64,000 nucleotides of DNA from Metabacillus halosaccharovorans (GTDB lineage Bacteria; Bacillota; Bacilli; Bacillales; Bacillaceae): NCBI RefSeq assembly GCF_002019635.1, contig NZ_KV917372.1:1550001-1614000 (forward strand). Reading direction: 5' to 3'. Both the position numbers and the translations under genes were made by a program. Positions 1 through 64,000 of this stretch are shown one piece after another. The notes beneath the pieces were generated by a model. The model saw only the letters and a program-made list of their open reading frames with translations, was not told the origin of the DNA and searched no databases. The stretch's first letter is position 1, and every line of letters begins with the position of its first letter.

Positions 1-180
1 TTGACCTGACATCAATGCTGTTCGGGAAGGTGCACACGGTGCATCTGACGTATAGTAATTATTAAAACGAACACCCTTTTCTGCAATTTTATCAATATTA
101 GGTGATGTATTACGATGATAACCGTAGCATCCTAGATGACGTGGACTTACTGAATCTAAATCTAAAAATAAAATTCTCAT
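1..180 (-). CDS. Sulfatase, N-terminal 60 residues (cut by window edge)
   Basis: The reading frame starts at the ATG complementary to 178-180, after a GGAG-type ribosome binding site, and runs off the left edge. The 60 visible residues begin [10 protein letters not shown] and contain LGCYGY, the N-terminal pattern of type I sulfatases, with Asp7 and Asp9 as probable metal ligands. Residues 49-53 are C-A-P-S-R followed by TALMSG. This is the Cys-type signature in which the cysteine is converted to formylglycine. No signal peptide is present, so the enzyme should be cytoplasmic and act on imported sulfated oligosaccharides. The GPH symporter gene ends 62 bases upstream on the same strand, so the two are probably co-transcribed. 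The sulfated sugar cannot be told from this fragment. Confidence 0.9.
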
Positions 181-242
181 AATTTCTCTTCTCCTCTTTC
201 CCTATTCTAGTTGAGTGTGAGTTATTATATTTCGCTAAATAA

Positions 243-1610
243 TTAAGCCTCTTTTGCAAAGTCTTTATTAGATTTATTTCTATTTTTCAAGTCTTCTACT
301 ACTTGTGCATGAATTTTATCAAGTTTATAGAACTGCAAAAGGATAAGAACTAATGCAAAACTGATAACTGGAAACCATATAAAGCTAAATTCAATCGCTT
401 TCAGAGTTTCAGTAGATTGTTGAGTTAAAGCTGGGTCATAATGATACATTGCTAATAACCAAGCTCCAGCAGCTCCTCCGATCCCCATTCCAAACTTAGC
501 TGCAAATGTAGAACCTGAGTATAAAAGTCCTGTAGCACGAACACCTGATTTCCACTCACCATAATCAATTGTGTCAGCAATTAGAGAAAATAATAGACTC
601 GGAACGAACCCTAAACCTAACCCGCCAAGCCCTACACCAATTAACAATAATGGTATGGATTGTGTAATTGAACTGAAGTAAATGATTAGAGATCCTACAA
701 TTGCAACGACAATCCCAAACTGCATGGTTTTCTTACCGCCAAGTCTCTTAGTAACAAACGGAATTAACAGCAAGGATACAATCGTTAAATAATTTAAAGC
801 CATGACAACAGGTACAATATCTTCTCTTCCAAAGTTATATTTAAGGAAATAAACGGTTGTTTGGTTACGAATAATAAACACGAAGAAGAAAGCAAGTTTT
901 GCAGTAAAAATAATTAACCACGGTACATTAAACGCTTTCATTCCATCTTTTAAAGGTACACTCTTTTTACTACTATTGTAGTATTCTCTTTCTTTCGTGT
1001 TTTTGAAAGCATTAATAAACATAGGAATTGATATGATACCAAATACTGTCATTGTTAACGCGAAACCCTTTGCATCATTACCGTTTCCAAGGTAAGCAAC
1101 TAAAGGTAACGTGGCAACCGAAACTATAAAACCACCAATCTGCCCGAAAATCATACGGATAGAGGTTACTTCATGACGCTCTTGTGGATTATTTGACATG
1201 CTTGGTAGCATGGCTGATAACGGAATGTTAATAAATGTATAAATAAGGCCTAACAAGATGTAACTAGAATACGCGAATAAGATCTTTCCTTGTGTATCGA
1301 GGTCTGGAGTTAAAAACGTTAAGACACCTACTGCTGCAAACGGAAGAGCTAACCATAGAAAATAAGGTCTACATTTCCCCCATTTCGTACTTGTACGATC
1401 TATTACATAGCCTGCAAGTAAATCTGTTCCTGCGTCGAGAAATCTAACAATCAAGAATAAGGTACCAACAACACCTGCACCTATACCATAAACATCTGTA
1501 TAGAAATAAAGTAAATAAGTTGAGACCATCACAAAAATTAAATTTGAAGCTGTATCTGCTAAACCATAACTGATTCTTTCTTTCCATGAAACTTGATCTA
1601 CTTTATACAT
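243..1610 (-). CDS. GPH-family sugar:cation symporter
   Basis: A 455-residue, roughly 12-helix membrane protein of the glycoside-pentoside-hexuronide (MelB/YicJ-like) family of the major facilitator superfamily. Typical features are the N-terminal ERISYGLADTASN segment, RFLDAGTDLLAG with the family's conserved acidic residues, and DYGEWKSGVRATGL near residue 350. I chose the ATG at 1608-1610 because GGGAGGG sits five bases upstream. An upstream ATG at 1646 would add 12 residues but has no ribosome binding site. It probably imports a glycoside or a uronate-containing oligosaccharide by symport. It is followed by the sulfatase on the same strand. It resembles the second GPH protein at 30184-31539. 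Confidence 0.9.
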   Translation of the reverse strand: MYKVDQVSWKERISYGLADTASNLIFVMVSTYLLYFYTDVYGIGAGVVGTLFLIVRFLDAGTDLLAGYVIDRTSTKWGKCRPYFLWLALPFAAVGVLTFLTPDLDTQGKILFAYSSYILLGLIYTFINIPLSAMLPSMSNNPQERHEVTSIRMIFGQIGGFIVSVATLPLVAYLGNGNDAKGFALTMTVFGIISIPMFINAFKNTKEREYYNSSKKSVPLKDGMKAFNVPWLIIFTAKLAFFFVFIIRNQTTVYFLKYNFGREDIVPVVMALNYLTIVSLLLIPFVTKRLGGKKTMQFGIVVAIVGSLIIYFSSITQSIPLLLIGVGLGGLGLGFVPSLLFSLIADTIDYGEWKSGVRATGLLYSGSTFAAKFGMGIGGAAGAWLLAMYHYDPALTQQSTETLKAIEFSFIWFPVISFALVLILLQFYKLDKIHAQVVEDLKNRNKSNKDFAKEA

Positions 1611-1990
1611 ATTAACCCTCCCATATTTGCGTTTAGATAGAATCAAATTGAAGTATTTGATTACTTTTAAAGAACAAAATATTTTCCCCTGTCACCACCT
1701 TTATATTTGTTTACAGTCTTTAAACTTACTTCAAATGGTCTATTTTACGAATTCCTAAGGCGCCTTTAAACATTACAAAACTATTATGATTTCAGAAAAG
1801 ATCACATGCATTGTAAACGCTTAATCTCCTTATTGGTAATAAGTATACGAGTAATACCGATTTATAGTCCATGTACAATTTATCGATTTCATGTATGATT
1901 TTTTACAACCTTTTTCTTTTTCTATATTTCTAATCAGAGAGATCATGTATAGTAAAATTATAGAAACCATTCATGTAAGGAGGGCTTCAT
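1611..1990. other. 380-base divergent intergenic region between GPH symporter and AraC gene
   Basis: There is no gene here. The region carries a near-consensus cre site (1811-1825) and the ribosome binding site of the AraC gene (1977-1984). CATGTA occurs at 1870, 1890, 1944 and 1972. The first two copies lie 20 bp apart within longer similar sequence (TCCATGTACAAT and TTCATGTATGAT), a spacing suited to AraC-family binding. Promoters for both directions must lie here, but I could not assign clear -35/-10 pairs. Confidence 0.5.
1811..1825 (+). promoter_or_regulatory. cre-like site (CcpA)
   Basis: TTGTAAACGCTTAAT matches the Bacillus consensus WTGNAANCGNWNNCW at every fixed position but one (A in place of the final C). 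It lies about 200 bases upstream of the GPH symporter start, so catabolite repression of the symporter-sulfatase unit is plausible. Confidence 0.45.
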
Positions 1991-2794
1991 ATCATTAACA
2001 TATTAGGGGTTTTTTTTGATAATTTAATTCCGAATTGGCATTCACAAACAGAAAAAATTGATTATAATGTCTTTATTTTAGTAGTAAAAGGAAAAGTCAA
2101 CTATTCAATATATGGAGAACAGATTATTGCTGAAAAGGGAGATCTCGTTTTTATTCCATCTGGAACCTTACGCGGTGCAAAGAATCATGAATCTGGGGAG
2201 CATCAAAAATACACTGTTGCGTTTAAACTAAATGAAACTGTTAATTATTCGAATCCATTTCCTATTGAGAAAAAATTCCATAAGATTAAAACAAGAACTC
2301 CTGAATATGTTAAGCATCGTTTTGAGAGGTTATTTGTGGATAGTAGAGGTGATAAAAAATTCCGATCTTATATTTGTGCTGGAATACTTCAGGAATTACT
2401 TGGTATGTTTGCCCGAGAGCTAGAAAGCCCTACTGTCACACCTAGTAAGGTAAAATACACGTCTATCATTGAGAACTACCTGTTAGAAAATTACCGTAAA
2501 AATATTGAAATAGAGCAGCTCGCAAAATTAATTAATCGGTCACAAAGTTACACAATCTCGATCTTTAAGGAACTAATGGGTCAATCTCCAATTAGATATA
2601 TACATCAACTAAGAATTATTGAAGCATGTAATCTCTTATTAAATACCGATATGACAATAGTAGCTATTTCAGATTATCTCGGATACTATGACCCTTCTTA
2701 TTTTTCTCGTATGTTCAAAAAACTAACGGCCATGTCTCCTAAAGAATTTGCAATGTATGGACACCAGGTTGAGGTTGATGCTTTATTTTCGTAA
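1991..2794 (+). CDS. AraC-family regulator with apparent non-AUG start
   Basis: The frame encodes an N-terminal cupin (AraC_binding) domain, with WHSQTEKIDY near the start and EKGDLVFIPSG further on, and a C-terminal double helix-turn-helix ending in YFSRMFKKLTAMSPKEF. A strong AAGGAGGG (1977-1984) precedes it, but the frame has no ATG, GTG or TTG until the GTG at 2336, which would delete the whole cupin domain. TAA at 1976 closes the frame upstream. The best-spaced candidates are ATC (1991) and ATT (1994), giving 267 or 266 residues. It probably activates or represses the divergent symporter-sulfatase operon in response to a sugar. A sequencing error or a lost start codon is the alternative. 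Confidence 0.75.
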   Translation: MINILGVFFDNLIPNWHSQTEKIDYNVFILVVKGKVNYSIYGEQIIAEKGDLVFIPSGTLRGAKNHESGEHQKYTVAFKLNETVNYSNPFPIEKKFHKIKTRTPEYVKHRFERLFVDSRGDKKFRSYICAGILQELLGMFARELESPTVTPSKVKYTSIIENYLLENYRKNIEIEQLAKLINRSQSYTISIFKELMGQSPIRYIHQLRIIEACNLLLNTDMTIVAISDYLGYYDPSYFSRMFKKLTAMSPKEFAMYGHQVEVDALFS

Positions 2795-2860
2795 AAAGGG
2801 ATTCAAAAAATGATAGTCTTCATTTAATAGTCAATTCAGCATTTAATTTCTTTAAAAAAA

Positions 2861-2891
2861 AAGCGTGAATTCTATTTAAGAATTCACGCTT
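2861..2891. terminator. Bidirectional rho-independent terminator
   Basis: A perfect 12-bp stem (AAGCGTGAATTC at 2861-2872 and its complement at 2880-2891) with a 7-base loop. On the minus strand it is followed by a run of eight T, ending the heparinase-like gene. On the plus strand a weaker T-rich stretch follows, which could end the AraC gene. Confidence 0.85.
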
Positions 2892-2967
2892 GAACATTTT
2901 TTCAAGACAAAAATTGATTCGTCTTTTACTTAACATGCACCTTCCACTTCAGGAAACGTTATACCAT

Positions 2968-4797
2968 TCATTCCCCAAATACAAACCGAAAATCCACACG
3001 AGTAACTTCCCTTAGCTCTTTAACTGCAAAGTCTAACTGATAAAACTCTTCCTGTTCACCAAAGTGATTTAAAAATTGATTTTTTTGGATACTCAAATCC
3101 AATTTATCTCTGTCGAAAAGTATCTTTATCTTTTCAGTACCCACCAACACAACACCATTAGACTCTTCTGTAATCTTTAAAACTGGTGAAATAAATCGTT
3201 CAACGATTGAAGTTGGTTTTTCTGTGCAATAATACATATCAGACAAAATCATTTCAGGTATATGCTTCTTTTTCCATATGAATTTTCTTACTAACTTTTC
3301 TAGTGTTCCAACTTCTTCATAAGCTTTTGCAAATTCCATTTCGAACACATCTTCTTCTTCACTAGTGAGAAAATCAATAATAGAAGCATGCCGCGCTGCC
3401 CCTGCTGACTGATATTGATGATTGATGATTGGAACAGAGTGGCCTTGTGAACCATTACATAAAAATGAATACCGCTCTTGATTAAAATATCCCTCACAAT
3501 ACATTCCACTTCCTAAGTCCTTTAAAAACGTTTCTCCTTTTGCTTGTAAAATAAAATGACCAATATCATTATGATTATGCGGCTCATCATTATGACCGCC
3601 TTTACAGGCAAAAACGTAATCAGTATGTCTTGAAATGAGCCACTGTGAATCTTTCAAGTAGTATGTTGCATATCCCCAAGGTTTTCCCGCTTTATTCTCA
3701 TCAAACCAAATTAAATTTCTAAATGCCGGTGCCCATCTGCTGCAATGATCATCAGCATATGCTGCACGAAGCTCTGTTTCAGGCACTTCAAGCTTCGGAA
3801 AGACATCCTTTAAATAATGACTTAAGCCTAAAAAGACAGATCCTGTTTCTGTTGAATCAGAGAAATTCACGACCTTATTTTTATAAATAAAACATTTCTG
3901 CTGAAAAGCAGCAATTTGATCGACTTTATCTATCCGAAATAAATCAATTGCTCCAGATGTTTTTTTCTTAAGTAAGTCGGCAAAATAAACATAGTAACCA
4001 AAGCCATATTGCCAGTATCCATATCCCTCCATACAGGCTCCATCTTCATTAAAACCCTTTAAATAATAGGTCATTGCCTGAACAACTCTCTCTAAAATAG
4101 AGGTGAGCATATGTTCATCATCCACAACATACAAAGCAGCTGCACCAATTGAGCCTGCACAAACCGCTGCCCAGTTATGTGTGGATGTCTCCCAATGGAA
4201 TGAGTGATTTTGAAACGGTAGTAGGACTCTGCGGTACACCTCCTGTTTCATTCTCTTCTGAATAAGCGGATCCAGAACATGGTCCATTAATTTATTTATT
4301 TCACTAAGTGTAAAGGCAGTCTCAGCTGCAAAAAGATCAATGGTATAATGGGGATTTTGTATCGTTTGTAGAAAATCCTCTTCATGTTCTGTCTTCATCT
4401 CAGGACTATTCTTCAAGTGTGCTGGTAAACACCAGCTGTATTCATTACATATCGACCAAATTGTCTCGTGTAATTCCCTTAAATAAGCAGAATCGGTTGG
4501 TTCTAATAAAGTCATGATCGCAAACGTATTAAGGCGTCTTCTTTTGGCAAAATAGCTTTTTTCATATTCAAGTCTTGAGCCTGTTTCTCTGAAGATCGTA
4601 AATTCTTCAAATGTTAGTTCTTTTATGGGATGTTGCAGTAGCTTATCTGCTTCTTCTCTTATTTCGGTAATCAATGACGAATAGGATAATTTTCTCTTTA
4701 TGCTTTCAAACCAGTTTGCTTGGTCTTTTTTTGATGAGAACAAAAGAGATGAGGCATTTGCCTTCAACATCTTTTCAAATTCAATAAACAATGACAT
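2968..4797 (-). CDS. Heparinase II/III-like protein (putative polysaccharide lyase)
   Basis: A 609-residue protein with an alpha-helical N-terminal half, including HNWAAVCAGSIGAAAL near residue 208 and the GYGYWQYG segment. The C-terminal beta-rich half carries GGHNDEPHNHNDIGHF and DLGSGMYCEGYF, the pattern of the heparinase II/III superfamily (PL12/15/21 relatives). It has no signal peptide, so it should be cytoplasmic. Lyases of this fold cleave next to uronic acids and leave a 4,5-unsaturated end. That fits the GH88 hydrolase at 10388-11515. It is the last gene before the terminator at 2861-2891. Exact substrate and catalytic residues cannot be assigned here, and some members of the superfamily are not proven lyases. 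Confidence 0.8.
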   Translation of the reverse strand: MSLFIEFEKMLKANASSLLFSSKKDQANWFESIKRKLSYSSLITEIREEADKLLQHPIKELTFEEFTIFRETGSRLEYEKSYFAKRRRLNTFAIMTLLEPTDSAYLRELHETIWSICNEYSWCLPAHLKNSPEMKTEHEEDFLQTIQNPHYTIDLFAAETAFTLSEINKLMDHVLDPLIQKRMKQEVYRRVLLPFQNHSFHWETSTHNWAAVCAGSIGAAALYVVDDEHMLTSILERVVQAMTYYLKGFNEDGACMEGYGYWQYGFGYYVYFADLLKKKTSGAIDLFRIDKVDQIAAFQQKCFIYKNKVVNFSDSTETGSVFLGLSHYLKDVFPKLEVPETELRAAYADDHCSRWAPAFRNLIWFDENKAGKPWGYATYYLKDSQWLISRHTDYVFACKGGHNDEPHNHNDIGHFILQAKGETFLKDLGSGMYCEGYFNQERYSFLCNGSQGHSVPIINHQYQSAGAARHASIIDFLTSEEEDVFEMEFAKAYEEVGTLEKLVRKFIWKKKHIPEMILSDMYYCTEKPTSIVERFISPVLKITEESNGVVLVGTEKIKILFDRDKLDLSIQKNQFLNHFGEQEEFYQLDFAVKELREVTRVDFRFVFGE

Positions 4798-4901
4798 TCA
4801 CCTCTCAAATTAGGTCTAACTGAAACTTTGAAAAAAATCGAAAAAATGAAGGAGCTTCAGCCAGAAACTTAATCTCTCATTCTTTCGATTCTTAGGCTAT
4901 T

Positions 4902-6749
4902 TTATATTGTTATTGTAATTGGGTCATGATTACTAAAACGAATCTTCATTTGATCTTCTGTAACCTCTACCTCTGGTGCATGTTCCCAACACTGTTCCTT
5001 GCTGCCGGATTCTCCATAGACTGCACTAACTAAAAAGCTGGTTCCTGGGGTAATTCTCTTTTGAATCGTCGGGATAACCGTACGAGAATGTAGTATGTTT
5101 GTATTAGAGTTCGGATAAATGAATGTTGCTTTTCCTTCACCATAAAGGCTCTTCACTCCACTTACTCCCCATAATGTCTTAATCATACATTCTTGATCCT
5201 CTTGAAGAATTTCCACCTGTGGTTCTAGTTTCTTATCTTCAATTCCTAATGCAAAGCCCCCATCAGCTGTATCTAGCAATCTGTCAGTCTCAATGCGGTG
5301 AATTCTAATATGCCAAGGAGTACCCGGAACAAGCCAAGTCTTGACTTCTACATCAGTCCAAGGCTTCCATTTGGAATAGATATAATCATTCTCTATCGTA
5401 AATTCTTCGCTATTTCTTTTTACTCGATAAAGATTATCTCCTTCACTTAAGGCTAACATTGAATCAAATGCCCCCTGTGAAAGGCCCCACTCTGCTCGGG
5501 GAACACTAAATCCAAAAGCTGTGGAATAGACAAATTTCTCATATTTTGCTGATGTATGCGTATGTTCATTTGTTGATACATGACCTGAGTTAAATGCTAG
5601 AGCATGATCGCCGGCTTCATTGCGACATATAATGAGATGAGGTTCTTTCTGAACCACTTTCACACCAATGTTAGGGAGTGGTTCCTCTTCTGACTTCCAG
5701 AACGGATGCTCCTTATCTAGCGCCAACGGTAAAAATGCTTTTAATGACCAATAAGGAGAACCTGGTGAATTATAGTTTTCTCCCATAACTAAGTTTGGAT
5801 AAGAGTATCCGATCGTCAAAATACCCGTATCATTGAAAATAGGTTGTTTAAACCACCATCTTAAATTTCTCAGAATAATCCCTTTCATGACACCTATCGA
5901 AAAAGGCTCTATGCCTGCATATACAGCCGCACTCCAAAATGAGATACTAGCAAATCTATACGTCAAGCTTCGACCGTAAGGAATCGCGGAGCCATCTGAT
6001 GAAAACCATGCGATAAAGTCTCTTGCAAATTCCTCTGCTCGAGCCTTATAATTCTGAGACCTAATTGGATCTTCTTTTTCCATAACCTTCGCATAGATTA
6101 ATCCATAATAATGAAAAGCAAAGGGTACATAATAATCTGAATGTCCATTAATACCATCTGCATACCATCCATTAGATAAATAAAATTGATCGATTCTCTC
6201 TAAGTTCACTGCTATTTTTTCTCGATCATACGGTTCTCCAACATTTTTTAACCCTAAGTTAACTAGAACAGCGAAAAATAGCCAATTACAATCATGTGCA
6301 TGACATTGATTAACCTGAGATAACCAAGCACTTACATTCTCTCTTTCTTGTAGAGTAAGAGGTTCCCATATCTTGTTTGGTATAAGTAATAAAGCAAGAC
6401 CAAATGAAGCCATCTCAACAATTCTTTGATCAAAATGCTTAATCTCTCCCCAGTATTCCTCATGATTAGGGTTTGTTCCATTTTTTAATCCTTGTAGATG
6501 CATGTCCCACAGGTCATACTCGACATCTGTACCTGCAAAAAAGGGTGCCAAACCCCATAAAAGTCTCGAGAATCCCTCCATCTCTGAAGTAGAATCAGAG
6601 TAAGCAGCACTTGTGTTACCTAATTTTATGCGCGCAAAGCCTTTACTATAAAAAGGCTTTAATGGATTACAAATTTGTCTTAATGCCTCTTCAACATCTT
6701 CTCTGGTTTTGAGTGGATTGGTTTTAATAGAATCCGAATAGGTTAGCAT
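4902..6749 (-). CDS. DUF2264 domain protein, putative glycoside hydrolase
   Basis: A 615-residue protein that aligns by eye with the DUF2264 family across its length: TREDVEEALRQICNPLKPFYSKG at residues 15-37, then EMEGFSRLLWGLAPF, and HDCNWLFFAVLVNLGL. The fold expected is an alpha/alpha barrel with a C-terminal beta domain. DUF2264 proteins occur in polysaccharide loci, and I recall that some are classed as family GH154 beta-glucuronidases. That assignment is from memory and needs a database check. It has no signal peptide. The start is supported by AAAGGAG ten bases upstream. It lies between the response regulator gene (84 bases upstream) and the heparinase-like gene, and is probably co-transcribed with both. 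Confidence 0.8.
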   Translation of the reverse strand: MLTYSDSIKTNPLKTREDVEEALRQICNPLKPFYSKGFARIKLGNTSAAYSDSTSEMEGFSRLLWGLAPFFAGTDVEYDLWDMHLQGLKNGTNPNHEEYWGEIKHFDQRIVEMASFGLALLLIPNKIWEPLTLQERENVSAWLSQVNQCHAHDCNWLFFAVLVNLGLKNVGEPYDREKIAVNLERIDQFYLSNGWYADGINGHSDYYVPFAFHYYGLIYAKVMEKEDPIRSQNYKARAEEFARDFIAWFSSDGSAIPYGRSLTYRFASISFWSAAVYAGIEPFSIGVMKGIILRNLRWWFKQPIFNDTGILTIGYSYPNLVMGENYNSPGSPYWSLKAFLPLALDKEHPFWKSEEEPLPNIGVKVVQKEPHLIICRNEAGDHALAFNSGHVSTNEHTHTSAKYEKFVYSTAFGFSVPRAEWGLSQGAFDSMLALSEGDNLYRVKRNSEEFTIENDYIYSKWKPWTDVEVKTWLVPGTPWHIRIHRIETDRLLDTADGGFALGIEDKKLEPQVEILQEDQECMIKTLWGVSGVKSLYGEGKATFIYPNSNTNILHSRTVIPTIQKRITPGTSFLVSAVYGESGSKEQCWEHAPEVEVTEDQMKIRFSNHDPITITI

Positions 6750-6832
6750 ATGAAAATGGCTCCTTTCTTCATTACATTAATAATAGGAATAGATAAATCC
6801 GTCCAGCTTAACCGCTTACAAAAATACCGTTG

Positions 6833-8440
6833 TTACTTCCTCTCACCCCTATACTCAATCGGTGTAACACCAGCATAGTTTTTAAACACTTTAATAAAGT
6901 AACTTTGATTATCATATCCGAGTCTTTCACAAATTTTCCCGACCGAATCAACCGTTTGTTCAAGTAATTCTTTTGCTCTGTTCATCTTAGCTTTTGTGAC
7001 ATATTCTACGAAGGTTTCTCCTACTTCCTTCTTAAAAAGTCTACTAAAATAACTCGAATTTAAATAAAGAACATTTGCTACTTCATCAAGGGTGATTTTC
7101 TTTTCCAAATTTATTTCAACATACTTACAAGCATCGATCACTTCTTTACGTCTCGATTTTGTCGTAGACTCGTTTACCGCCTTTAAAAGCATTTCAAAAT
7201 ATTCAATGAGCCATTTTCTTAGTTCTATTAAGGAATCAATCGCTATTATTTCTTCATGTAAAACTTCATTTGAAGTATTTGTACCGAAAAATTGTAAAGC
7301 CTTTAGTTTAACTTTTAGATCTAACAACAGCTTTAATACCCAGTCTTTCACCATTTCGGATGAATACTGTTTTTCCTTAAAAATGTCCATCCATTTTGTG
7401 ATAAGCGGTGTTACTTCTGCGGTATCCTTTTTTATAATAAGCTGTCTAATTTCGTTTGATGCCTTATCATACCATTCAAATAAGCTATCCGATGTTTTCG
7501 TCTCTGCTCTCTTTTTTTCAATCGTACAATTTTCTATATAAAAGCGTTGATTTGTACTATTAAGTAAGGTTTGTAGCGAATGTTTAAAAGACATATAGCT
7601 ATCTAATGGGTCTCCAACTAAAAAGGAAAGAGATATTTTCAACGTATGAAAGACATTCCTCTGAATTTTTTCAAGACACCTGTTTGTTTTCCCATAACTG
7701 TCTGATTTTAATGTTGAGCTATAGGGAAAAAATAAAAAAGATTCCTTTTTTTCTAATGTAAAATGGGCTGATCCTTCTTCATCCTGTAAAACTTCACTTA
7801 TAACATTTTGAATAGAAAATGATAATGTATCTTCGGAAAGATAACATTCTTTTGCTGATCGATAATCCTGGATAAAACATAAGACCGGAATATACGTTCT
7901 TCCTTTTACATCTAAGCCATAAGAGAGAGCTTCATCATACCATCCCACATTTTCGTAGGTATGTTGATAGAGGGTTTTCCGTAAAAACTCGCGTTTCATT
8001 GACTCTCTGTTTCTTTCAACAATACTCTCTAACTTGAATTCTTTTATTTTTTGTTGATTTTCTTTTTCTACATTTTTCTTTAATTTTATAAGTACTTCAT
8101 CTAAGTCTTTCGGGTCTAACGTATCTTTTAATAAATAATCCTGTACATTCAGCTTTAAAGATTGATGAGCATATTCAAACTCATTGTGGCATGTTAGCAT
8201 ACAAACTTGTAGATTTGGATTCATTTCTTTTAATTGTTTTGTTAATTCTATTCCGTTCATTTTAGGCATTCCAATGTCTGTTAGTAAAATATCCGGCATT
8301 TCGTTTAACGCATAGGTAAGTGCACTAGCCCCATTCTCATGAATGCTTTGAAGATTTAAGCCTAGTTGATTCCAATTTATTATCTCTGATAATAATTCCA
8401 AAACAGGATAATCATCATCTACCAGCATTACCTTATACAT
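6833..8440 (-). CDS. YesN-type response regulator (REC + AraC HTH)
   Basis: A 535-residue response regulator. The N-terminal receiver domain has the acidic pocket VDDD at 7-10, the phospho-acceptor Asp55 in LLTDIGMPK, and a conserved Lys in YLLKD. A long central linker follows. The last 100 residues are an AraC-type double helix-turn-helix (YVEINLEKKITLDEVANVLYLN, then YFSRLFKKEVGETF, ending YDNQSYFIKVFKNYAGVTPIEY). Its start codon overlaps the stop of the sensor kinase gene at 8440, so the two are translationally coupled. It should activate the surrounding import and degradation genes. Confidence 0.93.
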   Translation of the reverse strand: MYKVMLVDDDYPVLELLSEIINWNQLGLNLQSIHENGASALTYALNEMPDILLTDIGMPKMNGIELTKQLKEMNPNLQVCMLTCHNEFEYAHQSLKLNVQDYLLKDTLDPKDLDEVLIKLKKNVEKENQQKIKEFKLESIVERNRESMKREFLRKTLYQHTYENVGWYDEALSYGLDVKGRTYIPVLCFIQDYRSAKECYLSEDTLSFSIQNVISEVLQDEEGSAHFTLEKKESFLFFPYSSTLKSDSYGKTNRCLEKIQRNVFHTLKISLSFLVGDPLDSYMSFKHSLQTLLNSTNQRFYIENCTIEKKRAETKTSDSLFEWYDKASNEIRQLIIKKDTAEVTPLITKWMDIFKEKQYSSEMVKDWVLKLLLDLKVKLKALQFFGTNTSNEVLHEEIIAIDSLIELRKWLIEYFEMLLKAVNESTTKSRRKEVIDACKYVEINLEKKITLDEVANVLYLNSSYFSRLFKKEVGETFVEYVTKAKMNRAKELLEQTVDSVGKICERLGYDNQSYFIKVFKNYAGVTPIEYRGERK

Positions 8441-10254
8441 TAGCTCTTCAGCCTCCCTTTAAAAACAGACATCGTTATTTTTGTCCCCTTACCCTTTTCA
8501 CTTCTTACTTCCATTTGAAAAGCATTTCCAAATGTCATACACATTCTCTCGAAGACATTGGCAATCCCAATACTTGAAAAACCACTTTTATTTTGAACAT
8601 GAACTAACTCTGAGTTATTAGTGAGTCTTTTTTCAAAATTCGTTAATGTGGCTTCATCCATTCCTACTCCATTATCTTCAATCATAATATAAAAATCATT
8701 TTTTCTTACAAAAGCTTCAAGCTTAATTTTACCGGCACTTTGGTTTAATCCATGAATGATAGAATTTTCAATAATAGGTTGTAAGATAAAGCGTGGGATT
8801 ACTTCTAAATAAGCAGCATCAGTAACGTTGACTTCAAACTCCACCTTTTCCCTTTGACGCATGTTCATTAATTGAACGTAATCTGTTACGATGTCTATTT
8901 CTTCTTTAAAAGTAATCATCCCTTTGTCTTGATCAATGGTCATTCGTAATAATTTCGATAAAGAGCTAATCATTTCAGCACTCTCATAATCACCTTTTCT
9001 CATAACCTTCATTCGAATAGAGTTTAGAACGTTGAATAAAAAATGTGGGTTAATTTGCGCCTGCAGCATAGACAGTTCTGCTTTCCGCTTTCTATCTTGA
9101 GTTTCTGTTATTTCCCTAATCATCTCGTTGATTCGATCCAGCATTTGATCAAATGAGTTAGACAGTTGACCAATTTCATCTTTACTTTGAATATTTGAGC
9201 GAACGTTTAAATCTCCCTTTTGAACGGTAGTGGCCACTTTACCCAAATGGACGAGCGGCTTTGTCATCGTTTGTAATACATACGTTAATAACAGAAAAAA
9301 GACCACAAAAGAGATAAATTGCCCAATAAAGACTTTATGAAAGATTGAATTTATTTTAAAGATTGCTTGTTTGTATGGATTTACAGATACCAGTGTCCAA
9401 CCTGTATAAGAAATAGGATGACTGGCATAAAGGTAATTCTCATCAGAAGTTTCTATGATATTAGTAAAACCTGGCTTTTGGACTTCATCTTTATAAGTAA
9501 ATGTTGTTCCAATCTTTTCATTATTAATATGAGATAAAATTTTATATGAAGAATCCACCAACATCATTTCTTCTTTTCCAGGCAAACTTTCAAAGGCCTG
9601 TTTCACTTTCTCTTCCATAATTGTCACAACAACATACCCGTAAATTTTCAAATTAGCATCTCTTAACGGTCTGGCAACTGAAATTTGATATGGATTTGTC
9701 GCTTGTTCTGATTTAAACACAGTCGGCTGACTTCCTATCCAGATCGATTCATAACCAAAAACACGATCTAATTCTTTAAACCAAGGCTCTTCAAAAAGTT
9801 TCTTCGGGTCATAGTCACTGACAGGATAATTTGTGTAGTGCTCACCATTTTTCAGAAGAATCGTCACATATGACTTCTCACCAAGTAGGGTAATATTTTC
9901 GATTAACATCGAGACTTTACGATTTTCTAAGTAACTTTCATATTCTTCTTCCTGGTCTATTAGCTGTTTATCATTTTTAGCATTTTTCTTTAAAATTGAA
10001 CTTATCTCGGAATCCAACTGTACATAGTTTACGGCGTATAACATATCCTCAAAAAACTTATTGACATATTCTCCTGCTAATTTCAATTCCCTATTAGCAT
10101 TTGACATTGCCTGTTCTTTCATTGCATCCTTTGTTAAATAACTGGTAATAAAAAGGGTAATAATGGCAGGAATAACAAGACAGATGACAGATGTGATAAT
10201 AACTTTATTACGAAAAGAATAGGTTGTCAGCTTTTGAAGTATCGTATTCCACAC
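8440..10254 (-). CDS. YesM-type sensor histidine kinase
   Basis: A 604-residue sensor with a transmembrane segment near residues 16-39, an extracellular Cache-like sensor region of about 270 residues, and a second transmembrane segment near 308-329. A HAMP domain (MTKPLVHLGKVATTV) and a coiled linker follow. The His_kinase domain carries AQINPHFLFN with His404, and the HATPase_c domain has IIENSIIHG and EDNGVGMD. I set the start at the GTG at 10252-10254, six bases after GGAGGAGG. A TTG at 10326 would add 24 residues but lacks a ribosome binding site. It probably senses a polysaccharide breakdown product. The cre site at 10291-10305 lies in its leader. Confidence 0.92.
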   Translation of the reverse strand: MWNTILQKLTTYSFRNKVIITSVICLVIPAIITLFITSYLTKDAMKEQAMSNANRELKLAGEYVNKFFEDMLYAVNYVQLDSEISSILKKNAKNDKQLIDQEEEYESYLENRKVSMLIENITLLGEKSYVTILLKNGEHYTNYPVSDYDPKKLFEEPWFKELDRVFGYESIWIGSQPTVFKSEQATNPYQISVARPLRDANLKIYGYVVVTIMEEKVKQAFESLPGKEEMMLVDSSYKILSHINNEKIGTTFTYKDEVQKPGFTNIIETSDENYLYASHPISYTGWTLVSVNPYKQAIFKINSIFHKVFIGQFISFVVFFLLLTYVLQTMTKPLVHLGKVATTVQKGDLNVRSNIQSKDEIGQLSNSFDQMLDRINEMIREITETQDRKRKAELSMLQAQINPHFLFNVLNSIRMKVMRKGDYESAEMISSLSKLLRMTIDQDKGMITFKEEIDIVTDYVQLMNMRQREKVEFEVNVTDAAYLEVIPRFILQPIIENSIIHGLNQSAGKIKLEAFVRKNDFYIMIEDNGVGMDEATLTNFEKRLTNNSELVHVQNKSGFSSIGIANVFERMCMTFGNAFQMEVRSEKGKGTKITMSVFKGRLKS

Positions 10255-10290
10255 AAAATTCCTCCTCCAATAAAAGGATAAGACACAAGC

Positions 10291-10305
10291 AGAAAACGCT
10301 CTCAA
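10291..10305 (-). promoter_or_regulatory. cre-like site upstream of sensor kinase gene
   Basis: On the minus strand the sequence TTGAGAGCGTTTTCT differs from WTGNAANCGNWNNCW at one fixed position. It lies 37 bases before the kinase GTG start, where CcpA could block transcription into the kinase, regulator, DUF2264 and lyase genes. Confidence 0.55.
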
Positions 10306-10387
10306 CCTCTGCGTATATCTTATCAACTAGTTATTGAATATTGTCGATTATTTCGATGTCTAAAACACTGTCTTGTTTATTAATAAC

Positions 10388-11515
10388 TTACCAGAATAGT
10401 TGTCTATTTCCTTTTAAAACCGCAAGACCTTCAACAAAGAAATAATCACCGTAAATAAGCGGTACATCTATGTTCTTACCTTCCGGATAATGACTTGTAC
10501 CTTCAAGAATTAAACCATCCTCTTCTACAGTGTCCCAAGCTCCGTAATTCTCATATAAAGACTTAATTATTTTTATGCCCGATTCTTTGTATATTTTAGA
10601 TTCTGTCTCACTTACCTGTTCAGATAATAACAATAGTCCGCATGCTGTAATTGCACCTGCTGAAGAATCCCGATGCTTTGTTATGTTCTCCGGAAGTCTA
10701 AAATCCCAATGTGGTACATAATCTTCCGGCAGGTTTGCAAGGAAGAAGTGTGAAACATTTTTCGCTGCCTGTAGATATTTATCCTCTTTTGTATACTTAT
10801 AAAGAAGAGAAAGTCCATAAACAGCCCATGATGCTCCGCGGGACCACGCTGATTCAGGTGCAAAACCTTGACCTCCAATTGCCTCAACTCTTTCACCAGT
10901 CTCTGGATCAAATCGAATAATATGATACACTGATCCATCTTTTCGTATGAAATGATCCAATACGGTTTCCCCATGTTTTTTAGCAACAATACTATATCTT
11001 GGATCTCCTGTTACTTCTGTCGCCCAAAACAATAATGGTAAATTCATTAAACAATCAATAATGGCCCATCCTGCATTATCCTCACCTTCGTGCCATGGAT
11101 TCCAAGCTCTAATATAGTTTCCTGATGCATTAAACCTTCCCATTAATAAGTTTGCAACTAACAATGCACGTCTTTTGGAGTCTTCATCATTTAATAGTTT
11201 ATATCTTGCAACACTTGTTAGTGTCCACATGAATCCCATATCATGATCTAATTTATAGTAATCTGTGATAACATGATCGAGCTGTTCTTCACATTGTTCC
11301 GCTATTTCCTTAAATGAATTATTTTTTGTGTCACGATACAATAGCCATAAAAGCCCCGGCCAAAATCCTGCCGTCCACCATGATGGAGATTCTAAATGAT
11401 AATCTCCTTTTACACTTGCATGCGGAAAGTTTGCACCAATTTTCACACTCGTTCTTTCCACTTTAGAAATGACTTTTTGCCATGCTTCCTCAACCCAAGC
11501 TAAATTAGTAGACAT
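10388..11515 (-). CDS. GH88 unsaturated glucuronyl hydrolase
   Basis: A 375-residue alpha/alpha-barrel protein. It matches family GH88 along its length: SPSWWTAGFWPGLLW (44-58), LDHDMGF with Asp92, AIIDCLMNLPLLFWA with Asp154, and GQGFAPESAWSRGASW. Asp92 and Asp154 correspond to the two catalytic Asp residues of the Bacillus sp. GL1 enzyme. GH88 enzymes hydrate the C4=C5 double bond of unsaturated uronic acids left by polysaccharide lyases and release a keto-uronate. It has no signal peptide, so it acts on imported lyase products. It follows the solute-binding protein gene after a nested hairpin (11557-11619) and precedes the sensor kinase. Confidence 0.94.
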   Translation of the reverse strand: MSTNLAWVEEAWQKVISKVERTSVKIGANFPHASVKGDYHLESPSWWTAGFWPGLLWLLYRDTKNNSFKEIAEQCEEQLDHVITDYYKLDHDMGFMWTLTSVARYKLLNDEDSKRRALLVANLLMGRFNASGNYIRAWNPWHEGEDNAGWAIIDCLMNLPLLFWATEVTGDPRYSIVAKKHGETVLDHFIRKDGSVYHIIRFDPETGERVEAIGGQGFAPESAWSRGASWAVYGLSLLYKYTKEDKYLQAAKNVSHFFLANLPEDYVPHWDFRLPENITKHRDSSAGAITACGLLLLSEQVSETESKIYKESGIKIIKSLYENYGAWDTVEEDGLILEGTSHYPEGKNIDVPLIYGDYFFVEGLAVLKGNRQLFW

Positions 11516-11556
11516 ATGATCACCTTTCTTTATTTTTTGTTAGTAATTAAAAGAAA

Positions 11557-11619
11557 GGGCGCCAGCTTTTGCTGTATCCAATTTCTCCACTCTATGGTGA
11601 GAAATTGACATTTACGCCC
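11557..11619 (-). promoter_or_regulatory. Nested intercistronic hairpin between SBP and GH88 genes
   Basis: An outer inverted repeat GGGCG (11557-11561)/CGCCC (11615-11619) encloses an inner 9-bp stem, CAATTTCTC (11579-11587)/GAGAAATTG (11599-11607). The minus strand has no T-run after it. It is therefore more likely an mRNA-stabilising or partially attenuating hairpin that raises expression of the upstream binding-protein gene than a full terminator. Confidence 0.5.
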
Positions 11620-11641
11620 GAACCTAATATATTTCAAATGA

Positions 11642-13003
11642 TTATTTATTATTATCGATAATTTCTTGTGCTCTTTCTTGAGTTGCTTTTATCGTTGCAT
11701 CAATATCTTGATCACCTAATATCAACTTTTCGTACTCTTCATTTACAACTTTGTACAACTCTGCTTGATATGGTACAGGTGGAATAATCTTAGATGATTT
11801 TGCCCCTTTTAATACATTCACTAACGATTCTTTATCTACTTTTTCTGGTGTTGCCGTACCTGCCAGAATGCCGTCAATAATAGAATCTAAGTCTTCTTCA
11901 CTTACACCATTCCAGGAAGGAACATTTTTCCCTTGAACCACTTGCCCTTCAGTTGTATACCAACGAATAAATGTATATGCTTCTTCCTTATGTTCAGAAT
12001 TAGCAGCTACAGACATAAAGTCCGTTGTAACCGGGGAAAATCCACCAGCATCTCCCTCTTCATTTTTTGGATAAGGAGCTACTGCTACATTAAAGTCTAA
12101 TGGGAACTGATCCGTACCACCCAGCTCAGTGTTCATCCAGCTGCCAATTAACACCATACTTGCATCTTGACCAAAGAATTGATTACGGTAATGAAGCTTC
12201 TGTGAAATGATATCTGTATATGGTGTCGCTGACTTATCTATCTTCTCCATTTGTTCTCTCATTTCCAAAGTCTTTTTAAATAGTGGACTGTCGAAATTAG
12301 ATGTGCCATCAGCTTTTACAAATTCTGTATTATCTTCTTCACTGGCAAGAGCTAATTTCATAAACTCCATCCAGCCTCCACCTTGAGGACCATGAAAATA
12401 GGTTCCATAATGATCGTCTGTTGTAAGCTTTTTCGCATATTCCATATACTCATCCCATGTCCAATCAGCCGGTACTTCAAGTCCTGCTTCATCTAAGTGA
12501 TTTTTGTTTAATAATACATACCAAGGATTAAACTTACCTGGAAGTGCGTAATAGCTATCATTAATCTTTGTATCTACTTTATATTCTTCATTTAACTCGT
12601 ATCCTTCTTCTTCAATAAATTCATCAATTGGCGCAACCATTCCTAACGCTACCCTTTGGGCATAACTAGCTGGATCACTAAACATTAAGACATCTAATTG
12701 CTCGCCGGATGCAGCAGCTAAATCTAACTTCTGCGTTGCTTCCTGTGTGTCACCCTTTTCACTCAGGATAACGAGATCTACATCAATTTTGGGAAATTCT
12801 TCTTCAAATGCAGCGATGGTTTTTTCCCAATTATAGCTTGTTTCATTACCATGTGTATGGAATTTAATCGTAACCGCTTCGTCAGACCCCTTACTATCAG
12901 TTTCTGTCCCGGAGGTACTTTCTCCACCACCTCCTGAACAACCTGCCAGCACTCCAATTAACATAGTAGAAGCTGCTAATGTTGACCAAAACTTCCTTTT
13001 CAT
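11642..13003 (-). CDS. Sugar ABC transporter solute-binding lipoprotein
   Basis: A 453-residue family 1 extracellular solute-binding protein. The signal peptide ends in the lipobox LAGC with Cys22, so the mature protein is a membrane-anchored lipoprotein. A Gly/Ser/Thr-rich linker follows, then the binding domain (EAGLEVPADWTWDEYMEYAKKL; FFGQDASMVLIGSWM). AAAGGGGG precedes the ATG. It delivers oligosaccharides to the two permeases encoded just upstream on the same strand. Its ligand is not predictable, but the GH88 and lyase neighbours suggest uronate-containing oligosaccharides. Confidence 0.93.
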   Translation of the reverse strand: MKRKFWSTLAASTMLIGVLAGCSGGGGESTSGTETDSKGSDEAVTIKFHTHGNETSYNWEKTIAAFEEEFPKIDVDLVILSEKGDTQEATQKLDLAAASGEQLDVLMFSDPASYAQRVALGMVAPIDEFIEEEGYELNEEYKVDTKINDSYYALPGKFNPWYVLLNKNHLDEAGLEVPADWTWDEYMEYAKKLTTDDHYGTYFHGPQGGGWMEFMKLALASEEDNTEFVKADGTSNFDSPLFKKTLEMREQMEKIDKSATPYTDIISQKLHYRNQFFGQDASMVLIGSWMNTELGGTDQFPLDFNVAVAPYPKNEEGDAGGFSPVTTDFMSVAANSEHKEEAYTFIRWYTTEGQVVQGKNVPSWNGVSEEDLDSIIDGILAGTATPEKVDKESLVNVLKGAKSSKIIPPVPYQAELYKVVNEEYEKLILGDQDIDATIKATQERAQEIIDNNK

Positions 13004-13141
13004 ACTATATTTCCCCCTTTAATTAGCTTACTTTATTGTAAACCCTTACACAACACATTTTAGCAAAGGCGTTTATCCTAGTTATAATAATAATTTTACC
13101 CATCTCGGAAATTATTTGACTTTCATAGTAGAAATCTACTA

Positions 13142-13975
13142 TTAACCTTTTACCCCGCCTAATGCAATTCCTTCAATTACTTGTTTTTGACCAATTATGA
13201 ACACAATTAACAATGGTAGAATGGCAGATACAGCAGCAGCCATTATTAATGAATAAAATTCTCCATTAATTGTTGTAAACTTTTGCATAGCTAATTGAAT
13301 GGTATAAAGTGCGTCTGTACGTAAAAAAATTAATGGATTTTGATAATCGTTCCAAGTCCATATAAATCTTAATATGGCATATGTTGCAACAGCCGGCCTT
13401 ACAATCGGCAATGCGATAGACCAAAAGATCCTCCAATGACCTGCACCGTCAATTTTTGCAGCATCAATATATTCATTATGAATCCCCATAAAGAACTGCC
13501 TGAGCATAAATGTTCCTAAAACACTAAAGCTTCCCAATAGAATAAGACCTAAATGACTATCAAATAATCCAATATTTCGATATAAAATAAACTGTGGAAC
13601 TAAACTTGCCTGTGGCGGAACCATGTATGTTGCCAGAACGATAATAAATAACCATTTCCCTGCAGGAAAATTAACTTTTGAAAAACCATAAGCAGCTAAA
13701 GCAGAAACTGTGCATGAAACCAATGTTGTCAACACCGCAACCTTGATTGAGTTCCAATAATAGATATAAAATGGAAAGTCACCAAACCAAACTTGTTGAT
13801 AGTTATTAAACCCGTTCCATCTTTCAGGTATCCACTCAATAGGAAATTTAAATACATCTGCTTCTATTTTAAATGAAGTTGATAGCATCCATACAAAAGG
13901 CAATAAAAACAAAATACTGATCAGGAAAACAACAATCGTTATAATGAGTTTTTGAGCATTTAATTGCTTAGTCAT
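13142..13975 (-). CDS. Carbohydrate ABC transporter permease (MalG type)
   Basis: A 277-residue inner-membrane permease with about six helices. The EAA loop reads EYIDAAKIDGAGHWRIFWSIALPIVRPA (residues about 167-194), which docks the ATPase. The C-terminus GIALGGVKG is typical of CUT1 permeases. It starts 12 bases after the stop of the partner permease. A 138-base gap with a small hairpin separates it from the binding-protein gene downstream. There is no ATPase gene in the operon, as is usual in Bacillus, where a shared MsmX-type ATPase energises several importers. Confidence 0.93.
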   Translation of the reverse strand: MTKQLNAQKLIITIVVFLISILFLLPFVWMLSTSFKIEADVFKFPIEWIPERWNGFNNYQQVWFGDFPFYIYYWNSIKVAVLTTLVSCTVSALAAYGFSKVNFPAGKWLFIIVLATYMVPPQASLVPQFILYRNIGLFDSHLGLILLGSFSVLGTFMLRQFFMGIHNEYIDAAKIDGAGHWRIFWSIALPIVRPAVATYAILRFIWTWNDYQNPLIFLRTDALYTIQLAMQKFTTINGEFYSLIMAAAVSAILPLLIVFIIGQKQVIEGIALGGVKG

Positions 13976-13987
13976 ATAGTTCCCCCC

Positions 13988-14926
13988 TTAATAATTAACC
14001 CATTTCTTTTGGCCAACCCATTGGAATATCGTGATTAAAAATACAATAAAGAATAAGATAACCGCCATTGCAGATGAATAACCAATATCCAAATTAACAA
14101 AAGCTGTGTCATACAAATGCCAAACCAGCATACTAGTTGAGTGTAAAGGACCACCTTTTGTTAAAACAGCAATCAAATCAAACACTTTAAATGTTGAAAT
14201 GATTCCTGTGATTAGTAAGAAAAATGATGTTGGAGAGACCATAGGAAACGTTATATGACGAAATTTCACCCAGGAACTCGCCCCATCCATCTCTGCTGCT
14301 TCATATAATTCTAGAGGAATTGATTGAAGGCCGGCAATATAGATAATTAAGTTAAAGCCTACGGAAATCCATATTTGAATGATCATGACAGATAGTAACG
14401 CAAAATTAGGATCCGCTATCCACAGTGGAGGATTTTCAATCCCTAATGACATAAGCGTCTGATTAATCGGTCCTGAGGAAGGGTGAAATAAAACTTGCCA
14501 AACAACCGCAATCGCCACGACACTTGAAATGTAAGGCATGAAAAACGCAACTTTAAAATAACTTTTCATGTAAACGCTTTTATCGATAACCACAGCTAAG
14601 AGTAAAGAAACAGCCATACAAATCGGCACTGTAAATAAGAAAATCCCGTTATTTAATAATGATTTCAGGAACACTTTATCTCCCATTAATTCTTTGAAGT
14701 TTTCAAAACCTACCCACTTCAGCTGATCAATACTTTGGATAAACTTCCAATCTGAAAAACTTAGTATAAATGTAGCGAAGATTGGTAGTAATACTAATAC
14801 AGAAACACCAATCAGCATTGGAGATACAAATAAAAAACCTGCCAGACTTTCGGTCTTTTCAGTTGATCCTTTTTTTCTCCTTGTTAGTACTTTTGAGAAT
14901 GTGTTAATTTCTGCTTTCGAGTCCAT
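13988..14926 (-). CDS. Carbohydrate ABC transporter permease (MalF/UgpA type)
   Basis: A 312-residue permease with a cytoplasmic N-terminus and about six helices. The EAA loop is ELYEAAEMDGASSWVKFRHITFPMVSP (residues about 206-232), and TKGGPLHSTSMLVWHLYDTAF follows, as in CUT1 sugar importers. A hairpin terminator lies upstream (15060-15089), so the importer probably starts from its own promoter between 14927 and 15059. AGAGGTGAT precedes the ATG. It forms a heterodimeric channel with the permease at 13142-13975. Confidence 0.93.
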   Translation of the reverse strand: MDSKAEINTFSKVLTRRKKGSTEKTESLAGFLFVSPMLIGVSVLVLLPIFATFILSFSDWKFIQSIDQLKWVGFENFKELMGDKVFLKSLLNNGIFLFTVPICMAVSLLLAVVIDKSVYMKSYFKVAFFMPYISSVVAIAVVWQVLFHPSSGPINQTLMSLGIENPPLWIADPNFALLSVMIIQIWISVGFNLIIYIAGLQSIPLELYEAAEMDGASSWVKFRHITFPMVSPTSFFLLITGIISTFKVFDLIAVLTKGGPLHSTSMLVWHLYDTAFVNLDIGYSSAMAVILFFIVFLITIFQWVGQKKWVNY

Positions 14927-15059
14927 TAGGTATCACCTCTCTTTTAATATGTATTTATTATAGAAAAAACATCATTGCAAACCTTAACGGTATTTTGATG
15001 AAAGTTACAACATTTTTTACTTCTTTGGGTTTGCCTTAAAATTTAGAAAACAACAAAAA

Positions 15060-15089
15060 ACACCCAAGACCATTAGGTTAATAGGGTGT
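15060..15089 (-). terminator. Terminator after the yesL-like gene
   Basis: The inverted repeat ACACCC/GGGTGT is followed on the minus strand by TTTTTTG. It separates the YesL-like gene from the ABC importer genes, so the two are probably separate or partly attenuated transcripts. Confidence 0.65.
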
Positions 15090-15115
15090 CTTTAATAAAA
15101 ATTCAACTATTCTTT

Positions 15116-15739
15116 TTAAACATCCACACCAGGACTCATTTTTGGAAAGATCGAGTAAGAAAAGTACGTGAGTGCAAAAGCTATTCCACTACCTAAAAAA
15201 AGAAAAGCAACACCAGGAAAAAGTAAACTAATGAACAGACCAGTTCCGACGGCGAGAACCATCATGAAAGTACGTAATGGAAAAGAGGTTCCTAATAAAA
15301 TAGAAGACTTATAATAATGAAGGATTGAGCCCTCAAAATGTACATATACAGGAAATATATATAGGAAGATAATCGTTAAAATAATAGACATTATTACAAA
15401 ACATGTTAAGAAAATATAATGCAGTAATCCTTGCATTGCCTGAATCAATACTAAATCAATATACATAAAAGCTATGACAACTAATAATGACCCCAAAAGA
15501 ATATTTGCCTTTTTGAACTCTCGTTTATAGACATCCCAAAACGAAGAAAAGATTGAAATGTTATGCTCTCCCATCATCCATTTACGTATTATTGTAAATA
15601 AAGCTACCGTTGAAGGTGCTATTCCAAATAATATAAGACCGGCTAATGTAAAGAACATCCATAATAGATTTACATAAGCAAGTTTACTAATCCAATCACA
15701 AATTCTGTATATGCCTCCTGTCCAACCGGTTGTTTCCAT
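15116..15739 (-). CDS. YesL-like DUF624 membrane protein
   Basis: A 207-residue protein with about five hydrophobic segments and the DUF624 N-terminus (ICDWISKLAYVNLLWMFFTLAG, then APSTVALFTIIRKW). In B. subtilis the related yesL heads the rhamnogalacturonan-utilisation cluster, beside a sensor pair and ABC genes as here. Its biochemical role is unknown. GAGGAGGGG precedes the ATG. The position at the head of the importer block suggests a part in oligosaccharide uptake or its regulation. Confidence 0.88.
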   Translation of the reverse strand: METTGWTGGIYRICDWISKLAYVNLLWMFFTLAGLILFGIAPSTVALFTIIRKWMMGEHNISIFSSFWDVYKREFKKANILLGSLLVVIAFMYIDLVLIQAMQGLLHYIFLTCFVIMSIILTIIFLYIFPVYVHFEGSILHYYKSSILLGTSFPLRTFMMVLAVGTGLFISLLFPGVAFLFLGSGIAFALTYFSYSIFPKMSPGVDV

Positions 15740-15905
15740 TCTTTTCCCCTCCTCGTTGGTGCAATAATACCTTTATAATAAATTGTGTCCCCTTTTTTGA
15801 GTATAATTTTTTTTACTCATTTTAGTATTATTTTTACTTTTATGAATCGAATATTCACTTATAAGTACAATAGCTTTCTTCACTTAGACATCCCATACTA
15901 AGAAA

Positions 15906-15929
15906 ACCCGGGCTAAACATAACCCAGGT
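15906..15929 (-). terminator. Terminator after the GH59-like gene
   Basis: On the minus strand ACCTGGG and CCCGGGT form a 7-bp GC-rich stem (one G-T pair) around a 10-base loop, followed by TTTTCTT. It lies 75 bases after the stop codon. Confidence 0.65.
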
Positions 15930-16004
15930 CTCAAAAGTGATATCGTCAGCACCTTTATAAATAATTGAGCCACAATACTATGAAGCAGTATGAACTTCTC
16001 AGTT

Positions 16005-19000
16005 TTACTCGTTTATTTTTTCAATTAATCCTTCAGCTGCTTCTATGAGCATAAACCTTGATTCTGCTACTTGATCTGTCGTTACCTGCGGATTTTTCAG
16101 AACTTTTTTTGCGTTCATGAATGCTTTATGGAAAATTTTCCAGCTTTCCTTTGTATAGTTTTTCTGTTCTTTATCTACATGTTCTTCATATAACAACTGC
16201 AGTTTTTCTTTATTAACCTCAACTTTGTTTTTTCCATTTATTATATCTATACCATCTAAAACAAATGTACCACCTTTTACAACTACTTTAGCCGTGTGCT
16301 TCTTATCTTTAAACCCTCGTATTTGATAGGATGTTTGTCTATCTCCCTTGGAGAAAATTCTAACATTCTCATCAATTAATTGATCATCTACATACACATC
16401 AATGACTGCATCAGGTGTTGCCCCAAATAAATTGAAGCCTGAACCTTTAAAATCAACTATCATACTACTACTGCTAGGACTATCCACTTTTGGTGTCCTG
16501 TAGATATTTACTCCTCGATAATCCATGTACGTTTCTTTCGGTTCATTATCCTTTAAGGAAACCTTTAAAGTATGTGCTTTTTCTTCAAGTCCCCTTACGG
16601 AGTACCTCACACCTGTGTCCGTGTCTACAGCAAAATCGCCCATATCCTCACCATCAAGCTCAAAGTTATAAAGGCTTTTATCACCTGTTCCCGATAAGTA
16701 ATCAATACCTGATCCATAAAAGTTAATGAATAGATATGGATCATCATTAAAGTTCGCCCAAGCATTTGTTTGATTTGAACCCCAGGTATTATTTTTTCTA
16801 TAGGCATAAACGGTATTCTCTTCATTACCAATAAGTGATTCATCCGTAATTTTCACCAGATCATTAGGAGCTAATTTTTGGACCGATAAAACAGGGTCAT
16901 TTGTTTCAATTTCTACTTTACTAAAGCTTAGATACTTTTCTTTTGCTACCACTTTAAGAGTATGTTCTGTATCCTCAAGGACTTCCGATGACCACACTTC
17001 CTGATGAATTTCACTGTTGTTTAAATAATTCGCTTCACCAACTAAATTTCCATCCAAATATATGTCAGCTGTTCCCTTCGAAGGATTTGTTATCCCATAT
17101 AACCTAACTTCTGTCCCCTTAAATTTAATTTCCAAGGAACCATCTGAGGTCCAAGCATTCGAATTATTGGAAGACCAACTACCTGAATAAAATACTTTAT
17201 TTAATGTGCCTTGCACTGCAGTCGAGTCACCATGTTCAACCGTCAGTCCGTTCCAAACAGGGATATCTGTTGCAGCTGTCATTTGTGTTCGGTTAAAATG
17301 CGCATAACCTGCTTGTGTATAACTCCACTTTCCAACATACCCAATTGGATTTAATTTATCTTTGTTGTTTAAAGCTTCTTCTTCAGTTTCATATTTTTTT
17401 CCTTGTGCGCTGTCAACCTTTTCTGACTCATAGGTGTATCCCTTGATCGGATCTACACGTAAATTATCAATTAGAGTTTCATAGTACCCGGAACCTAATA
17501 CAACTCTTCCAGCCATTACCGTTGAGTTTTCATCTATATACGCAGCGATTTTCTTTCCATCAAGGTAAAGAGTAAATTCATTTTCTTTCGCTTCAAATGC
17601 TAAATTGTGCCAAACCTTGTTGTTGAATTTCTCAATTTTCCCACTCTCAACAACATTACCTGTTTTGAGAATTTCATATGTGCCATCACGATATACACGA
17701 GCATTGTATGGTGCGTATGAATCCGCCCCACCCGCTTTCACTTGACGTACTCCAATTAATGCATAATTACTTCTACCTTCTACTTCCGGTGTATGTGTAT
17801 CTAATAAAAAGTCGTAAGAAACTTTATAATTGACCCAGCGGTGATCACCTATTGTAGTATTCGGGTTACTATTAGAGGCTGATCCATCTGTTCCACCCCA
17901 AACTGCCCAATCAGCTCCGATAATGTCAGGAGTCATTTTTTGCTGCAGCATATTACCATGAGCTTTTGCATCAGGTATTTTAAGATCAGTCCGTTTTGCA
18001 CTTCCACTTGTGACAGGTTTCGTTGCTTTTTTGACAACCTCAAATGCTCCGATTTGATCTGTTGTATAACGTGGAGTACCTCCCCTTCTTTCAACATAAT
18101 CTCTTCCTTTTTCATCATCCGGATATTGTCTATATTCAAAATCATCCTTATATGGAAGTGACATAATCTTGTCTTTTGATAAATCAGCAGGACTTGATTC
18201 ATATTCAAAATCATCTATTTTAGATTTATTATCCAATGTGGAAATTGTCACGATTGAATATGGTTTCACTTCAATCTCGTATTCACCTTTTTGAGGTTTA
18301 ATAACATTGTTGTTCTTAAACCAATTCGCATCATATGCTTGACCTTTATCAGGTCCCCGAGTTTCCCAAACATAAATTGGTGCATTTTCTTTGCCGCTTA
18401 AATTTTTCGCCTTGATTTTATATTTCCGGGTTTCCTTTGTATTGTTTGCAAAAACAGTTGTATAATCGTCTGTTTGCGGGTCTTTTAATGTAAGGTAGTT
18501 ATGAGTACTTGTGTCAACATCAACCCCTCCATCAAAGAAGTTCCCATCACTAAATGCTGCACCTTTCACATACATCCAGCGCTCATTTTCAGGTGTTGAG
18601 TGATCATCATATCCGACAAAGTTCATGACATGGCGAACTCCTTGTAACCCACCATCTACTTCATAAAAGCCTGACCATGGATCATATGCACTAATTAAGT
18701 GTTTTGGGTTGTATGCTGACCCTTCATAAAACGCTGCAACTGATGGCTGAAAATCAAAAGAAACAGCATTCAGCGGATTATTTTGTGCTCCTGTCCATGA
18801 ATAAACTGAAATGATTCGCGAAGTTACATCAATAATTCCTGCTTTTCCACCAAGCCCATTGTAATTCGGCTCCATATTTTCACGATAACGTGCATTAATC
18901 ATCGGAGCAATTCCTTCAGAAACCCAAACCTCTTTTGGCTTCTTCCCTTCATCAATTAACTTGTTTTGTAATTCAGTAAGCTCATTAGAACCAGTTAACC

Positions 19001-19805
19001 CATAGTGAGAACTAATAACATCAATTTCATCTAGTAAATCTTCATGATCAAGAAGAGTTCGACTAATCGTTTTTGTATCACGGTACCCGTCTGCAGCAAC
19101 AAGCTTAATAGCTTTATAGTCTGTCTCATAGTTCGGCTCTTCTTTTATTTTTGTCGTAAAATATTTAAGCCAATCAACTTCATTTCTACCATTATTTTGT
19201 GCTCTTTCATTTTGTGAGATTCCTATATAATCCAACTTGAATCCATATTCATGAAACACTGCATCAATTGTCTTTTTGTACCATTGGTACCGGTTTTCAT
19301 ATTCTTTTTCTGCTGCACCATTCCATGTAAATCTAGGCTCACCCCAACGTAATATTTCCGTTGTAATATCAGGGTTAATAGATTTTGCATCAGCTGCAAA
19401 TTGAAATCCCGCTCCTCTTAATACGTTTGCCGGCTCATCTGCATACCTCACCGTTGCAGGCTCAGTTCCTGATGATGAATTCACATCCGCACCTAACTCC
19501 ACTTTAACATGTGATAAACCAGCACCTGTATCCTTATTAAACAGGAGATTCATCATTTCCCAGTATTTGTTGGGATGTTCTTCTTTATAATCCAGCATCA
19601 AACGTGATGTATTATTAGCTGTTACTGTTCCAAACCCTTTAAATCTATTATATTCATCGACATTATTCCCATCGATTGTGATTGTTTTTGTGGTTACTTC
19701 AGCGTTGGATACTTTTGGGTTACTAGAAATGATGGAACCTATTAGCAGCGAAGCTAATGTTAAAGTACCGACTACTTTTTTTAGTTTTGGTTTTTTCTTG
19801 ACCAT
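16005..19805 (-). CDS. Secreted multidomain GH59-like glycoside hydrolase
   Basis: A 1266-residue exported protein with a signal peptide (residues 1-36: basic start, hydrophobic core, cleavage near SNA-E). Residues 40-525 resemble GH59 galactocerebrosidase/beta-galactosidase: FKGFGTVTANNTSRL, GAGLSHVKVELGAD, DYIGISQNE with putative acid/base Glu200, ISSHYG, and VWVSEG with putative nucleophile Glu297. PWSGFYEV follows. Residues about 550-785 match the GH59 lectin-like sandwich (LYLDGKKIAAY). Residues about 865-970, 995-1105 and 1112-1190 are three related beta-sandwich modules (KFKGTEVRLYGI; NFYGSGIDYLSG; DFKGSGFNLFGA), probably glycan-binding. Residues 1197-1264 form a FIVAR-like helical domain. 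There is no LPXTG anchor. It is the only clearly secreted enzyme in the window. The family call is by eye, so activity on beta-galactose is a guess. Confidence 0.8.
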   Translation of the reverse strand: MVKKKPKLKKVVGTLTLASLLIGSIISSNPKVSNAEVTTKTITIDGNNVDEYNRFKGFGTVTANNTSRLMLDYKEEHPNKYWEMMNLLFNKDTGAGLSHVKVELGADVNSSSGTEPATVRYADEPANVLRGAGFQFAADAKSINPDITTEILRWGEPRFTWNGAAEKEYENRYQWYKKTIDAVFHEYGFKLDYIGISQNERAQNNGRNEVDWLKYFTTKIKEEPNYETDYKAIKLVAADGYRDTKTISRTLLDHEDLLDEIDVISSHYGLTGSNELTELQNKLIDEGKKPKEVWVSEGIAPMINARYRENMEPNYNGLGGKAGIIDVTSRIISVYSWTGAQNNPLNAVSFDFQPSVAAFYEGSAYNPKHLISAYDPWSGFYEVDGGLQGVRHVMNFVGYDDHSTPENERWMYVKGAAFSDGNFFDGGVDVDTSTHNYLTLKDPQTDDYTTVFANNTKETRKYKIKAKNLSGKENAPIYVWETRGPDKGQAYDANWFKNNNVIKPQKGEYEIEVKPYSIVTISTLDNKSKIDDFEYESSPADLSKDKIMSLPYKDDFEYRQYPDDEKGRDYVERRGGTPRYTTDQIGAFEVVKKATKPVTSGSAKRTDLKIPDAKAHGNMLQQKMTPDIIGADWAVWGGTDGSASNSNPNTTIGDHRWVNYKVSYDFLLDTHTPEVEGRSNYALIGVRQVKAGGADSYAPYNARVYRDGTYEILKTGNVVESGKIEKFNNKVWHNLAFEAKENEFTLYLDGKKIAAYIDENSTVMAGRVVLGSGYYETLIDNLRVDPIKGYTYESEKVDSAQGKKYETEEEALNNKDKLNPIGYVGKWSYTQAGYAHFNRTQMTAATDIPVWNGLTVEHGDSTAVQGTLNKVFYSGSWSSNNSNAWTSDGSLEIKFKGTEVRLYGITNPSKGTADIYLDGNLVGEANYLNNSEIHQEVWSSEVLEDTEHTLKVVAKEKYLSFSKVEIETNDPVLSVQKLAPNDLVKITDESLIGNEENTVYAYRKNNTWGSNQTNAWANFNDDPYLFINFYGSGIDYLSGTGDKSLYNFELDGEDMGDFAVDTDTGVRYSVRGLEEKAHTLKVSLKDNEPKETYMDYRGVNIYRTPKVDSPSSSSMIVDFKGSGFNLFGATPDAVIDVYVDDQLIDENVRIFSKGDRQTSYQIRGFKDKKHTAKVVVKGGTFVLDGIDIINGKNKVEVNKEKLQLLYEEHVDKEQKNYTKESWKIFHKAFMNAKKVLKNPQVTTDQVAESRFMLIEAAEGLIEKINE

Positions 19806-19927
19806 TTTTTATCATCTTCCTTTCTTAATCTTGTATTCTAGGAACAATGTACTGATAAATGGAAGTAACAGCTAATACAAACAACCTCCTCCATCTTTAG
19901 AGTATCTTTTTTCAATCTTTCTTTTTC

Positions 19928-19938
19928 TCACCTCCTTT
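19928..19938 (-). promoter_or_regulatory. STAB-SD-like mRNA 5' stabiliser candidate
   Basis: On the minus strand AAAGGAGGTGA is an almost ideal anti-16S match, yet no well-spaced start codon follows. The GH59-like ATG is 123 bases downstream with its own site (AAAGGAAG). Unused strong sites in leaders are known to stabilise mRNA by 30S binding, as in cry3Aa of B. thuringiensis. A leader peptide from the TTG at 19915 is the alternative. Confidence 0.4.
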
Positions 19939-20115
19939 AAATAGAATTTAGAGTTATCGATTTAGTTACCAGGAATCATTAATTTGTTTGAATAATAAAT
20001 TTCTGTTAGTTATCACCGGGGAAATTGCCTATATTACTAGAAGCAATATTTAGTAGATAAAGGGGTGTAATAATTGCCTAGGTATTTAATGATATCTTTT
20101 TGATCATCAATATTG

Positions 20116-20130
20116 TTGATAGCGTTTTCA
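20116..20130 (+). promoter_or_regulatory. cre-like site upstream of GH59-like gene
   Basis: TTGATAGCGTTTTCA differs from WTGNAANCGNWNNCW at one fixed position. It lies about 310 bases before the ATG and about 180 before the STAB-SD-like element, where it could repress this costly secreted enzyme when better sugars are present. Confidence 0.55.
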
Positions 20131-20348
20131 TTATTGCATATTTACTTAGGTTTTCCATACAATTATCTTGACAGTATTTAGTGATTTTTTTACTTCTTAC
20201 TTTTAAAAAGTTGTTCAGAAAACGGAACGTAGTAAAGAATTCATTTATCAAATAGTCACGACTTTTCTTGAATTTTATACATCTTTTTGATATACCTAAT
20301 CTACTTTGACGACTACTATTATTTACTTAATAAGTTTTCAACAAGAAA

Positions 20349-20376
20349 AGAGGGTTCTCTTTTACGAGAACCCTCT
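20349..20376 (-). terminator. Terminator after the GH78 gene
   Basis: A perfect 11-bp stem (AGAGGGTTCTC at 20349-20359 with its complement at 20366-20376) and a 6-base loop, 48 bases beyond the rhamnosidase stop codon. The following T-tract is modest (TTTCTTGTT). Confidence 0.8.
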
Positions 20377-20424
20377 GAGTTATCTTTGAAATATATGTTA
20401 TCCAATCTATCAAGTTTTCTTTAG

Positions 20425-23130
20425 TTAACTTTCTTTATAAACAAAACGATAAGAACCAGACCCAACTGTTACTTTTACTTCACCATCAAATTGACTTAAT
20501 TCAAAGAGCCCTTCTGAAATTCCTAATTCTTTACCAGACTCTTTTATGTCTCCAATTCTAGCATTAGGTAAAGTAATATTTGCCGTTGTGTTAGCTGGTA
20601 CTTCAACTTCAATAGTCATTTCATTGTTGTTAATACTCCAAGAAGATACAATTTTTCCATACATCGAATGATGCATAGCTCTCGCAAAAGTAATTTCTCC
20701 GGAACCAAACCTTGGATGAATACTAATTTGTTTATAAGCTGACTCTGTTTCAACTAAGTCTAACCCAGCTATATATCTGTACATCCAGTCTCCTATTGCA
20801 CCGTATGCATAATGATTGAACGAGTTCATATCATCACTCCAGAATGAACCGTCCTCTTTAATTCCGTCCCAATGTTCCCAGATTGTCGTTGCACCTTTTT
20901 TAATTGAGTACAACCAAGAAGGGTATGTTTCTTGGAGAAGGAGCTTTTCTGCTGTACTGTGATATCCATTTTCTGATAATGCAATGCAAAGGTATGGTGT
21001 ACCAACGAAACCTGTTGTTAGATGATAATCATTTTTCACAACAAGATCATTGAGGTCATATGCGATTTGCTTTCGAACATCTCCCTCAACTAATTCAAAC
21101 ATTAGTGGGAGAATGTTAGCAGTTTGCGTTTGAGCAATCACTTGATTGGTTTCAGTAATATATGTCTGGTTAAAATTAGCGATAATGCCGTTTAACAATT
21201 TACTATAAAATTCAAAATCCTCTTGTTTTTCAAGAACAGATGCAGTATCCCTGAGAATTCGAGTTGAAAGGGCGTAATAAGCTGTCGCAACCATATGTTC
21301 CGGGGTTGCCCCAAAATAACTGTCCTCTTCAGCATCCAAAGCAAGCCAATCACCAAAATGAAATCCTGTATCCCATAAAAACTCATCTTTCCCTTGAACT
21401 CGAATAAAATCCACCCATGATTTCATACTCTCATATTGCTCGGATAAAAGACGTTTATCGCCATAAGAAAGGTAAAGAGTCCACGGACAAACAGTTGCCG
21501 CATCCCCCCAGGCAGATGAAGTATAGGATTCATCTCCCCACAATGTGGAAATATAGTCTTTCAGTGCATTTGGAATTACGAAAGGTACAGAGCCATTAGA
21601 CCTTTGATCAGCTTTTAAATCTCTAAGCCACTTAGTAAAAAATGGACCACCCTGATAATTGAATAATGCTGTTCGAATAAAAATTTGAGCATCCCCTGTC
21701 CAACCGAGTCTTTCATCTCGCTGTGGACAGTCTGTAGGTACGTCGACGAAGTTTCCTCTTTGTCCCCACACAATATTTTGTTGAAGTTTGTTTACCATTT
21801 CATTTGAGCATTCAAATTCTCCTGTAAGCTCCATATCTGAATGAATGACTTCACCAATAAAGTTTTCAAGTGGTAGACCATTTTCTTGATTAGGATATCC
21901 TTCTACTTTTACATAGCGAAATCCTTGGAAGGTAAAATAAGGTGCATATATTTCCTTTCCTTCCCCTTTGGTCGTGTATTCTACAAGTTGATCTGCTTTT
22001 CGAAGATTACCAAAATAAATATTTCCGTCTTTATCAAGTACCTCAGCGTGCTTTAACACGATTTTTGTCCCTTTTGGAGCAGATACGGTTATTCTCATTC
22101 GACCAACCATGTTTTGCCCCATATCTAAAACAGTGTCCCCAGATGGAGTAACAAACGTTGATACCGGATGAATTTTTTCAGTTACACGTGCAGGCCAATT
22201 CTCCTGGGCTACTAAATGATTGACAGGTAAGTTGTGAACAATTACTCCATTCCAATTCGTATCATCATAGCCTGAACCATTCCAGCCAGTTTTTTCAAGA
22301 CGGGCATCATATCTTTCACCGTCGTATAATTCAGACATTAATATTGGTCCAGTTGATGCCTTCCATGTTGTATCTGTCCCTATCCTTTCTTCTGTGCCAT
22401 CTTCATATCGAACATGAAGCTGAAGCAATGCAGCACGTCTATCTCCATAAATGTGGCGCTTTTCAAGCCAAGTTAAATTTCCTTTATACCAACCGTCTGC
22501 TAAAGCTATTCCTAGTACGTTCGATCCCTCAACAAGTTGGTTCGTTACGTCATATGTCTGGTATTGAAGTCTCGTATCATAACTTGTCCACCCTGGAGTC
22601 AGCAATTCATCACCAACTCTTTCCCCGTTTAATGACAGTTCATATAGACCAGCACTCGTTGCATATATTCGCGCAGACTCTATATTTCCCTTTGCATCAA
22701 ACTCTTTTCTTAGGAGAAACACCTGCTCTAATAATGGATCCAATTCATCTGGATTTGGTGTTATCCATTTTGCTTCCCATTCATCAGAATTTAATAATGC
22801 TGTTTCCCACCAAGCTATTTCACTCCAATCAGACTCTCCGCCAAAATGATCCCAAATCTTTACTCTGTAATAATATCTTGTTCTTGACTTTAATTCCGGC
22901 CCTTTATATTCGATATGAATGGATTGATCAGATTCTACTCGCCCTGTATCCCATATAGGGTTTACAAAGTTTCCCTTTAAAAGAGAAACTTGTATTTGAT
23001 AAGCTTGCTGAATCATTCCACGACGATCAGCTTCAATCACCCAGCTGACTCTCGGTTTTTTTATATCTAATCCTAGTGGATTTTTTTTGTATTCGCATTT
23101 TATTTCTTTTATTCTTAGAGTAGTAGTCAT
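20425..23130 (-). CDS. GH78 alpha-L-rhamnosidase
   Basis: A 901-residue enzyme with the full GH78 layout: N-terminal Bac_rhamnosid_N fibronectin-like domain (NPLGLDIKKPRVSWV), then beta-sandwich domains (YATSAGLYELSLNG, PGWTSYDTRLQYQTYDVT). The alpha/alpha barrel carries DVPTDCPQRDERLGWTGDAQ, and TTIWEHWDGIKEDGSFW and FNHYAYGAIGDWMY contribute acidic residues to the active site. It inverts and releases terminal alpha-L-rhamnose. There is no signal peptide, so it acts on imported oligosaccharides and feeds the rha genes. I chose the ATG at 23128-23130, eight bases after GGGAGGGG. A longer frame from 23268 has no such site. It is the last gene of the SBP-permease-permease-GH78 operon. Confidence 0.94.
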   Translation of the reverse strand: MTTTLRIKEIKCEYKKNPLGLDIKKPRVSWVIEADRRGMIQQAYQIQVSLLKGNFVNPIWDTGRVESDQSIHIEYKGPELKSRTRYYYRVKIWDHFGGESDWSEIAWWETALLNSDEWEAKWITPNPDELDPLLEQVFLLRKEFDAKGNIESARIYATSAGLYELSLNGERVGDELLTPGWTSYDTRLQYQTYDVTNQLVEGSNVLGIALADGWYKGNLTWLEKRHIYGDRRAALLQLHVRYEDGTEERIGTDTTWKASTGPILMSELYDGERYDARLEKTGWNGSGYDDTNWNGVIVHNLPVNHLVAQENWPARVTEKIHPVSTFVTPSGDTVLDMGQNMVGRMRITVSAPKGTKIVLKHAEVLDKDGNIYFGNLRKADQLVEYTTKGEGKEIYAPYFTFQGFRYVKVEGYPNQENGLPLENFIGEVIHSDMELTGEFECSNEMVNKLQQNIVWGQRGNFVDVPTDCPQRDERLGWTGDAQIFIRTALFNYQGGPFFTKWLRDLKADQRSNGSVPFVIPNALKDYISTLWGDESYTSSAWGDAATVCPWTLYLSYGDKRLLSEQYESMKSWVDFIRVQGKDEFLWDTGFHFGDWLALDAEEDSYFGATPEHMVATAYYALSTRILRDTASVLEKQEDFEFYSKLLNGIIANFNQTYITETNQVIAQTQTANILPLMFELVEGDVRKQIAYDLNDLVVKNDYHLTTGFVGTPYLCIALSENGYHSTAEKLLLQETYPSWLYSIKKGATTIWEHWDGIKEDGSFWSDDMNSFNHYAYGAIGDWMYRYIAGLDLVETESAYKQISIHPRFGSGEITFARAMHHSMYGKIVSSWSINNNEMTIEVEVPANTTANITLPNARIGDIKESGKELGISEGLFELSQFDGEVKVTVGSGSYRFVYKES

Positions 23131-23281
23131 GTATTTTTCCCCTCCCATATAATCAAAAAATCGCAAATCAATTTTTACTGGTAGCCTTTTTATATAAAAA
23201 CCACCAGTATCCTTTTTATCATTGCAATCGATCAATGATATGTACTGATGGTTTATATTTTTAATCATCCTTTTTCTCGAT

Positions 23282-24130
23282 TTATCCCTTTACTGCTCCG
23301 CTTGTCATACCTTTCATAACAAGTTTATTAAGGAATAAATACAATAGAAGTGTTGGAACAACCGCTAAGGAGATTGAAGCAAAAATTGGACCCCATTGCT
23401 TTTGCCCATATTCTCCAGTAAAGGAAATCAAACCGGTTTGTAATGTTCTAAGGTCTGTATCACTAATAAATGTCATCGCAAATATCAAATCATTCCAAAC
23501 AAAGAAGAATTGCACAAGTGCTACTGTTACAATTGCATTTGATACGATTGGAATGGCGATTTTAAAGAAAACTTGATAAATACTTGCTCCATCCATAACC
23601 GCTGACTCTATAACTTCATTTGGCAATGCTTTGAAGTAGCTGGAGAACATTAAGATCGTTAATGGTAATCCAAACGTTGTATACACAAGAATAAGTGACC
23701 ATATGCTATTTAATAGCCCTACATTAAAAAAGATTGTAAATAAAGGTAGGAGTACAATTTGTACAGGAACCATGATTCCTGCCGTAAACAATAGCATAAC
23801 ACCTTTATTCCATTTCCATCTCATTTTCTCAATTGCAAATGCAGCACCTGCTCCAAAAAAGATAATTAAAAACAATGATGGAAATGTAGCTAAAATACTA
23901 TTTTTAAAGTATGTGCCCATGTTGCCCACATTCCAAGCATCCGTAAAGTTTTGCCAGTGGAATCCCTCAGGCAGTGCATACATTGGATTAAGAGTAAATT
24001 CATCTGGTGCTTTAAATGAAGAAAGAAGCAACCAAACAATCGGATAAACCTCGACTAGTAATAAAATAAATATAGCGAATTTCCCTATTAGCATACCAAT
24101 GCTAGTAGATTTTGTTTCTAAGGTATTCAC
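23282..24130 (-). CDS. Carbohydrate ABC transporter permease (MalG type)
   Basis: A 282-residue CUT1 permease with about six helices. The EAA loop reads EVIESAVMDGASIYQVFFKIAIPIVSNA (residues about 172-199), and the C-terminus is GMTSGAVKG. It begins with GTG after AAAGGAGGGA. It lies 18 bases downstream of the partner permease and 151 bases upstream of the GH78 gene. It imports oligosaccharides that the neighbouring rhamnosidase can process. Confidence 0.92.
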   Translation of the reverse strand: MNTLETKSTSIGMLIGKFAIFILLLVEVYPIVWLLLSSFKAPDEFTLNPMYALPEGFHWQNFTDAWNVGNMGTYFKNSILATFPSLFLIIFFGAGAAFAIEKMRWKWNKGVMLLFTAGIMVPVQIVLLPLFTIFFNVGLLNSIWSLILVYTTFGLPLTILMFSSYFKALPNEVIESAVMDGASIYQVFFKIAIPIVSNAIVTVALVQFFFVWNDLIFAMTFISDTDLRTLQTGLISFTGEYGQKQWGPIFASISLAVVPTLLLYLFLNKLVMKGMTSGAVKG

Positions 24131-24148
24131 GCTAATCCCTCCTTTATG

Positions 24149-25033
24149 TTATGCCGCGTCATTTCTTGCAAATTTGTAAACAATTAATGTAATAAGAAGA
24201 GAGAAGATTAATAGAAATACAGCTACTGTACTTCCATATCCATATTGGTTATATACAAACGCATTGTTATACATATAAATCGATAATGTAGTCGTACTAT
24301 TACCTGGTCCACCATTTGTCAATGCTACAGCAGACTCAAATACTTTCAACGTTCCATTTAAACTAAAAATAATAGATGAAATTAATACTGGCTTTAGTAG
24401 AGGTAAAACAACAAACTGTGTCAATTTCCACCCTTTAGCACCATCCAATTTAGCTGCCTCCAGAACATCTTCAGGAATATCTACTAAGCCTGCAAAAAGG
24501 ATAACGGCGTAAAATCCAATAGCTTTCCAGATATCCATTATGATTAGAACCCAGAATGCGGTATCCCCTTGACCCAGCCATGGTTGAATAAACATGTCCA
24601 GGTGTAAGAAATTAAGCAAACTGTTGACCAATCCCATTTGAGGAGCAATTTCGAAGAGTTTTGAGAACAATTGAGAGACTGCTACTGCAGGGAGAACAAC
24701 AGGGAAGAAGATAAGTGTTCGAATTAATGTAGAGTAACGCTTAATATAAAACGCAAATAAGAGCGCAAGACCAAGTCCAAAAATGATTTGTCCTGCCGAA
24801 ACAAAGACTGTGTATTTTAATGTAATCCCTAGACTTGTTAAAAAGTCTGGATCCTTGAATAAATGAAGGTAGTTATCTAACCCAACAAATTCAAATCCAC
24901 TTATTAGTGATCCTTCGTAAAAAGTATAGACTGTTGACCACACAGTTGGAATGACTAGTATAGCTGTATAGATTAGTAGTGCAGGACCAACAAATAATAA
25001 TATGGCTTTTGGGTCTCTTAAGATTTTCTCCAT
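24149..25033 (-). CDS. Carbohydrate ABC transporter permease (MalF/UgpA type)
   Basis: A 294-residue CUT1 permease. It shows PALLIYTAILVIPTVWS as the first helix, an EAA loop at EDVLEAAKLDGAKGWKLTQFVVLPLLKP, and LTNGGPGNSTTTLSIYMYNNAF. I chose the ATG at 25031-25033 after TTAGGAG. An upstream ATG at 25099 would add an atypical 22-residue polar N-terminus. It partners with the permease at 23282-24130, and again no ATPase gene is present. Confidence 0.9.
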   Translation of the reverse strand: MEKILRDPKAILLFVGPALLIYTAILVIPTVWSTVYTFYEGSLISGFEFVGLDNYLHLFKDPDFLTSLGITLKYTVFVSAGQIIFGLGLALLFAFYIKRYSTLIRTLIFFPVVLPAVAVSQLFSKLFEIAPQMGLVNSLLNFLHLDMFIQPWLGQGDTAFWVLIIMDIWKAIGFYAVILFAGLVDIPEDVLEAAKLDGAKGWKLTQFVVLPLLKPVLISSIIFSLNGTLKVFESAVALTNGGPGNSTTTLSIYMYNNAFVYNQYGYGSTVAVFLLIFSLLITLIVYKFARNDAA

Positions 25034-25102
25034 GCTGTTTTCACTCCTAACAACTTTAAGGTAACAGGAAGGGGTCATATCTGAACCCTTCCTTGTCATT
25101 TC

Positions 25103-26398
25103 TTACTTAGCACTTTTTAAAGACTTTTCTAGGTTGCTTACATATTCTTCAGGAGTAATTCCTTCATTTAGTAAGTTTTGTGCACCATCTTCAGCAACTG
25201 TTTTTGATTTTGGATCAAAGTATCCTTCGAACCAAAGAGCAGTGTTCTCAACGCTTTCAATTTTTTCAAGTGTTGTTTTTGTTAATGGACTAACATCCTC
25301 AGGCATGTTTTCAACTTTGAATCCAGAAATTAAACCTCGCTCTGAAATCGCTTTTTCTCCGTAGTTACTGAAAACTTCCTTCATCCATTCTCCAACTTGT
25401 TCATCGTATTTTTGTTTAGAGAATGAAAGTGTTAAACCAGCATTCATTGAATAATCGTTGATTGTTCCTTTTCCACCTTCTACAAGTGGAATATTGAAGA
25501 ATCCAATATTATCAATACCAATTTTGTTTACATTTTCATCGTTAAATTCGTTAAGTGCCCAGCTACCCATGTAGTACATTGCTGCATTTCCTTGTAAGAA
25601 TGTATTACTTGCTGTATCGTAGTCAATCGTATTTACGCCTTGACCAAAATACCCTTTTACATTCATATCTTGAACGATTTTTGCTGCTTCAACAAAGCCT
25701 TTATCTTTAATGCTTAATTCTCCATCTCTTACTTGCTTCATAGCGTCCGCACCATAATAACGGATAACATATCCATTGATTAAACGAGTAATCGGAAACT
25801 TCTCCTTACCTGCTACTGCAAATGGTTGAATTCCTTTTTCCTTAAACTTCTCACTAACAGCCATCATTTCTTCCCATGTAGTAGGAACTTCCAAGTTGTT
25901 TTCTTCAAATAATTGTTTGTTATACCAAAAACCTTCAATATTTAACTCTACAGGTAAAGCATAAAGCCCTCGGTCACCACTTAAACTCTTTAATAAATCA
26001 ACAGCACCTGGATTTAATCTGTCATAGATTCCTAGGTCCGTAAATGTTTTTTCAAGATCAAGCACTTGCTCGTTATCAATCATATCTCCCAGCTGATTTG
26101 ATTCGTATTTAAAAAGTTCAGGCAAATCATTACTAGCTGTTAATAGCTGAATTTTTTGCATTAGATTCGTTTGTAATACTGTTTCTAATTCAATGTTTGC
26201 TTCTGTATTTTCCTCAGTAAGCCCCATGATGATGCTTGCATCTGATTCATCGGCAGTATCTTCAGAAATAAATTTCATCGTGTTGTCACCATCTTCACTG
26301 CCTGAAGCGCCTTCATTATTTTTACCACCGCTACATCCTACTACTGAAAAAATCAGTATGATAGAAAGTAGGCTTATCAATAAATTTTTCTTCATCAT
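25103..26398 (-). CDS. Sugar ABC transporter solute-binding lipoprotein
   Basis: A 431-residue family 1 solute-binding protein. Its signal peptide ends in a lipobox (VVGC followed by SGG), giving a lipid-anchored protein. The binding domain includes VPTTWEEMMAVSEKFKEKGIQPFAVAG and AAMYYMGSWALNEF, typical of oligosaccharide binders of CUT1 importers. The ATG at 26396-26398 follows GAGGGGG at good spacing. It is the first gene of the importer-GH78 operon, preceded by overlapping cre-like sites and CTGAAAAA repeats (26462-26515). Confidence 0.92.
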   Translation of the reverse strand: MMKKNLLISLLSIILIFSVVGCSGGKNNEGASGSEDGDNTMKFISEDTADESDASIIMGLTEENTEANIELETVLQTNLMQKIQLLTASNDLPELFKYESNQLGDMIDNEQVLDLEKTFTDLGIYDRLNPGAVDLLKSLSGDRGLYALPVELNIEGFWYNKQLFEENNLEVPTTWEEMMAVSEKFKEKGIQPFAVAGKEKFPITRLINGYVIRYYGADAMKQVRDGELSIKDKGFVEAAKIVQDMNVKGYFGQGVNTIDYDTASNTFLQGNAAMYYMGSWALNEFNDENVNKIGIDNIGFFNIPLVEGGKGTINDYSMNAGLTLSFSKQKYDEQVGEWMKEVFSNYGEKAISERGLISGFKVENMPEDVSPLTKTTLEKIESVENTALWFEGYFDPKSKTVAEDGAQNLLNEGITPEEYVSNLEKSLKSAK

Positions 26399-26461
26399 AA
26401 AATCCCCCTCTATCTTCATGTTCTTTAGGACTACTTTGTCCTTGCTTTTTATTCTATCTCT

Positions 26462-26486
26462 TTGAAAACGCTTGTGTAAGCGCTTG
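26462..26486. promoter_or_regulatory. Overlapping cre-like sites upstream of importer-GH78 operon
   Basis: TTGAAAACGCTTG and GTGTAAGCGCTTGAT overlap in tandem. Each keeps the cre core (AANCG with the TG box) but has two mismatches to WTGNAANCGNWNNCW. They lie about 65-90 bases upstream of the binding-protein start, where CcpA could act on the importer-rhamnosidase operon. Confidence 0.45.
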
Positions 26487-26515
26487 ATTTTTCAGATAAT
26501 GTCCGTTTTTTTCAG
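26487..26515 (-). promoter_or_regulatory. CTGAAAAA direct repeats, candidate response-regulator operator
   Basis: On the minus strand CTGAAAAAA and CTGAAAAAT are repeated 20 bp apart, directly upstream of the cre-like sites. Almost the same motif (CTGTAAAAAG twice, 21 bp apart) precedes the divergent GPH symporter gene at 30063-30093. Two-turn spacing of direct repeats is what a two-domain AraC-type regulator such as the neighbouring YesN-like protein would need. Confidence 0.45.
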
Positions 26516-26551
26516 TTAATTCTTAAATATTAGTTATAAAAAATGTAAAAA

Positions 26552-26578
26552 GAGCACACGGAATAAGCCCGCTTGCCC
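26552..26578 (-). terminator. Terminator after the response regulator gene
   Basis: On the minus strand GGGCAAGCGG and CCGTGTGCTC form an imperfect GC-rich stem followed by TTTTTAC, immediately after the stop codon. It separates the sensor-regulator genes from the importer operon. Confidence 0.6.
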
Positions 26579-26579
26579 T

Positions 26580-28064
26580 TTAGTCATTTTGAATCTTATA
26601 TTGCTTTGGTGTCATGCCAGTATATTTTTTAAAAACCTCAGAAAAGTGTCTATAGGTTAAATATCCCACTTCCTCACTGACATCTGAAATTTTCCTCCCT
26701 TCTTTAAGCATGATCTTTGCTTGTTCCATCCTATATTTTGTTAGATATTTTATATAAGTAAGTCCGATTTCCTCTTTGAATAGTAAACTAAAATAGTTTG
26801 GATTCATATCCACGACATTTGCTACTTCCTGAAGTGTTATATCTAGATTATAATGGCTTTCAATATATTTCTTCGCTTTCTCAACAGCTTTGTGTTTATT
26901 TGTTTTTTTAGAACCATTGATTAAATCAAACATCATTTCCATCTGCCTAAACAACCACTCTATCATCTCATCTTTTGTTGTTTGCTCACGAATTTCTTTT
27001 TGAGGATAATAGCCCGATTGTTTTATATCTTCCCCTGTTTCCTTAACAACCTCCAAACCTAAATAGACAAGTTTTAATAGTTCACTTTCTATAATATCTG
27101 GATTTAGCTTTTTTAAATCGATCCATTGTATATATTTTGTTAATTGATCTAGCAACCCTTCCTTATCACCAGTTCTCATATAAAACAAAACAGCTTCTTC
27201 TTGGGCGGATAAGTTTTCAGGGATTTTATCATTAGTCCCAACATCTTCAAATCGGGTCCATCCTTTGCTGTCCAAAAATCTTCCGTATCTTAAAGCATGT
27301 AAAGCTTCCCTGTAACTCTTTGTTAAATCTGTTATTCTTTCATAGGTTTGTCCGGAGCCAATTGTTACCTCTTCACGTTCTGTCCAAATGATCAACTGGT
27401 TTGAAAATAATTCAAGTTTTTCTTTCAAATGAAAGAATACTAGTAGGTGCGTGGAGCCATTCCAAACGGGCACAACCTTGTAGTCATCATTATTATCTAT
27501 TGGAAAGCTCTTACCTGAATAAGCAATGACTGTTGTTCCTATTATTTGTCCTGCTTCACCCTCTCCAAAACACTCCCTCCACTTAGCTTCTATTTCTTTG
27601 TTTCCTAGCATTAATTCTAACGTTGCTTTTTCTAATAACTCCTGTCTATTTTCATCCCATCTCGAGCGGAGCTCCGTAACTTCATTATCTTTCTTTATTT
27701 GAAAAACAATTTTCTGAAGGGCTTCCTCAATCATTGGAATCGTAATAGGTTTTTGCATGTAATCAAGCACACCCAATTTTAAAGCTTTCTTAACATATTC
27801 AAACTCGTTAAAGCCACTAAAAACAATGCATTTTGTTTCTGGAGCTTCTTTTAAGACTTTACTAACTAACTCCAATCCATCAATACCGGGCATTCTGATA
27901 TCAGTGAAGATGATATCTGGACGTTCAGTGTAAAAAAGTTCTAAAGCAGAATTTCCGTCTTTTGCTGTACCAACTACTTCCATACCGTATTTAGACCAAT
28001 CGACCATTTTTCTCAAACCTTCGATTACAATAAATTCATCATCATAAATTGCGACTTTCAACAT
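26580..28064 (-). CDS. YesN-type response regulator (REC + AraC HTH)
   Basis: A 494-residue regulator. The receiver domain has YDDE at 7-10, phospho-acceptor Asp55 in IIFTDIRMPG, and a switch Lys in DYMQKP. A linker follows, then the AraC-type double helix-turn-helix near residues 395-492 (SHYNLDITLQEVANVVDMNPNYF and HFSEVFKKYTGMTPKQY). The gene overlaps the kinase gene by 23 bases. It probably activates the importer-GH78 operon and the divergent symporter gene through the CTGWAAAAA repeats. Confidence 0.93.
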   Translation of the reverse strand: MLKVAIYDDEFIVIEGLRKMVDWSKYGMEVVGTAKDGNSALELFYTERPDIIFTDIRMPGIDGLELVSKVLKEAPETKCIVFSGFNEFEYVKKALKLGVLDYMQKPITIPMIEEALQKIVFQIKKDNEVTELRSRWDENRQELLEKATLELMLGNKEIEAKWRECFGEGEAGQIIGTTVIAYSGKSFPIDNNDDYKVVPVWNGSTHLLVFFHLKEKLELFSNQLIIWTEREEVTIGSGQTYERITDLTKSYREALHALRYGRFLDSKGWTRFEDVGTNDKIPENLSAQEEAVLFYMRTGDKEGLLDQLTKYIQWIDLKKLNPDIIESELLKLVYLGLEVVKETGEDIKQSGYYPQKEIREQTTKDEMIEWLFRQMEMMFDLINGSKKTNKHKAVEKAKKYIESHYNLDITLQEVANVVDMNPNYFSLLFKEEIGLTYIKYLTKYRMEQAKIMLKEGRKISDVSEEVGYLTYRHFSEVFKKYTGMTPKQYKIQND

Positions 28065-29829
28065 CCTTCATCCATCTCCCTTCATTAGGGTTGAATCGAA
28101 TAATAATTTTCGTCCCCTTATTAATTTCACTTTCTATTTTTAAGGAACTAGTAGGACCGTAGTAAATGGCTAATCTCTCACGTACATTTCCTAATCCATA
28201 TCCTTTTTCCGTCATTTTCATGTCTTTTATTCCAATTCCATCGTCTTCTACAGTAAACAAGACAAACTCTTTATTTTCTTTTCTTCCTGTTAGAAGAATT
28301 GTCCCTTTCCCTACTTTGGGCTCTAGCCCATGATAAATGGCATTTTCAACAAGCGGCTGAAGCAGTAACTTTAAAACTTCTTGGTCCATAAGTGATTCGT
28401 CTATTTCTTGAATATAAGTAAATCGATCACCAAACCGTATATTTTGAATGGTCATATAGTATTCAATGTGTTTTAACTCCTTATGAAGAGGGATTACTTC
28501 TTTCCCTTTACTTAATATAATTTTAAAACTTTCAGATAATGAAATGGCCATTTTTCCAATATCCTCATGATTGTGAATCATAGCCATCCAATAAATCGAG
28601 TCAAGCGTGTTATAAAGAAAATGTGGATTAATTTGTGATTGCAAAACTCTTAGTTCGGTTTCTCTCTCTTTTAGCTGAGACTTTATAAGTCTTTCGTTTA
28701 GTTCTTTATTTTCTACCGCCATTTTCTTAAACGTTTCTCCAATTTCTCCAACTTCATCATCTTGAAATTTTTCATCAAATTTATTAGATCCTTTTGCCCA
28801 GGCAATCATCATTCTTTTTAGTTGCCGTAAAGGACGAGAGATTGTATCAGATAAGATAACTGATAGGATTACGGCACTTATGGCAATAAGAACTGCGATA
28901 AGGTTTGTAACCGCTCTTATTTTGTGTGGCTGTTTAAACAGCTCCTCCTCCTTGATTAAATAGGCAAATATCCAGTCAGTTGTTTTATTTGTGTAGTGGC
29001 TTACTACAAATTCTTCCTCTTGCATTATATTAGAAATGTCTGATAAATTTTTTTTCGATAAATCTTTATAAAAGGTTGGATTCGAAAAATAAACAGGTTT
29101 TACTTCTTCTTCTGTGGAATCTAAAATTATATATTCGTCATTGTTAGTCCGATTCATCATATCTGAAAACATAGATTTATTGATATTGACAATCAATAGC
29201 CCAATCTTTTCTTGATCACTTGTTACTGGATTCCGTAATAGTTTTACAGATGAAAATGTTTTATTTACGTCCTGGTCATCTAATACATTGTCATGGAAGA
29301 AAATCTCCTTCCCTTTAGCATTCAAGGCCTTTTGATACCACTCACTTGATCTAATTTCGCTACTTTTATTTTCTTTTTCATAGCGACCCGCATTATCAGA
29401 ACGCCCGTAACAAACCGCACGAAAATGGTTATCAAATAAACAGACTGAATCAATATATTTTTGTTCTACCACATAATCTGACATAATTTTTTGTAATTTA
29501 CTTGATGTACCTAGTTTTAGAGACTCCTGCTCTACATCCGATATTGATCCGCTTTCAATTAACTGTTGACGCAAGTCCTCATTTGATAATATAAACCGCT
29601 CCATATTAATGACATTACGTAGCAAAAGATCTGCTTTCTCACTAATGGATTTTAAGTTATTTTCATTTGATTGCAGATGGTTCTCCACTAACGTTTCTTT
29701 AGATGTATGGTATGAAACCACTCCAATAATAAAAATTGGAGGTAACGACAATGCAATCATAACTGCTAAAAAGCGATTTCGAATTCTACGAAATCGGAAA
29801 TACGAAATAAATTTTAGAAAATTTAACAT
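28042..29829 (-). CDS. YesM-type sensor histidine kinase
   Basis: A 595-residue sensor kinase. It has a first transmembrane segment near residues 18-40, an extracellular Cache-like region, and a second transmembrane segment near 305-325. A HAMP domain (SRPLRQLKRMMIAWAKG) follows. The His_kinase domain has LQSQINPHFLYNTLDSIYW, and the ATPase domain has PLVENAIYHGLEP and EDDGIGI. The ATG follows AAAGGAAGG. It is paired with the overlapping response regulator and most likely senses a rhamnose-containing oligosaccharide outside the cell. Confidence 0.92.
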   Translation of the reverse strand: MLNFLKFISYFRFRRIRNRFLAVMIALSLPPIFIIGVVSYHTSKETLVENHLQSNENNLKSISEKADLLLRNVINMERFILSNEDLRQQLIESGSISDVEQESLKLGTSSKLQKIMSDYVVEQKYIDSVCLFDNHFRAVCYGRSDNAGRYEKENKSSEIRSSEWYQKALNAKGKEIFFHDNVLDDQDVNKTFSSVKLLRNPVTSDQEKIGLLIVNINKSMFSDMMNRTNNDEYIILDSTEEEVKPVYFSNPTFYKDLSKKNLSDISNIMQEEEFVVSHYTNKTTDWIFAYLIKEEELFKQPHKIRAVTNLIAVLIAISAVILSVILSDTISRPLRQLKRMMIAWAKGSNKFDEKFQDDEVGEIGETFKKMAVENKELNERLIKSQLKERETELRVLQSQINPHFLYNTLDSIYWMAMIHNHEDIGKMAISLSESFKIILSKGKEVIPLHKELKHIEYYMTIQNIRFGDRFTYIQEIDESLMDQEVLKLLLQPLVENAIYHGLEPKVGKGTILLTGRKENKEFVLFTVEDDGIGIKDMKMTEKGYGLGNVRERLAIYYGPTSSLKIESEINKGTKIIIRFNPNEGRWMKDVESRNL

Positions 29830-30062
29830 AACAACCTTCCTTTAATCTTTTTTCCATACTCATTAACATCTATTTAGGTAACGCTGCCAAAATAAAAAAA
29901 CTCCTATCCAAAACAAATAAAATATAAAACAAGATAAGTAAAAATATATTTTTATTATTATAAAGATAAAACAAAACACCTGATGTGTCATTAAGTTTTA
30001 CTAGTTGGTAGATATAACTAATGAAAAATATTTAATTTAGATTGCTTCCCGCAATTCTCCAC

Positions 30063-30093
30063 CTGTAAAAAGAGCAATTTATTCTGTAAAAAG
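30063..30093 (+). promoter_or_regulatory. CTGTAAAAAG direct repeats, candidate response-regulator operator
   Basis: CTGTAAAAAG occurs exactly twice, at 30063-30072 and 30084-30093, a 21-bp (two helical turn) period. It lies about 95-120 bases upstream of the GPH symporter start and echoes the CTGAAAAA pair at 26487-26515. I read it as the operator for the YesN-like regulator encoded next door. Confidence 0.5.
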
Positions 30094-30110
30094 CTCATTG
30101 TGAACGGATT

Positions 30111-30125
30111 TAGAAAACGCTTTAA
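30111..30125 (+). promoter_or_regulatory. Weak cre-like site upstream of GPH symporter
   Basis: TAGAAAACGCTTTAA keeps the AAACG core but has two mismatches to WTGNAANCGNWNNCW. It lies downstream of the CTGTAAAAAG repeats and about 60 bases before the symporter start. Confidence 0.3.
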
Positions 30126-30183
30126 TATAAATAGACTTTATTTCAAATTTAAAATTAAATTATAAATATCGGAGGTAATATAA

Positions 30184-31539
30184 ATGAATTCAACTGGTGT
30201 ATGGCGCCAGCGATTAGGTTATGGAGTAGCAGATTTCTCATGTAACTTAGTCTGGCAAATGATAACGCTTTATTTAATGTTCTTTTACACAGATGTGATG
30301 GGCTTAGCCCTTGTGCAGGTCAGTTTACTCTTCTTAATTACACGTTTTGTGGATGCGATTACAGATACAATTATGGGAGTCATTATTGATAAAACAAATA
30401 CTCGTTGGGGAAAATCCAGACCTTACTTTCTTCTAGGTGCGATTCCTTTTGGCCTATTAGCAGTATTGGCTTTTTACGTACCTGACATTGGTCCTGTTGG
30501 CAAGTTGGTTTATGCTTATATTACTTATATCGGTTTATCTACTGCTTATACAATGGTAAATATTCCATTGGCATCAATTCTACCGAGTTTAACAAGTGAT
30601 GAACAAGAGCGTACAAATTTAGCAACAGTTCGGATTATTTTCTCATTTATTGGAGCTACAGCTGTAAGTGCCATTACTCTACCAATGGTAAATATGCTGG
30701 GTAATGGCTCCCAAGCCCAAGGCTTCTTTTGGACAATGGTTATTTTCGCCATTGTTGCAACCGTATTCTTCTTTGTTACCTTTAAAAACGTCGAGGAAAA
30801 AGTAAAACTTCGTCAAGAAAAGGTTACTGTAAAACAGGCATTTTCTTCATTAAAGGGAAATCGTCCTTGGTATATTTTTGCCATCAACATTGTCTTCATG
30901 TGGGGCTCTCATTTCTTTATGCAGGGGGCATTAATCTATTACTTTACGTATAATGTAGGACGTCCTGAGCTTGCTTCTGTGGTTGCTAGTATTGGAGCTT
31001 TCGTGCCGATCATTGGTACATTTGCTACACCATTTATTTCGAGAAAAATGTATAAGAAAATGTTGTTTATGATATCTAGTACGATTAATCTTGCAGGTAT
31101 TATTATTATGTTAGTTGCAGATATCAATGTAACCGGTTTAATAATCGGTGCTGTTATTGCCGCTTTAGGTTTTGGATTAAGACAAAGCATCTATTTCTCT
31201 ATGCAAGCTGATCCTGTTGATTATGGTGAGTGGAAAAGTGGAATTAGTGCAGCAGGCCTCATGATGTCATTGAATGGATTTATTGGAAAAGTAGCGCTTG
31301 CTGCTGCTGGTGCCCTTTCAGGACTTTTCATGAGTTGGGGTAATTATGTACCTAATGAAACACAAACAGCTTCGGCATTGCTCGCGATTAAAATGAATTA
31401 TTTAATCATTCCGGCTGGTATGGTTGTGATTTCAATGATTATCATGAGTTTTTATAATCTTGATAAAATCTTCCCGAAAATTCGTGCCGAACTTAATAAC
31501 CGTGATCATGCTCATCATTCAACTGAACAATCTGCGTGA
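30184..31539 (+). CDS. GPH-family sugar:cation symporter
   Basis: A 451-residue, 12-helix GPH-family symporter closely related to the protein at 243-1610. It has LGYGVADFSCNLVWQ at the N-terminus, TRFVDAITDTIMG, and DPVDYGEWKSGISAAGLMMSLNGF. GGAGG precedes the ATG at good spacing. It is co-transcribed with the short GH78-like gene that starts 30 bases after its stop. It probably imports a small rhamnoside or uronate-rhamnose disaccharide. Confidence 0.92.
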   Translation: MNSTGVWRQRLGYGVADFSCNLVWQMITLYLMFFYTDVMGLALVQVSLLFLITRFVDAITDTIMGVIIDKTNTRWGKSRPYFLLGAIPFGLLAVLAFYVPDIGPVGKLVYAYITYIGLSTAYTMVNIPLASILPSLTSDEQERTNLATVRIIFSFIGATAVSAITLPMVNMLGNGSQAQGFFWTMVIFAIVATVFFFVTFKNVEEKVKLRQEKVTVKQAFSSLKGNRPWYIFAINIVFMWGSHFFMQGALIYYFTYNVGRPELASVVASIGAFVPIIGTFATPFISRKMYKKMLFMISSTINLAGIIIMLVADINVTGLIIGAVIAALGFGLRQSIYFSMQADPVDYGEWKSGISAAGLMMSLNGFIGKVALAAAGALSGLFMSWGNYVPNETQTASALLAIKMNYLIIPAGMVVISMIIMSFYNLDKIFPKIRAELNNRDHAHHSTEQSA

Positions 31540-31569
31540 CTAACTTTTTAATAGAATGGAGAGAAAAAT

Positions 31570-33144
31570 ATGACAGCACATATCCAAAAAGTAGAAAATC
31601 AAGTTATCGATCGAAATGAAAAGTTCATATCAACAGCTGAGAACTTAAAGCCCGAGTTTGTGAAGGACACCGTAACACCAACAAACATTGTAAAAATTGA
31701 AGAAAACTCTGCTAAAATTCATGGATGGGAACCAAAGGTGATCGAATCAGCAGACAATCTATCATCCTATGATTACGGAAAAGGTGATGAAGTCATTCTT
31801 GACTTCGGCACTCATCTAGTTGGGTATCTATCTATGAATATCATTCCAGTAGGGAGCCCACCGGATGCTCCCCTTCATTTGAAGGTAACATTTGGTGAAA
31901 TGCCAGTTGAAATGGCTGTGCCCTTCTCAGAATACAACGGATGGATTAGTTCCTCATGGCTCCAGGAAGAAACGTTACATATAGATGTAATGCCAGGAAT
32001 ACTCGAGTTGCCACGTCGTTACAGCTTCCGTTACGTAAAAATCGAAGTATTAGATACTTCAAAAAAATATCGGGTTGCTTTTGAGAACCTCCAATGTGAA
32101 ACTGTGACTTCTGCAGATGTTAATAGAGTTACAGAGATTCATCAATTTGATCCAGTCCTGGATCAAATTGATAAAGTCAGTATTAAAACATTGCAGGATT
32201 GTATGCAGGAGGTTTTTGAAGACGGACCAAAACGAGACCGCCGCTTATGGCTTGGCGATCTGCGATTACAGGCCCTTGCTAATTACGAAACATTCCAAAC
32301 AAATGATTTAGTCAAGCGCTGCTTGTATCTATTTGCCGGTGTTCCTGATAATAAAGGGAGAATTTCTGCAAATTTATTTATCGCTCCTTCCCTTATTCCT
32401 GACGACACCTATTTGTTTGATTACTCACTGTTGTTTACGACAACATTATTTGATTATTATGAAGCAACAAAAGATACTAATACATTAGCAGAGCTTTGGC
32501 CACTTGCTTACAGGCAAGTTGAACTTGCTCTTGAGCGACTAGATGATAAAGGAATTGTGATAGATGATGAATCATGGTGGTCATTTATTGACTGGCACGA
32601 AGATCTTAACAAACAAGCACCTTCCCAAGCTATTTTGATTTACACAATTCGTCGAACAATAGAATTGGCAAAGGTTATGAATAGTGACAAACAACTATTT
32701 TTGGAAGAACAACTTCAACGTATAGTTAAAGCAACGATTACACATCTTTGGGATAATGATAAAGGTTTTTTTGTAAGTGGTGCAAAACACCAGGTATCTT
32801 GGGCAAGTCAAATTTGGATGGCACATGCGGAAGTATTAGAGCCGGATGCAAATCGAAAGCTAATTCTTCATCTATTATCAGAGAAACCTGATATCGGGTT
32901 AACAACTCCATATATGTATCATTACTTGGTTGAAGCGTTAATTTTAGTCGGAGAAAAGAAAAAAGCTGTAGCTCAGTTAAAGGCCTATTGGGGAGAAATG
33001 ATCAAGGATGGTGCCGATACGTTTTGGGAGTTATATGATCCGGATAACAAGGATTTTTCACCATATGGAAGTTATCTCATCAACAGCTATTGTCATGCGT
33101 GGAGCTGTACGCCAACCTATCTTATCAGAAAATATCAACTATAG
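31570..33144 (+). CDS. Short GH78-like alpha-L-rhamnosidase family protein
   Basis: A 524-residue protein resembling the C-terminal half of GH78 enzymes. A beta-sandwich portion (DYGKGDEVILDFGTHLVGYL) precedes the alpha/alpha barrel with EDGPKRDRRLWLGDLR, which corresponds to the D-x-PKRDER catalytic segment of the full-length enzyme. It continues with WWSFIDWHEDL and DTFWELYDPDNKDFSPYGSY, where the conserved Glu lies, and ends CHAWSCTPTYLIRKY. It lacks the N-terminal domains found in the 901-residue GH78 at 20425-23130. It has no signal peptide and probably cleaves small rhamnosides delivered by the symporter encoded just upstream. Confidence 0.85.
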   Translation: MTAHIQKVENQVIDRNEKFISTAENLKPEFVKDTVTPTNIVKIEENSAKIHGWEPKVIESADNLSSYDYGKGDEVILDFGTHLVGYLSMNIIPVGSPPDAPLHLKVTFGEMPVEMAVPFSEYNGWISSSWLQEETLHIDVMPGILELPRRYSFRYVKIEVLDTSKKYRVAFENLQCETVTSADVNRVTEIHQFDPVLDQIDKVSIKTLQDCMQEVFEDGPKRDRRLWLGDLRLQALANYETFQTNDLVKRCLYLFAGVPDNKGRISANLFIAPSLIPDDTYLFDYSLLFTTTLFDYYEATKDTNTLAELWPLAYRQVELALERLDDKGIVIDDESWWSFIDWHEDLNKQAPSQAILIYTIRRTIELAKVMNSDKQLFLEEQLQRIVKATITHLWDNDKGFFVSGAKHQVSWASQIWMAHAEVLEPDANRKLILHLLSEKPDIGLTTPYMYHYLVEALILVGEKKKAVAQLKAYWGEMIKDGADTFWELYDPDNKDFSPYGSYLINSYCHAWSCTPTYLIRKYQL

Positions 33145-33146
33145 TT

Positions 33147-33185
33147 AAAATAACCTTGTGCACTTACACTGCACAAGGTTATTTT
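33147..33185. terminator. Bidirectional terminator shared by convergent genes
   Basis: A perfect 16-bp stem (AAAATAACCTTGTGCA at 33147-33162, complement at 33170-33185) with a 7-base loop, ending in T-runs on both strands. It serves the GH78-like gene and the convergent AraC gene. Its right arm covers the last codons and stop of the AraC gene. Confidence 0.9.
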
Positions 33186-34168
33186 CGATTCTTTCGCCGA
33201 TATTTATAAGGAGTTTCTCCATAAAATTCTTTAAACTTTCGATAAAAAAAGCTAAGACTATCATATCCAACTTGATAGGCAATCTCTTCAATGCTTTTAT
33301 CTGTATGTTGGAGCAAAGATGCCGTTTCAATCATTTTTTGTGTTTGAACAAGCTCAAGAAATGTCTTTCCTGTTTTTTCCTTTAACATATTCCCCAGGTA
33401 ATTTGAATTGAAGTTGAACTTTTTAGCTAAACCGGTTAATGTACAATCTTTATAATGCTGCTCTATAAACTGTAGGATTTCTAATATATTCATCTTACTG
33501 GATGTTTGCTCCAACTCAAAGTTCTTATCTAATTGATACACACGCATGAGTTCAGTAAAAAGAATCGGCATATAATAATTGACCATTTCCATGGAATAAT
33601 CCTGAGGATCAAAATATTCACACAGCATATTCTTCACAATGTACTGTAAATTTTCATTATGCTCTGAGTGAAATAATATATATTGATCGTGTTGTTGATT
33701 TTCAGAAATTGCATTTGCTAAGAAATTTGATACAATCCCTTTGTTGCTTAATTGTCCTAGAAGCGACATTGAAAATGTTTCTTTTTTCATAATGATATTG
33801 ACTAAAATATCATTTTCCCCGAGTGCCGGTATGCTATGAGGAACGTCCTTATCCAAGAGACAAATTTGTCCTTGAATAAGCTTTACTTCTTTTCCGTTAA
33901 GAATTTGATAACATTCACCAGAATAAACATAGTTGATTTCAATAAATGTATGCATATGCAGAGGCATATCAGCAAATCTATGATGTTTACTAATAAAGAC
34001 GGGACCTTTATCAAAGAAGAACTGTTCTAATAACCTGGGAATGGTTTGGCCCTCATCTGTAGCCAGTTCCTCTCCACCGTAATCATTTATGTTTTCTTTC
34101 GTGAGAATTTGTATTTTTTCAATGTCATCGAGTGAACGAAGGTAGTGATCGAGTTGCTGGTGATTCAT
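33179..34168 (-). CDS. AraC-family regulator with cupin sensor domain
   Basis: A 329-residue regulator. An N-terminal cupin region (residues about 60-115, HHRFADMPLHMHTFIEINYVYSG and LLDKDVPHSIPA) binds a sugar effector. The C-terminal double helix-turn-helix (ILQFIEQHYKDCTLTGLAKKFNF, then YDSLSFFYRKFKEFYGETPYKYR) binds DNA. It resembles the regulator at 46058-47023 in layout and in motifs such as H-TRF/HRFADMPLHMHTF. It lies convergent to the GH78-like gene and upstream of nothing on its own strand, so its targets are not evident. Control of rhamnose uptake or rhamnosidase genes is a reasonable guess. Confidence 0.9.
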   Translation of the reverse strand: MNHQQLDHYLRSLDDIEKIQILTKENINDYGGEELATDEGQTIPRLLEQFFFDKGPVFISKHHRFADMPLHMHTFIEINYVYSGECYQILNGKEVKLIQGQICLLDKDVPHSIPALGENDILVNIIMKKETFSMSLLGQLSNKGIVSNFLANAISENQQHDQYILFHSEHNENLQYIVKNMLCEYFDPQDYSMEMVNYYMPILFTELMRVYQLDKNFELEQTSSKMNILEILQFIEQHYKDCTLTGLAKKFNFNSNYLGNMLKEKTGKTFLELVQTQKMIETASLLQHTDKSIEEIAYQVGYDSLSFFYRKFKEFYGETPYKYRRKNRK

Positions 34169-34272
34169 TGGGACACTTCCTGTAAATGTGATAATGGTAT
34201 TATAAATGATGATGCTTTAAACTTTCAAACACTTAAAATGTCATAACATATTCATTATTTCGCATGTTGTTC

Positions 34273-35481
34273 TTACAATAAATCTATTACTAAAAAACAC
34301 TGATCATCACTTTCATGATAAGCAAATTCTGTGCTATCTATAGACTGAATAATTTTCTTTTTTAAACTTACCAGGGGAATATTTTGATTGTCTATGAGTA
34401 AAGGTTTTAAATGATTAAACCCAAAGGGATCTGTTACACCATCTGTATAGAGTAGCAATCTACTTCCTTTTTCATATGGAAGTGTTGTTGTTTTAAATTC
34501 TATCCCCTCGAAAGTCCCGATAGGAGGAAAAGATGACTGGAGTTCTTTTATTCCTGTTGTGTCTTGTAAAAATGCAGGCGGGTGACCGCCATTGATAAAG
34601 TCAATCTTCTGTGCTGCTGTATCAATCAATAGATAAATAACTGTACAATAATACATTGATTGTTCACTATTTTGAAAGAGATTGTGTAGATATTGATCCA
34701 ATTCTTTCACAACCGTTTGAGGATTTCCATCTTTTGGGATCAATCTTTGAAACAATGACTGGAGTGACATGGTAATTAATGCAGATGAAATACCGTGTCC
34801 CATGACATCCAGAATAATTACTCCATACCGGTATTTATCAATTTGATAAATACCATAAATATCTCCAGATAATTCATGTGATGCCCTATAATGTGATTCT
34901 ATATGTATACATTCATTGGAAATTCGATCTGTTAATGCTGTTTCTTGTATTTTTCTAGCAAGCTCTAATTCTCTTTTTGTTTCGATTTTAAATGTTTGAT
35001 TTTGCTTATATAATCCCAGTAATTCTTGTTGTTTTTCTTCCACTGTCTTTAACGCAGTTCTTAATTCAGAAACTGCTTTCTGTTTATCCAAGAGAGCTTT
35101 TTCTAATTCTTTTTTTGTATTAAGTAGGACATTTTCATATTCATCTCTTATTTTTATAGGAATAAGTATACACTCTATTACATTTTGGCTTTTATTTTCC
35201 CTTTTATTAGCATTTATAAGCACAGGAATTTCTTTCCCATTTTTCGCTACTAAAGAGATATACAATTCCTCTACTCTTTTTCCAATTTGAACAAGTGGCA
35301 TGAAGTAAAGTTCGTAAAACACACGAGCCGACTTAGGTAAAATTGAATGTATATGCTGTCCTATTATCACATCAGAAGAAAGATCGAGTAACTCACATAG
35401 AGTTTGATTAACTGATAGAATTACGCTATCTTCAGATAATGATAGAAATCCACCTGGTGCGCAGTTCAACTGTTCATCCAT
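34273..35481 (-). CDS. rsbP: RsbP-like PAS-PP2C phosphatase (energy stress, sigma-B)
   Basis: A 402-residue protein with an N-terminal PAS domain (residues about 10-110), a coiled coil (residues about 120-180: NTKKELEKALLDKQKAVSE), and a C-terminal SpoIIE/PP2C phosphatase domain. Metal-binding acidic residues appear in SGDIYGIY, VIILDVMGHGISSAL, LLLYTDGVTDPFG and SDDQCFLVIDLL. B. subtilis RsbP has the same layout and about the same length (403). It dephosphorylates RsbV under energy stress, which frees sigma-B. The gene lies 16 bases downstream of rsbQ, as in B. subtilis. Confidence 0.88.
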   Translation of the reverse strand: MDEQLNCAPGGFLSLSEDSVILSVNQTLCELLDLSSDVIIGQHIHSILPKSARVFYELYFMPLVQIGKRVEELYISLVAKNGKEIPVLINANKRENKSQNVIECILIPIKIRDEYENVLLNTKKELEKALLDKQKAVSELRTALKTVEEKQQELLGLYKQNQTFKIETKRELELARKIQETALTDRISNECIHIESHYRASHELSGDIYGIYQIDKYRYGVIILDVMGHGISSALITMSLQSLFQRLIPKDGNPQTVVKELDQYLHNLFQNSEQSMYYCTVIYLLIDTAAQKIDFINGGHPPAFLQDTTGIKELQSSFPPIGTFEGIEFKTTTLPYEKGSRLLLYTDGVTDPFGFNHLKPLLIDNQNIPLVSLKKKIIQSIDSTEFAYHESDDQCFLVIDLL

Positions 35482-35497
35482 TCTTTTCTCCTTAATG

Positions 35498-36319
35498 TTA
35501 GTTAGTATCAGTTACAGAAAACTCCTCCAGATATTGACGAATGACTTGTATCGTTTCCTCAGGATGACTCATATGTGGACAATGACCGGTTGCGATTAAC
35601 CGCTTTAATTCACTATTTGGTAGTTGATTTAAAAGGTATTCTCCGACCTCATCAGGTGCAATGATATCATTTGAGCATTGCATAATTAAGGAAGGAACAG
35701 ATACTTTAGATAAGTCTCCCCGATTATCAGCAAAAAAGGTAGCTTCAGCAAATTGGCGGGCAATGACCGGATCTGTAGAGCAAAAACGGTCTTCAAGATC
35801 CTTTGACAATGAATGCCGATTCGGATCATTTACAAGTGTTGAAGCAAACATATTTGCCCATCCTATATAGTTTTTTTCCATCATATCCAGCAACCCCAAC
35901 AAATCGTCTTTTTCAAAACCTCCGTAATAGGATGGAGGATCGTTCAGGTAGCATGGAGACGGTCCGATCATAATAAGGGTAGAAAAGTAGTCAGGTTTTT
36001 TAATTGATGCCAACATTCCAATCATACTGCTAACAGAATGACCAACAAAAATAGTTTTTTCCAAATCTAAAGCAGAACAAATATCCAGTAAATCCTGAAC
36101 GTATCCTGATAATGTATGATATTTTTCCGGATCATATGACTCTATATCAGAATTTCCTATTCCTACATAATCAAATAAAATCACTTTATTATCGTCTAAA
36201 AAAGCATTCTTAACATCTTGCCAGACTGTCTGATCACACCCAAATCCAGGCGCAAAAATGATTGTTTTTTCACCTGAACCCTCGATTTTCACATTGTTAC
36301 GTTTTATGACATGACTCAT
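35498..36319 (-). CDS. rsbQ: RsbQ-like alpha/beta hydrolase
   Basis: A 273-residue alpha/beta hydrolase with the RsbQ/D14/KAI2 family pattern. The nucleophile elbow is GHSVSS (Ser95), a catalytic Asp lies in [14 protein letters not shown], and a catalytic His in [13 protein letters not shown]. An early [10 protein letters not shown] segment is also characteristic. In B. subtilis RsbQ is needed for RsbP activity in the energy-stress branch of the sigma-B pathway, perhaps through an unidentified small molecule. GGGGGG-type sequence precedes the ATG. It is the first gene of the rsbQ-rsbP operon. Confidence 0.9.
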
Positions 36320-36437
36320 AAGATCCCCCCTTAAATGACACCTTTTATTATCTTAACATTCTTTTTCTTTATAAGGTTTCAATATTATTAGAAAAATGAA
36401 TAAAATAATAGAGTATTAAGTTATAGTTACATACAAA

Positions 36438-36470
36438 AAACTGATGATACATTTTAAGTATCATCAGTTT
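36438..36470 (-). terminator. Terminator after the sugar MFS gene
   Basis: A perfect 13-bp stem (AAACTGATGATAC at 36438-36450 with its complement at 36458-36470) and a 7-base loop. On the minus strand it is followed by TTTGTATG, just beyond the MFS transporter stop. Confidence 0.75.
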
Positions 36471-36477
36471 ATAGATG

Positions 36478-37755
36478 TTAAGCACTATAACGTTCTTGTT
36501 CAATTTGTTTTAGAGACTTTCCTCTTGTTTCAGGAGCCATTACAAAACCGATTATAGCTGCAATTATTAAGAATCCAATCATAATTAAGCCTGATATTTT
36601 AAACCCTAGAACCGTAATCATTGTTGGCACGATAAGCGAAATAAGTCCTACGGCTACGCGAGCAATACAGAATAAGAAGCCTTGTGCTTTTGCACGATAT
36701 TTTGTATGGAATAGTTCGCTTGCCCATAATCCATAAAATGCCTGTGCTCCAAATCCTGCTGCAATCCCCCATAGGATAACAAATAGGAATAACTCAGTAA
36801 GACCCATTGATCCTAATGAAAGAACAGCCCATGCTACTATTCCCATTACTGCTCCTACAGTATATAGGATTTTCCTGCTAACTTTGTCACCTAACTTAAT
36901 AAACACAAAGTAAGTAGATGCGACTGTTAATATCCATAAAAATGCTTGTAATAAATTGGCTTGGGCTGAGGAAAGCCCGCCTACTGTTTCATAGATATAT
37001 GGCATGAAATAGCCCATTACCCCTGCAACTAAATTCCAGAAAACATAGATTCCCAGCAGTAGAATAATTGCTTGGCGATTTGCTTTTACTGTAAAAAGTT
37101 CCTTTATTGGATTTTCTGCTATTTGACCTGTTGCTTTTAATGTAGCTTTTAATTTCTCTTCTTTTTTCTTCTCTTCTTCCCAGATTGCCGATTCATTGAT
37201 TTGTTGTTGTAAAATCCAAGTGACTAAAGCGATTACAAATAATTGAGCAAAGATAATTCTGCTTCCTAAAAGACCTAGTGGAGCAAGTGCAACGGAAAGT
37301 AATAGAGATACTGCTGGACCAATTGACCACGCTAATTGTCCAAATCCTACCCGAGCAGCCCGTTCATTATCCGGAGCCTCTTCAGCAATATATGTCCATG
37401 CAGCTGGAATTGCAGCACCTACAGCAATACCTGTAATAACATAACCAATTAATAACATTGGAAAGTTAAAAGAAAACGTAATTAATAGAACACCAAGCAT
37501 ATATAATAGTAGATCATATTTGTAAATTAATTTCCGACCATATTTATCTACTAATATTCCTCCAGCTAATGCCCCAACGGCTGCTCCAAAGCCATTTGCA
37601 CTTAAAGCTCCAAGTAATCCTAATTTAAAGTCATCTAAATTTAAATATTCCATCCAAAGTGTAAGACCACCGGCTCCCGCAACGATCGAACCGGCTTCTA
37701 AATAGTTCGACATTGCTACAGTGATTGTCGATTTCATTCCTTTTTTTCCAGCCAT
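36478..37755 (-). CDS. MFS sugar transporter, candidate L-rhamnose permease
   Basis: A 425-residue, 12-helix protein of the sugar-porter branch of the MFS. It has GGILVDKYGRKLIYKYD after helix 2, the matching KLGDKVSRKILY loop in the second half, and PETRGKSLKQIEQE at the C-terminus. I chose the second ATG (37753-37755), seven bases after AAAGGAG; the first ATG is only one base away from that site. It follows rhaM by 28 bases and is probably co-transcribed with it. Since mutarotase acts on freshly imported rhamnose, rhamnose is the likely substrate. Confidence 0.82.
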   Translation of the reverse strand: MAGKKGMKSTITVAMSNYLEAGSIVAGAGGLTLWMEYLNLDDFKLGLLGALSANGFGAAVGALAGGILVDKYGRKLIYKYDLLLYMLGVLLITFSFNFPMLLIGYVITGIAVGAAIPAAWTYIAEEAPDNERAARVGFGQLAWSIGPAVSLLLSVALAPLGLLGSRIIFAQLFVIALVTWILQQQINESAIWEEEKKKEEKLKATLKATGQIAENPIKELFTVKANRQAIILLLGIYVFWNLVAGVMGYFMPYIYETVGGLSSAQANLLQAFLWILTVASTYFVFIKLGDKVSRKILYTVGAVMGIVAWAVLSLGSMGLTELFLFVILWGIAAGFGAQAFYGLWASELFHTKYRAKAQGFLFCIARVAVGLISLIVPTMITVLGFKISGLIMIGFLIIAAIIGFVMAPETRGKSLKQIEQERYSA

Positions 37756-37783
37756 ATGCATACTCCTTTCAAACTAATGTGTT

Positions 37784-38098
37784 TTAAGCTAAATAAAAAA
37801 CACTTTTTAATTCTTTTGAAACTGGACTATTATCTGGACTTGTTTCCATTAAAGGTTCCATATACGTCCACCACTTTTGACAAATATCTGTTGAAGCCAT
37901 TTGATTCCATCTTTCCTCATCTTCAATTTCTAAATAGGCAAACAGCTGACCAGATTCTTCATCTAGAAAAATAGAATAATTATGTGCTCCGTGTTCTTTG
38001 AGTTCTTTTTCCATCTCCGGCCACAACTCATCGTGACGACGTTTATATTCTTCATACTGATCTTTATAAACAAACATAATTGATGCTTTTCTAATCAT
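37784..38098 (-). CDS. rhaM: L-rhamnose mutarotase
   Basis: A 104-residue protein that matches E. coli RhaM closely along its length. Shared segments include [37 protein letters not shown] and [18 protein letters not shown]. It interconverts alpha- and beta-L-rhamnopyranose so that rhamnose isomerase gets its preferred anomer. Two adjacent ATGs are possible; I chose the second, seven bases after GGAGG, which gives the usual family length. It heads a two-gene operon with the MFS transporter. In B. subtilis rhaM lies inside the main rha operon, so here it has been split off. Confidence 0.93.
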
Positions 38099-38133
38099 CA
38101 TTGTCCCTCCAAAGGTGTTAATAAAACGTTCTC

Positions 38134-38148
38134 TGATTACGCTTTCTT
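38134..38148 (-). promoter_or_regulatory. cre-like site upstream of rhaM
   Basis: On the minus strand AAGAAAGCGTAATCA differs from WTGNAANCGNWNNCW at one fixed position. It sits 35 bases before the rhaM start. Confidence 0.5.
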
Positions 38149-38315
38149 TCTGATACTCTAACTATATAAAACTTCAATTATTAATGGTAGGAGACAAAAC
38201 TAAGGTAGGGGGGTGAATATTATGATGTTTGAAAAGGGTTTCAAGTTAATGTAAAAAAATTAAGTTTTAGGTTTTGGATGAAATCGTAATAGGTTATGTA
38301 TAACTTTTAGTTTGA

Positions 38316-38524
38316 ATTGTCTTTCTGAGAACTTGTGAAGGACATTTCTGAGCTTCTAAAAAAGTGTATTGTCCTTCTGTGAGCTTATGAAGGACATTTC
38401 AGCTACTTCCTAAAAAGAAATTGTCCTTCTGTGAGCTTATGAAAGACATTTCAGCTGCTTCTTAAAAGGAAATTGTCCTTCTGTGAGCTTATGAAGGACA
38501 TTCTAGCTGCTTCCTAAGAGAGTA
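38316..38524. repeat. 52-bp tandem repeat array, four imperfect copies
   Basis: Copies start at 38316, 38368, 38420 and 38472, with a truncated fifth start near 38525. Each unit has TTGTCCTTC, an 11-base spacer containing GTGAGCTTA, and GAAGGACA, so each can fold as a hairpin. The rest of the unit is TTTCAGCTGCTTCC plus an A-rich stretch. The 52-base period matches the array at 53356-53785, although the sequences differ. Units are not coding (52 is not a multiple of three). Function is unknown. Confidence 0.85.
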
Positions 38525-38576
38525 ATGTCCTTTCTTTTCTAAGTAACTATTAAAAATATAAATCTCAAAAAAACTA

Positions 38577-38607
38577 AAAAGCAGCCCAATATAAGTGGAC
38601 TGCTTTT
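38577..38607 (-). terminator. Terminator after the response regulator gene
   Basis: AAAAGCAG-CCA and TGG-CTGCTTTT form a 12-bp stem with one mismatch and a 7-base loop. The minus-strand transcript continues into TTTAGTTTTTT. It lies 28 bases after the regulator stop codon. Confidence 0.8.
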
Positions 38608-38635
38608 AAACAGCTAAATTACTTCAAAAATTATC

Positions 38636-40252
38636 CTAGTCTCTTTTAAAATGATACTCACGATATTGTGAGGGTGACTGACCATACCATTGTTTGAAAA
38701 GACGGCTAAAGTATTTTGTATCCTGGTATCCGAGCTTTGATGAGATATCATAAACCTTTGTATCAGTTGTTTCGAGAAGTTCCTTTGCTTTTTCTAAACG
38801 ACATTTTGTAATATAATCTAAAATTGTCTCACCGGTTTGTGCTTTGAAATAGTTACTAAAATAGGTCGGGCTCATATAAATGTGTTCAGCAATTTCTTTA
38901 ATGGTTATATGCTTCCCAAGGTTCTCATGAATCCATTTTTTTGCGCGCAGAATAGGATCTGAATCTATTTTTCTTCGACTATCTACTTTTCTTTTTATAT
39001 CAACTACCCAATGCTTAATACTGTCTTTCAGTTGAGTAAAATTGCCCGCCTTTTTTGTGACTTTTAGAACATTTGAAAGCATTTCAGCATTTTCTCCAAA
39101 TCCGTCAATTTCCATCCACTTGTTAAAGATTTGAAGACATAAGTAATGAACGGCATCTTCTATTATTGTCGGGGAACTTATGCTTTCTAATTCCTTGAAC
39201 AGCTGATGTACAGCACTTACGGTTTCGACCTCACCTTTACCGTCAAGCGATGATAATATTTGATGAACTTGTTTGTAGATTATAGATGATACATTTTTCG
39301 GCTGTGAATTAACTGTTAAATCAACAAGCATGTTTTGATGATAGACTTTATTTCCCCCATGTATCATCCGGTACTGAAGCAAAGTTAACAGCTGATCTTT
39401 TACACTAGGTAATAATTTGATTTCTTGAAAATGGTTAGCTACTCCAATGGAAATTGTAAACGGAGTTAATTTTTGTATATCCGCTTTGTACTGTTCTACC
39501 AGTTGGTTAACTTTAACATGATTTGTGTCAGAAAAACATATGAGGATCCAATATTGAAGTTTTCCGCTTCTCCACCACCAGTAATCCATTTCTCTTGCAG
39601 CTTCCTGAGAATTTTGTTTGAACATTTCTTCCATTTTCAAATCCCAATTTTGGGTTGAAGCTAGATTTTCTACTGCAGAAATGTTCTGGTCTACACTGAC
39701 ATAAAGTAATTGATAAACTCCATCAGGAAATTGCTTTGTCCAATCAATGACAGATAAATCCATTGCATCATTCCAGGTGATTTCACTTAATAACTGTATT
39801 TGCTTTGTATAAATTAACTGCTGTGCCTTGCCATGTATTTCACTCCACTTTTGTTGTTCTATTCGTTTAGCAAAAATCTTGACTTTAACCTCTTCCAATT
39901 GCTCAGTAAATTTATGTTTATCTACAGGCTTTAAAATATAATTGACTGCCCCTTCACGCATCGCTGTTTGTAAATAAGTGAAATCATCATAACCGCTTAT
40001 AATAATAGAAGTAAATGAATGTGTTTTTTTCAATTCGCTGATTAAGGTTAAACCATCCATTTCAGGCATTTGAACATCTGTTATCAGTAAATCAAAAGAA
40101 ATGGATTGGCTTGTAATTTCATCAAAAGCTTCTTTTCCATCTGAGAAAAGATTGATAATTTCCCATTCTTCTCCACAAGTTTGAACGAGCCTTTCAAGTC
40201 TACGTCGTATTCTACTTTCGTCATCTACAATAATTGTTTTAATCGAAGTCAT
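38636..40252 (-). CDS. YesN-type response regulator of the lipoprotein-HK-RR sensing operon
   Basis: A 538-residue regulator. Receiver domain: VDDES near residue 10, phospho-acceptor Asp59 in LLITDVQMPEMDG, switch Lys in YILKPVDKHKF. The C-terminal AraC-type double helix-turn-helix covers residues about 435-535 (IHENLGKHITIKEIAEHIYMSPTYF and DTKYFSRLFKQWYGQSPSQYREY). It starts two bases after the kinase stop and is read from GGTGAG in the kinase's last codons. It is the last gene of the binding protein-kinase-regulator operon. Likely targets are the rha and rhamnose-transport genes nearby. Confidence 0.92.
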   Translation of the reverse strand: MTSIKTIIVDDESRIRRRLERLVQTCGEEWEIINLFSDGKEAFDEITSQSISFDLLITDVQMPEMDGLTLISELKKTHSFTSIIISGYDDFTYLQTAMREGAVNYILKPVDKHKFTEQLEEVKVKIFAKRIEQQKWSEIHGKAQQLIYTKQIQLLSEITWNDAMDLSVIDWTKQFPDGVYQLLYVSVDQNISAVENLASTQNWDLKMEEMFKQNSQEAAREMDYWWWRSGKLQYWILICFSDTNHVKVNQLVEQYKADIQKLTPFTISIGVANHFQEIKLLPSVKDQLLTLLQYRMIHGGNKVYHQNMLVDLTVNSQPKNVSSIIYKQVHQILSSLDGKGEVETVSAVHQLFKELESISSPTIIEDAVHYLCLQIFNKWMEIDGFGENAEMLSNVLKVTKKAGNFTQLKDSIKHWVVDIKRKVDSRRKIDSDPILRAKKWIHENLGKHITIKEIAEHIYMSPTYFSNYFKAQTGETILDYITKCRLEKAKELLETTDTKVYDISSKLGYQDTKYFSRLFKQWYGQSPSQYREYHFKRD

Positions 40253-40254
40253 GA

Positions 40255-42057
40255 TTACTCACCATTTTCTTGCATCTTTATTTTCTGTGGAATTCTTATC
40301 GTTACAGCCGTTCCTTCGTCTACCTTGCTTTCTATTGTGATTCCGTATTCAGATCCATACATCATTACGATTCGAGCATGGACATTCGTTATCCCAAATC
40401 CTGAATCTCTATTAATGAACGGATTTTTCTCTAATAATTGATTTAACTCAATCACCTTTTTAGTCTCGATCCCCGGACCATTATCTTTTATCACAAACAA
40501 AATTGAGGAATCCTCTTTATGGATAACTTCAATGTCAAGATGAAGGGATTTCCGCTTTTGCATTCCATACTTTATTGAATTTTCTATTATAGGCTGTAAA
40601 ATAAACTTTGGCGTTAAGTACCCTTTTTGTTCCTTATTTTGGTGAATCTGAAAAGAGATTCTCTCCTCAAAACGAAATTTCTGCAAGGTTAAATAATCTT
40701 CAATATGGAGAATTTCCTTTGTGATTGGGACAATTTTATCTTTGTTACTTAGTGAATATCTAAGCATTCTTCCCAGTATAGCGACCATATCCACAACTAA
40801 ATCAGATTCTCCATCTTCAATCGCTGCACCAATTGTTTCTAATGTGTTGTACATAAAATGAGGGTTGATTTGCGACTGTAGTGCATATAGTTCAGCGTCT
40901 TTTTGTCGTAGCTCTATGTGATAATTTTTCTTAATCAATTCCCTAATTCTTCTAATCATTGATTGAAAACTAGTTGCTAAGATTCCCACCTCATCCTTAG
41001 AATGGATGGGAATTTCCACATCAAGGTTCCCGCGTTCAACGTCCTTCATGATTTTCCCTAGAATATTAATTGGTTTTGTTACACTCCAAGCAACACCAAT
41101 CGAAATGATCGTTGTAAAAATCATAAGAATAATAAAAATAATAATGGCTACCGTTTTAACCACATCGGTTCTCTCGGTTAAATAGGTAATCGGTATACTG
41201 TGAACAAGAATCCATTCCTGTTTCTCAGACTGGTTGATACTAATTAATGTTCTGTCTTGGTCATTATTTGTGCGAAAGCTACCATTAAAAAGAGGATAAT
41301 CATGAACTTCTTCAAAATAAGAACCAATCTTGTTTTGATCCGGGTGGTAAATAATCTGGCCTTGACTGTCCATTAGCCACATCGTCGCTTTATCTTCTTC
41401 ATCTAAATCTTCAAGTATTTCTTCTATAAAAGTTAATTTAACTGCTAAAAATAAAGTCCCTAGATTTTTTCGATTATCAAGGTCTACAATGTCCTTAACA
41501 AGAAGCATATATGGAGGGTTTCCCTCAAATGACAAGTTGGCTTGACTCGGCAGAAGTATTTTTGTATCTCCTCCGAGATCATGTGCCTCCCCATATGGAA
41601 AGGTATGATCACTAAAATTAAAGCCTTCATAAGATACACGCGTACTAATGAAAGATCTATTTTTCGATAGTAAAAATGCCCCTAAAATATTATTGTTATT
41701 ACTCCCTAAATACGTTCTTGAAAGAAAGCTTTCTATTGTAAATTGATCTTCAAGTAAGGAAGACCTATCAGCATATGGGTTTGTCCTCAAGATCGCCATC
41801 ACATCACTTGAATTGTATATGAGATTAGGTAAATTCCCTAACTCATTAATTTCATTTTCAATATTCTTATTAGCCTGTTTTAAAAGCCTTGGTACATACT
41901 CCCCTACTTCCTCCTCTATTGCTTTCGTATTTTGATAGTAGGTGATATACCCTAAAATAGCCATGGGAATAACGGTAAGAAGAATGTAGGTGATGATTAA
42001 TTTTGTCTTAAGACGGAAGTGTTTTAGTTGTAACGCTTCCATAATTCTAGAAATCAT
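40255..42057 (-). CDS. YesM-type sensor histidine kinase of the lipoprotein-HK-RR operon
   Basis: About 600 residues. It has a first transmembrane helix near residues 17-38 (TKLIITYILLTVIPMAILGY), an extracellular Cache-like region, and a second helix near 300-323. HAMP (TKPINILGKIMKDVERGNLD) follows, then His_kinase with LQSQINPHFMYNTLETIG and HATPase_c with PIIENSIKYG and KDNGPGIE. The start is uncertain: AAAGGAG lies 13 bases before the ATG at 42057, while the ATG at 42087 has no clear site. Either way it overlaps the binding-protein gene (stop at 42047). The partner lipoprotein is probably its ligand-sensing subunit. Confidence 0.9.
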   Translation of the reverse strand: MISRIMEALQLKHFRLKTKLIITYILLTVIPMAILGYITYYQNTKAIEEEVGEYVPRLLKQANKNIENEINELGNLPNLIYNSSDVMAILRTNPYADRSSLLEDQFTIESFLSRTYLGSNNNNILGAFLLSKNRSFISTRVSYEGFNFSDHTFPYGEAHDLGGDTKILLPSQANLSFEGNPPYMLLVKDIVDLDNRKNLGTLFLAVKLTFIEEILEDLDEEDKATMWLMDSQGQIIYHPDQNKIGSYFEEVHDYPLFNGSFRTNNDQDRTLISINQSEKQEWILVHSIPITYLTERTDVVKTVAIIIFIILMIFTTIISIGVAWSVTKPINILGKIMKDVERGNLDVEIPIHSKDEVGILATSFQSMIRRIRELIKKNYHIELRQKDAELYALQSQINPHFMYNTLETIGAAIEDGESDLVVDMVAILGRMLRYSLSNKDKIVPITKEILHIEDYLTLQKFRFEERISFQIHQNKEQKGYLTPKFILQPIIENSIKYGMQKRKSLHLDIEVIHKEDSSILFVIKDNGPGIETKKVIELNQLLEKNPFINRDSGFGITNVHARIVMMYGSEYGITIESKVDEGTAVTIRIPQKIKMQENGE

Positions 42058-43078
42058 ACTGATCAATATTCTCCTTTGTAAAATCAATTGGCTGACCCAT
42101 GATGACTGTATCTTCCTTCACACGAATGTTTCCGATATTTGAAATATATTGATTATCCTGAATCTCCTGACTGTCCAGTAGTTCTTTGGCCACACTAACA
42201 GTTAAATAACCAAGCTTCTTTGGACTCCACAGGGTCACAACCTGAGAGGAGCCCTCTTTAATATATTCTCTCATCAAATTTGGTGTTGATAACCCTACTA
42301 CAGTGATATCTCCAGCTTTATCAGCGTCCTGAACTGCTTGTGAAGCTGCAGGTGGGCCCACAGATGAACTACCAATTATCCCTCTAAGATCAGGATACTT
42401 TTTCACTAAATCTGTTGCTGCCTTATATGCTTGTTTTGGATCATCATTTGATTCAACAATATCAACGAGCGTCATATTCGGATAATTTTCTTTTTGATGC
42501 AGCTTCATCCATTCGATCCATTCATTCAAATTAGCTGCATCACTTGCACCTGTTATTATGGCATAACTCCCTTGTTCATTCACACGGGATGAAAGGGTAT
42601 CCATAATATGTCTACCTAAAACCTCGGGATCAACCATATTTATAAACATTTCTCTATAATGTTTATTTGTATCAGAGTCCCATGTAATAACTCTAATTCC
42701 TTTAAGGCTTGCCTTTTTTAGGACTGGACCAAGCTTTTCAGGATCGTTTGCTGAGACGGCTATTAAATCTACATTCTGTTCAATATAATGATTAACAATG
42801 GTTTCCTGCTGTTTCCAATCTGCAATTAACGGGCCGGAGTAAATTACATTTACATCTAAATCATATCCAGCTTCAACGGCACCTTCTTCTACTGCATTAA
42901 AATAAGGAATCCCTGTTACTTTCGGTACGATTGCAATCGTGTAATCCTGATGATTTATTTCGGATTGTTCCTGCTTTTGGCCTTTCTCGCCGTTGTATAT
43001 CACTTCGTATTTTGATGAAGTAGTACAACCGCTTATAAATATGAGAAAAAACAAACAGATATATATACGAGGAAACAT
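42047..43078 (-). CDS. Sugar-binding lipoprotein, probable sensory subunit (RhaS/LsrB-like fold)
   Basis: A 343-residue periplasmic-binding-protein-like lipoprotein of the LacI/ribose-binding fold (Peripla_BP_4). The signal peptide ends in a lipobox ISGC (Cys18). The fold pattern includes IAIVPKVTGIPYFNAVEEGAVEAGYDL, DLIAVSANDPEKLGPVLKKA, VITWDSDTNKHYREMFIN and GIIGSSSVGPPAASQAV. Rhamnose and autoinducer-2 binding proteins share such motifs. No ABC permease or ATPase gene accompanies it. It leads an operon with a histidine kinase and a response regulator. I therefore infer a three-component sensor, like the xylose-sensing XylFII-LytS-YesN system, probably for rhamnose. Confidence 0.82.
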   Translation of the reverse strand: MFPRIYICLFFLIFISGCTTSSKYEVIYNGEKGQKQEQSEINHQDYTIAIVPKVTGIPYFNAVEEGAVEAGYDLDVNVIYSGPLIADWKQQETIVNHYIEQNVDLIAVSANDPEKLGPVLKKASLKGIRVITWDSDTNKHYREMFINMVDPEVLGRHIMDTLSSRVNEQGSYAIITGASDAANLNEWIEWMKLHQKENYPNMTLVDIVESNDDPKQAYKAATDLVKKYPDLRGIIGSSSVGPPAASQAVQDADKAGDITVVGLSTPNLMREYIKEGSSQVVTLWSPKKLGYLTVSVAKELLDSQEIQDNQYISNIGNIRVKEDTVIMGQPIDFTKENIDQYDF

Positions 43079-43141
43079 AGAATACGCTCCTAATTGAAAA
43101 TTAATTTAAGATTAATGTTTAATTATACAAATATAAACAGC

Positions 43142-43182
43142 AAAAAGCACATAGTGATTGATTGATCACTTTTGTGCTTTTT
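43142..43182 (-). terminator. Terminator after rhaA
   Basis: AAAAAGCACA and TGTGCTTTTT enclose an inner AGTGAT/ATCACT stem with a 6-base loop. The minus strand continues into a T-rich run. It lies about 40 bases beyond the rhaA stop. Confidence 0.85.
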
Positions 43183-43222
43183 GACATTATATGTGAATAT
43201 CCACCTTCAAATTTAAGAACGT

Positions 43223-44476
43223 TTATCTCTTAGAAAGCACTTCATTCTCATACTTCTTCACATCTTCCAACCAAGTTTCCTTCACAGGAACACCGTTTTG
43301 CTCACAGTAATAATCCCAAATTGCACCAAATGGATATGTTTTAAATTCTTCCATCAATGCTAATCTTTCAGTGAAGTTTCCTTCTTCTTGAAGTTGTTTT
43401 AAGTGGTCGTTTGGTACAAGCATTGCATTAAGTAATGATTTAATCATATTACGTGTGCCAATTGTCCATGCTGCTACACGGTTGATGCTTGCATCAAAGA
43501 AATCAAGACCGATCATCACTTTATCTAAAGCATTGTTACGAACGATTTCAAGAGCAATTTCTTTTAACTCGTCATCAAGCGTGACAACGTGATCACTGTC
43601 CCAACGTACTGGTCGAGATACGTGTAATGCCAGTTTGTCGCTGTATAAAAGCATAGAAGAAATTTTGTTAGAAACCATTTCCGTTGGGTGATAATGTCCG
43701 GTATCCAATAAGCAAAGCTTGTTATTTTTTAATGCATAGCCCATGTAAAATTCATGTGAGCCAACAACATAAGCTTCAGAACCAATTCCAAATAATTTGC
43801 TTTCTACAGCATCGATATTGTATTGTTCATCAATGTCCACTGCGAAAATTTTATCTAATGACTCTTTTAATCGTACTCTTGGCGTTAAACGGTCACTTGG
43901 TACATCTTTGTACCCATCAGGGATCCAGACATTTGTTAATGCAGGTGTACCTAACTCTTTTCCGAAATATTCGGCGATTTTACGGCTGGCAATGCAGTGG
44001 TTGATCCAAAATTCACGGATTTCCTGGTCTGGATGTGATAGTGTTAAGCCATCAGCAGATTTTTCATGTGAAAATAATGTTGGATTAAAATCAAGGCCAA
44101 GTCCTTGTTCTTTAGCCCAGTTAACCCAGTTCTCGAAGTGTTTCGGTTCTAACTGATCACGTTCAACTACTTCTCCATTTGTTTCAGCGTAAATCGCATG
44201 AAGATTTACACGGTGTTTTCCTGGAATTAATGATAGCGCTTTTTCCAGGTCGCTTCTTAACTCTTCAGGTGTTCTTGCTTTACCAGGGTAATTTCCTGTT
44301 ACATCAATTCCTCCGGATAATTCTCCTTTATTTACTTCAAACCCGCCAACGTCATCACCTTGCCAGCAATGGATGGAGATTGGTACTTGTTTTAACTGCT
44401 CAAGTACTTCATCAACATTAATTCCCCATTTTTCATATTCCTTTTTGGCTAATTCATAGCTTTCTCTTACTGACAT
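43223..44476 (-). CDS. rhaA: L-rhamnose isomerase
   Basis: A 417-residue enzyme that converts L-rhamnose to L-rhamnulose in the cytoplasm. The family pattern runs through the protein: [66 protein letters not shown]-like [24 protein letters not shown] and [19 protein letters not shown]. Metal-binding Glu/Asp/His residues lie in these segments. I chose the ATG at 44474-44476, nine bases after GAGAGG; the upstream ATG at 44485 has no room for the ribosome site. It follows rhaB by five bases. Confidence 0.96.
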
Positions 44477-44481
44477 TTTAA

Positions 44482-45897
44482 TCATCCTCTCACGTATTGG
44501 TTTTTGTATGTTTTCACTTCAAATGAATCTTTAATCGTGGTTCTTGCTTCTTGAATTGTATGAATCTCACCTAATGCCATAAATTGTGCAACAATATTTC
44601 CTATAGCTGTCGCTTCGATTGGTCCTGCACAAACCTCTTTGTTCGTAACATTTGCAATCATTTGGTTAAGCATTTCATTTTGGCACCCGCCGCCAATCAC
44701 ATTTATTCTTGGGAAGTTTTTCTCAAAAATCTCTTCTATTTCATTAATTGCCAGTTTATAGCTTTCTGCTAAACTATCATACACACATTTTGCCATTTGA
44801 CCGGGTGTTTGTGGAATTTGCTGTTTTGTTTCCTGACAGTAATTTTGGATTTCATCCACCATATTGTCAGGCTTTAGGAAACGGTCATCATCTACATTAA
44901 CGATCGACTGAAACTGTTGTTCATTTTCAGCCAGCTTTACTAATTCTGCAAAAGAGTATTGGTCATGATAGTTGCGCTTTACTTCTTGAATCATCCAAAG
45001 TCCCATAATATTTTTAAGAAAACGGTAGCGATAATCAATCCCGCCTTCATTCGTGAAGTTGTATTTAAGCGCTTGCGGAACACAAATTGGGAAGCGGTTT
45101 TCAACACCAATTAGAGACCAAGTTCCGGAGCTGATATAAATTGAGTCCTCTACTTCCGGCACCGAGATTACAGCAGATCCAGTATCATGTGTTGCCGGTA
45201 ATACGACTTTCATGTCAAAACCAAACTCTTCAACAAGCTCTTTTGAAAGTGTTCCCAACACTGTTTTAGGTGGTAAGATCTCATGAAACATCTCTTTGTT
45301 AATTCCAAGTTTGTCTAGAAGCTCATGATCCCATTTTTTCGTAAATGCATTCACAAGCTGTGTTGAAGTTGCATTTGTATACTCATTCGCCTTTTTTCCT
45401 GTTAATAAAAAATTAAAATACTCAGGAATCATTAGGAATGACTTTGCTTTTTGTAAAACTTCAGGTGTTGTTTGCTTTAACGCATATAATTGATAAATCG
45501 TATTAAATTTTTGAAATTGGATTCCGGTTTCAAAGTATAATTTTTCCTTTGGAATGATTTTAAAGACCTCTTCCATCATTCCGTCTGTTCTTGGATCCCT
45601 GTATGCAACTGCATCTGTTAAGAGGTTGTCATGCTCGTCAAGTAAGACATAATCAACTGCCCATGTATCAATTCCAATGCTATCCGGCTTGATACCTAGT
45701 TCATTGCATTTTTTTATACCTGTTTTGATTTCTTGAAATAAGGCCTCAATATCCCAGCAAAAATGTTCATTTTTTTTCACTATCTTATTTTCAAAACGAT
45801 GAATTTCATCTAATTTTAATTTTCCATTAGCTAAATGCCCAAGTATTAACCTCCCACTTGAAGCACCAATATCGACAGCTAAGCTATAATTACTCAT
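44482..45897 (-). CDS. rhaB: Rhamnulokinase
   Basis: A 471-residue FGGY-family kinase that phosphorylates L-rhamnulose at C1. Evidence includes the N-terminal [15 protein letters not shown] phosphate loop, [15 protein letters not shown] with the conserved Asp, [32 protein letters not shown], and [15 protein letters not shown] near the C-terminus. AAAGAGGTG precedes the ATG. A near-consensus cre site (45914-45928) lies between the promoter and the start codon. It is the first gene of the rhaB-rhaA operon. Confidence 0.96.
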
Positions 45898-45913
45898 TTT
45901 GACACCTCTTTCC

Positions 45914-45928
45914 TGAAAACGCTTGCTT
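45914..45928 (-). promoter_or_regulatory. cre-like site upstream of rhaB
   Basis: On the minus strand AAGCAAGCGTTTTCA differs from WTGNAANCGNWNNCW at one fixed position. It is 17-31 bases before the rhaB start, where bound CcpA would act as a roadblock. Confidence 0.6.
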
Positions 45929-46022
45929 ATATATTTATTTTAGTTGATATCCCCGGAAGTTCCTATATCTTAATTCATTCTTTTTATTGTCCTTATTTGC
46001 CAAGTGAAAAAGGTGTAAAAAA

Positions 46023-46059
46023 AGTCATGTCTCCTACTATTTCTAGTAATGACATGACT
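46023..46059 (-). terminator. Terminator after the second cupin-AraC gene
   Basis: A 9-bp stem AGTCATGTC/GACATGACT with a 19-base loop, followed on the minus strand by TTTTTTT. It overlaps the final bases of the AraC stop codon. Confidence 0.75.
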
Positions 46060-47023
46060 AATTGTTAGAAAGTTGATCTCGAAATTTCTTTGGTGTATAT
46101 CCATATTTGCTTTTAAAAACGCGATAAAAATAACTTATATTTTCATACCCTACCTCTTCTACAATAGATGAAATAGATAGTGAAGTATTCTCCAAGAGAT
46201 CCTTTGCGATGGTCAATCTTTTTGCTTGAACAAGCTCTTTAAATGTATAGGTTGTTGCCTTTTTAATTTCTTTACTTAAGGTGTAATGAGGTAGATTTAG
46301 GTTTTCTGCCAATTCATATAAAGAGGCATGTCGAAAATGTTCTTCAATATATTTTAGGGACTCCACAATAATATATTGCTTATTCAGATCCTGGTTGTAT
46401 CGAACCTTATCCGAATTCTTGATAAGCTCTACCATCAGCAAACCCATATATAATTTTATCGTTGATTCTGATAGCATTGAGGGATTCATAATTTCCACGA
46501 TGATTTTTCCAATAAGCTCTTGAACACTGTCAATTTCTGATACAGCAAAATATAAATATTGACCTTGTTGTGTTTGGTCGAATAGGCTGCTAATTAAAAA
46601 GTTTGAGATTAAATTTTCCGTCGTTAAGTAAGAAAAAATAAATGTAAAGAATTCAGGTTTAATAATAAAGTTAATAATAATATCTTCTTCATTGCACGAT
46701 TCAAGTTCATGTTCTATATGTTGATTAAGAAACAAAAGATCTCCTTTTTTTAATTCTATTCGTTCATTTCCAACCGTTTGGGTAAGAGAACCATTAAAAA
46801 CATAATTCACTTCTATATAATTGTGCTTATGCTTCGGAAAGTGAACAAATCTAGTGTGTTTTCGTACCATGATCATTTTGTTTTGATTTAAAAATCTCTC
46901 TCCTTCAACAATGAAGGGTTCCTGGCTAGTATAAAGCTCCTTCTGAACTTCCTTTTTTTGCTGAAGCATTAATTTTTCTTCATCATTTAGTTGCAATAGT
47001 TCATGTAAAAGATTTGCACTCAT
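46058..47023 (-). CDS. AraC-family regulator with cupin sensor domain
   Basis: A 321-residue regulator. The N-terminal cupin region (residues about 50-115) shows VRKHTRFVHFPKHKHNYIEVNYVFNGSL and ELKKGDLLFLNQHIEHELE. The C-terminal double helix-turn-helix includes YELAENLNLPHYTLSKEIKKATTYTF and YENISYFYRVFKSKYGYTPKKFR. It lies between rhaR and rhaB on the same strand but has terminators on both sides, so it is probably its own transcript. A role as rhamnose-responsive activator of rhaBA is a reasonable guess. B. subtilis lacks an AraC gene at this position. Confidence 0.88.
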   Translation of the reverse strand: MSANLLHELLQLNDEEKLMLQQKKEVQKELYTSQEPFIVEGERFLNQNKMIMVRKHTRFVHFPKHKHNYIEVNYVFNGSLTQTVGNERIELKKGDLLFLNQHIEHELESCNEEDIIINFIIKPEFFTFIFSYLTTENLISNFLISSLFDQTQQGQYLYFAVSEIDSVQELIGKIIVEIMNPSMLSESTIKLYMGLLMVELIKNSDKVRYNQDLNKQYIIVESLKYIEEHFRHASLYELAENLNLPHYTLSKEIKKATTYTFKELVQAKRLTIAKDLLENTSLSISSIVEEVGYENISYFYRVFKSKYGYTPKKFRDQLSNN

Positions 47024-47050
47024 TTAGATAATCCCTCTTTTTTCTAGCAA

Positions 47051-47080
47051 AAAACGGAATAGCCTCCACTACCCCGTTTT
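47051..47080 (-). terminator. Terminator after rhaR
   Basis: AAAACGG (47051-47057) and CCGTTTT (47074-47080) form a short stem followed on the minus strand by TTTTTTGC. It separates rhaR from the AraC gene. Confidence 0.7.
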
Positions 47081-47127
47081 ATCCAGTTATCCCATTTTCA
47101 AATAGGAGTACTCTTTTGACCGAAGAC

Positions 47128-47895
47128 TCACTTTATCTCGACAGTTTTTACTTGTACACCTTTTTCCTCCAGAGCTCTGCAAAATGATTCATCAATGTGA
47201 TCATCTGTAATGACATGACCAACTCGCTGAATGTCCGTAATTTGAGCAAATGTTCTTACACCAAATTTTGTAGAATCAGCCATCAGAATTGTTTTGTCTG
47301 CAATCGACATCATTTGTCTTTTTAATAAAGCCTGCCATTCATTTGAATCGCTTAAACCAGCGTCAACATGTACCCCTTTACATGATAAGAAGGCTTTGTT
47401 CACATGGTACATATTAAGTGACCTTTCGGCTAATGGACCAACATAGGAAAGAGACTTCGGTTGGAGCATACCACCCGTTGAGATCACTTTTACCTGTTCT
47501 TTTTTACTAAGCTCTATTGCTACCTTGATTGAATTTGTCAAAACAGTTAAGGGCAGATCAGGCATTTCCTTTGCCATATACCATGCTGTTGTACTCGCAT
47601 CAAGTACAATCTGATCACCTGGCTGAATAAGTTTCACTGCTTCAATTGCAATGGATCTTTTTTCTGAAGCATTTGTGATTTCCCGTTCAGCATACGATAC
47701 TTCAGTTTGCTCGTCTTTTATACTAACAGCTCCACCATGACTACGGCGTAACAAGTTTTCTTTTTCCAGTTTTTCTAAATCACGTCGAATTGTCTCTTCC
47801 GTTACTTGGAAAATCTTACTTAACTCTGTTACACGAACACTTAACTTCTCATTTACTACTTCAACAATTTTTTTATGTCTTTCTGCTACAAGCAT
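47128..47895 (-). CDS. rhaR: DeoR-family regulator of rhamnose genes
   Basis: A 255-residue DeoR/GlpR-type repressor. Residues 5-55 form the DeoR helix-turn-helix (LSVRVTELSKIFQVTEETIRRDLEKLEKENLLRRSHGG). The rest is the sugar-phosphate-binding DeoRC domain (QPGDQIVLDASTTAWYMA; TNSIKVAIEL; ADSTKFGVR). Position next to rhaEW and rhaB, together with family, identifies it as the counterpart of B. subtilis RhaR (YulB), for which rhamnulose-1-phosphate is the reported inducer. AGGAGGT precedes the ATG. A cre-like sequence lies about 135 bases upstream. Confidence 0.9.
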   Translation of the reverse strand: MLVAERHKKIVEVVNEKLSVRVTELSKIFQVTEETIRRDLEKLEKENLLRRSHGGAVSIKDEQTEVSYAEREITNASEKRSIAIEAVKLIQPGDQIVLDASTTAWYMAKEMPDLPLTVLTNSIKVAIELSKKEQVKVISTGGMLQPKSLSYVGPLAERSLNMYHVNKAFLSCKGVHVDAGLSDSNEWQALLKRQMMSIADKTILMADSTKFGVRTFAQITDIQRVGHVITDDHIDESFCRALEEKGVQVKTVEIK

Positions 47896-48028
47896 TGATC
47901 AATACCTCCTGTTACTTCTTTTTATAATGAGGTCTGAGCTTACGTGCTAAAAGAGACAGCTCTTATGCTTGTAGGCTCTAGATATATTATTATACAAGAG
48001 TATAAGTTTAAACGCATCGTGTTTTATA

Positions 48029-48043
48029 CTAATGCGCTTTCAA
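48029..48043 (-). promoter_or_regulatory. cre-like site upstream of rhaR
   Basis: On the minus strand TTGAAAGCGCATTAG matches the first half of WTGNAANCGNWNNCW fully and has two mismatches at the end. Confidence 0.4.
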
Positions 48044-48091
48044 AACAGTTGTGACAAAAACTTGGCTTATCTCCAAGTCCTGAGAATATAA

Positions 48092-48133
48092 AAACAAGGT
48101 GTAATAGAAACGTTATTCTGTTACACCTTGTTT
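48092..48133 (-). terminator. Terminator after rhaEW
   Basis: A perfect 13-bp stem (AAACAAGGTGTAA at 48092-48104, complement at 48121-48133) with a 16-base loop; TTTATATT follows on the minus strand. Confidence 0.8.
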
Positions 48134-48141
48134 AGTCTTTA

Positions 48142-50211
48142 TTATCTAGTAAACGCTGCTGGAACTCCACCATCTACAGTTAACATACAACCTGTAGTAC
48201 GATCTGATTTAGATGATGCAAAGAACAGAATAGATTGTGCAATATCTTTTGGATAGATATTAACTAGTAATGTAGTACGTTTACGATAGTGATCTTCTAA
48301 TTGATCTGGGTGAATTCCGTATGCTGCTGCACGCTCTTCTCTCCAGCTTGATCCCCAAATTGCTGAACCTTGAAGCACTGCGTCTGGAAGAACTGAGTTT
48401 ACACGGATTCCGAATTCTCCACCTTCTGCTGCAATACATCTTGCAAGGTGTGTTTCCATTGCTTTAACTGAGCTGTATGCTGCTGCATTTTTACCTGCAT
48501 ATACAGAGTTTTTCGAACCGATGAATACCATGTTTCCACCAGTACATTGTGATTTCATTTGTTTGAACGCTTCACGGGCAACTAGGAAATAACCTGTACC
48601 AAGAACGTTCATGTTTAGGTTCCACTCTTTTAAAGATGTTTCATCAAATGGGCTGGAAGTTGCTAAACCTGCATTGTTTACGATAATATCAACGCCACCG
48701 TAAGTTAGAGCAGTTTGTTTAAATGCTTCTTGAACTGCTTCTTCACTTGTTACATCCATTTTCACTGCGAATGCACGACCCTCACCATATTTCTCGTTGA
48801 TTTCTGCTGCTACCTTTTCAGCACCTTCTAAGTTTAGGTCAGCAATTACTACATGTGCACCTTCTGCTACAAATTGACGGCAGGTTTCGCTACCAATACC
48901 GCCAGCGCCACCTGTTACAAATGCAACTTGTCTTGAGAATTCAGCTTCTGCAGGAGCTAGAGATAATTTATAAAGCTCTAATGGCCAGTATTCTACATTA
49001 AATGATTCATTTTCATTTAAAGAAACAAATTTCCCTAGAGTTGTTGAACGTTTCATAACCGCGATTGCACGGTGATATAAAGCACCACTAACGTTAGCCA
49101 TCGCTACATTTTTACCAGTGTTTACCATTCCGATTCCAGGTATTAAAATAACACGTGGAGCTGTTTCAGAAATTTGGTCACCTTCGTTTTTGTTTCGTTC
49201 AAAGTATGCTCTGTACTCTTCTTTAAAGCTTTCTATTCCAGCTTTTACTTTTTCTACTAAACTAGCAACATCTTGTTCTTGAGGATTCCAGTCAATGAAT
49301 AATGGTGTCATTTTTGTATGAACTAAGTGATCAGGACATGCTGCACCAACTTGTGATAATTCTGGAGCGTTATTGCTGTTTACGAATTGTAGAACATCTT
49401 CTGCATCATCATAAGTTAATAGCATTTTCTTTTCTTCACTAACAGCACCACGGATCACTGGCATTACTTGTGCTAGAGCGTTTTTACGATCTTCTTCAGA
49501 AAGTGCTTCGTATTTTTGTCCACCAAATGCTTTTTCTTCTACTAGTTTAGATTGAATATATTGTTCTGCTTCATTAATTACTGAAATTGTTTTTTCATAG
49601 CTTTCTTCAGCTGTTTCGCCCCAAACAACAAGACCGTGTTTTTCCATTAATACTAATTCTGCGTTTGGATTGTTTTTAACACCTTCTGCGATCATTTTTG
49701 ATAATGTGAATCCCGGGCGTACATATGGTACCCAAACAAAACGATCTCCGTAGATTTCTTCAGCAATTTGGCGACCATTGTCTGCACAGCAAAGACCAAT
49801 GATTGCATCCGGATGTGTATGGTCAACATGCTTGAATGGTAAGAATGCATGTAAAAGTGTTTCAATTGATGCACGTGGGTGTTTGCTATCGATCATACAG
49901 TGTGCAAGGTATGCAACCATTTCTTCATCAGGCATTTCCTCACGTTCGATTAATGGACGAATATCTTCCATTCTTAAGCCAGTAAAATTGTACGCTTTCA
50001 TTGTTGCTAAATCTGATCCACTACCTTTAACGTACATAACCTCTACGTCACGGCCACGGAAATCTTTTTCAATTGTTTTCATTGAAGTGTTACCGCCACC
50101 CCAGTTACAAACTGCACGATCTGACCCGATTAGGTTAGAGCGATATACTAGCTCTTCTACACCTTGAGATAATGAAGCTGCTTTTTCTTTATTCCATAAA
50201 CTTTGTACCAT
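48142..50211 (-). CDS. rhaEW: Bifunctional rhamnulose-1-phosphate aldolase / L-lactaldehyde dehydrogenase
   Basis: A 689-residue fusion, the same length as B. subtilis YuxG. The N-terminal part (to about residue 400) is a class II aldolase domain with NWGGGNTSMK, the zinc site in VDHTHPDAI, and LVLMEKHGLVVWG. The C-terminal part (from about residue 425) is a short-chain dehydrogenase with the Rossmann motif VTGGAGGIGS, NNAG, and catalytic Y-S-S-V-K. It cleaves L-rhamnulose-1-phosphate into dihydroxyacetone phosphate and L-lactaldehyde, then oxidises lactaldehyde to L-lactate. GAGGAGG precedes the ATG. Duplicated A-rich repeats (50280-50319) cover its promoter. Confidence 0.96.
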   Translation of the reverse strand: MVQSLWNKEKAASLSQGVEELVYRSNLIGSDRAVCNWGGGNTSMKTIEKDFRGRDVEVMYVKGSGSDLATMKAYNFTGLRMEDIRPLIEREEMPDEEMVAYLAHCMIDSKHPRASIETLLHAFLPFKHVDHTHPDAIIGLCCADNGRQIAEEIYGDRFVWVPYVRPGFTLSKMIAEGVKNNPNAELVLMEKHGLVVWGETAEESYEKTISVINEAEQYIQSKLVEEKAFGGQKYEALSEEDRKNALAQVMPVIRGAVSEEKKMLLTYDDAEDVLQFVNSNNAPELSQVGAACPDHLVHTKMTPLFIDWNPQEQDVASLVEKVKAGIESFKEEYRAYFERNKNEGDQISETAPRVILIPGIGMVNTGKNVAMANVSGALYHRAIAVMKRSTTLGKFVSLNENESFNVEYWPLELYKLSLAPAEAEFSRQVAFVTGGAGGIGSETCRQFVAEGAHVVIADLNLEGAEKVAAEINEKYGEGRAFAVKMDVTSEEAVQEAFKQTALTYGGVDIIVNNAGLATSSPFDETSLKEWNLNMNVLGTGYFLVAREAFKQMKSQCTGGNMVFIGSKNSVYAGKNAAAYSSVKAMETHLARCIAAEGGEFGIRVNSVLPDAVLQGSAIWGSSWREERAAAYGIHPDQLEDHYRKRTTLLVNIYPKDIAQSILFFASSKSDRTTGCMLTVDGGVPAAFTR

Positions 50212-50267
50212 TTCATTTCCTCCTCTATTGTGTTTATATCTGTTTTTGTTTGATTATCTGTTTTTAA

Positions 50268-50319
50268 TTATATACTATGTTTGTTTGTTTTTGAATATGT
50301 TTTTTGTTTATTTTTGAAT
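50268..50319 (-). promoter_or_regulatory. rhaEW promoter with 23-bp-phased direct repeats (candidate RhaR operator)
   Basis: On the minus strand a 17-base sequence, ATTCAAAAA-Y-AAACAAA, occurs at 50303-50319 and 50280-50296 with one difference, 23 bp apart. A TATAAT (-10) follows at 50268-50273, so the second copy covers the -35 region. DeoR-type repressors often bind direct repeats over the promoter, so this is the best RhaR operator candidate. The right edge touches the lutC stop codon. Confidence 0.5.
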
Positions 50320-51039
50320 TTATTTATCTTCCACAAGAATATACGTTGCTTTTATTGGACCATGAACCCCTACAATGAGGTTCAATTCAATATCAGCGCT
50401 ATTACTTGGTCCTGTAATAAAATCAATACAGGAAGCAATCTTTTCGCCTTCTTGGACTTGTTTGTTAATGTAAGCAGTAGCCTGTGTCATCCTTGGAACA
50501 AGTGTGCTTTTTGGAACAATGGCAATATAGGTTTTGGGTAATAAACTTACCGATCTCCCTTTGTTTTCACTGCTGAATAACACAACTGTCCCTGATTCTG
50601 CAAGAGTGATATCACTAAATGTAATCCCAACATCTGCCTTTTCTGCTGCTTCTCTATTTTTTTCTTTAAGAGCCGGATCCCATATGTGGACATCAATATC
50701 CTCTTCTGTGAGTTGATGTAACAGCCCTTCTTCTAAACCAAACTCTTTATGACGCTTATCCTTCCATGTCACAACACTTTCAACTTCGTACTGAGTAAAA
50801 ACCTCCCGAATTTTTTGTGGAAGTTCTTTTGAATCTGTTTCAATGAACTGAGTATGAATGACCTCACAATGTTTCTTTAGTACCTGTACTAATTCATCCG
50901 GTGTTGCATCTTTTAATACATCATATTGAGGGGTTGTCGTCCATTGTGGTTTTGTGACTTTTTTTACTCTTTCTCTTCCTAATTTTTCAGCTACTGTATT
51001 AAGAAATGAGTCGCGGTTTGTGATTTGCCCTGCTACCAT
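50320..51039 (-). CDS. lutC: Lactate utilization protein C
   Basis: A 239-residue LUD-domain protein, the length expected for B. subtilis LutC. It contains SVVTWKDKRHKEFGLEE, VGITFSDITLAESGTVVLFSS, and ITGPSNSADIELNLIVGVHGP near the C-terminus. It works with LutA and LutB in oxidising L-lactate to pyruvate. I chose the ATG at 51037-51039 after AAGGAGGGG. A longer frame from 51120 would overlap lutB by 77 bases without cause. It begins four bases after the lutB stop. Confidence 0.94.
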   Translation of the reverse strand: MVAGQITNRDSFLNTVAEKLGRERVKKVTKPQWTTTPQYDVLKDATPDELVQVLKKHCEVIHTQFIETDSKELPQKIREVFTQYEVESVVTWKDKRHKEFGLEEGLLHQLTEEDIDVHIWDPALKEKNREAAEKADVGITFSDITLAESGTVVLFSSENKGRSVSLLPKTYIAIVPKSTLVPRMTQATAYINKQVQEGEKIASCIDFITGPSNSADIELNLIVGVHGPIKATYILVEDK

Positions 51040-51043
51040 CTTT

Positions 51044-52468
51044 TTATTCCCCTCCTTTTTCTCTCTTTTTATACCAGTCTCTAAATCTCTCTTTACTTGG
51101 TGCCGGGAAATCACGTACATCTGTCCATGGCTTCATTGGACCTGGTCCTTTTTGAATGCTGTTTTCTTTCGTAAATGGTGCCATGACAGATGAAGCTGAT
51201 TTTGTACCTGTTTTATATAGACTTGGTGAACTAGCTGCAAGTTGAAACCCTTTCATCGCAAGTTTTTCACCGAATGGTGATTTCTTTTCATCTTCAACAA
51301 TTTTTCTTCGATGTTTAATTAAAAGTTCATGAAGAGGTATTTTTACTGGGCAGACATCTGTACATGCTGCACATAATGATGATGCATAAGGGAGTTCCTT
51401 ATAATCTTCATAACCTCCAAGCAACGGTGATAACACTGCACCAATTGGTCCTGCATAGATTGAGCCATAAGAATGTCCACCAACATGTCGATATACTGGA
51501 CATACATTGACACAAGCTGCACAACGAATACAATGAAGGGCACTTTGAAATTCAGTTCCCAGAATATTTGAACGTCCGTTATCAACAATAACCAGATGGA
51601 ATTCATCAGGTCCATCAACGTCTCCTTCGTCTTTTGGTCCAGTTAATCCTGTAATATAGCTGGTTAATTTTTGTCCAACAGAGCTTCTGCACAGTAGACT
51701 TACCATTATATCTAGTTCTTCCCATGTTGGAACGATCCGCTCCATACCCATAACTGTAATTTGTGTTTTTGGTAAAGCGGTTACAAGTCCGGCATTTCCT
51801 TCATTTGTGACTAGACTTATAGAACCAGATTCCGCAACAGCAAAGTTACATCCTGTAATTCCAAGATCTGCACTTAAGAATTCTTGCCTTAATTGCTCTC
51901 TAGCAAAAAGAGCAAGTTCTTCAGGAATTTCCGATTTATCGTAGCCTCGTTTTTCTTTGAATGTGTCACGAATTTGTTCTTTATTTTTATGAAGAGCCGG
52001 AACAACGATATGGGATGGTGGATCATGATCATCAAGCTGAAGAATATATTCACCTAGATCCGTTTCTATTACTTCACAGCCCGCTTTTTCGAGTGCGCTA
52101 TTTAAGTGAATTTCTTCTGTAACCATTGATTTTGATTTAACGACTTTCTTAGCTTGTTTTTCTTTTGCTACTTTTGTGATGTACTCATTTGCCTCTTCCT
52201 TTGTTGAAGCAAAAAATACATGCCCCCCACGCTTTTGCACATTTTCACTTAACTGTTCCAGATAGTAGTCAAGATTTTGAAGAGTATGTGATCTAATCTC
52301 TTCACCAAGCTTACGCCATTCTTCCCAATTACCCAGCTCTTCTGTTGCCAACTGGCGTTTTCCCTGCATTCTCTCTTGTGCGGATGCAACAGCATTGCGC
52401 ATAAAGGAATTGTTTACACCTTTATCAACACGATCAAAAAACTTTTCATCACTAATTTTCATCGCCAT
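51044..52468 (-). CDS. lutB: Lactate utilization protein B, iron-sulfur protein
   Basis: A 474-residue protein. The N-terminal LUD domain (residues about 70-300) has [15 protein letters not shown] and [24 protein letters not shown]. The C-terminal part has two 4Fe-4S motifs, [16 protein letters not shown] and [16 protein letters not shown]. It belongs to the LutABC complex, which oxidises L-lactate and passes electrons onward. It starts one base after the lutA stop, after GAGGTG. In this context its lactate comes from rhamnose through RhaEW. Confidence 0.95.
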
Positions 52469-52469
52469 T

Positions 52470-53192
52470 TCACTTCACCTCGCTGTTCAATACTTCTGCT
52501 ATATGCATGACTTTAATTGGTTTTCCTTTTCGGTTAATTCTTCCCCCGATGTTCATTAAGCAGCCACAATCAGCGCCAATTAATACTTCTGCACCTGTTT
52601 CTTCTATATGTCTCACCTTTTCATCTACCATTTGCTCTGAAATCGGAACCATTTTGACGGAAAAAGTTCCACCAAATCCACAGCAATCATGACTATTCGG
52701 AAGCGGTTTTACCTCTAATCCATCAACATTGTCTAATAGCTTGCCGGGTGCGTCCTTTACACCTAGTAAGCGTGTCATATGACAGGATTTATGATAAGTT
52801 GCACAAGCCGGTAAACTAGCATTCACGTTTTCTACTTTTAGTACTTCGACAATAAACTGAGTTAATTCAAATGATTTTTTTGCTAATTCTTTAGCTTTTT
52901 CTTTCCACACCGGCTCATTTTCGAATAGATGACCGTATTCACGTAGCATCGCTACACATGAACCGGATGGACCTACAACATAATCTGAATTCTCAAACGT
53001 ACGAATCATGTGTTTTGCCACTTCTTTTGTTTCTTTATGATATCCGCTATTAAAAGCAGGTTGTCCACAGCAGGTTTGCTGTTCTGGAAAGTCAACTTCA
53101 CAACCAAGCTTTTCTAAAAGCTCCACAGTGTGTTTTCCAACATTCGAATAAAACACATCTGCTAAGCATGTAATAAATAAGGATACTTTCAT
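52470..53192 (-). CDS. lutA: Lactate utilization protein A, CCG-domain Fe-S oxidoreductase
   Basis: A 240-residue protein with two CCG domains: [14 protein letters not shown] (residues about 39-52) and [14 protein letters not shown] (about 167-180), each binding an iron-sulfur or hetero-disulfide-type centre. It is the first gene of lutABC. GGAGGG precedes the ATG. The upstream region has TATAAT on the minus strand (53238-53243) and A-rich AAAACAAAT repeats that resemble those at rhaEW, though the match is weak. Confidence 0.95.
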
Positions 53193-53355
53193 TTCCTAAT
53201 TCCCTCCATTCATTTTTGGAGCAATCTTTTTTATTGATTATACTACTAAACCCACAAAATATCACCCGTTTTTATTTGTTTTTTTGGATTTGTTTTTATT
53301 TTAATTAGATTCATGAGTTTTTTTGGAGGATTTCAAAAATCATTTATTAGAATTA

Positions 53356-53785
53356 GTGAAGGACTTTTTACTGCTGTAGGGAGCGGCTTTTGACCTTCAT
53401 TGCCTCTATGAAGGACTTTTCCCTTCTGTGACGGTTGGCTTTTGTCTTTCATTGCCCCTATGAAGGACTTTTCCCTTCTGTGACGGTTGGCTTTTGTCTT
53501 TCATTGCTCATATGAAGGACTTTTTCCTTCTGTGATCGGTGACTTTTGTCTTTCATTGCTCATATGAAGGACTTTTCCCTTCTATGACGGATGACTTTTG
53601 GCTTTCCTTCCCCCTATGAAGGACTTTCCCTTCTATGATGGATGACTTTTGTCCTTCATTTCCCTTTGAGGGACTTTTCCCTTCTATGATGGTTGGCTTT
53701 TGTGTTTTCTTCCCATTATGAAGGACTTTTCCCTTCTGTGACGGTTGGCTTTTGTCTTTCCTTCCCTTTATGAACGACTTTTCCC
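53356..53785. repeat. 52-bp tandem repeat array, about eight imperfect copies
   Basis: Copies begin at 53356, 53408, 53460, 53512, 53564, 53616, about 53666, 53718 and 53770 (last one truncated). The period is 52 bases except for one unit shortened to about 50. Each unit reads ATGAAGGACTTTTCCCTTC, a variable TGTGACGGTTGGC part, TTTTGTCTTTC and a short pyrimidine-rich part. GAAGGAC and GTCYTTC can pair between or within units, as in the array at 38316-38524. Function is unknown. Confidence 0.88.
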
Positions 53786-53841
53786 TCAAAGAATAAACCC
53801 CTTTTGTACTTCACTCTCCTTAACCCATTTCCAAAAATAAA

Positions 53842-53873
53842 AAAGCTGCTGAGTTCAAAAACTCAACAGCTTT
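53842..53873 (-). terminator. Terminator after ltaS
   Basis: AAAGCTG-ct-GAGTT and AACTC-aa-CAGCTTT form an interrupted 12-bp stem with a 4-base loop. The minus strand continues TTTTTATTTTTGG. Confidence 0.85.
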
Positions 53874-53880
53874 CATTTAA

Positions 53881-55884
53881 TTATTTAGTTTCAGTTACAT
53901 TTTTCTTTTCAGTTTGAGCTTCTGTATTTTCAGCTTCAATCTCAGTATTACTCTTTTCAATAACTGACTTCATTTCACTATAGTCATACGTTGAACGATC
54001 AACAGGAGTGAAATTTTGTGGTGTGTAGAAGCGTAAAAGATCTCCTTCAACAAGCTTATCAGAGTAGCTTAATTTCATCTCAGCAATCTCTTTTAGCTTT
54101 AATGCTTCATCTGTCGCTTCTATTTCAGTTCCAGTCGCTGAGTCAAAGTATTTACCACCAGTAGATACTACTTCCGGACTGACAAAGTCACCATTTCTAA
54201 ATGGAACCAGCTCATCATGTTCTTCAGATAATAAATCTGTTCCAAATTGCACATACTGTTTAGTATCAATACCTAGTAAATGCAATAATGTTGGAAGAAG
54301 GTCAATTTGACCACCGTATTGGTGCATTGTTCCGCCTTCAAGACCAGGTGCATGAATAAATAATGGGACTCTTTGAAGACCTGTACTTTCAAATTGTCCA
54401 ACTTCTTTACCTAGAACTTTAGACATTGCTTTATTATGATTTTCTGAAATACCGTAATGGTCACCATACATAACAACAATTGTATTTTTATCTAAACCGG
54501 ATTCTTTTAGATAATCAAAGAATTCTTTTAATGCCTCATCAGCATAACGTGCTGTCTGGAAGTAATTATCAACAGACATATCTCCAGTTGTATGAGGTTC
54601 AATTGTTGCTAATTCCTGATTCATTTTATAAGGATAATGGTTTGTTACTGTAATAAATTTTGTGTAAAACGGCTGTGGTAATGTTTCTAGTAATGGTTCT
54701 GATTGCTGGAAGAACGGCTTATCCATTAACCCGTATTCAGCAAGATCTTCCGGATTTAAATCATAATAACTAGAATCAAAGAAATAATCATATCCAAATG
54801 ATTTATATATTTCGTCACGATTCCAGAAGGAACCCTTATTACCGTGGAATACAGCTGACGTATATCCTTCTTGACCTAAAATAGCCGGTGCAGATTGATA
54901 CGTATTTAAACCTTTTGTTGAGAAAGCAGATCCTTGCGGAAGCCCAAACAACGAGTTTTCTAGCATAAATTCCGCATCAGCTGTTTTTCCTTGTGCTGTT
55001 TGATGGAAAAAGTTATCGAAATACAATGTGTTAGAATCCTTTGTTAAAGAATTCAAAAACGGTGTTACTTCCTCTCCATTTAACTTATAATCGATAATAA
55101 AATTCTGAATCGATTCTAAGTGAAGATAAACAACATTCATTCCTTCTGCAGCACCAAAATATTCAGGATTTGGGCTTGCATAATTAGAACGAGTATAGTT
55201 AAGCACTTCTGTAATATCATTACTATCCGCCATTGCACGTTTAGCAGATGCTCTTGTGCTTTGAACAGCATCATAAATCGTATAATTGTACATACCTAAA
55301 TATTTCACAATATAGTTTCGGTCAAATGTTCTTGTTAGAAGCTGTGGACGATCTTTTTCAGCAAGTCCAAGGTTAATACTCATAATAAGAATTGCTGCTA
55401 ATAGAACAGCCCCTACTTTTCTAAGCTTAATGACCGGTAGTTGTTTGTTTTGGCGACGGAATAAAATTCCTAAAACAAGTATAATAATCGGATCTAAGAA
55501 AATTAAGAAATCAGTTGAATGCAATAGTGAAGTTACACTAGTACTAACATCCCCAAAGTTCTGTGTTTGAGTCAATGTTGGAAGTGTAATAAAGTCACTA
55601 AAGAATCTGTAATAAACAACATTGGCAAACAATAAAAAGCTCATTAAAAAGTCGAACACAATTAACCATAGTAATTTTCTTTTTCTTGATAGTAAGGATA
55701 ATCCAAGGAACAATAGAGCTGATCCTAATGGATTAAAAAATAATAGAAATTCCTGCAAGCCATTTTCTAAGCCTAAATTAAATTCATTATGTTGAACGAA
55801 ATATGTTTTTATCCATAATAATAAAACAGCTAAAAAGAAAAGGCTCATATAATTATTTTGGATGTTATTAAAAAACTTCCTCAT
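53881..55884 (-). CDS. ltaS: Lipoteichoic acid synthase family protein
   Basis: A 667-residue membrane enzyme. Five N-terminal transmembrane helices (residues 12-175) are followed by an extracellular sulfatase-fold domain. Metal and catalytic residues align with S. aureus LtaS: YLHLESIQ with Glu257 and GKTADAEF with nucleophile Thr301; VMYGDHYGISEN follows. A signal-peptidase-like AMA-D site lies near residue 219, where such proteins are cleaved. It polymerises glycerol phosphate from phosphatidylglycerol onto a glycolipid anchor. Bacillus genomes often have several paralogues, so the exact one cannot be told. A low-complexity Glu/Thr-rich tail ends the protein. Confidence 0.92.
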   Translation of the reverse strand: MRKFFNNIQNNYMSLFFLAVLLLWIKTYFVQHNEFNLGLENGLQEFLLFFNPLGSALLFLGLSLLSRKRKLLWLIVFDFLMSFLLFANVVYYRFFSDFITLPTLTQTQNFGDVSTSVTSLLHSTDFLIFLDPIIILVLGILFRRQNKQLPVIKLRKVGAVLLAAILIMSINLGLAEKDRPQLLTRTFDRNYIVKYLGMYNYTIYDAVQSTRASAKRAMADSNDITEVLNYTRSNYASPNPEYFGAAEGMNVVYLHLESIQNFIIDYKLNGEEVTPFLNSLTKDSNTLYFDNFFHQTAQGKTADAEFMLENSLFGLPQGSAFSTKGLNTYQSAPAILGQEGYTSAVFHGNKGSFWNRDEIYKSFGYDYFFDSSYYDLNPEDLAEYGLMDKPFFQQSEPLLETLPQPFYTKFITVTNHYPYKMNQELATIEPHTTGDMSVDNYFQTARYADEALKEFFDYLKESGLDKNTIVVMYGDHYGISENHNKAMSKVLGKEVGQFESTGLQRVPLFIHAPGLEGGTMHQYGGQIDLLPTLLHLLGIDTKQYVQFGTDLLSEEHDELVPFRNGDFVSPEVVSTGGKYFDSATGTEIEATDEALKLKEIAEMKLSYSDKLVEGDLLRFYTPQNFTPVDRSTYDYSEMKSVIEKSNTEIEAENTEAQTEKKNVTETK

Positions 55885-56188
55885 TATTTCACCTCTTGTT
55901 CAAATTCAAATATCAAAGTCATTCAATTATTCTATTAGATTTTCATCATAAAGTAAAGGTCTTGCTGTTAGTCTAATTTTCCCAAATATTTTTCATCAAC
56001 TGTATTCTGGCATGTAAACAATATCATTAACTGGTCAACAACATGGTATAATGACTAAATAGTACACCTTTTCCTTTTGGTAGAATAATATAATTTATTT
56101 TATTCATATTAACATATAGGAGAAATTGGCTCCACAGTATATAATAAAGATATAATATGTTTGATTTTTCACAATTTTGAGGTGCCCA
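55885..56188. other. 304-base divergent promoter region of ltaS and ytvI-like genes
   Basis: There is no gene here. On the plus strand an extended -10 (TGGTATAAT, near 56044-56052) and a second TATAAT near 56150 could drive the ytvI-like gene. A GGAG...CTCC mini-hairpin lies near 56119-56133. I found no clear regulatory repeat. Confidence 0.4.
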
Positions 56189-57226
56189 ATGTCATATAAA
56201 AAAATAATTTTTCTTACCGTAACGATAGGTATCATCATATTTTTGATTCCATACTGTATTCCCATTATTTTAGCACTGTTAACAGCTATATTATTAGAAC
56301 CTGCTGTACAGGTTGGAATGCGTTCATTAAAAATAAAACGGCAGCTAAGTGTAACGATTGTTTTTATCCTGTTTCTTTTAATTTTTGGATTAAGCGGCTA
56401 CTGGATCATAACTACACTAGTTGTTCAATTGTTGGATGTGACGAAAAACTTTCCGGATTACTATTATCTTTTCGCAGATGAAGCACAAGAGTTATTCAAG
56501 CACTTCCAGGGTTATTATATTCAAATCCCTAACGAATATCTTTCAACCATTCAGCAAGGGATAGAATCACTTAAAGACTTTGTATTAGGATTAGCTACTT
56601 CCATTACGAAGAACCTGTTTGATTTTATTGCATCTATTCCATTAATTTTAGTACACACTATTATTTATTTAGTAGCCATGTTTCTATTTTGCCTTGACTT
56701 GCCAAAAATTAAGATCAGAGTGCTAAGTATTTTTTCTGATTCGAGTAGAGAAAAAATCGATTTGGTTGTTAGTCAATTGTTAAAAGCATTTATCGGTTTT
56801 TTTAAAGCACAAATTATCTTCTGTTTCATTACGTTCGTTTTGTCTTTTGTAGGGCTTCTTATCTTAAAAGTAGAGTATGCACTTGTTTTATCACTTTGCG
56901 TTGTTTTAGTTGATATACTGCCTATCTTAGGAGCAGGTTCCTTCCTGGTTCCTTGGGCAATCTACAACTTTGTGTTTGGCAGCACACATCTCGGAATCGG
57001 ATTAATTATCCTTTTTGTCGTTATTACGATTGTCCGGAGAGTGATAGAGCCTAAAATCCTTGGAGCCAGCATAGGTATCAGTGCACTTTCGGCTTTGATA
57101 AGTATGTATATTGGATTTGAATTAATAGGATTTATAGGGTTGATCATTGGTCCTGCTCTCATTATTATTCTGCAAGCTTTATATCAAGCAGGATTTATTA
57201 AAATAGGTAAGCTGAATAAAATATAA
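56189..57226 (+). CDS. AI-2E family membrane protein, YtvI-like
   Basis: A 345-residue protein with about seven to eight transmembrane helices and the AI-2E transporter family layout. The N-terminal hairpin is FLIPYCIPIILALLTAILLEPAVQ, the middle amphipathic segment covers residues 85-140, and the C-terminal helices contain LILKVEYALVLSLCVVLVDILPILGAGSFLVPWA. Length and sequence pattern fit the sporulation-associated YtvI subgroup. I chose the ATG at 56189 after GAGGTG; an upstream TTG at 56177 has no ribosome site. Transported substrate is unknown. Confidence 0.85.
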   Translation: MSYKKIIFLTVTIGIIIFLIPYCIPIILALLTAILLEPAVQVGMRSLKIKRQLSVTIVFILFLLIFGLSGYWIITTLVVQLLDVTKNFPDYYYLFADEAQELFKHFQGYYIQIPNEYLSTIQQGIESLKDFVLGLATSITKNLFDFIASIPLILVHTIIYLVAMFLFCLDLPKIKIRVLSIFSDSSREKIDLVVSQLLKAFIGFFKAQIIFCFITFVLSFVGLLILKVEYALVLSLCVVLVDILPILGAGSFLVPWAIYNFVFGSTHLGIGLIILFVVITIVRRVIEPKILGASIGISALSALISMYIGFELIGFIGLIIGPALIIILQALYQAGFIKIGKLNKI

Positions 57227-57237
57227 CATGTACGGAT

Positions 57238-57290
57238 CCCTTCTGTTTAAAAACACCCTCTACGTGTTGAAAAATAGAAGGGGTTTTTTT
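57238..57290 (+). terminator. Terminator after the ytvI-like gene
   Basis: CCCTTCT (57238-57244) pairs with AGAAGGG (57276-57282), with an inner AACAC/GTGTT stem, followed by GTTTTTTT. Confidence 0.75.
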
Positions 57291-57369
57291 ACATAATTTA
57301 TGAAAGAAATTGCTCCTGGAGCATTGTATAATAATAGCTTGTGTTTGATGGTATTATCGGTGAGTAAAC

Positions 57370-57420
57370 AAAAAGTGTAGAAGGTCCGTATTCAAAAAAG
57401 ATGGACCTTCTACACTTTTT
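57370..57420. terminator. Bidirectional terminator downstream of SDR gene
   Basis: A perfect 18-bp stem (57370-57387 with 57403-57420; core GTGTAGAAGGTCC) and a 15-base loop, with T-runs on both strands. It ends the SDR transcript on the minus strand. Confidence 0.9.
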
Positions 57421-57449
57421 TAGGGGGTTTTATATACTAAAGTTTTCTA

Positions 57450-58208
57450 TTAATATGCAGTCCAGCCAGCATCCGCTGTAATAACTGTACCATTAACAAA
57501 ACTTGAGTCTTCTGTTGCCAAGAATAAAGCAACCTTTGCGATTTCCTCAGGTTTTCCTACTCTGGGATTTATCCCTAATCCCGGTTGAATACGTCCCATC
57601 CCAAATTGATTAACTCCAGTCATTGATGCTGAAATATTCGTTTCAACTCCACCAGGAGCAATTGCATTACAACGAATACCTTGTCCAGCATACATATATC
57701 CAGTGTTTTTGGTAAATCCAACAACAGCATGTTTAGATGCAGTATAGGCAGCACCGGCACGTGCACCATTTAAACCGCCTGCTGAGGCAATATTAATAAT
57801 AACCCCCTTTTGTTTCTCTAAAAAGATTGGCAACACTTTGCGCGTACTTCTCATAACACTGTTCGTATTTATAGCAAAAACTCTTTCCCATTTTTCATCA
57901 TCAATATCACCAGCTGGCTCAAAATTATCCATGATGCCTGCATTGTTGACAAGAACATCTACAGTACCATATGTTTGTACAGCTGTATCAATCAGGTTTT
58001 GAATATCCTCTTCTTTTGCCACATTTGCCGATACAGCAATTGCTTCTCCTCCTGCTGATTTTATCTCCTCAACAGTTGCGTTTGCTGCTTGATCATTAAT
58101 ATCTGAAACGACTACTTTTGCTCCCTCTTTGGCGTAAAGTACAGCGATTTCCTTCCCCATACCAGAGGCTGCTCCAGTGACTACTGTTACTTTGTTTTGA
58201 AGTTTCAT
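57450..58208 (-). CDS. Short-chain dehydrogenase/reductase
   Basis: A 252-residue classical SDR. It has the cofactor-binding motif TGAASGMG (11-18), a VVSDIND turn with an acidic residue suggesting NAD preference, NNAG (88-91), and the catalytic Ser142, Tyr155 and Lys159 (YTASK). PGGVETNIS follows. Substrate is unknown. It is divergent from a TetR gene, and two palindromes with TTGTTTATT half-sites lie between them, so it is probably the TetR target. Confidence 0.9.
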   Translation of the reverse strand: MKLQNKVTVVTGAASGMGKEIAVLYAKEGAKVVVSDINDQAANATVEEIKSAGGEAIAVSANVAKEEDIQNLIDTAVQTYGTVDVLVNNAGIMDNFEPAGDIDDEKWERVFAINTNSVMRSTRKVLPIFLEKQKGVIINIASAGGLNGARAGAAYTASKHAVVGFTKNTGYMYAGQGIRCNAIAPGGVETNISASMTGVNQFGMGRIQPGLGINPRVGKPEEIAKVALFLATEDSSFVNGTVITADAGWTAY

Positions 58209-58244
58209 ATTATTTCCTCCTCATTGTCATCGTTTTCATATCAA

Positions 58245-58265
58245 AATAAACAACATTTGTTTATT
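58245..58265. promoter_or_regulatory. Palindromic operator 1 for the TetR regulator
   Basis: AATAAACAA and TTGTTTATT form a perfect palindrome around a 3-base centre, 37 bases upstream of the SDR start. The same half-site recurs at 58315-58336 and, less exactly, near 58356-58365. Confidence 0.7.
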
Positions 58266-58314
58266 ATCTCTACTCTTTTATAGTAAAATGAATTCATTAA
58301 GCATTCAATCAGCA

Positions 58315-58336
58315 AATAAACCCCGGATTGTTTATT
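58315..58336. promoter_or_regulatory. Palindromic operator 2 for the TetR regulator
   Basis: AATAAAC (58315-58321) and GTTTATT (58330-58336) repeat the half-sites of operator 1 around an 8-base centre, 66 bases upstream of the TetR start. It would allow autoregulation. Confidence 0.5.
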
Positions 58337-58401
58337 ATCCAACACATCCCTTATCATTTGTTTACTATTGATGTTAAATTGAACAATTGGAGGCATTATG
58401 T

Positions 58402-59019
58402 ATGCATAGCAAAAATAGCTCTGTAGATCGGAGAATCCTAAAATCTCAACAAGCTTTAAAAAAGTCATTACTAACGCTTATGCAGCAAAATGCATTAAAG
58501 GAAATTACAATTAAAGACATTGTGGAGGGTGCAGATTTAAATAGAGGGACTTTTTATAAACATTACCAATATAAAGAGGATTTACTTGATAATATTCTGG
58601 AAGATGTGATAGAGGATTTAACATACTCATTCCGCGAGCCATATAAAGACAGAGAAACCTTTGAAATAGAAAACCTAACGGTTGCTTCTATAAAAATTTT
58701 TGAACATGTAGAAAAGAATAAAGAATTTTATAGCTTAATGTTAAAATCAAATGTTCTTTCCGGATTTCAAACCCGAGTTTGTGACGTGTTAAAAGATTTG
58801 GCTCTTCAAGATTTACAAGCTCTGTTACCAGATTCCAAAGTGAACCGCGAACTGCAGGTTACTTATCACTCCTATGCCATATTAGGTATGATCACCGAAT
58901 GGATTAAAGATGGGTTTAAATATAGCTCCACCTATCTTGCGGAACAATTACTAGAGATTCTAAGGTATAATAAAGTAGATACTGTTTTTAAATTAAGTGT
59001 GAATGAAGAGAATAAATAA
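58402..59019 (+). CDS. TetR-family transcriptional regulator
   Basis: A 205-residue regulator. The N-terminal TetR helix-turn-helix lies near residues 25-55 (KEITIKDIVEGADLNRGTFYKHYQYKEDLL). The C-terminal helical ligand domain is of the TetR_C_8/AcrR-like group, and its ligand is unknown. I chose the ATG at 58402, eight bases after GGAGG; a TTG at 58387 overlaps the ribosome site. It is divergent from the SDR gene and is followed after 31 bases by the alarmone synthetase gene on the same strand. Confidence 0.9.
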   Translation: MHSKNSSVDRRILKSQQALKKSLLTLMQQNALKEITIKDIVEGADLNRGTFYKHYQYKEDLLDNILEDVIEDLTYSFREPYKDRETFEIENLTVASIKIFEHVEKNKEFYSLMLKSNVLSGFQTRVCDVLKDLALQDLQALLPDSKVNRELQVTYHSYAILGMITEWIKDGFKYSSTYLAEQLLEILRYNKVDTVFKLSVNEENK

Positions 59020-59050
59020 TATCACCTACTACATCGAGAGAGGTAAAATA

Positions 59051-59794
59051 ATGAGTACAGAACAATTTAATCTACAAGACCTAAAAAAAGTGAAAATAGA
59101 ATTAACACGATTTATGATGGCCTATCAATTTGCTTTAGATGAAATAAATACGAAAATTAATATTTTGAAGGATGAATTCACATATATACATGACTATAAT
59201 CCAATTGAGCATGTAAAATCCCGCTTGAAATCACCAGAAAGCATCTTTAAAAAAGTGATAAAAAAAGAATGTCCTTTATCTCTTGATTCTATTAAGGAAA
59301 ATATTCGGGACATTGCAGGAATTAGAATTAACGTTTCATTCATTTCAGACATTTATGAAGTTAGCAAGCTTCTTGCTAACCAAAAGGATATTCGTGTTGT
59401 TGAATATAAAGATTACATCAAAAATCCAAAGCCTAATGGATATCAAAGTCTTCACATGATTTTGGAAATCCCTATTTTCATGTCAGATCGGGAGGAATTA
59501 GTAAGTGTGGAGGTACAAATCCGTACCATTGCGATGGACTTTTGGGCAAGTTTAGAACATAAAATCTATTATAAATATAATAAAGAAATTCCTAAAAGAT
59601 TGCGGCAGGAACTTAAGGATGCTGCGACCGTTGCGACACAGCTCGATCAAAAAATGGAGCGTCTAAACCGGGAGATTAACGCTTATAAAGAAACGGCAGC
59701 TGAGCAGGAAGAACTAGACTCTATCATTACAATTGATAAAAATCAATTTCAACTACCTTTAGCATTAATTGAGTCTTTCATTTCGGAAAAATAG
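59051..59794 (+). CDS. Small alarmone synthetase ((p)ppGpp synthetase)
   Basis: A 247-residue single-domain RelA/SpoT synthetase. Expected motifs are intact: RLKSPESIFKKV, IRDIAGIRINVSF, NPKPNGYQSLHM, and VEVQIRTIAMDFWASLEHKIYYK. It lacks the HD hydrolase, TGS and ACT domains of the long Rel enzymes. It transfers pyrophosphate from ATP to GTP or GDP. It resembles B. subtilis YwaC/YjbM (about 210 residues) but has a longer C-terminal helix. I chose the ATG at 59051 after AGAGAGGT. It probably shares a transcript with the TetR gene. Confidence 0.92.
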   Translation: MSTEQFNLQDLKKVKIELTRFMMAYQFALDEINTKINILKDEFTYIHDYNPIEHVKSRLKSPESIFKKVIKKECPLSLDSIKENIRDIAGIRINVSFISDIYEVSKLLANQKDIRVVEYKDYIKNPKPNGYQSLHMILEIPIFMSDREELVSVEVQIRTIAMDFWASLEHKIYYKYNKEIPKRLRQELKDAATVATQLDQKMERLNREINAYKETAAEQEELDSIITIDKNQFQLPLALIESFISEK

Positions 59795-59799
59795 TGATA

Positions 59800-59837
59800 A
59801 AAAATACCGTCACCCCTCCTGGTAGACGGTATTTTTT
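59800..59837. terminator. Bidirectional terminator between alarmone synthetase and methyltransferase
   Basis: AAAAATACCGTC (59800-59811) pairs with GACGGTATTTTT (59825-59836) around a 13-base loop, with T-runs on both strands. It serves the two convergent genes. Confidence 0.9.
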
Positions 59838-59850
59838 ACATTGAAAGCCT

Positions 59851-60621
59851 TCACCTTTTTATTGCCTTCAACAACATCGCTTCCTCTAAAAATGATCTAA
59901 CCTGGTTATCTTCTATATTAATTCTAAATTTGCATTTTACCTTTTCTGGGGCGTTAAGAATAGTATCTGTTAAATCTTCCTTTACCTTTTCAGATAAATG
60001 CATCCGTTCACACCAACTCATAAATTCAAATCTTTTTTCAAAGCGAGAAAGTTCATGTATTTCAAATCCTTCTAATTCTATTTTCTGGATCCACTCTGTT
60101 TTTTTCCATGCACGATAATGGCTATAATCTCTTATTTTTTCAATTTTATTATAAAAGTGATCAAATAGTTCTTCCTCTGGTGCAACATTATCATCTAACA
60201 GAAATTGCCCTCCACTTTTTAACACACGATAAACTTCACTTATAAATTTTTCAATATTAGGAAAATGGTGTGGAGCAATTCGACATGTAACGATATCAAA
60301 TTGGTCATCTGAAAAAGGCATATTTTCAGCATCACCTTCAACAAACATAACATTAGAATGTCCATTATTATGAATAAACTTTTTAGAAGCAGTCAGCATT
60401 TCCGGTGTCAAGTCCATGGCAGTTACGTTTTTGACTAAGGCAGCAAAAGCATTTGCTGTATGTCCGCCTCCTGTGGCGACATCTAAAACTACTTCGTTTC
60501 CGGTTATATCAGCCATTTCGAGCATTCTTTTCAGATCAGTACCTTTTCGGTGGATTTGGCTTTTCACATAATCATCAGCACTCCGGCTAAATTGCTTTTT
60601 CACATCGTTTTTGTTACTCAA
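59851..60621 (-). CDS. Class I SAM-dependent methyltransferase (UbiE/YcgJ-like)
   Basis: About 256 residues. Motif I is VVLDVATGGGHTANAF, followed by VTAMDLTPEML, MPFSDDQFDIVTCRIAPHHFPN and VLKSGGQFLLDDNVAP, typical of Methyltransf_11 proteins. Substrate is unknown. GGAGGAG lies six bases before the TTG at 60619-60621, so I prefer that start. An ATG at 60636 would add five residues (MEENE) but has a weak site. It has its own promoter in the 60637-60959 gap. Confidence 0.85.
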   Translation of the reverse strand: MSNKNDVKKQFSRSADDYVKSQIHRKGTDLKRMLEMADITGNEVVLDVATGGGHTANAFAALVKNVTAMDLTPEMLTASKKFIHNNGHSNVMFVEGDAENMPFSDDQFDIVTCRIAPHHFPNIEKFISEVYRVLKSGGQFLLDDNVAPEEELFDHFYNKIEKIRDYSHYRAWKKTEWIQKIELEGFEIHELSRFEKRFEFMSWCERMHLSEKVKEDLTDTILNAPEKVKCKFRINIEDNQVRSFLEEAMLLKAIKR

Positions 60622-60636
60622 CTCATTCTCCTCCAT

Positions 60637-60959
60637 CTCTTGTTTTTAGTATTTTATTAACTAAGATTTATTATAGAGATAAGAGTAAGATAAGAAAATT
60701 ACATTCATTTTATGAAAGTAAATAAGGAAAAGTTATGATTGAATTTTTTTATTATAAAAGCTGTTTTTTGCATATTTTGTTGTTTTTTATGTATTTTAAA
60801 TGGAGAAAAATTAGTTCGTTCCATTGCGCTCCAGACACTATAAAGTATAAATAATATTCATAAGCAACAATCTTTACGAAAACAGCTATTATAAAAAACA
60901 AAAAATCCTTAACACCTCATTATTAAGCTGCTAAGGATTTTTCAGTTGTATGTACCTTA
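60637..60959. other. 323-base intergenic region upstream of the methyltransferase
   Basis: There is no gene here. It is A/T-rich, holds the methyltransferase promoter on the right of its start, and contains the Cof phosphatase terminator (60901-60940). I see no further structure. Confidence 0.5.
60901..60940 (-). terminator. Terminator after the Cof-type phosphatase gene
   Basis: AAAATCCTTA and TAAGGATTTT form a 10-bp stem around a 20-base loop, with a T-run on the minus strand. Confidence 0.75.
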
Positions 60960-61745
60960 CTACTTACTTAATAAACCAACCATCTGAAGTCCATAAACAA
61001 TACCATCTTCTTCAACAGACTTTGTCACATGTTTTGCTACAGCCTTTACAGATTCTTCAGCATTTCCCATTGCTACACTATTTGTAATCTTGGAAAGCAT
61101 TTCAATATCATTTAATCCGTCCCCAAATGCATATTGGTGTTCTGATGGGAATCCTAATTTTTCTACAATCTTTTCAATTCCTTTAGCTTTGGATCCTCCG
61201 TTAGGAAGAATATCTACAGATAATGGATGCCATCTGATAAAATCAAAGTCCTTGAAATTTTCTTCGTATTGCGTTTCTTCTCCTTCACGACAGAAAAGAA
61301 GGGATTGATATAATTCACGACCTTTATAGTAAAGTGGGTCATGTGTAGGAAAACGGTCAATTTTCAATGTGTTAATACTCTCATTAATATAAGCATGCTC
61401 TGGAACATTTGCTTTCATATCTTCGTGGTCCATATACACAACAGGATGCTCATTTGAAAGGGCCGTTTCTGTTAATTTTTCAAGTGAATCTATATTTAGC
61501 GGATTTGAATAAACGACTTCACCGTTTAATACAACATACTGACCGTTATAGCTGACATATGTATGAATATCTAATTCTTTTCGCAAATCCTCAAACATAA
61601 AGGGAGCTCGACCTGTTGCAATCGCAACTTCATGCCCCAGTTCTTTTAATTGAAAGATTGCTTCCTTCGTTGAGGTTGGCAATGTTTTGTCATGTTTCAG
61701 CAAAGTTCCGTCAATATCAAAAAATATTACACTTCGATTTGTCAT
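60960..61745 (-). CDS. Cof-type HAD-IIB sugar-phosphate phosphatase
   Basis: A 261-residue HAD hydrolase. Motif I is FFDIDGTLLKHDKTLP (nucleophile Asp10). Motif II is VAIATGRAP, motif III the Lys in GGSKAKGIEKI, and motif IV FGDGLNDIEML. A C2B cap covers residues about 85-185. Cof-type enzymes dephosphorylate sugar phosphates or cofactors. The precise substrate cannot be assigned. It lies 75 bases downstream of the LacI gene on the same strand, and I saw no terminator between them. Confidence 0.9.
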   Translation of the reverse strand: MTNRSVIFFDIDGTLLKHDKTLPTSTKEAIFQLKELGHEVAIATGRAPFMFEDLRKELDIHTYVSYNGQYVVLNGEVVYSNPLNIDSLEKLTETALSNEHPVVYMDHEDMKANVPEHAYINESINTLKIDRFPTHDPLYYKGRELYQSLLFCREGEETQYEENFKDFDFIRWHPLSVDILPNGGSKAKGIEKIVEKLGFPSEHQYAFGDGLNDIEMLSKITNSVAMGNAEESVKAVAKHVTKSVEEDGIVYGLQMVGLLSK

Positions 61746-61820
61746 GATGATTCCACCTTTCGTTTTTCTTTTCCACTTGTCATTATATAGTAAAAAAATG
61801 AAATTTTACATAAAACCACC

Positions 61821-62780
61821 TTAAACGGTACCTCTTTCAATGAATTGAACAGAAAATTCTTTATGTGTAACCTCTGCATTAACTGCTTGTAGAAACATAT
61901 TTTCTCCCATTTCCTCAAGTGGTAGTTCAAACGAGGTAATGTTCATCATTCTTGCGATTGGCTGGTTATCAAATCCAATAATAGCAAGCTGTTTCGGTAT
62001 TGAGATGTCTAAACTTTGACAGGCTGTTACAATTCCGGCTGCCACCTGATCATTTGTCACAATTAGAGCGGATGGAGTATTGGTCATTCCGAGGATTCTT
62101 TTTAACACTTTCTCACCGTCCTCAAAATAAAGACACTGATCAATAATATACTCTTGATTGTACTCTAACTGGTACTTGTTCACAAAATTGCTATAAGCCA
62201 ACTCCCGCTGGCGGCTATTTGTTCCAGTTTTTCTTCCAATACAATAGCCAATGTTTCTGTGGCCTTTTTGATATAAATATTCTAGTGCATTAACAAATGT
62301 TTTGTAGTGATTGATAAATGTAGTAGATAACTCTTTTCCCTTCATATTTTCACACAATACGATCGGGCCATACTGTAAATGATCTTCAATAGTAGAAACA
62401 TGACAACTTCTTGAACAAATGACCAATGAATCAATTTGCTTGTGTTTTAACATGTCTAAAGCTTCCAATTCTCTACTTTTCATATAATCGGTTTGAAACA
62501 ATACCAATTTGTAATTATGTTCAAGCGCCTGCTTTGCTATCCCTTTTAGAAGGAGAGCAAAATAAGGATGATCTGAGTAAGGTAGTACTACCCCCATCAA
62601 TAATGTTTTTCCTCTGCTTAAATGAACAGCATTTATATTTTTATGGTAATTACTATCCTGTATCGCCTTTAAAACTGCATTCTTTTTTTCCTCACTAACA
62701 TATGGATGGTTGTTGATGACACGAGATACCGTTGTGACCGAAACTCCAGCCATCTTAGCTAAGTCTCTAATATTTGTCAT
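61821..62780 (-). CDS. LacI-family transcriptional regulator
   Basis: A 319-residue repressor. It has a LacI helix-turn-helix at residues 2-25 (IRDLAKMAGVSVTTVSRVINNHPYVSEEKK), a hinge, and a periplasmic-binding-protein-like effector domain (LMGVVLPYSDHPYFALLLKGI, then ALIVTNDQVAAGIVTACQSL and LAIIGFDNQP). I chose the ATG at 62780 after GGTGAGA; an upstream start at 62798 would add six residues. Its effector and targets are not evident. The small membrane-protein gene ends 22 bases upstream on the same strand. Confidence 0.9.
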   Translation of the reverse strand: MTNIRDLAKMAGVSVTTVSRVINNHPYVSEEKKNAVLKAIQDSNYHKNINAVHLSRGKTLLMGVVLPYSDHPYFALLLKGIAKQALEHNYKLVLFQTDYMKSRELEALDMLKHKQIDSLVICSRSCHVSTIEDHLQYGPIVLCENMKGKELSTTFINHYKTFVNALEYLYQKGHRNIGYCIGRKTGTNSRQRELAYSNFVNKYQLEYNQEYIIDQCLYFEDGEKVLKRILGMTNTPSALIVTNDQVAAGIVTACQSLDISIPKQLAIIGFDNQPIARMMNITSFELPLEEMGENMFLQAVNAEVTHKEFSVQFIERGTV

Positions 62781-62802
62781 ATTCTCACCTTCACTCATTG
62801 TG

Positions 62803-62955
62803 CTAGTCTTTCTTAGATTTCATTCTACCATTGCTTTCCACAAAATAATCTTCAAAATTATTAATAGGTTTGACTTTTACCGATTGCCCGGAACTTGTTA
62901 TACACAAATAAGCTGCAGAATAGATAACAAAGCATAATATCATTAGTCCTAACAT
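62803..62955 (-). CDS. Small membrane protein of 50 residues
   Basis: The frame encodes MLGLMILCFVIYSAAYLCIT (one transmembrane helix), then a charged tail SSGQSVKVKPINNFEDY ending GRMKSKKD. It begins with ATG after AGGAGAG at good spacing and stops 22 bases before the LacI start, suggesting co-transcription. I recognise no family. A single-pass protein with a C-terminal cytoplasmic or outer tail is the likely form. It is too short to be certain, but the ribosome site, membrane segment and spacing support a real gene. Confidence 0.65.
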   Translation of the reverse strand: MLGLMILCFVIYSAAYLCITSSGQSVKVKPINNFEDYFVESNGRMKSKKD

Positions 62956-63047
62956 AAGGATCTCTCCTCGCTTTTATTATTTGTTTATGAGTGTAATGTA
63001 TGAAACGCGTTCCAGGTCAATAGGTGAATGGAAATTTTAGAAAAACA

Positions 63048-63076
63048 CGACTTACCGCCAAGAATGGCGGAAGTCG
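63048..63076. terminator. Hairpin between the M50B-like and small-protein genes
   Basis: CGACTT-a-CCGCC and GGCGG-AAGTCG form an 11-bp stem with one bulge and a 6-base loop. On the minus strand it is followed by TGTTTTTC. It may be a second terminator for the M50B-like gene. Confidence 0.6.
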
Positions 63077-63136
63077 ATGTCTTTTCTTATACTTTAATCC
63101 TTTAGTATAGTTAAACTTTCTTAAAGTATAAAAAGA

Positions 63137-63162
63137 CCTTAACTTACAAACATAAGTTAAGG
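63137..63162 (-). terminator. Terminator after the M50B-like gene
   Basis: CCTTAACTTA and TAAGTTAAGG form a perfect 10-bp stem with a 6-base loop, and the minus strand continues TCTTTTTAT. Confidence 0.8.
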
Positions 63163-63228
63163 CCTCAGAATATAGACAGCTGCAAAGTGATCTGTTGTGA
63201 TTTCTCTTATAGTGATTTACTCTTATTT

Positions 63229-63885
63229 TTATCCTAATCCAAAATTTACTCCCCAAAAATTGAGCGCAATAAAATATCCGGTATAAAGTGACTGACTAAG
63301 AAGGATGAAGCATCCAAGCATTGTTGGCAATAATTTCACACTGGAAAAAATTCCACCTTCAGCATTCTTTTTCCTAAAGCTTTTTCTCCAAATTTTAAAC
63401 ACGTTAATAATCGATTGGATAAGAATAAACGATGCTAGAAAAATACCTATGTGCATAATGGCGAAATCGATCTTGAAATAAATGGGTAAAGCTAAGAAAG
63501 TAACAAAAGACAATGCCCAAACGATACCTCTAACATTCCGAATCCAAAATAAACTAGTAACTAATAATACCCCAATAAATAGGAACAGAATTAGTTGATA
63601 GTTTTGCTTTGAAACTAAATAAAATAAACCAACTACTACAAGAGATTCACATGTATGTCCACCATATGTGATAAGAATGTGTTTCATGCGGGAATGTGAA
63701 TGTTCATTTAAATTAACCGATTTTTGACCAATCTTTATTTTTTTCGCATTTTTCCCTTCTATTAATAATCGAATTACTTCATGGCACAGCTTGTTACAGC
63801 AAGAAAAATAATGTCTCACTAAAGGAATGTAAGCGACTATTAACGCCATTAATAAATAAACAAATAAAGGGTATAGATTATTCAT
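63229..63885 (-). CDS. M50B-like membrane protein with degenerate zinc motif
   Basis: A 218-residue multi-pass membrane protein resembling M50 family metallopeptidases of the M50B type. The expected HExxH in the first helical part reads LCHEVIRLLIEGKNAKKI at residues 33-50, so the second His is Arg39. A later YGGHTCESLVVVGLFYLV segment corresponds to the second conserved helix of the family. Without the second His zinc binding and proteolysis are doubtful. GGAAGGAG precedes the ATG. Partners and role are unknown. Confidence 0.65.
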   Translation of the reverse strand: MNNLYPLFVYLLMALIVAYIPLVRHYFSCCNKLCHEVIRLLIEGKNAKKIKIGQKSVNLNEHSHSRMKHILITYGGHTCESLVVVGLFYLVSKQNYQLILFLFIGVLLVTSLFWIRNVRGIVWALSFVTFLALPIYFKIDFAIMHIGIFLASFILIQSIINVFKIWRKSFRKKNAEGGIFSSVKLLPTMLGCFILLSQSLYTGYFIALNFWGVNFGLG

Positions 63886-63925
63886 CAGGAATCTCCTTCC
63901 TCAATAAAATACGAACAAAAGCACA

Positions 63926-64000
63926 AGCGCCTTGATCAGCCTCGGGCAAATAAGACGCAAAGGAATAGAAGACGTTCTTTGTCTTCAATTCCTTTGTGGC
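63926..64000. repeat. Partial dispersed Bacillus-type repeat at window edge
   Basis: The sequence AAGCGCCTTGATCAGCC, then a gap, then GCAAAGGAAT-AGAAGAC and its near-complement GTCTTC-ATTCCTTTG resembles intergenic palindromic elements common in Bacillus genomes (beginning AAGCGCCTTG-TCAGCC). This resemblance is from memory. The element is cut by the window edge. Confidence 0.45.

What the first reader, a model, noticed from the sequence alone, without database searches (positions are those of the whole stretch)
1..33144. Candidate Bacillaceae locus for a sulfated rhamnose-uronate polysaccharide
One region combines a formylglycine-type sulfatase, a heparinase II/III-like lyase, GH88 hydrolase, DUF2264 protein, two GH78-type rhamnosidases, a secreted GH59-like enzyme, two ATPase-less ABC importers and two GPH symporters. 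Rhamnose catabolism follows directly. Enzyme types together imply a polymer with sulfate, uronic acid and rhamnose, perhaps with beta-galactose. Ulvan and sulfated arabinogalactan are the leading ideas. Bacillus pectin loci (yes/yte) lack the sulfatase and lyase set, so this would be a different substrate class.
Basis: partly seen in the sequence, partly recalled or inferred. Interest (0 to 1): 0.75.

Follow-up and report, generated by a model that had tools for sequence, protein, structure and literature searches.

The report
Stacked sugar-eating modules, not one locus
This stretch of a Metabacillus-like genome is a stack of separately inherited sugar-degrading gene sets around one widely conserved set that probably strips glucuronic acid from galactose-rich plant gums; the sulfate- and rhamnose-handling genes beside it are separable add-ons, so the guess of one sulfated rhamnose polymer is not supported by the gene linkage.

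Summary
The gene list is real. The sulfatase has a CAPSR motif but only 60 of its 513 codons lie in the window; a formylglycine-generating enzyme gene sits beside it. The 'heparinase-like' protein is PL33-like (PL33_2 signature, catalytic residues kept). DUF2264 matches the GH154-type glucuronate dehydratase (9 of 10 active-site residues), a known partner of GH88.

Comparison of genomes breaks the region up. A core (PL33, DUF2264, GH88, two-component system, ABC importer, secreted GH59) recurs across Bacilli. The sulfatase segment (5.6 kb) is missing, with 95%-identical flanks, from sister Bacillus sp. J37. AraC-GPH-sulfatase sits elsewhere in M. bambusae at 93% sulfatase identity, while PL33 there is 64% identical. 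The rhamnosidase segment (14.4 kb) is missing from both sisters and stands apart from PL33 in another Metabacillus.

Best reading: the core takes 4-substituted and terminal glucuronate off galactan-type oligosaccharides (type II arabinogalactan most likely). Beta-galactosidase-type and exo-beta-1,3-galactanase-like genes recur beside PL33; GH20, sought with one query, does not. Ulvan and obligatory sulfation are not supported. Substrate is inferred; no activity was measured.

The parts
1..180 (-). N-terminal 60 codons of an S1-type sulfatase without signal peptide by inspection (513 aa; continues left to C2:1548639); FGE gene directly beyond it (C2:1547557-1548507)
   Evidence: CAPSR motif; FGE has a C-x4-C pair by inspection
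243..1646 (-). GPH-type symporter 1 (sulfatase cassette)
   Evidence: TIGR00792 410 bits; 87% identical in the cassette of M. bambusae
1991..2794 (+). AraC-type regulator beside the sulfatase cassette, intact frame without ATG/GTG/TTG start
   Evidence: AAGGAGG and ATCATTAAC kept in two relatives
1..2962 (.). window part of the accessory sulfatase segment (whole: C2:1547341-1552962)
   Evidence: absent from Bacillus sp. J37, 344 bp in its place, flanks 95% identical
2968..4797 (-). PL33_2-like polysaccharide lyase, no signal peptide by inspection
   Evidence: 8r73 1e-34; residue map; conserved in 16 aligned sequences
4902..6749 (-). DUF2264/GH154-type protein, predicted beta-glucuronate dehydratase
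   Evidence: PF10022 443 bits; 9o4u 2e-26; 9 of 10 active-site residues
6833..8440 (-). response regulator of core (RR1)
   Evidence: 47 of 80 named PL33 loci
8440..10326 (-). sensor kinase of core (HK1, dCache)
   Evidence: 46 of 80
10388..11515 (-). GH88 unsaturated glucuronyl hydrolase
   Evidence: 1vd5 1.2e-74; 64 of 80
11642..14926 (-). ABC importer of core: binding lipoprotein and two permeases
   Evidence: SBP1 50, permeases 47 and 46 of 80
15116..15739 (-). DUF624 protein
   Evidence: PF04854 98 bits; 19 of 80
16005..19805 (-). secreted GH59-type enzyme, E200 and E297 invariant
   Evidence: PF02057 246 bits; 12 of 12 close PL33 genomes, 10 within 20 kb
19826..34228 (.). accessory rhamnoside segment: GH78, ABC importer 2, two-component system 2, GPH2, second GH78, AraC
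   Evidence: absent from both sister genomes, about 0.6 kb in its place; same genes apart from PL33 in another Metabacillus
20425..23268 (-). GH78 alpha-L-rhamnosidase (with Rha78A-type N-terminal domain)
   Evidence: PF17389 400 bits, PF25788
23282..26419 (-). ABC importer 2
26580..29829 (-). two-component system 2
30184..31539 (+). GPH symporter 2
   Evidence: TIGR00792 415 bits
31570..33144 (+). GH78 rhamnosidase like PDB 4xhc
   Evidence: 4xhc 9e-177
33179..34168 (-). AraC regulator of rhamnoside segment
36478..50211 (-). rhamnose uptake, sensing and catabolism (MFS, RhaM, TCS, binding protein, RhaA, FGGY kinase, regulators, aldolase-dehydrogenase fusion)

Best explanation
The region is three stacked modules plus rhamnose catabolism. 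(1) Conserved core, 2968-19805. A secreted GH59-type enzyme releases galactose-containing, glucuronate-bearing oligosaccharides, most likely from type II arabinogalactan. A two-component system senses them and an ABC importer takes them up. In the cytoplasm the PL33_2-like lyase cuts 4-substituted glucuronate (for example Rha-1,4-GlcA), the DUF2264/GH154-type protein dehydrates terminal saturated glucuronate, and both routes give a delta-4,5 uronate that GH88 removes. (2) An accessory AraC / GPH symporter / sulfatase / FGE segment imports and desulfates some small sulfated sugar. (3) An accessory segment imports and cuts rhamnosides. Shown: gene content, residue conservation, conserved core, the two indels. 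Inferred: every activity, the substrate, the order of steps.
For: Core: in 80 named PL33 loci with at most 10-kb flanks (69 of them over 21 kb long), GH88 in 64, SBP1 50, permeases 47 and 46, RR1 47, HK1 46, DUF2264 42; sulfatase, FGE and GPH1 each in 1, GH78a in 1 (a recount without its overlap filter). GH59 in 12 of 12 close PL33 genomes, 10 within 20 kb on the same contig. Residues: PL33 R103, H154, N238, W239, Y291, H444, Y470, F475 kept, with V and Y at the PL33_2 positions; DUF2264 9 of 10. Segments: with copies elsewhere. Substrate: a beta-galactosidase/galactanase-type gene (GH2, GH35, GH42, GH43_24, GH59) in 30 of 80 named and 10 of 32 unnamed PL33 loci against 3 of 40 control regions (Fisher 0.0004 and 0.013). 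Two GH43s beside PL33 best match structures that include exo-beta-1,3-galactanases. 28 of 29 Bacilli genomes with such a GH43 also have PL33. The window's genome has one (86% identical) and no PL8 lyase.
Against: No activity is shown. The PL33 activities in PMC11848413 are on glycosaminoglycans, gellan and, weakly, glucuronan; arabinogalactan is not among those I saw. 50 of 80 named loci have no searched-for galactose-type gene within 10 kb. Co-occurrence is confounded by ancestry: 16 of the 29 GH43_24 genomes are one genus (12 of 13 without it), and PL8 also co-occurs with PL33 (11 of 16; 10 if weak PL33 hits are dropped). The own exo-galactanase-like gene lies on another contig. No endo-galactanase was sought. 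With looser counting an S1 sulfatase lies near PL33 in 3 of 80 loci (L109, L168, L176). Gain or loss of the sulfatase segment in J37 is not settled. Separate inheritance does not prove separate function.
Confidence: 0.55

Rival explanations
1. One locus for one sulfated, rhamnose- and uronate-bearing polymer (sulfated arabinogalactan or similar), assembled by accretion so that all three modules now serve the same substrate in this strain.
For: The modules sit side by side next to rhamnose catabolism. A sulfatase is needed for sulfated arabinogalactan in B. plebeius (PMC8406133). The sulfatase family (E <= 1e-60) is in 19 of 398 class genomes and 9 of these 19 also have PL33, against 50 of 398 overall (8 if weak PL33 hits are dropped). 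In M. bambusae PL33 lies between two GH43 genes and 6 kb from a GH78a gene.
Against: Each module has its own regulator and importer. The sulfatase is absent at 1e-60 from 10 of 12 close PL33 genomes. Apart from the window's own, the class genomes holding both have them at different places. In M. bambusae the cassette sits with an ABC importer, another sulfatase and an SSF symporter on another contig than PL33.
Confidence: 0.2
2. The core degrades a glycosaminoglycan-like or gellan-like polymer, as known PL33 enzymes do.
For: PL33 activities in print: hyaluronan, chondroitin sulfate, heparosan, gellan, some dermatan sulfate and glucuronan (PMC11848413). Sulfatase, lyase, GH88 and GH154-type dehydratase is close to the enzyme set of the B. 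caccae chondroitin pathway (PMC12269599). PL8 co-occurs with PL33 in 11 of 16 class genomes.
Against: No GH20 in 112 PL33 loci of two overlapping sets (one GH20 query of one subtype; other hexosaminidases not sought); no PL8 in the own genome; GH59 and other beta-galactosidase types recur instead; gellan lacks galactose (recalled), so GH59 would be unexplained.
Confidence: 0.2
3. Ulvan locus.
For: Ulvan has GlcA and Rha3S and needs lyase, sulfatase, rhamnosidase and unsaturated-uronyl hydrolase; an ulvan dehydratase is known (PMC8511951). The sulfatase's best solved relative by a small margin is 6hhm (85 bits), recalled as an ulvan sulfatase.
Against: The lyase is PL33-like; the known ulvan dehydratase is stated to be unrelated in sequence to GH154 (PMC12269599); many other sulfatases score nearly as well; the sulfatase and rhamnosidase segments are separable; GH59 is unexplained.
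Confidence: 0.05

Closest known systems
B. caccae PUL25 chondroitin pathway (BcPL35, BcGH88, BcGDH; PMC12269599)
   Same: Heparinase-like lyase, GH154-type glucuronate dehydratase and GH88 acting together
   Different: PL33-like instead of PL35; DUF2264 with a second domain; GH59 and ABC importer here, GH109 there; substrate probably galactan-based
PL33 subfamily 2 lyases (PMC11848413)
   Same: Catalytic residues and the Val/Tyr signature
   Different: Here beside a dehydratase and GH88, no signal peptide, no activity known; three of the five purified PL33_2 enzymes in that paper were inactive on its panel, the other two cut gellan or chondroitin sulfate
Bacteroides arabinogalactan-protein PULs (GH154 BT3677, GH43_24, GH145/PL42, GH105; sulfatase in B. 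plebeius)
   Same: GH154-type protein with second domain, uronate removal, exo-beta-1,3-galactanase-like gene in the genome
   Different: PL33-like lyase in place of GH145/PL42, GH88 in place of GH105, GH59, galactanase not linked
Bacillus yes/yte RG-I locus (recalled)
   Same: ABC importer without ATPase gene, two-component system, rhamnose
   Different: The PL11/GH105/GDSL set is not in this locus; it has its own locus about 30-39 kb left

Membership tests
PL33 (subfamily 2) | Sequence relation to PL33 structures | tested here: met
   8r73 1.1e-34, 8r75, 8r6z, 8r70; next PL35 at 2e-17; entries tied to PL33 by PMC11848413
PL33 (subfamily 2) | Catalytic N238, Y291, H444 and GlcA-binding R103, H154 | tested here: met
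   N208, Y261, H407, R75, H127, all invariant in the 16 sequences
PL33 (subfamily 2) | Val for W242 and Tyr at position 301 | tested here: met
   V212, Y271. The mapped chain 8r73 has Asp, not His, at 301, so the offset rests on the other residues
PL33 (subfamily 2) | Lyase activity, tunnel, zinc site | not testable with these tools
GH154-type glucuronate dehydratase | DUF2264 domain and the ten active-site residues mutated in BcGDH | tested here: met
   PF10022 443 bits; 9 of 10 identical, N176 is D153
GH154-type glucuronate dehydratase | Dehydratase activity feeding GH88 | not testable with these tools
   a GH88 gene is in the same gene cluster
GH88 unsaturated glucuronyl hydrolase | Sequence relation to solved UGL | tested here: met
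   1vd5 1.2e-74; catalytic residues not checked
GH59 | Catalytic domain and two catalytic Glu | tested here: met
   PF02057 6e-73; E200, E297 invariant among the 15 sequences aligned (up to 4 gaps per column allowed); their roles assigned from recall of galactocerebrosidase
S1 sulfatase, formylglycine type | C-x-P-S-R motif and maturation enzyme | tested here: met
   CAPSR, FGE beside it
S1 sulfatase, formylglycine type | SulfAtlas subfamily and substrate | tested here: inconclusive
   best structures 85 bits downward with many substrates
Ulvan PUL | Ulvan lyase of PL24/25/28/40 | tested here: inconclusive
   none named among the 40 window proteins or the 10 left-flank proteins, but Pfam may not name those families
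Arabinogalactan utilization locus | Exo-beta-1,3-galactanase (GH43_24) in the locus | tested here: inconclusive
   a close relative is in the genome at C1:1057494 but on another contig than the locus
Glycosaminoglycan locus | PL8 lyase or GH20 hexosaminidase | tested here: not met
   no PF02278 in own genome; no GH20 in PL33 loci with one query

The most novel reading that the evidence does not exclude
The Bacilli clade of PL33_2 is a new specificity: an intracellular lyase for 4-substituted glucuronate caps (Rha-1,4-GlcA) of type II arabinogalactan, paired with a GH154-type dehydratase so that capped and uncapped glucuronate converge on GH88, and fed by a secreted GH59 enzyme that is a new galactanase. 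This would be a Gram-positive route to plant gums that uses no glucuronidase.
Probability: 0.33. Interest if true: 0.6.

Novelty: new variant of a known kind. Interest (0 to 1): 0.42.

Why it matters
It gives a ready test of what unassigned PL33_2 lyases and bacterial GH59 enzymes act on, since the lyase, dehydratase, GH88 and GH59 genes travel together in many Bacilli. It also shows why reading substrate composition from neighbouring genes can mislead: two of the three sugar cues here (sulfate, rhamnosidases) lie on segments that close relatives lack.

Tried and rejected
Rejected: a single sulfated rhamnose-uronate locus as the plain reading, because of the two empty sites. Ulvan, because no ulvan-type lyase was seen. 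The PF00884 protein at 53881-55884 as part of the pathway (outside the locus, other architecture). The AraC fragment at 2336-2794 as a pseudogene: the full frame is open and its unusual start context is kept in two relatives.

Led nowhere: literature for DUF2264 (none) and PL33 with arabinogalactan (2 listings, not opened, both look incidental), none. The sulfatase's substrate stays open: neighbours of its relatives include GH3, GH20, GH35, SOGP phosphorylases and other sulfatases. GH115 was seen once beside PL33. Border repeats of the rhamnoside segment: longest shared word 10 bases, so no mechanism of movement is shown. The structure prediction was polled 21 times, last, and was not finished; no fold search was made.

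Corrections: one search printed Fisher values with a placeholder of 0 of 40 controls; the true count is 3 of 40 and the values used are those. Counts passed an overlap filter that hid some ORFs; one search is the recount without it. Named and unnamed PL33 sets overlap (for example L050 and L115, L051 and L137, L055 and L181, judged by equal contig lengths), so they are not added up. Of the 50 PL33 class genomes, G088 and G166 are weak matches. The unnamed set holds 32 loci from 32 of those 50 genomes, best matches first plus some lower ones; 18 genomes were left out. The 80 named loci are the best 80 of 448 relatives found. The control regions were fixed round coordinates in 20 of the PL33 genomes, not random draws.
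Full report
Observation. The window is G000:C2:1550001-1614000 of a 5.4-Mb genome. Its nearest named relatives by PL33 are Metabacillus niabensis EaN21-8 (94%) and Bacillus sp. J37 (92%). DNA around PL33 is 95.6% and 95.4% identical to them. The sulfatase is nearly all outside the window. It was read from the flank (L011): 513 aa, no signal peptide by inspection, CAPSR motif, with an FGE gene (PF03781) beyond it.

What the proteins are. The protein at 2968-4797 has no Pfam match at 0.001 but matches PL33 structures at 1e-34 to 6e-32 and PL35 at 2e-17. Mapping through the printed alignment with one offset gives R103, H154, N238, W239, Y291, H444, Y470 and F475 all kept. W242 is Val and position 301 is Tyr, the PL33_2 marks given in PMC11848413 (outline and Results section read; mapping). 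L174 is not kept in that alignment. The catalytic residues are invariant in the 16 sequences. The DUF2264 protein matches BcGDH (9o4u) and keeps 9 of its 10 mutated active-site residues, with N176 as Asp. BcGDH is a beta-glucuronate dehydratase that feeds GH88, and its authors argue that GH154 as a whole is such a family (PMC12269599, outline and sections 8-10). The GH88 protein matches unsaturated glucuronyl hydrolase. GH59 has a signal peptide by inspection and keeps two Glu (E200, E297) among 15 aligned sequences; their catalytic roles are assigned by recall of galactocerebrosidase.

Conserved core. PL33-like genes occur in 50 of 398 Bacilli genomes at E <= 0.001 (two are weak). In 80 named loci, the best 80 of 448 relatives, the neighbours are GH88 64, SBP1 50, permeases 47 and 46, RR1 47, HK1 46, DUF2264 42, DUF624 19, GH59 10. 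Sulfatase, FGE, GPH1 and GH78a are each found in 1 (flanks at most 10 kb, 69 of 80 loci over 21 kb, the rest cut by contig ends). With a looser count any S1 sulfatase is in 3 of 80. GH59 is 11 kb away in the window and so is missed by such flanks. Searched in 12 close genomes it is in all 12, and within 0.4-18 kb of PL33 on the same contig in 10.

Sulfatase segment. In J37 the DNA for C2:1547341-1552962 (FGE, sulfatase, GPH1, AraC) is missing, with 344 bp in its place and both flanks about 95% identical. EaN21-8 keeps AraC, GPH1 and sulfatase, but beyond them has a different FGE (58%, other strand), a LacI regulator and a second sulfatase. At 1e-60 the sulfatase is in 2 of 12 close genomes. 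In one of them, M. bambusae, AraC-GPH1-sulfatase lies on another contig than PL33, at 93% sulfatase identity against 64% for PL33, beside an ABC importer, another sulfatase and an SSF symporter. The high sulfatase identity against low PL33 identity points to horizontal transfer. Apart from the window's own, the class genomes with hits to both have them at different places. Gain or loss in J37 cannot be told.

Rhamnoside segment. In both J37 and EaN21-8, GH59 is followed at once by the SpoIIE-like gene of window 34273. In EaN21-8 window 19826-34228 (GH78a, ABC importer 2, two-component system 2, GPH2, GH78b, AraC) is absent, with 610 bp in its place; in J37 the match resumes at window 34125 and about 0.64 kb separates it from GH59, that border being inferred from coordinates. 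The same genes (GH78b, GPH2, HK2, RR2, SBP2, both permeases, GH78a) stand together on a different contig from PL33 in Metabacillus sp. 961-2-3Z; the AraC gene was not seen in the stretch taken. In three other relatives (L266, L267, L268) GH78a goes with the kinase/regulator pair, in L267 and L268 also with rhamnose genes. Against full separation, in M. bambusae GH78a lies 6 kb from PL33 with an exo-galactanase-like GH43 between.

Substrate of the core. Neighbours of PL33 elsewhere include GH2, GH35, GH42, GH43 with Big_4, GH59, GH115, PL3-type pectate lyase and chondroitinase-B-type genes. The two GH43s checked best match a set of structures that includes several named exo-beta-1,3-galactanases; the label GH43_24 is by that resemblance, and the top chains are deposited as 'beta-glucanase'. 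A gene of the galactose set is in 30 of 80 named and 10 of 32 unnamed PL33 loci, against 3 of 40 control regions. GH20, with one query, was found in none of these PL33 loci and in 1 control. Over 398 genomes 29 have the GH43_24 type (E <= 1e-30), and 28 of them PL33; PL8 is in 16, of which 11 have PL33. These are not independent events: 16 of the 29 are one genus, and 12 of 13 remain without it. The own genome has one GH43_24 (86% to that beside PL33 in M. bambusae) and no PL8. Arabinogalactan side chains carry GlcA and Rha on beta-galactan, with Rha-1,4-GlcA caps in gum arabic and wine arabinogalactan (PMC8377490 outline and abstract; PMC4052742 passages; PMC8406133 first part and passages). 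Hence type II arabinogalactan is the best fit, at moderate confidence. A GAG or gellan target stays open because the PL33 activities in print are of that kind.

Against this reading: 50 of 80 named loci show no galactose-set gene within reach; no activity is measured; no paper found shows a PL33 enzyme acting on arabinogalactan (2 listings not opened, 21 listings, of which only PMC12269599 was opened). Sulfated arabinogalactan cannot be excluded as a use that this strain makes of the stacked modules, since B. plebeius needs a sulfatase for it (PMC8406133).

Verdict. The single-polymer interpretation is not borne out by linkage. What remains of interest is the conserved PL33_2, dehydratase, GH88 and GH59 module with an unassigned and testable substrate.

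Noticed in passing
window 1991-2794 (+): AraC regulator with an intact frame but no ATG/GTG/TTG start; a ribosome-binding AAGGAGG followed by ATC ATT AAC is kept in EaN21-8 and M. bambusae, so an AUU or AUC start is likely.
   Followed up: partly
L018 16870-19248 (C2:372870-375248 of the own genome): Second pair of a short DUF2264/GH154-type gene and a GH88-type gene beside ABC permease genes.
   Followed up: no
window 36672-43182: J37 lacks this stretch at this place (MFS transporter, RhaM, two-component system, binding protein) while keeping rhamnose isomerase, kinase and the aldolase fusion.
   Followed up: partly
L009 983-9632 (C2:1510983-1519632): RG-I locus of yes/yte type: PL11, GH42, GDSL esterase, GH105, binding protein.
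   Followed up: partly
L094 6462-18508: Run of several sulfatase-like genes with ABC importer genes in an unnamed Bacilli genome, containing the relative most similar to the window's sulfatase in the class set (72%).
   Followed up: no
window 53881-55884: PF00884 protein of 667 aa, looks like a lipoteichoic-acid-synthase-type protein, not a formylglycine sulfatase (by architecture and recall).
   Followed up: no
L133 (Metabacillus niabensis isolate Q2603): This record labelled M. niabensis carries a PL33 only 53% identical to the window's, unlike EaN21-8 at 94%, so one of the two labels may be wrong or the genes are paralogues.
   Followed up: no
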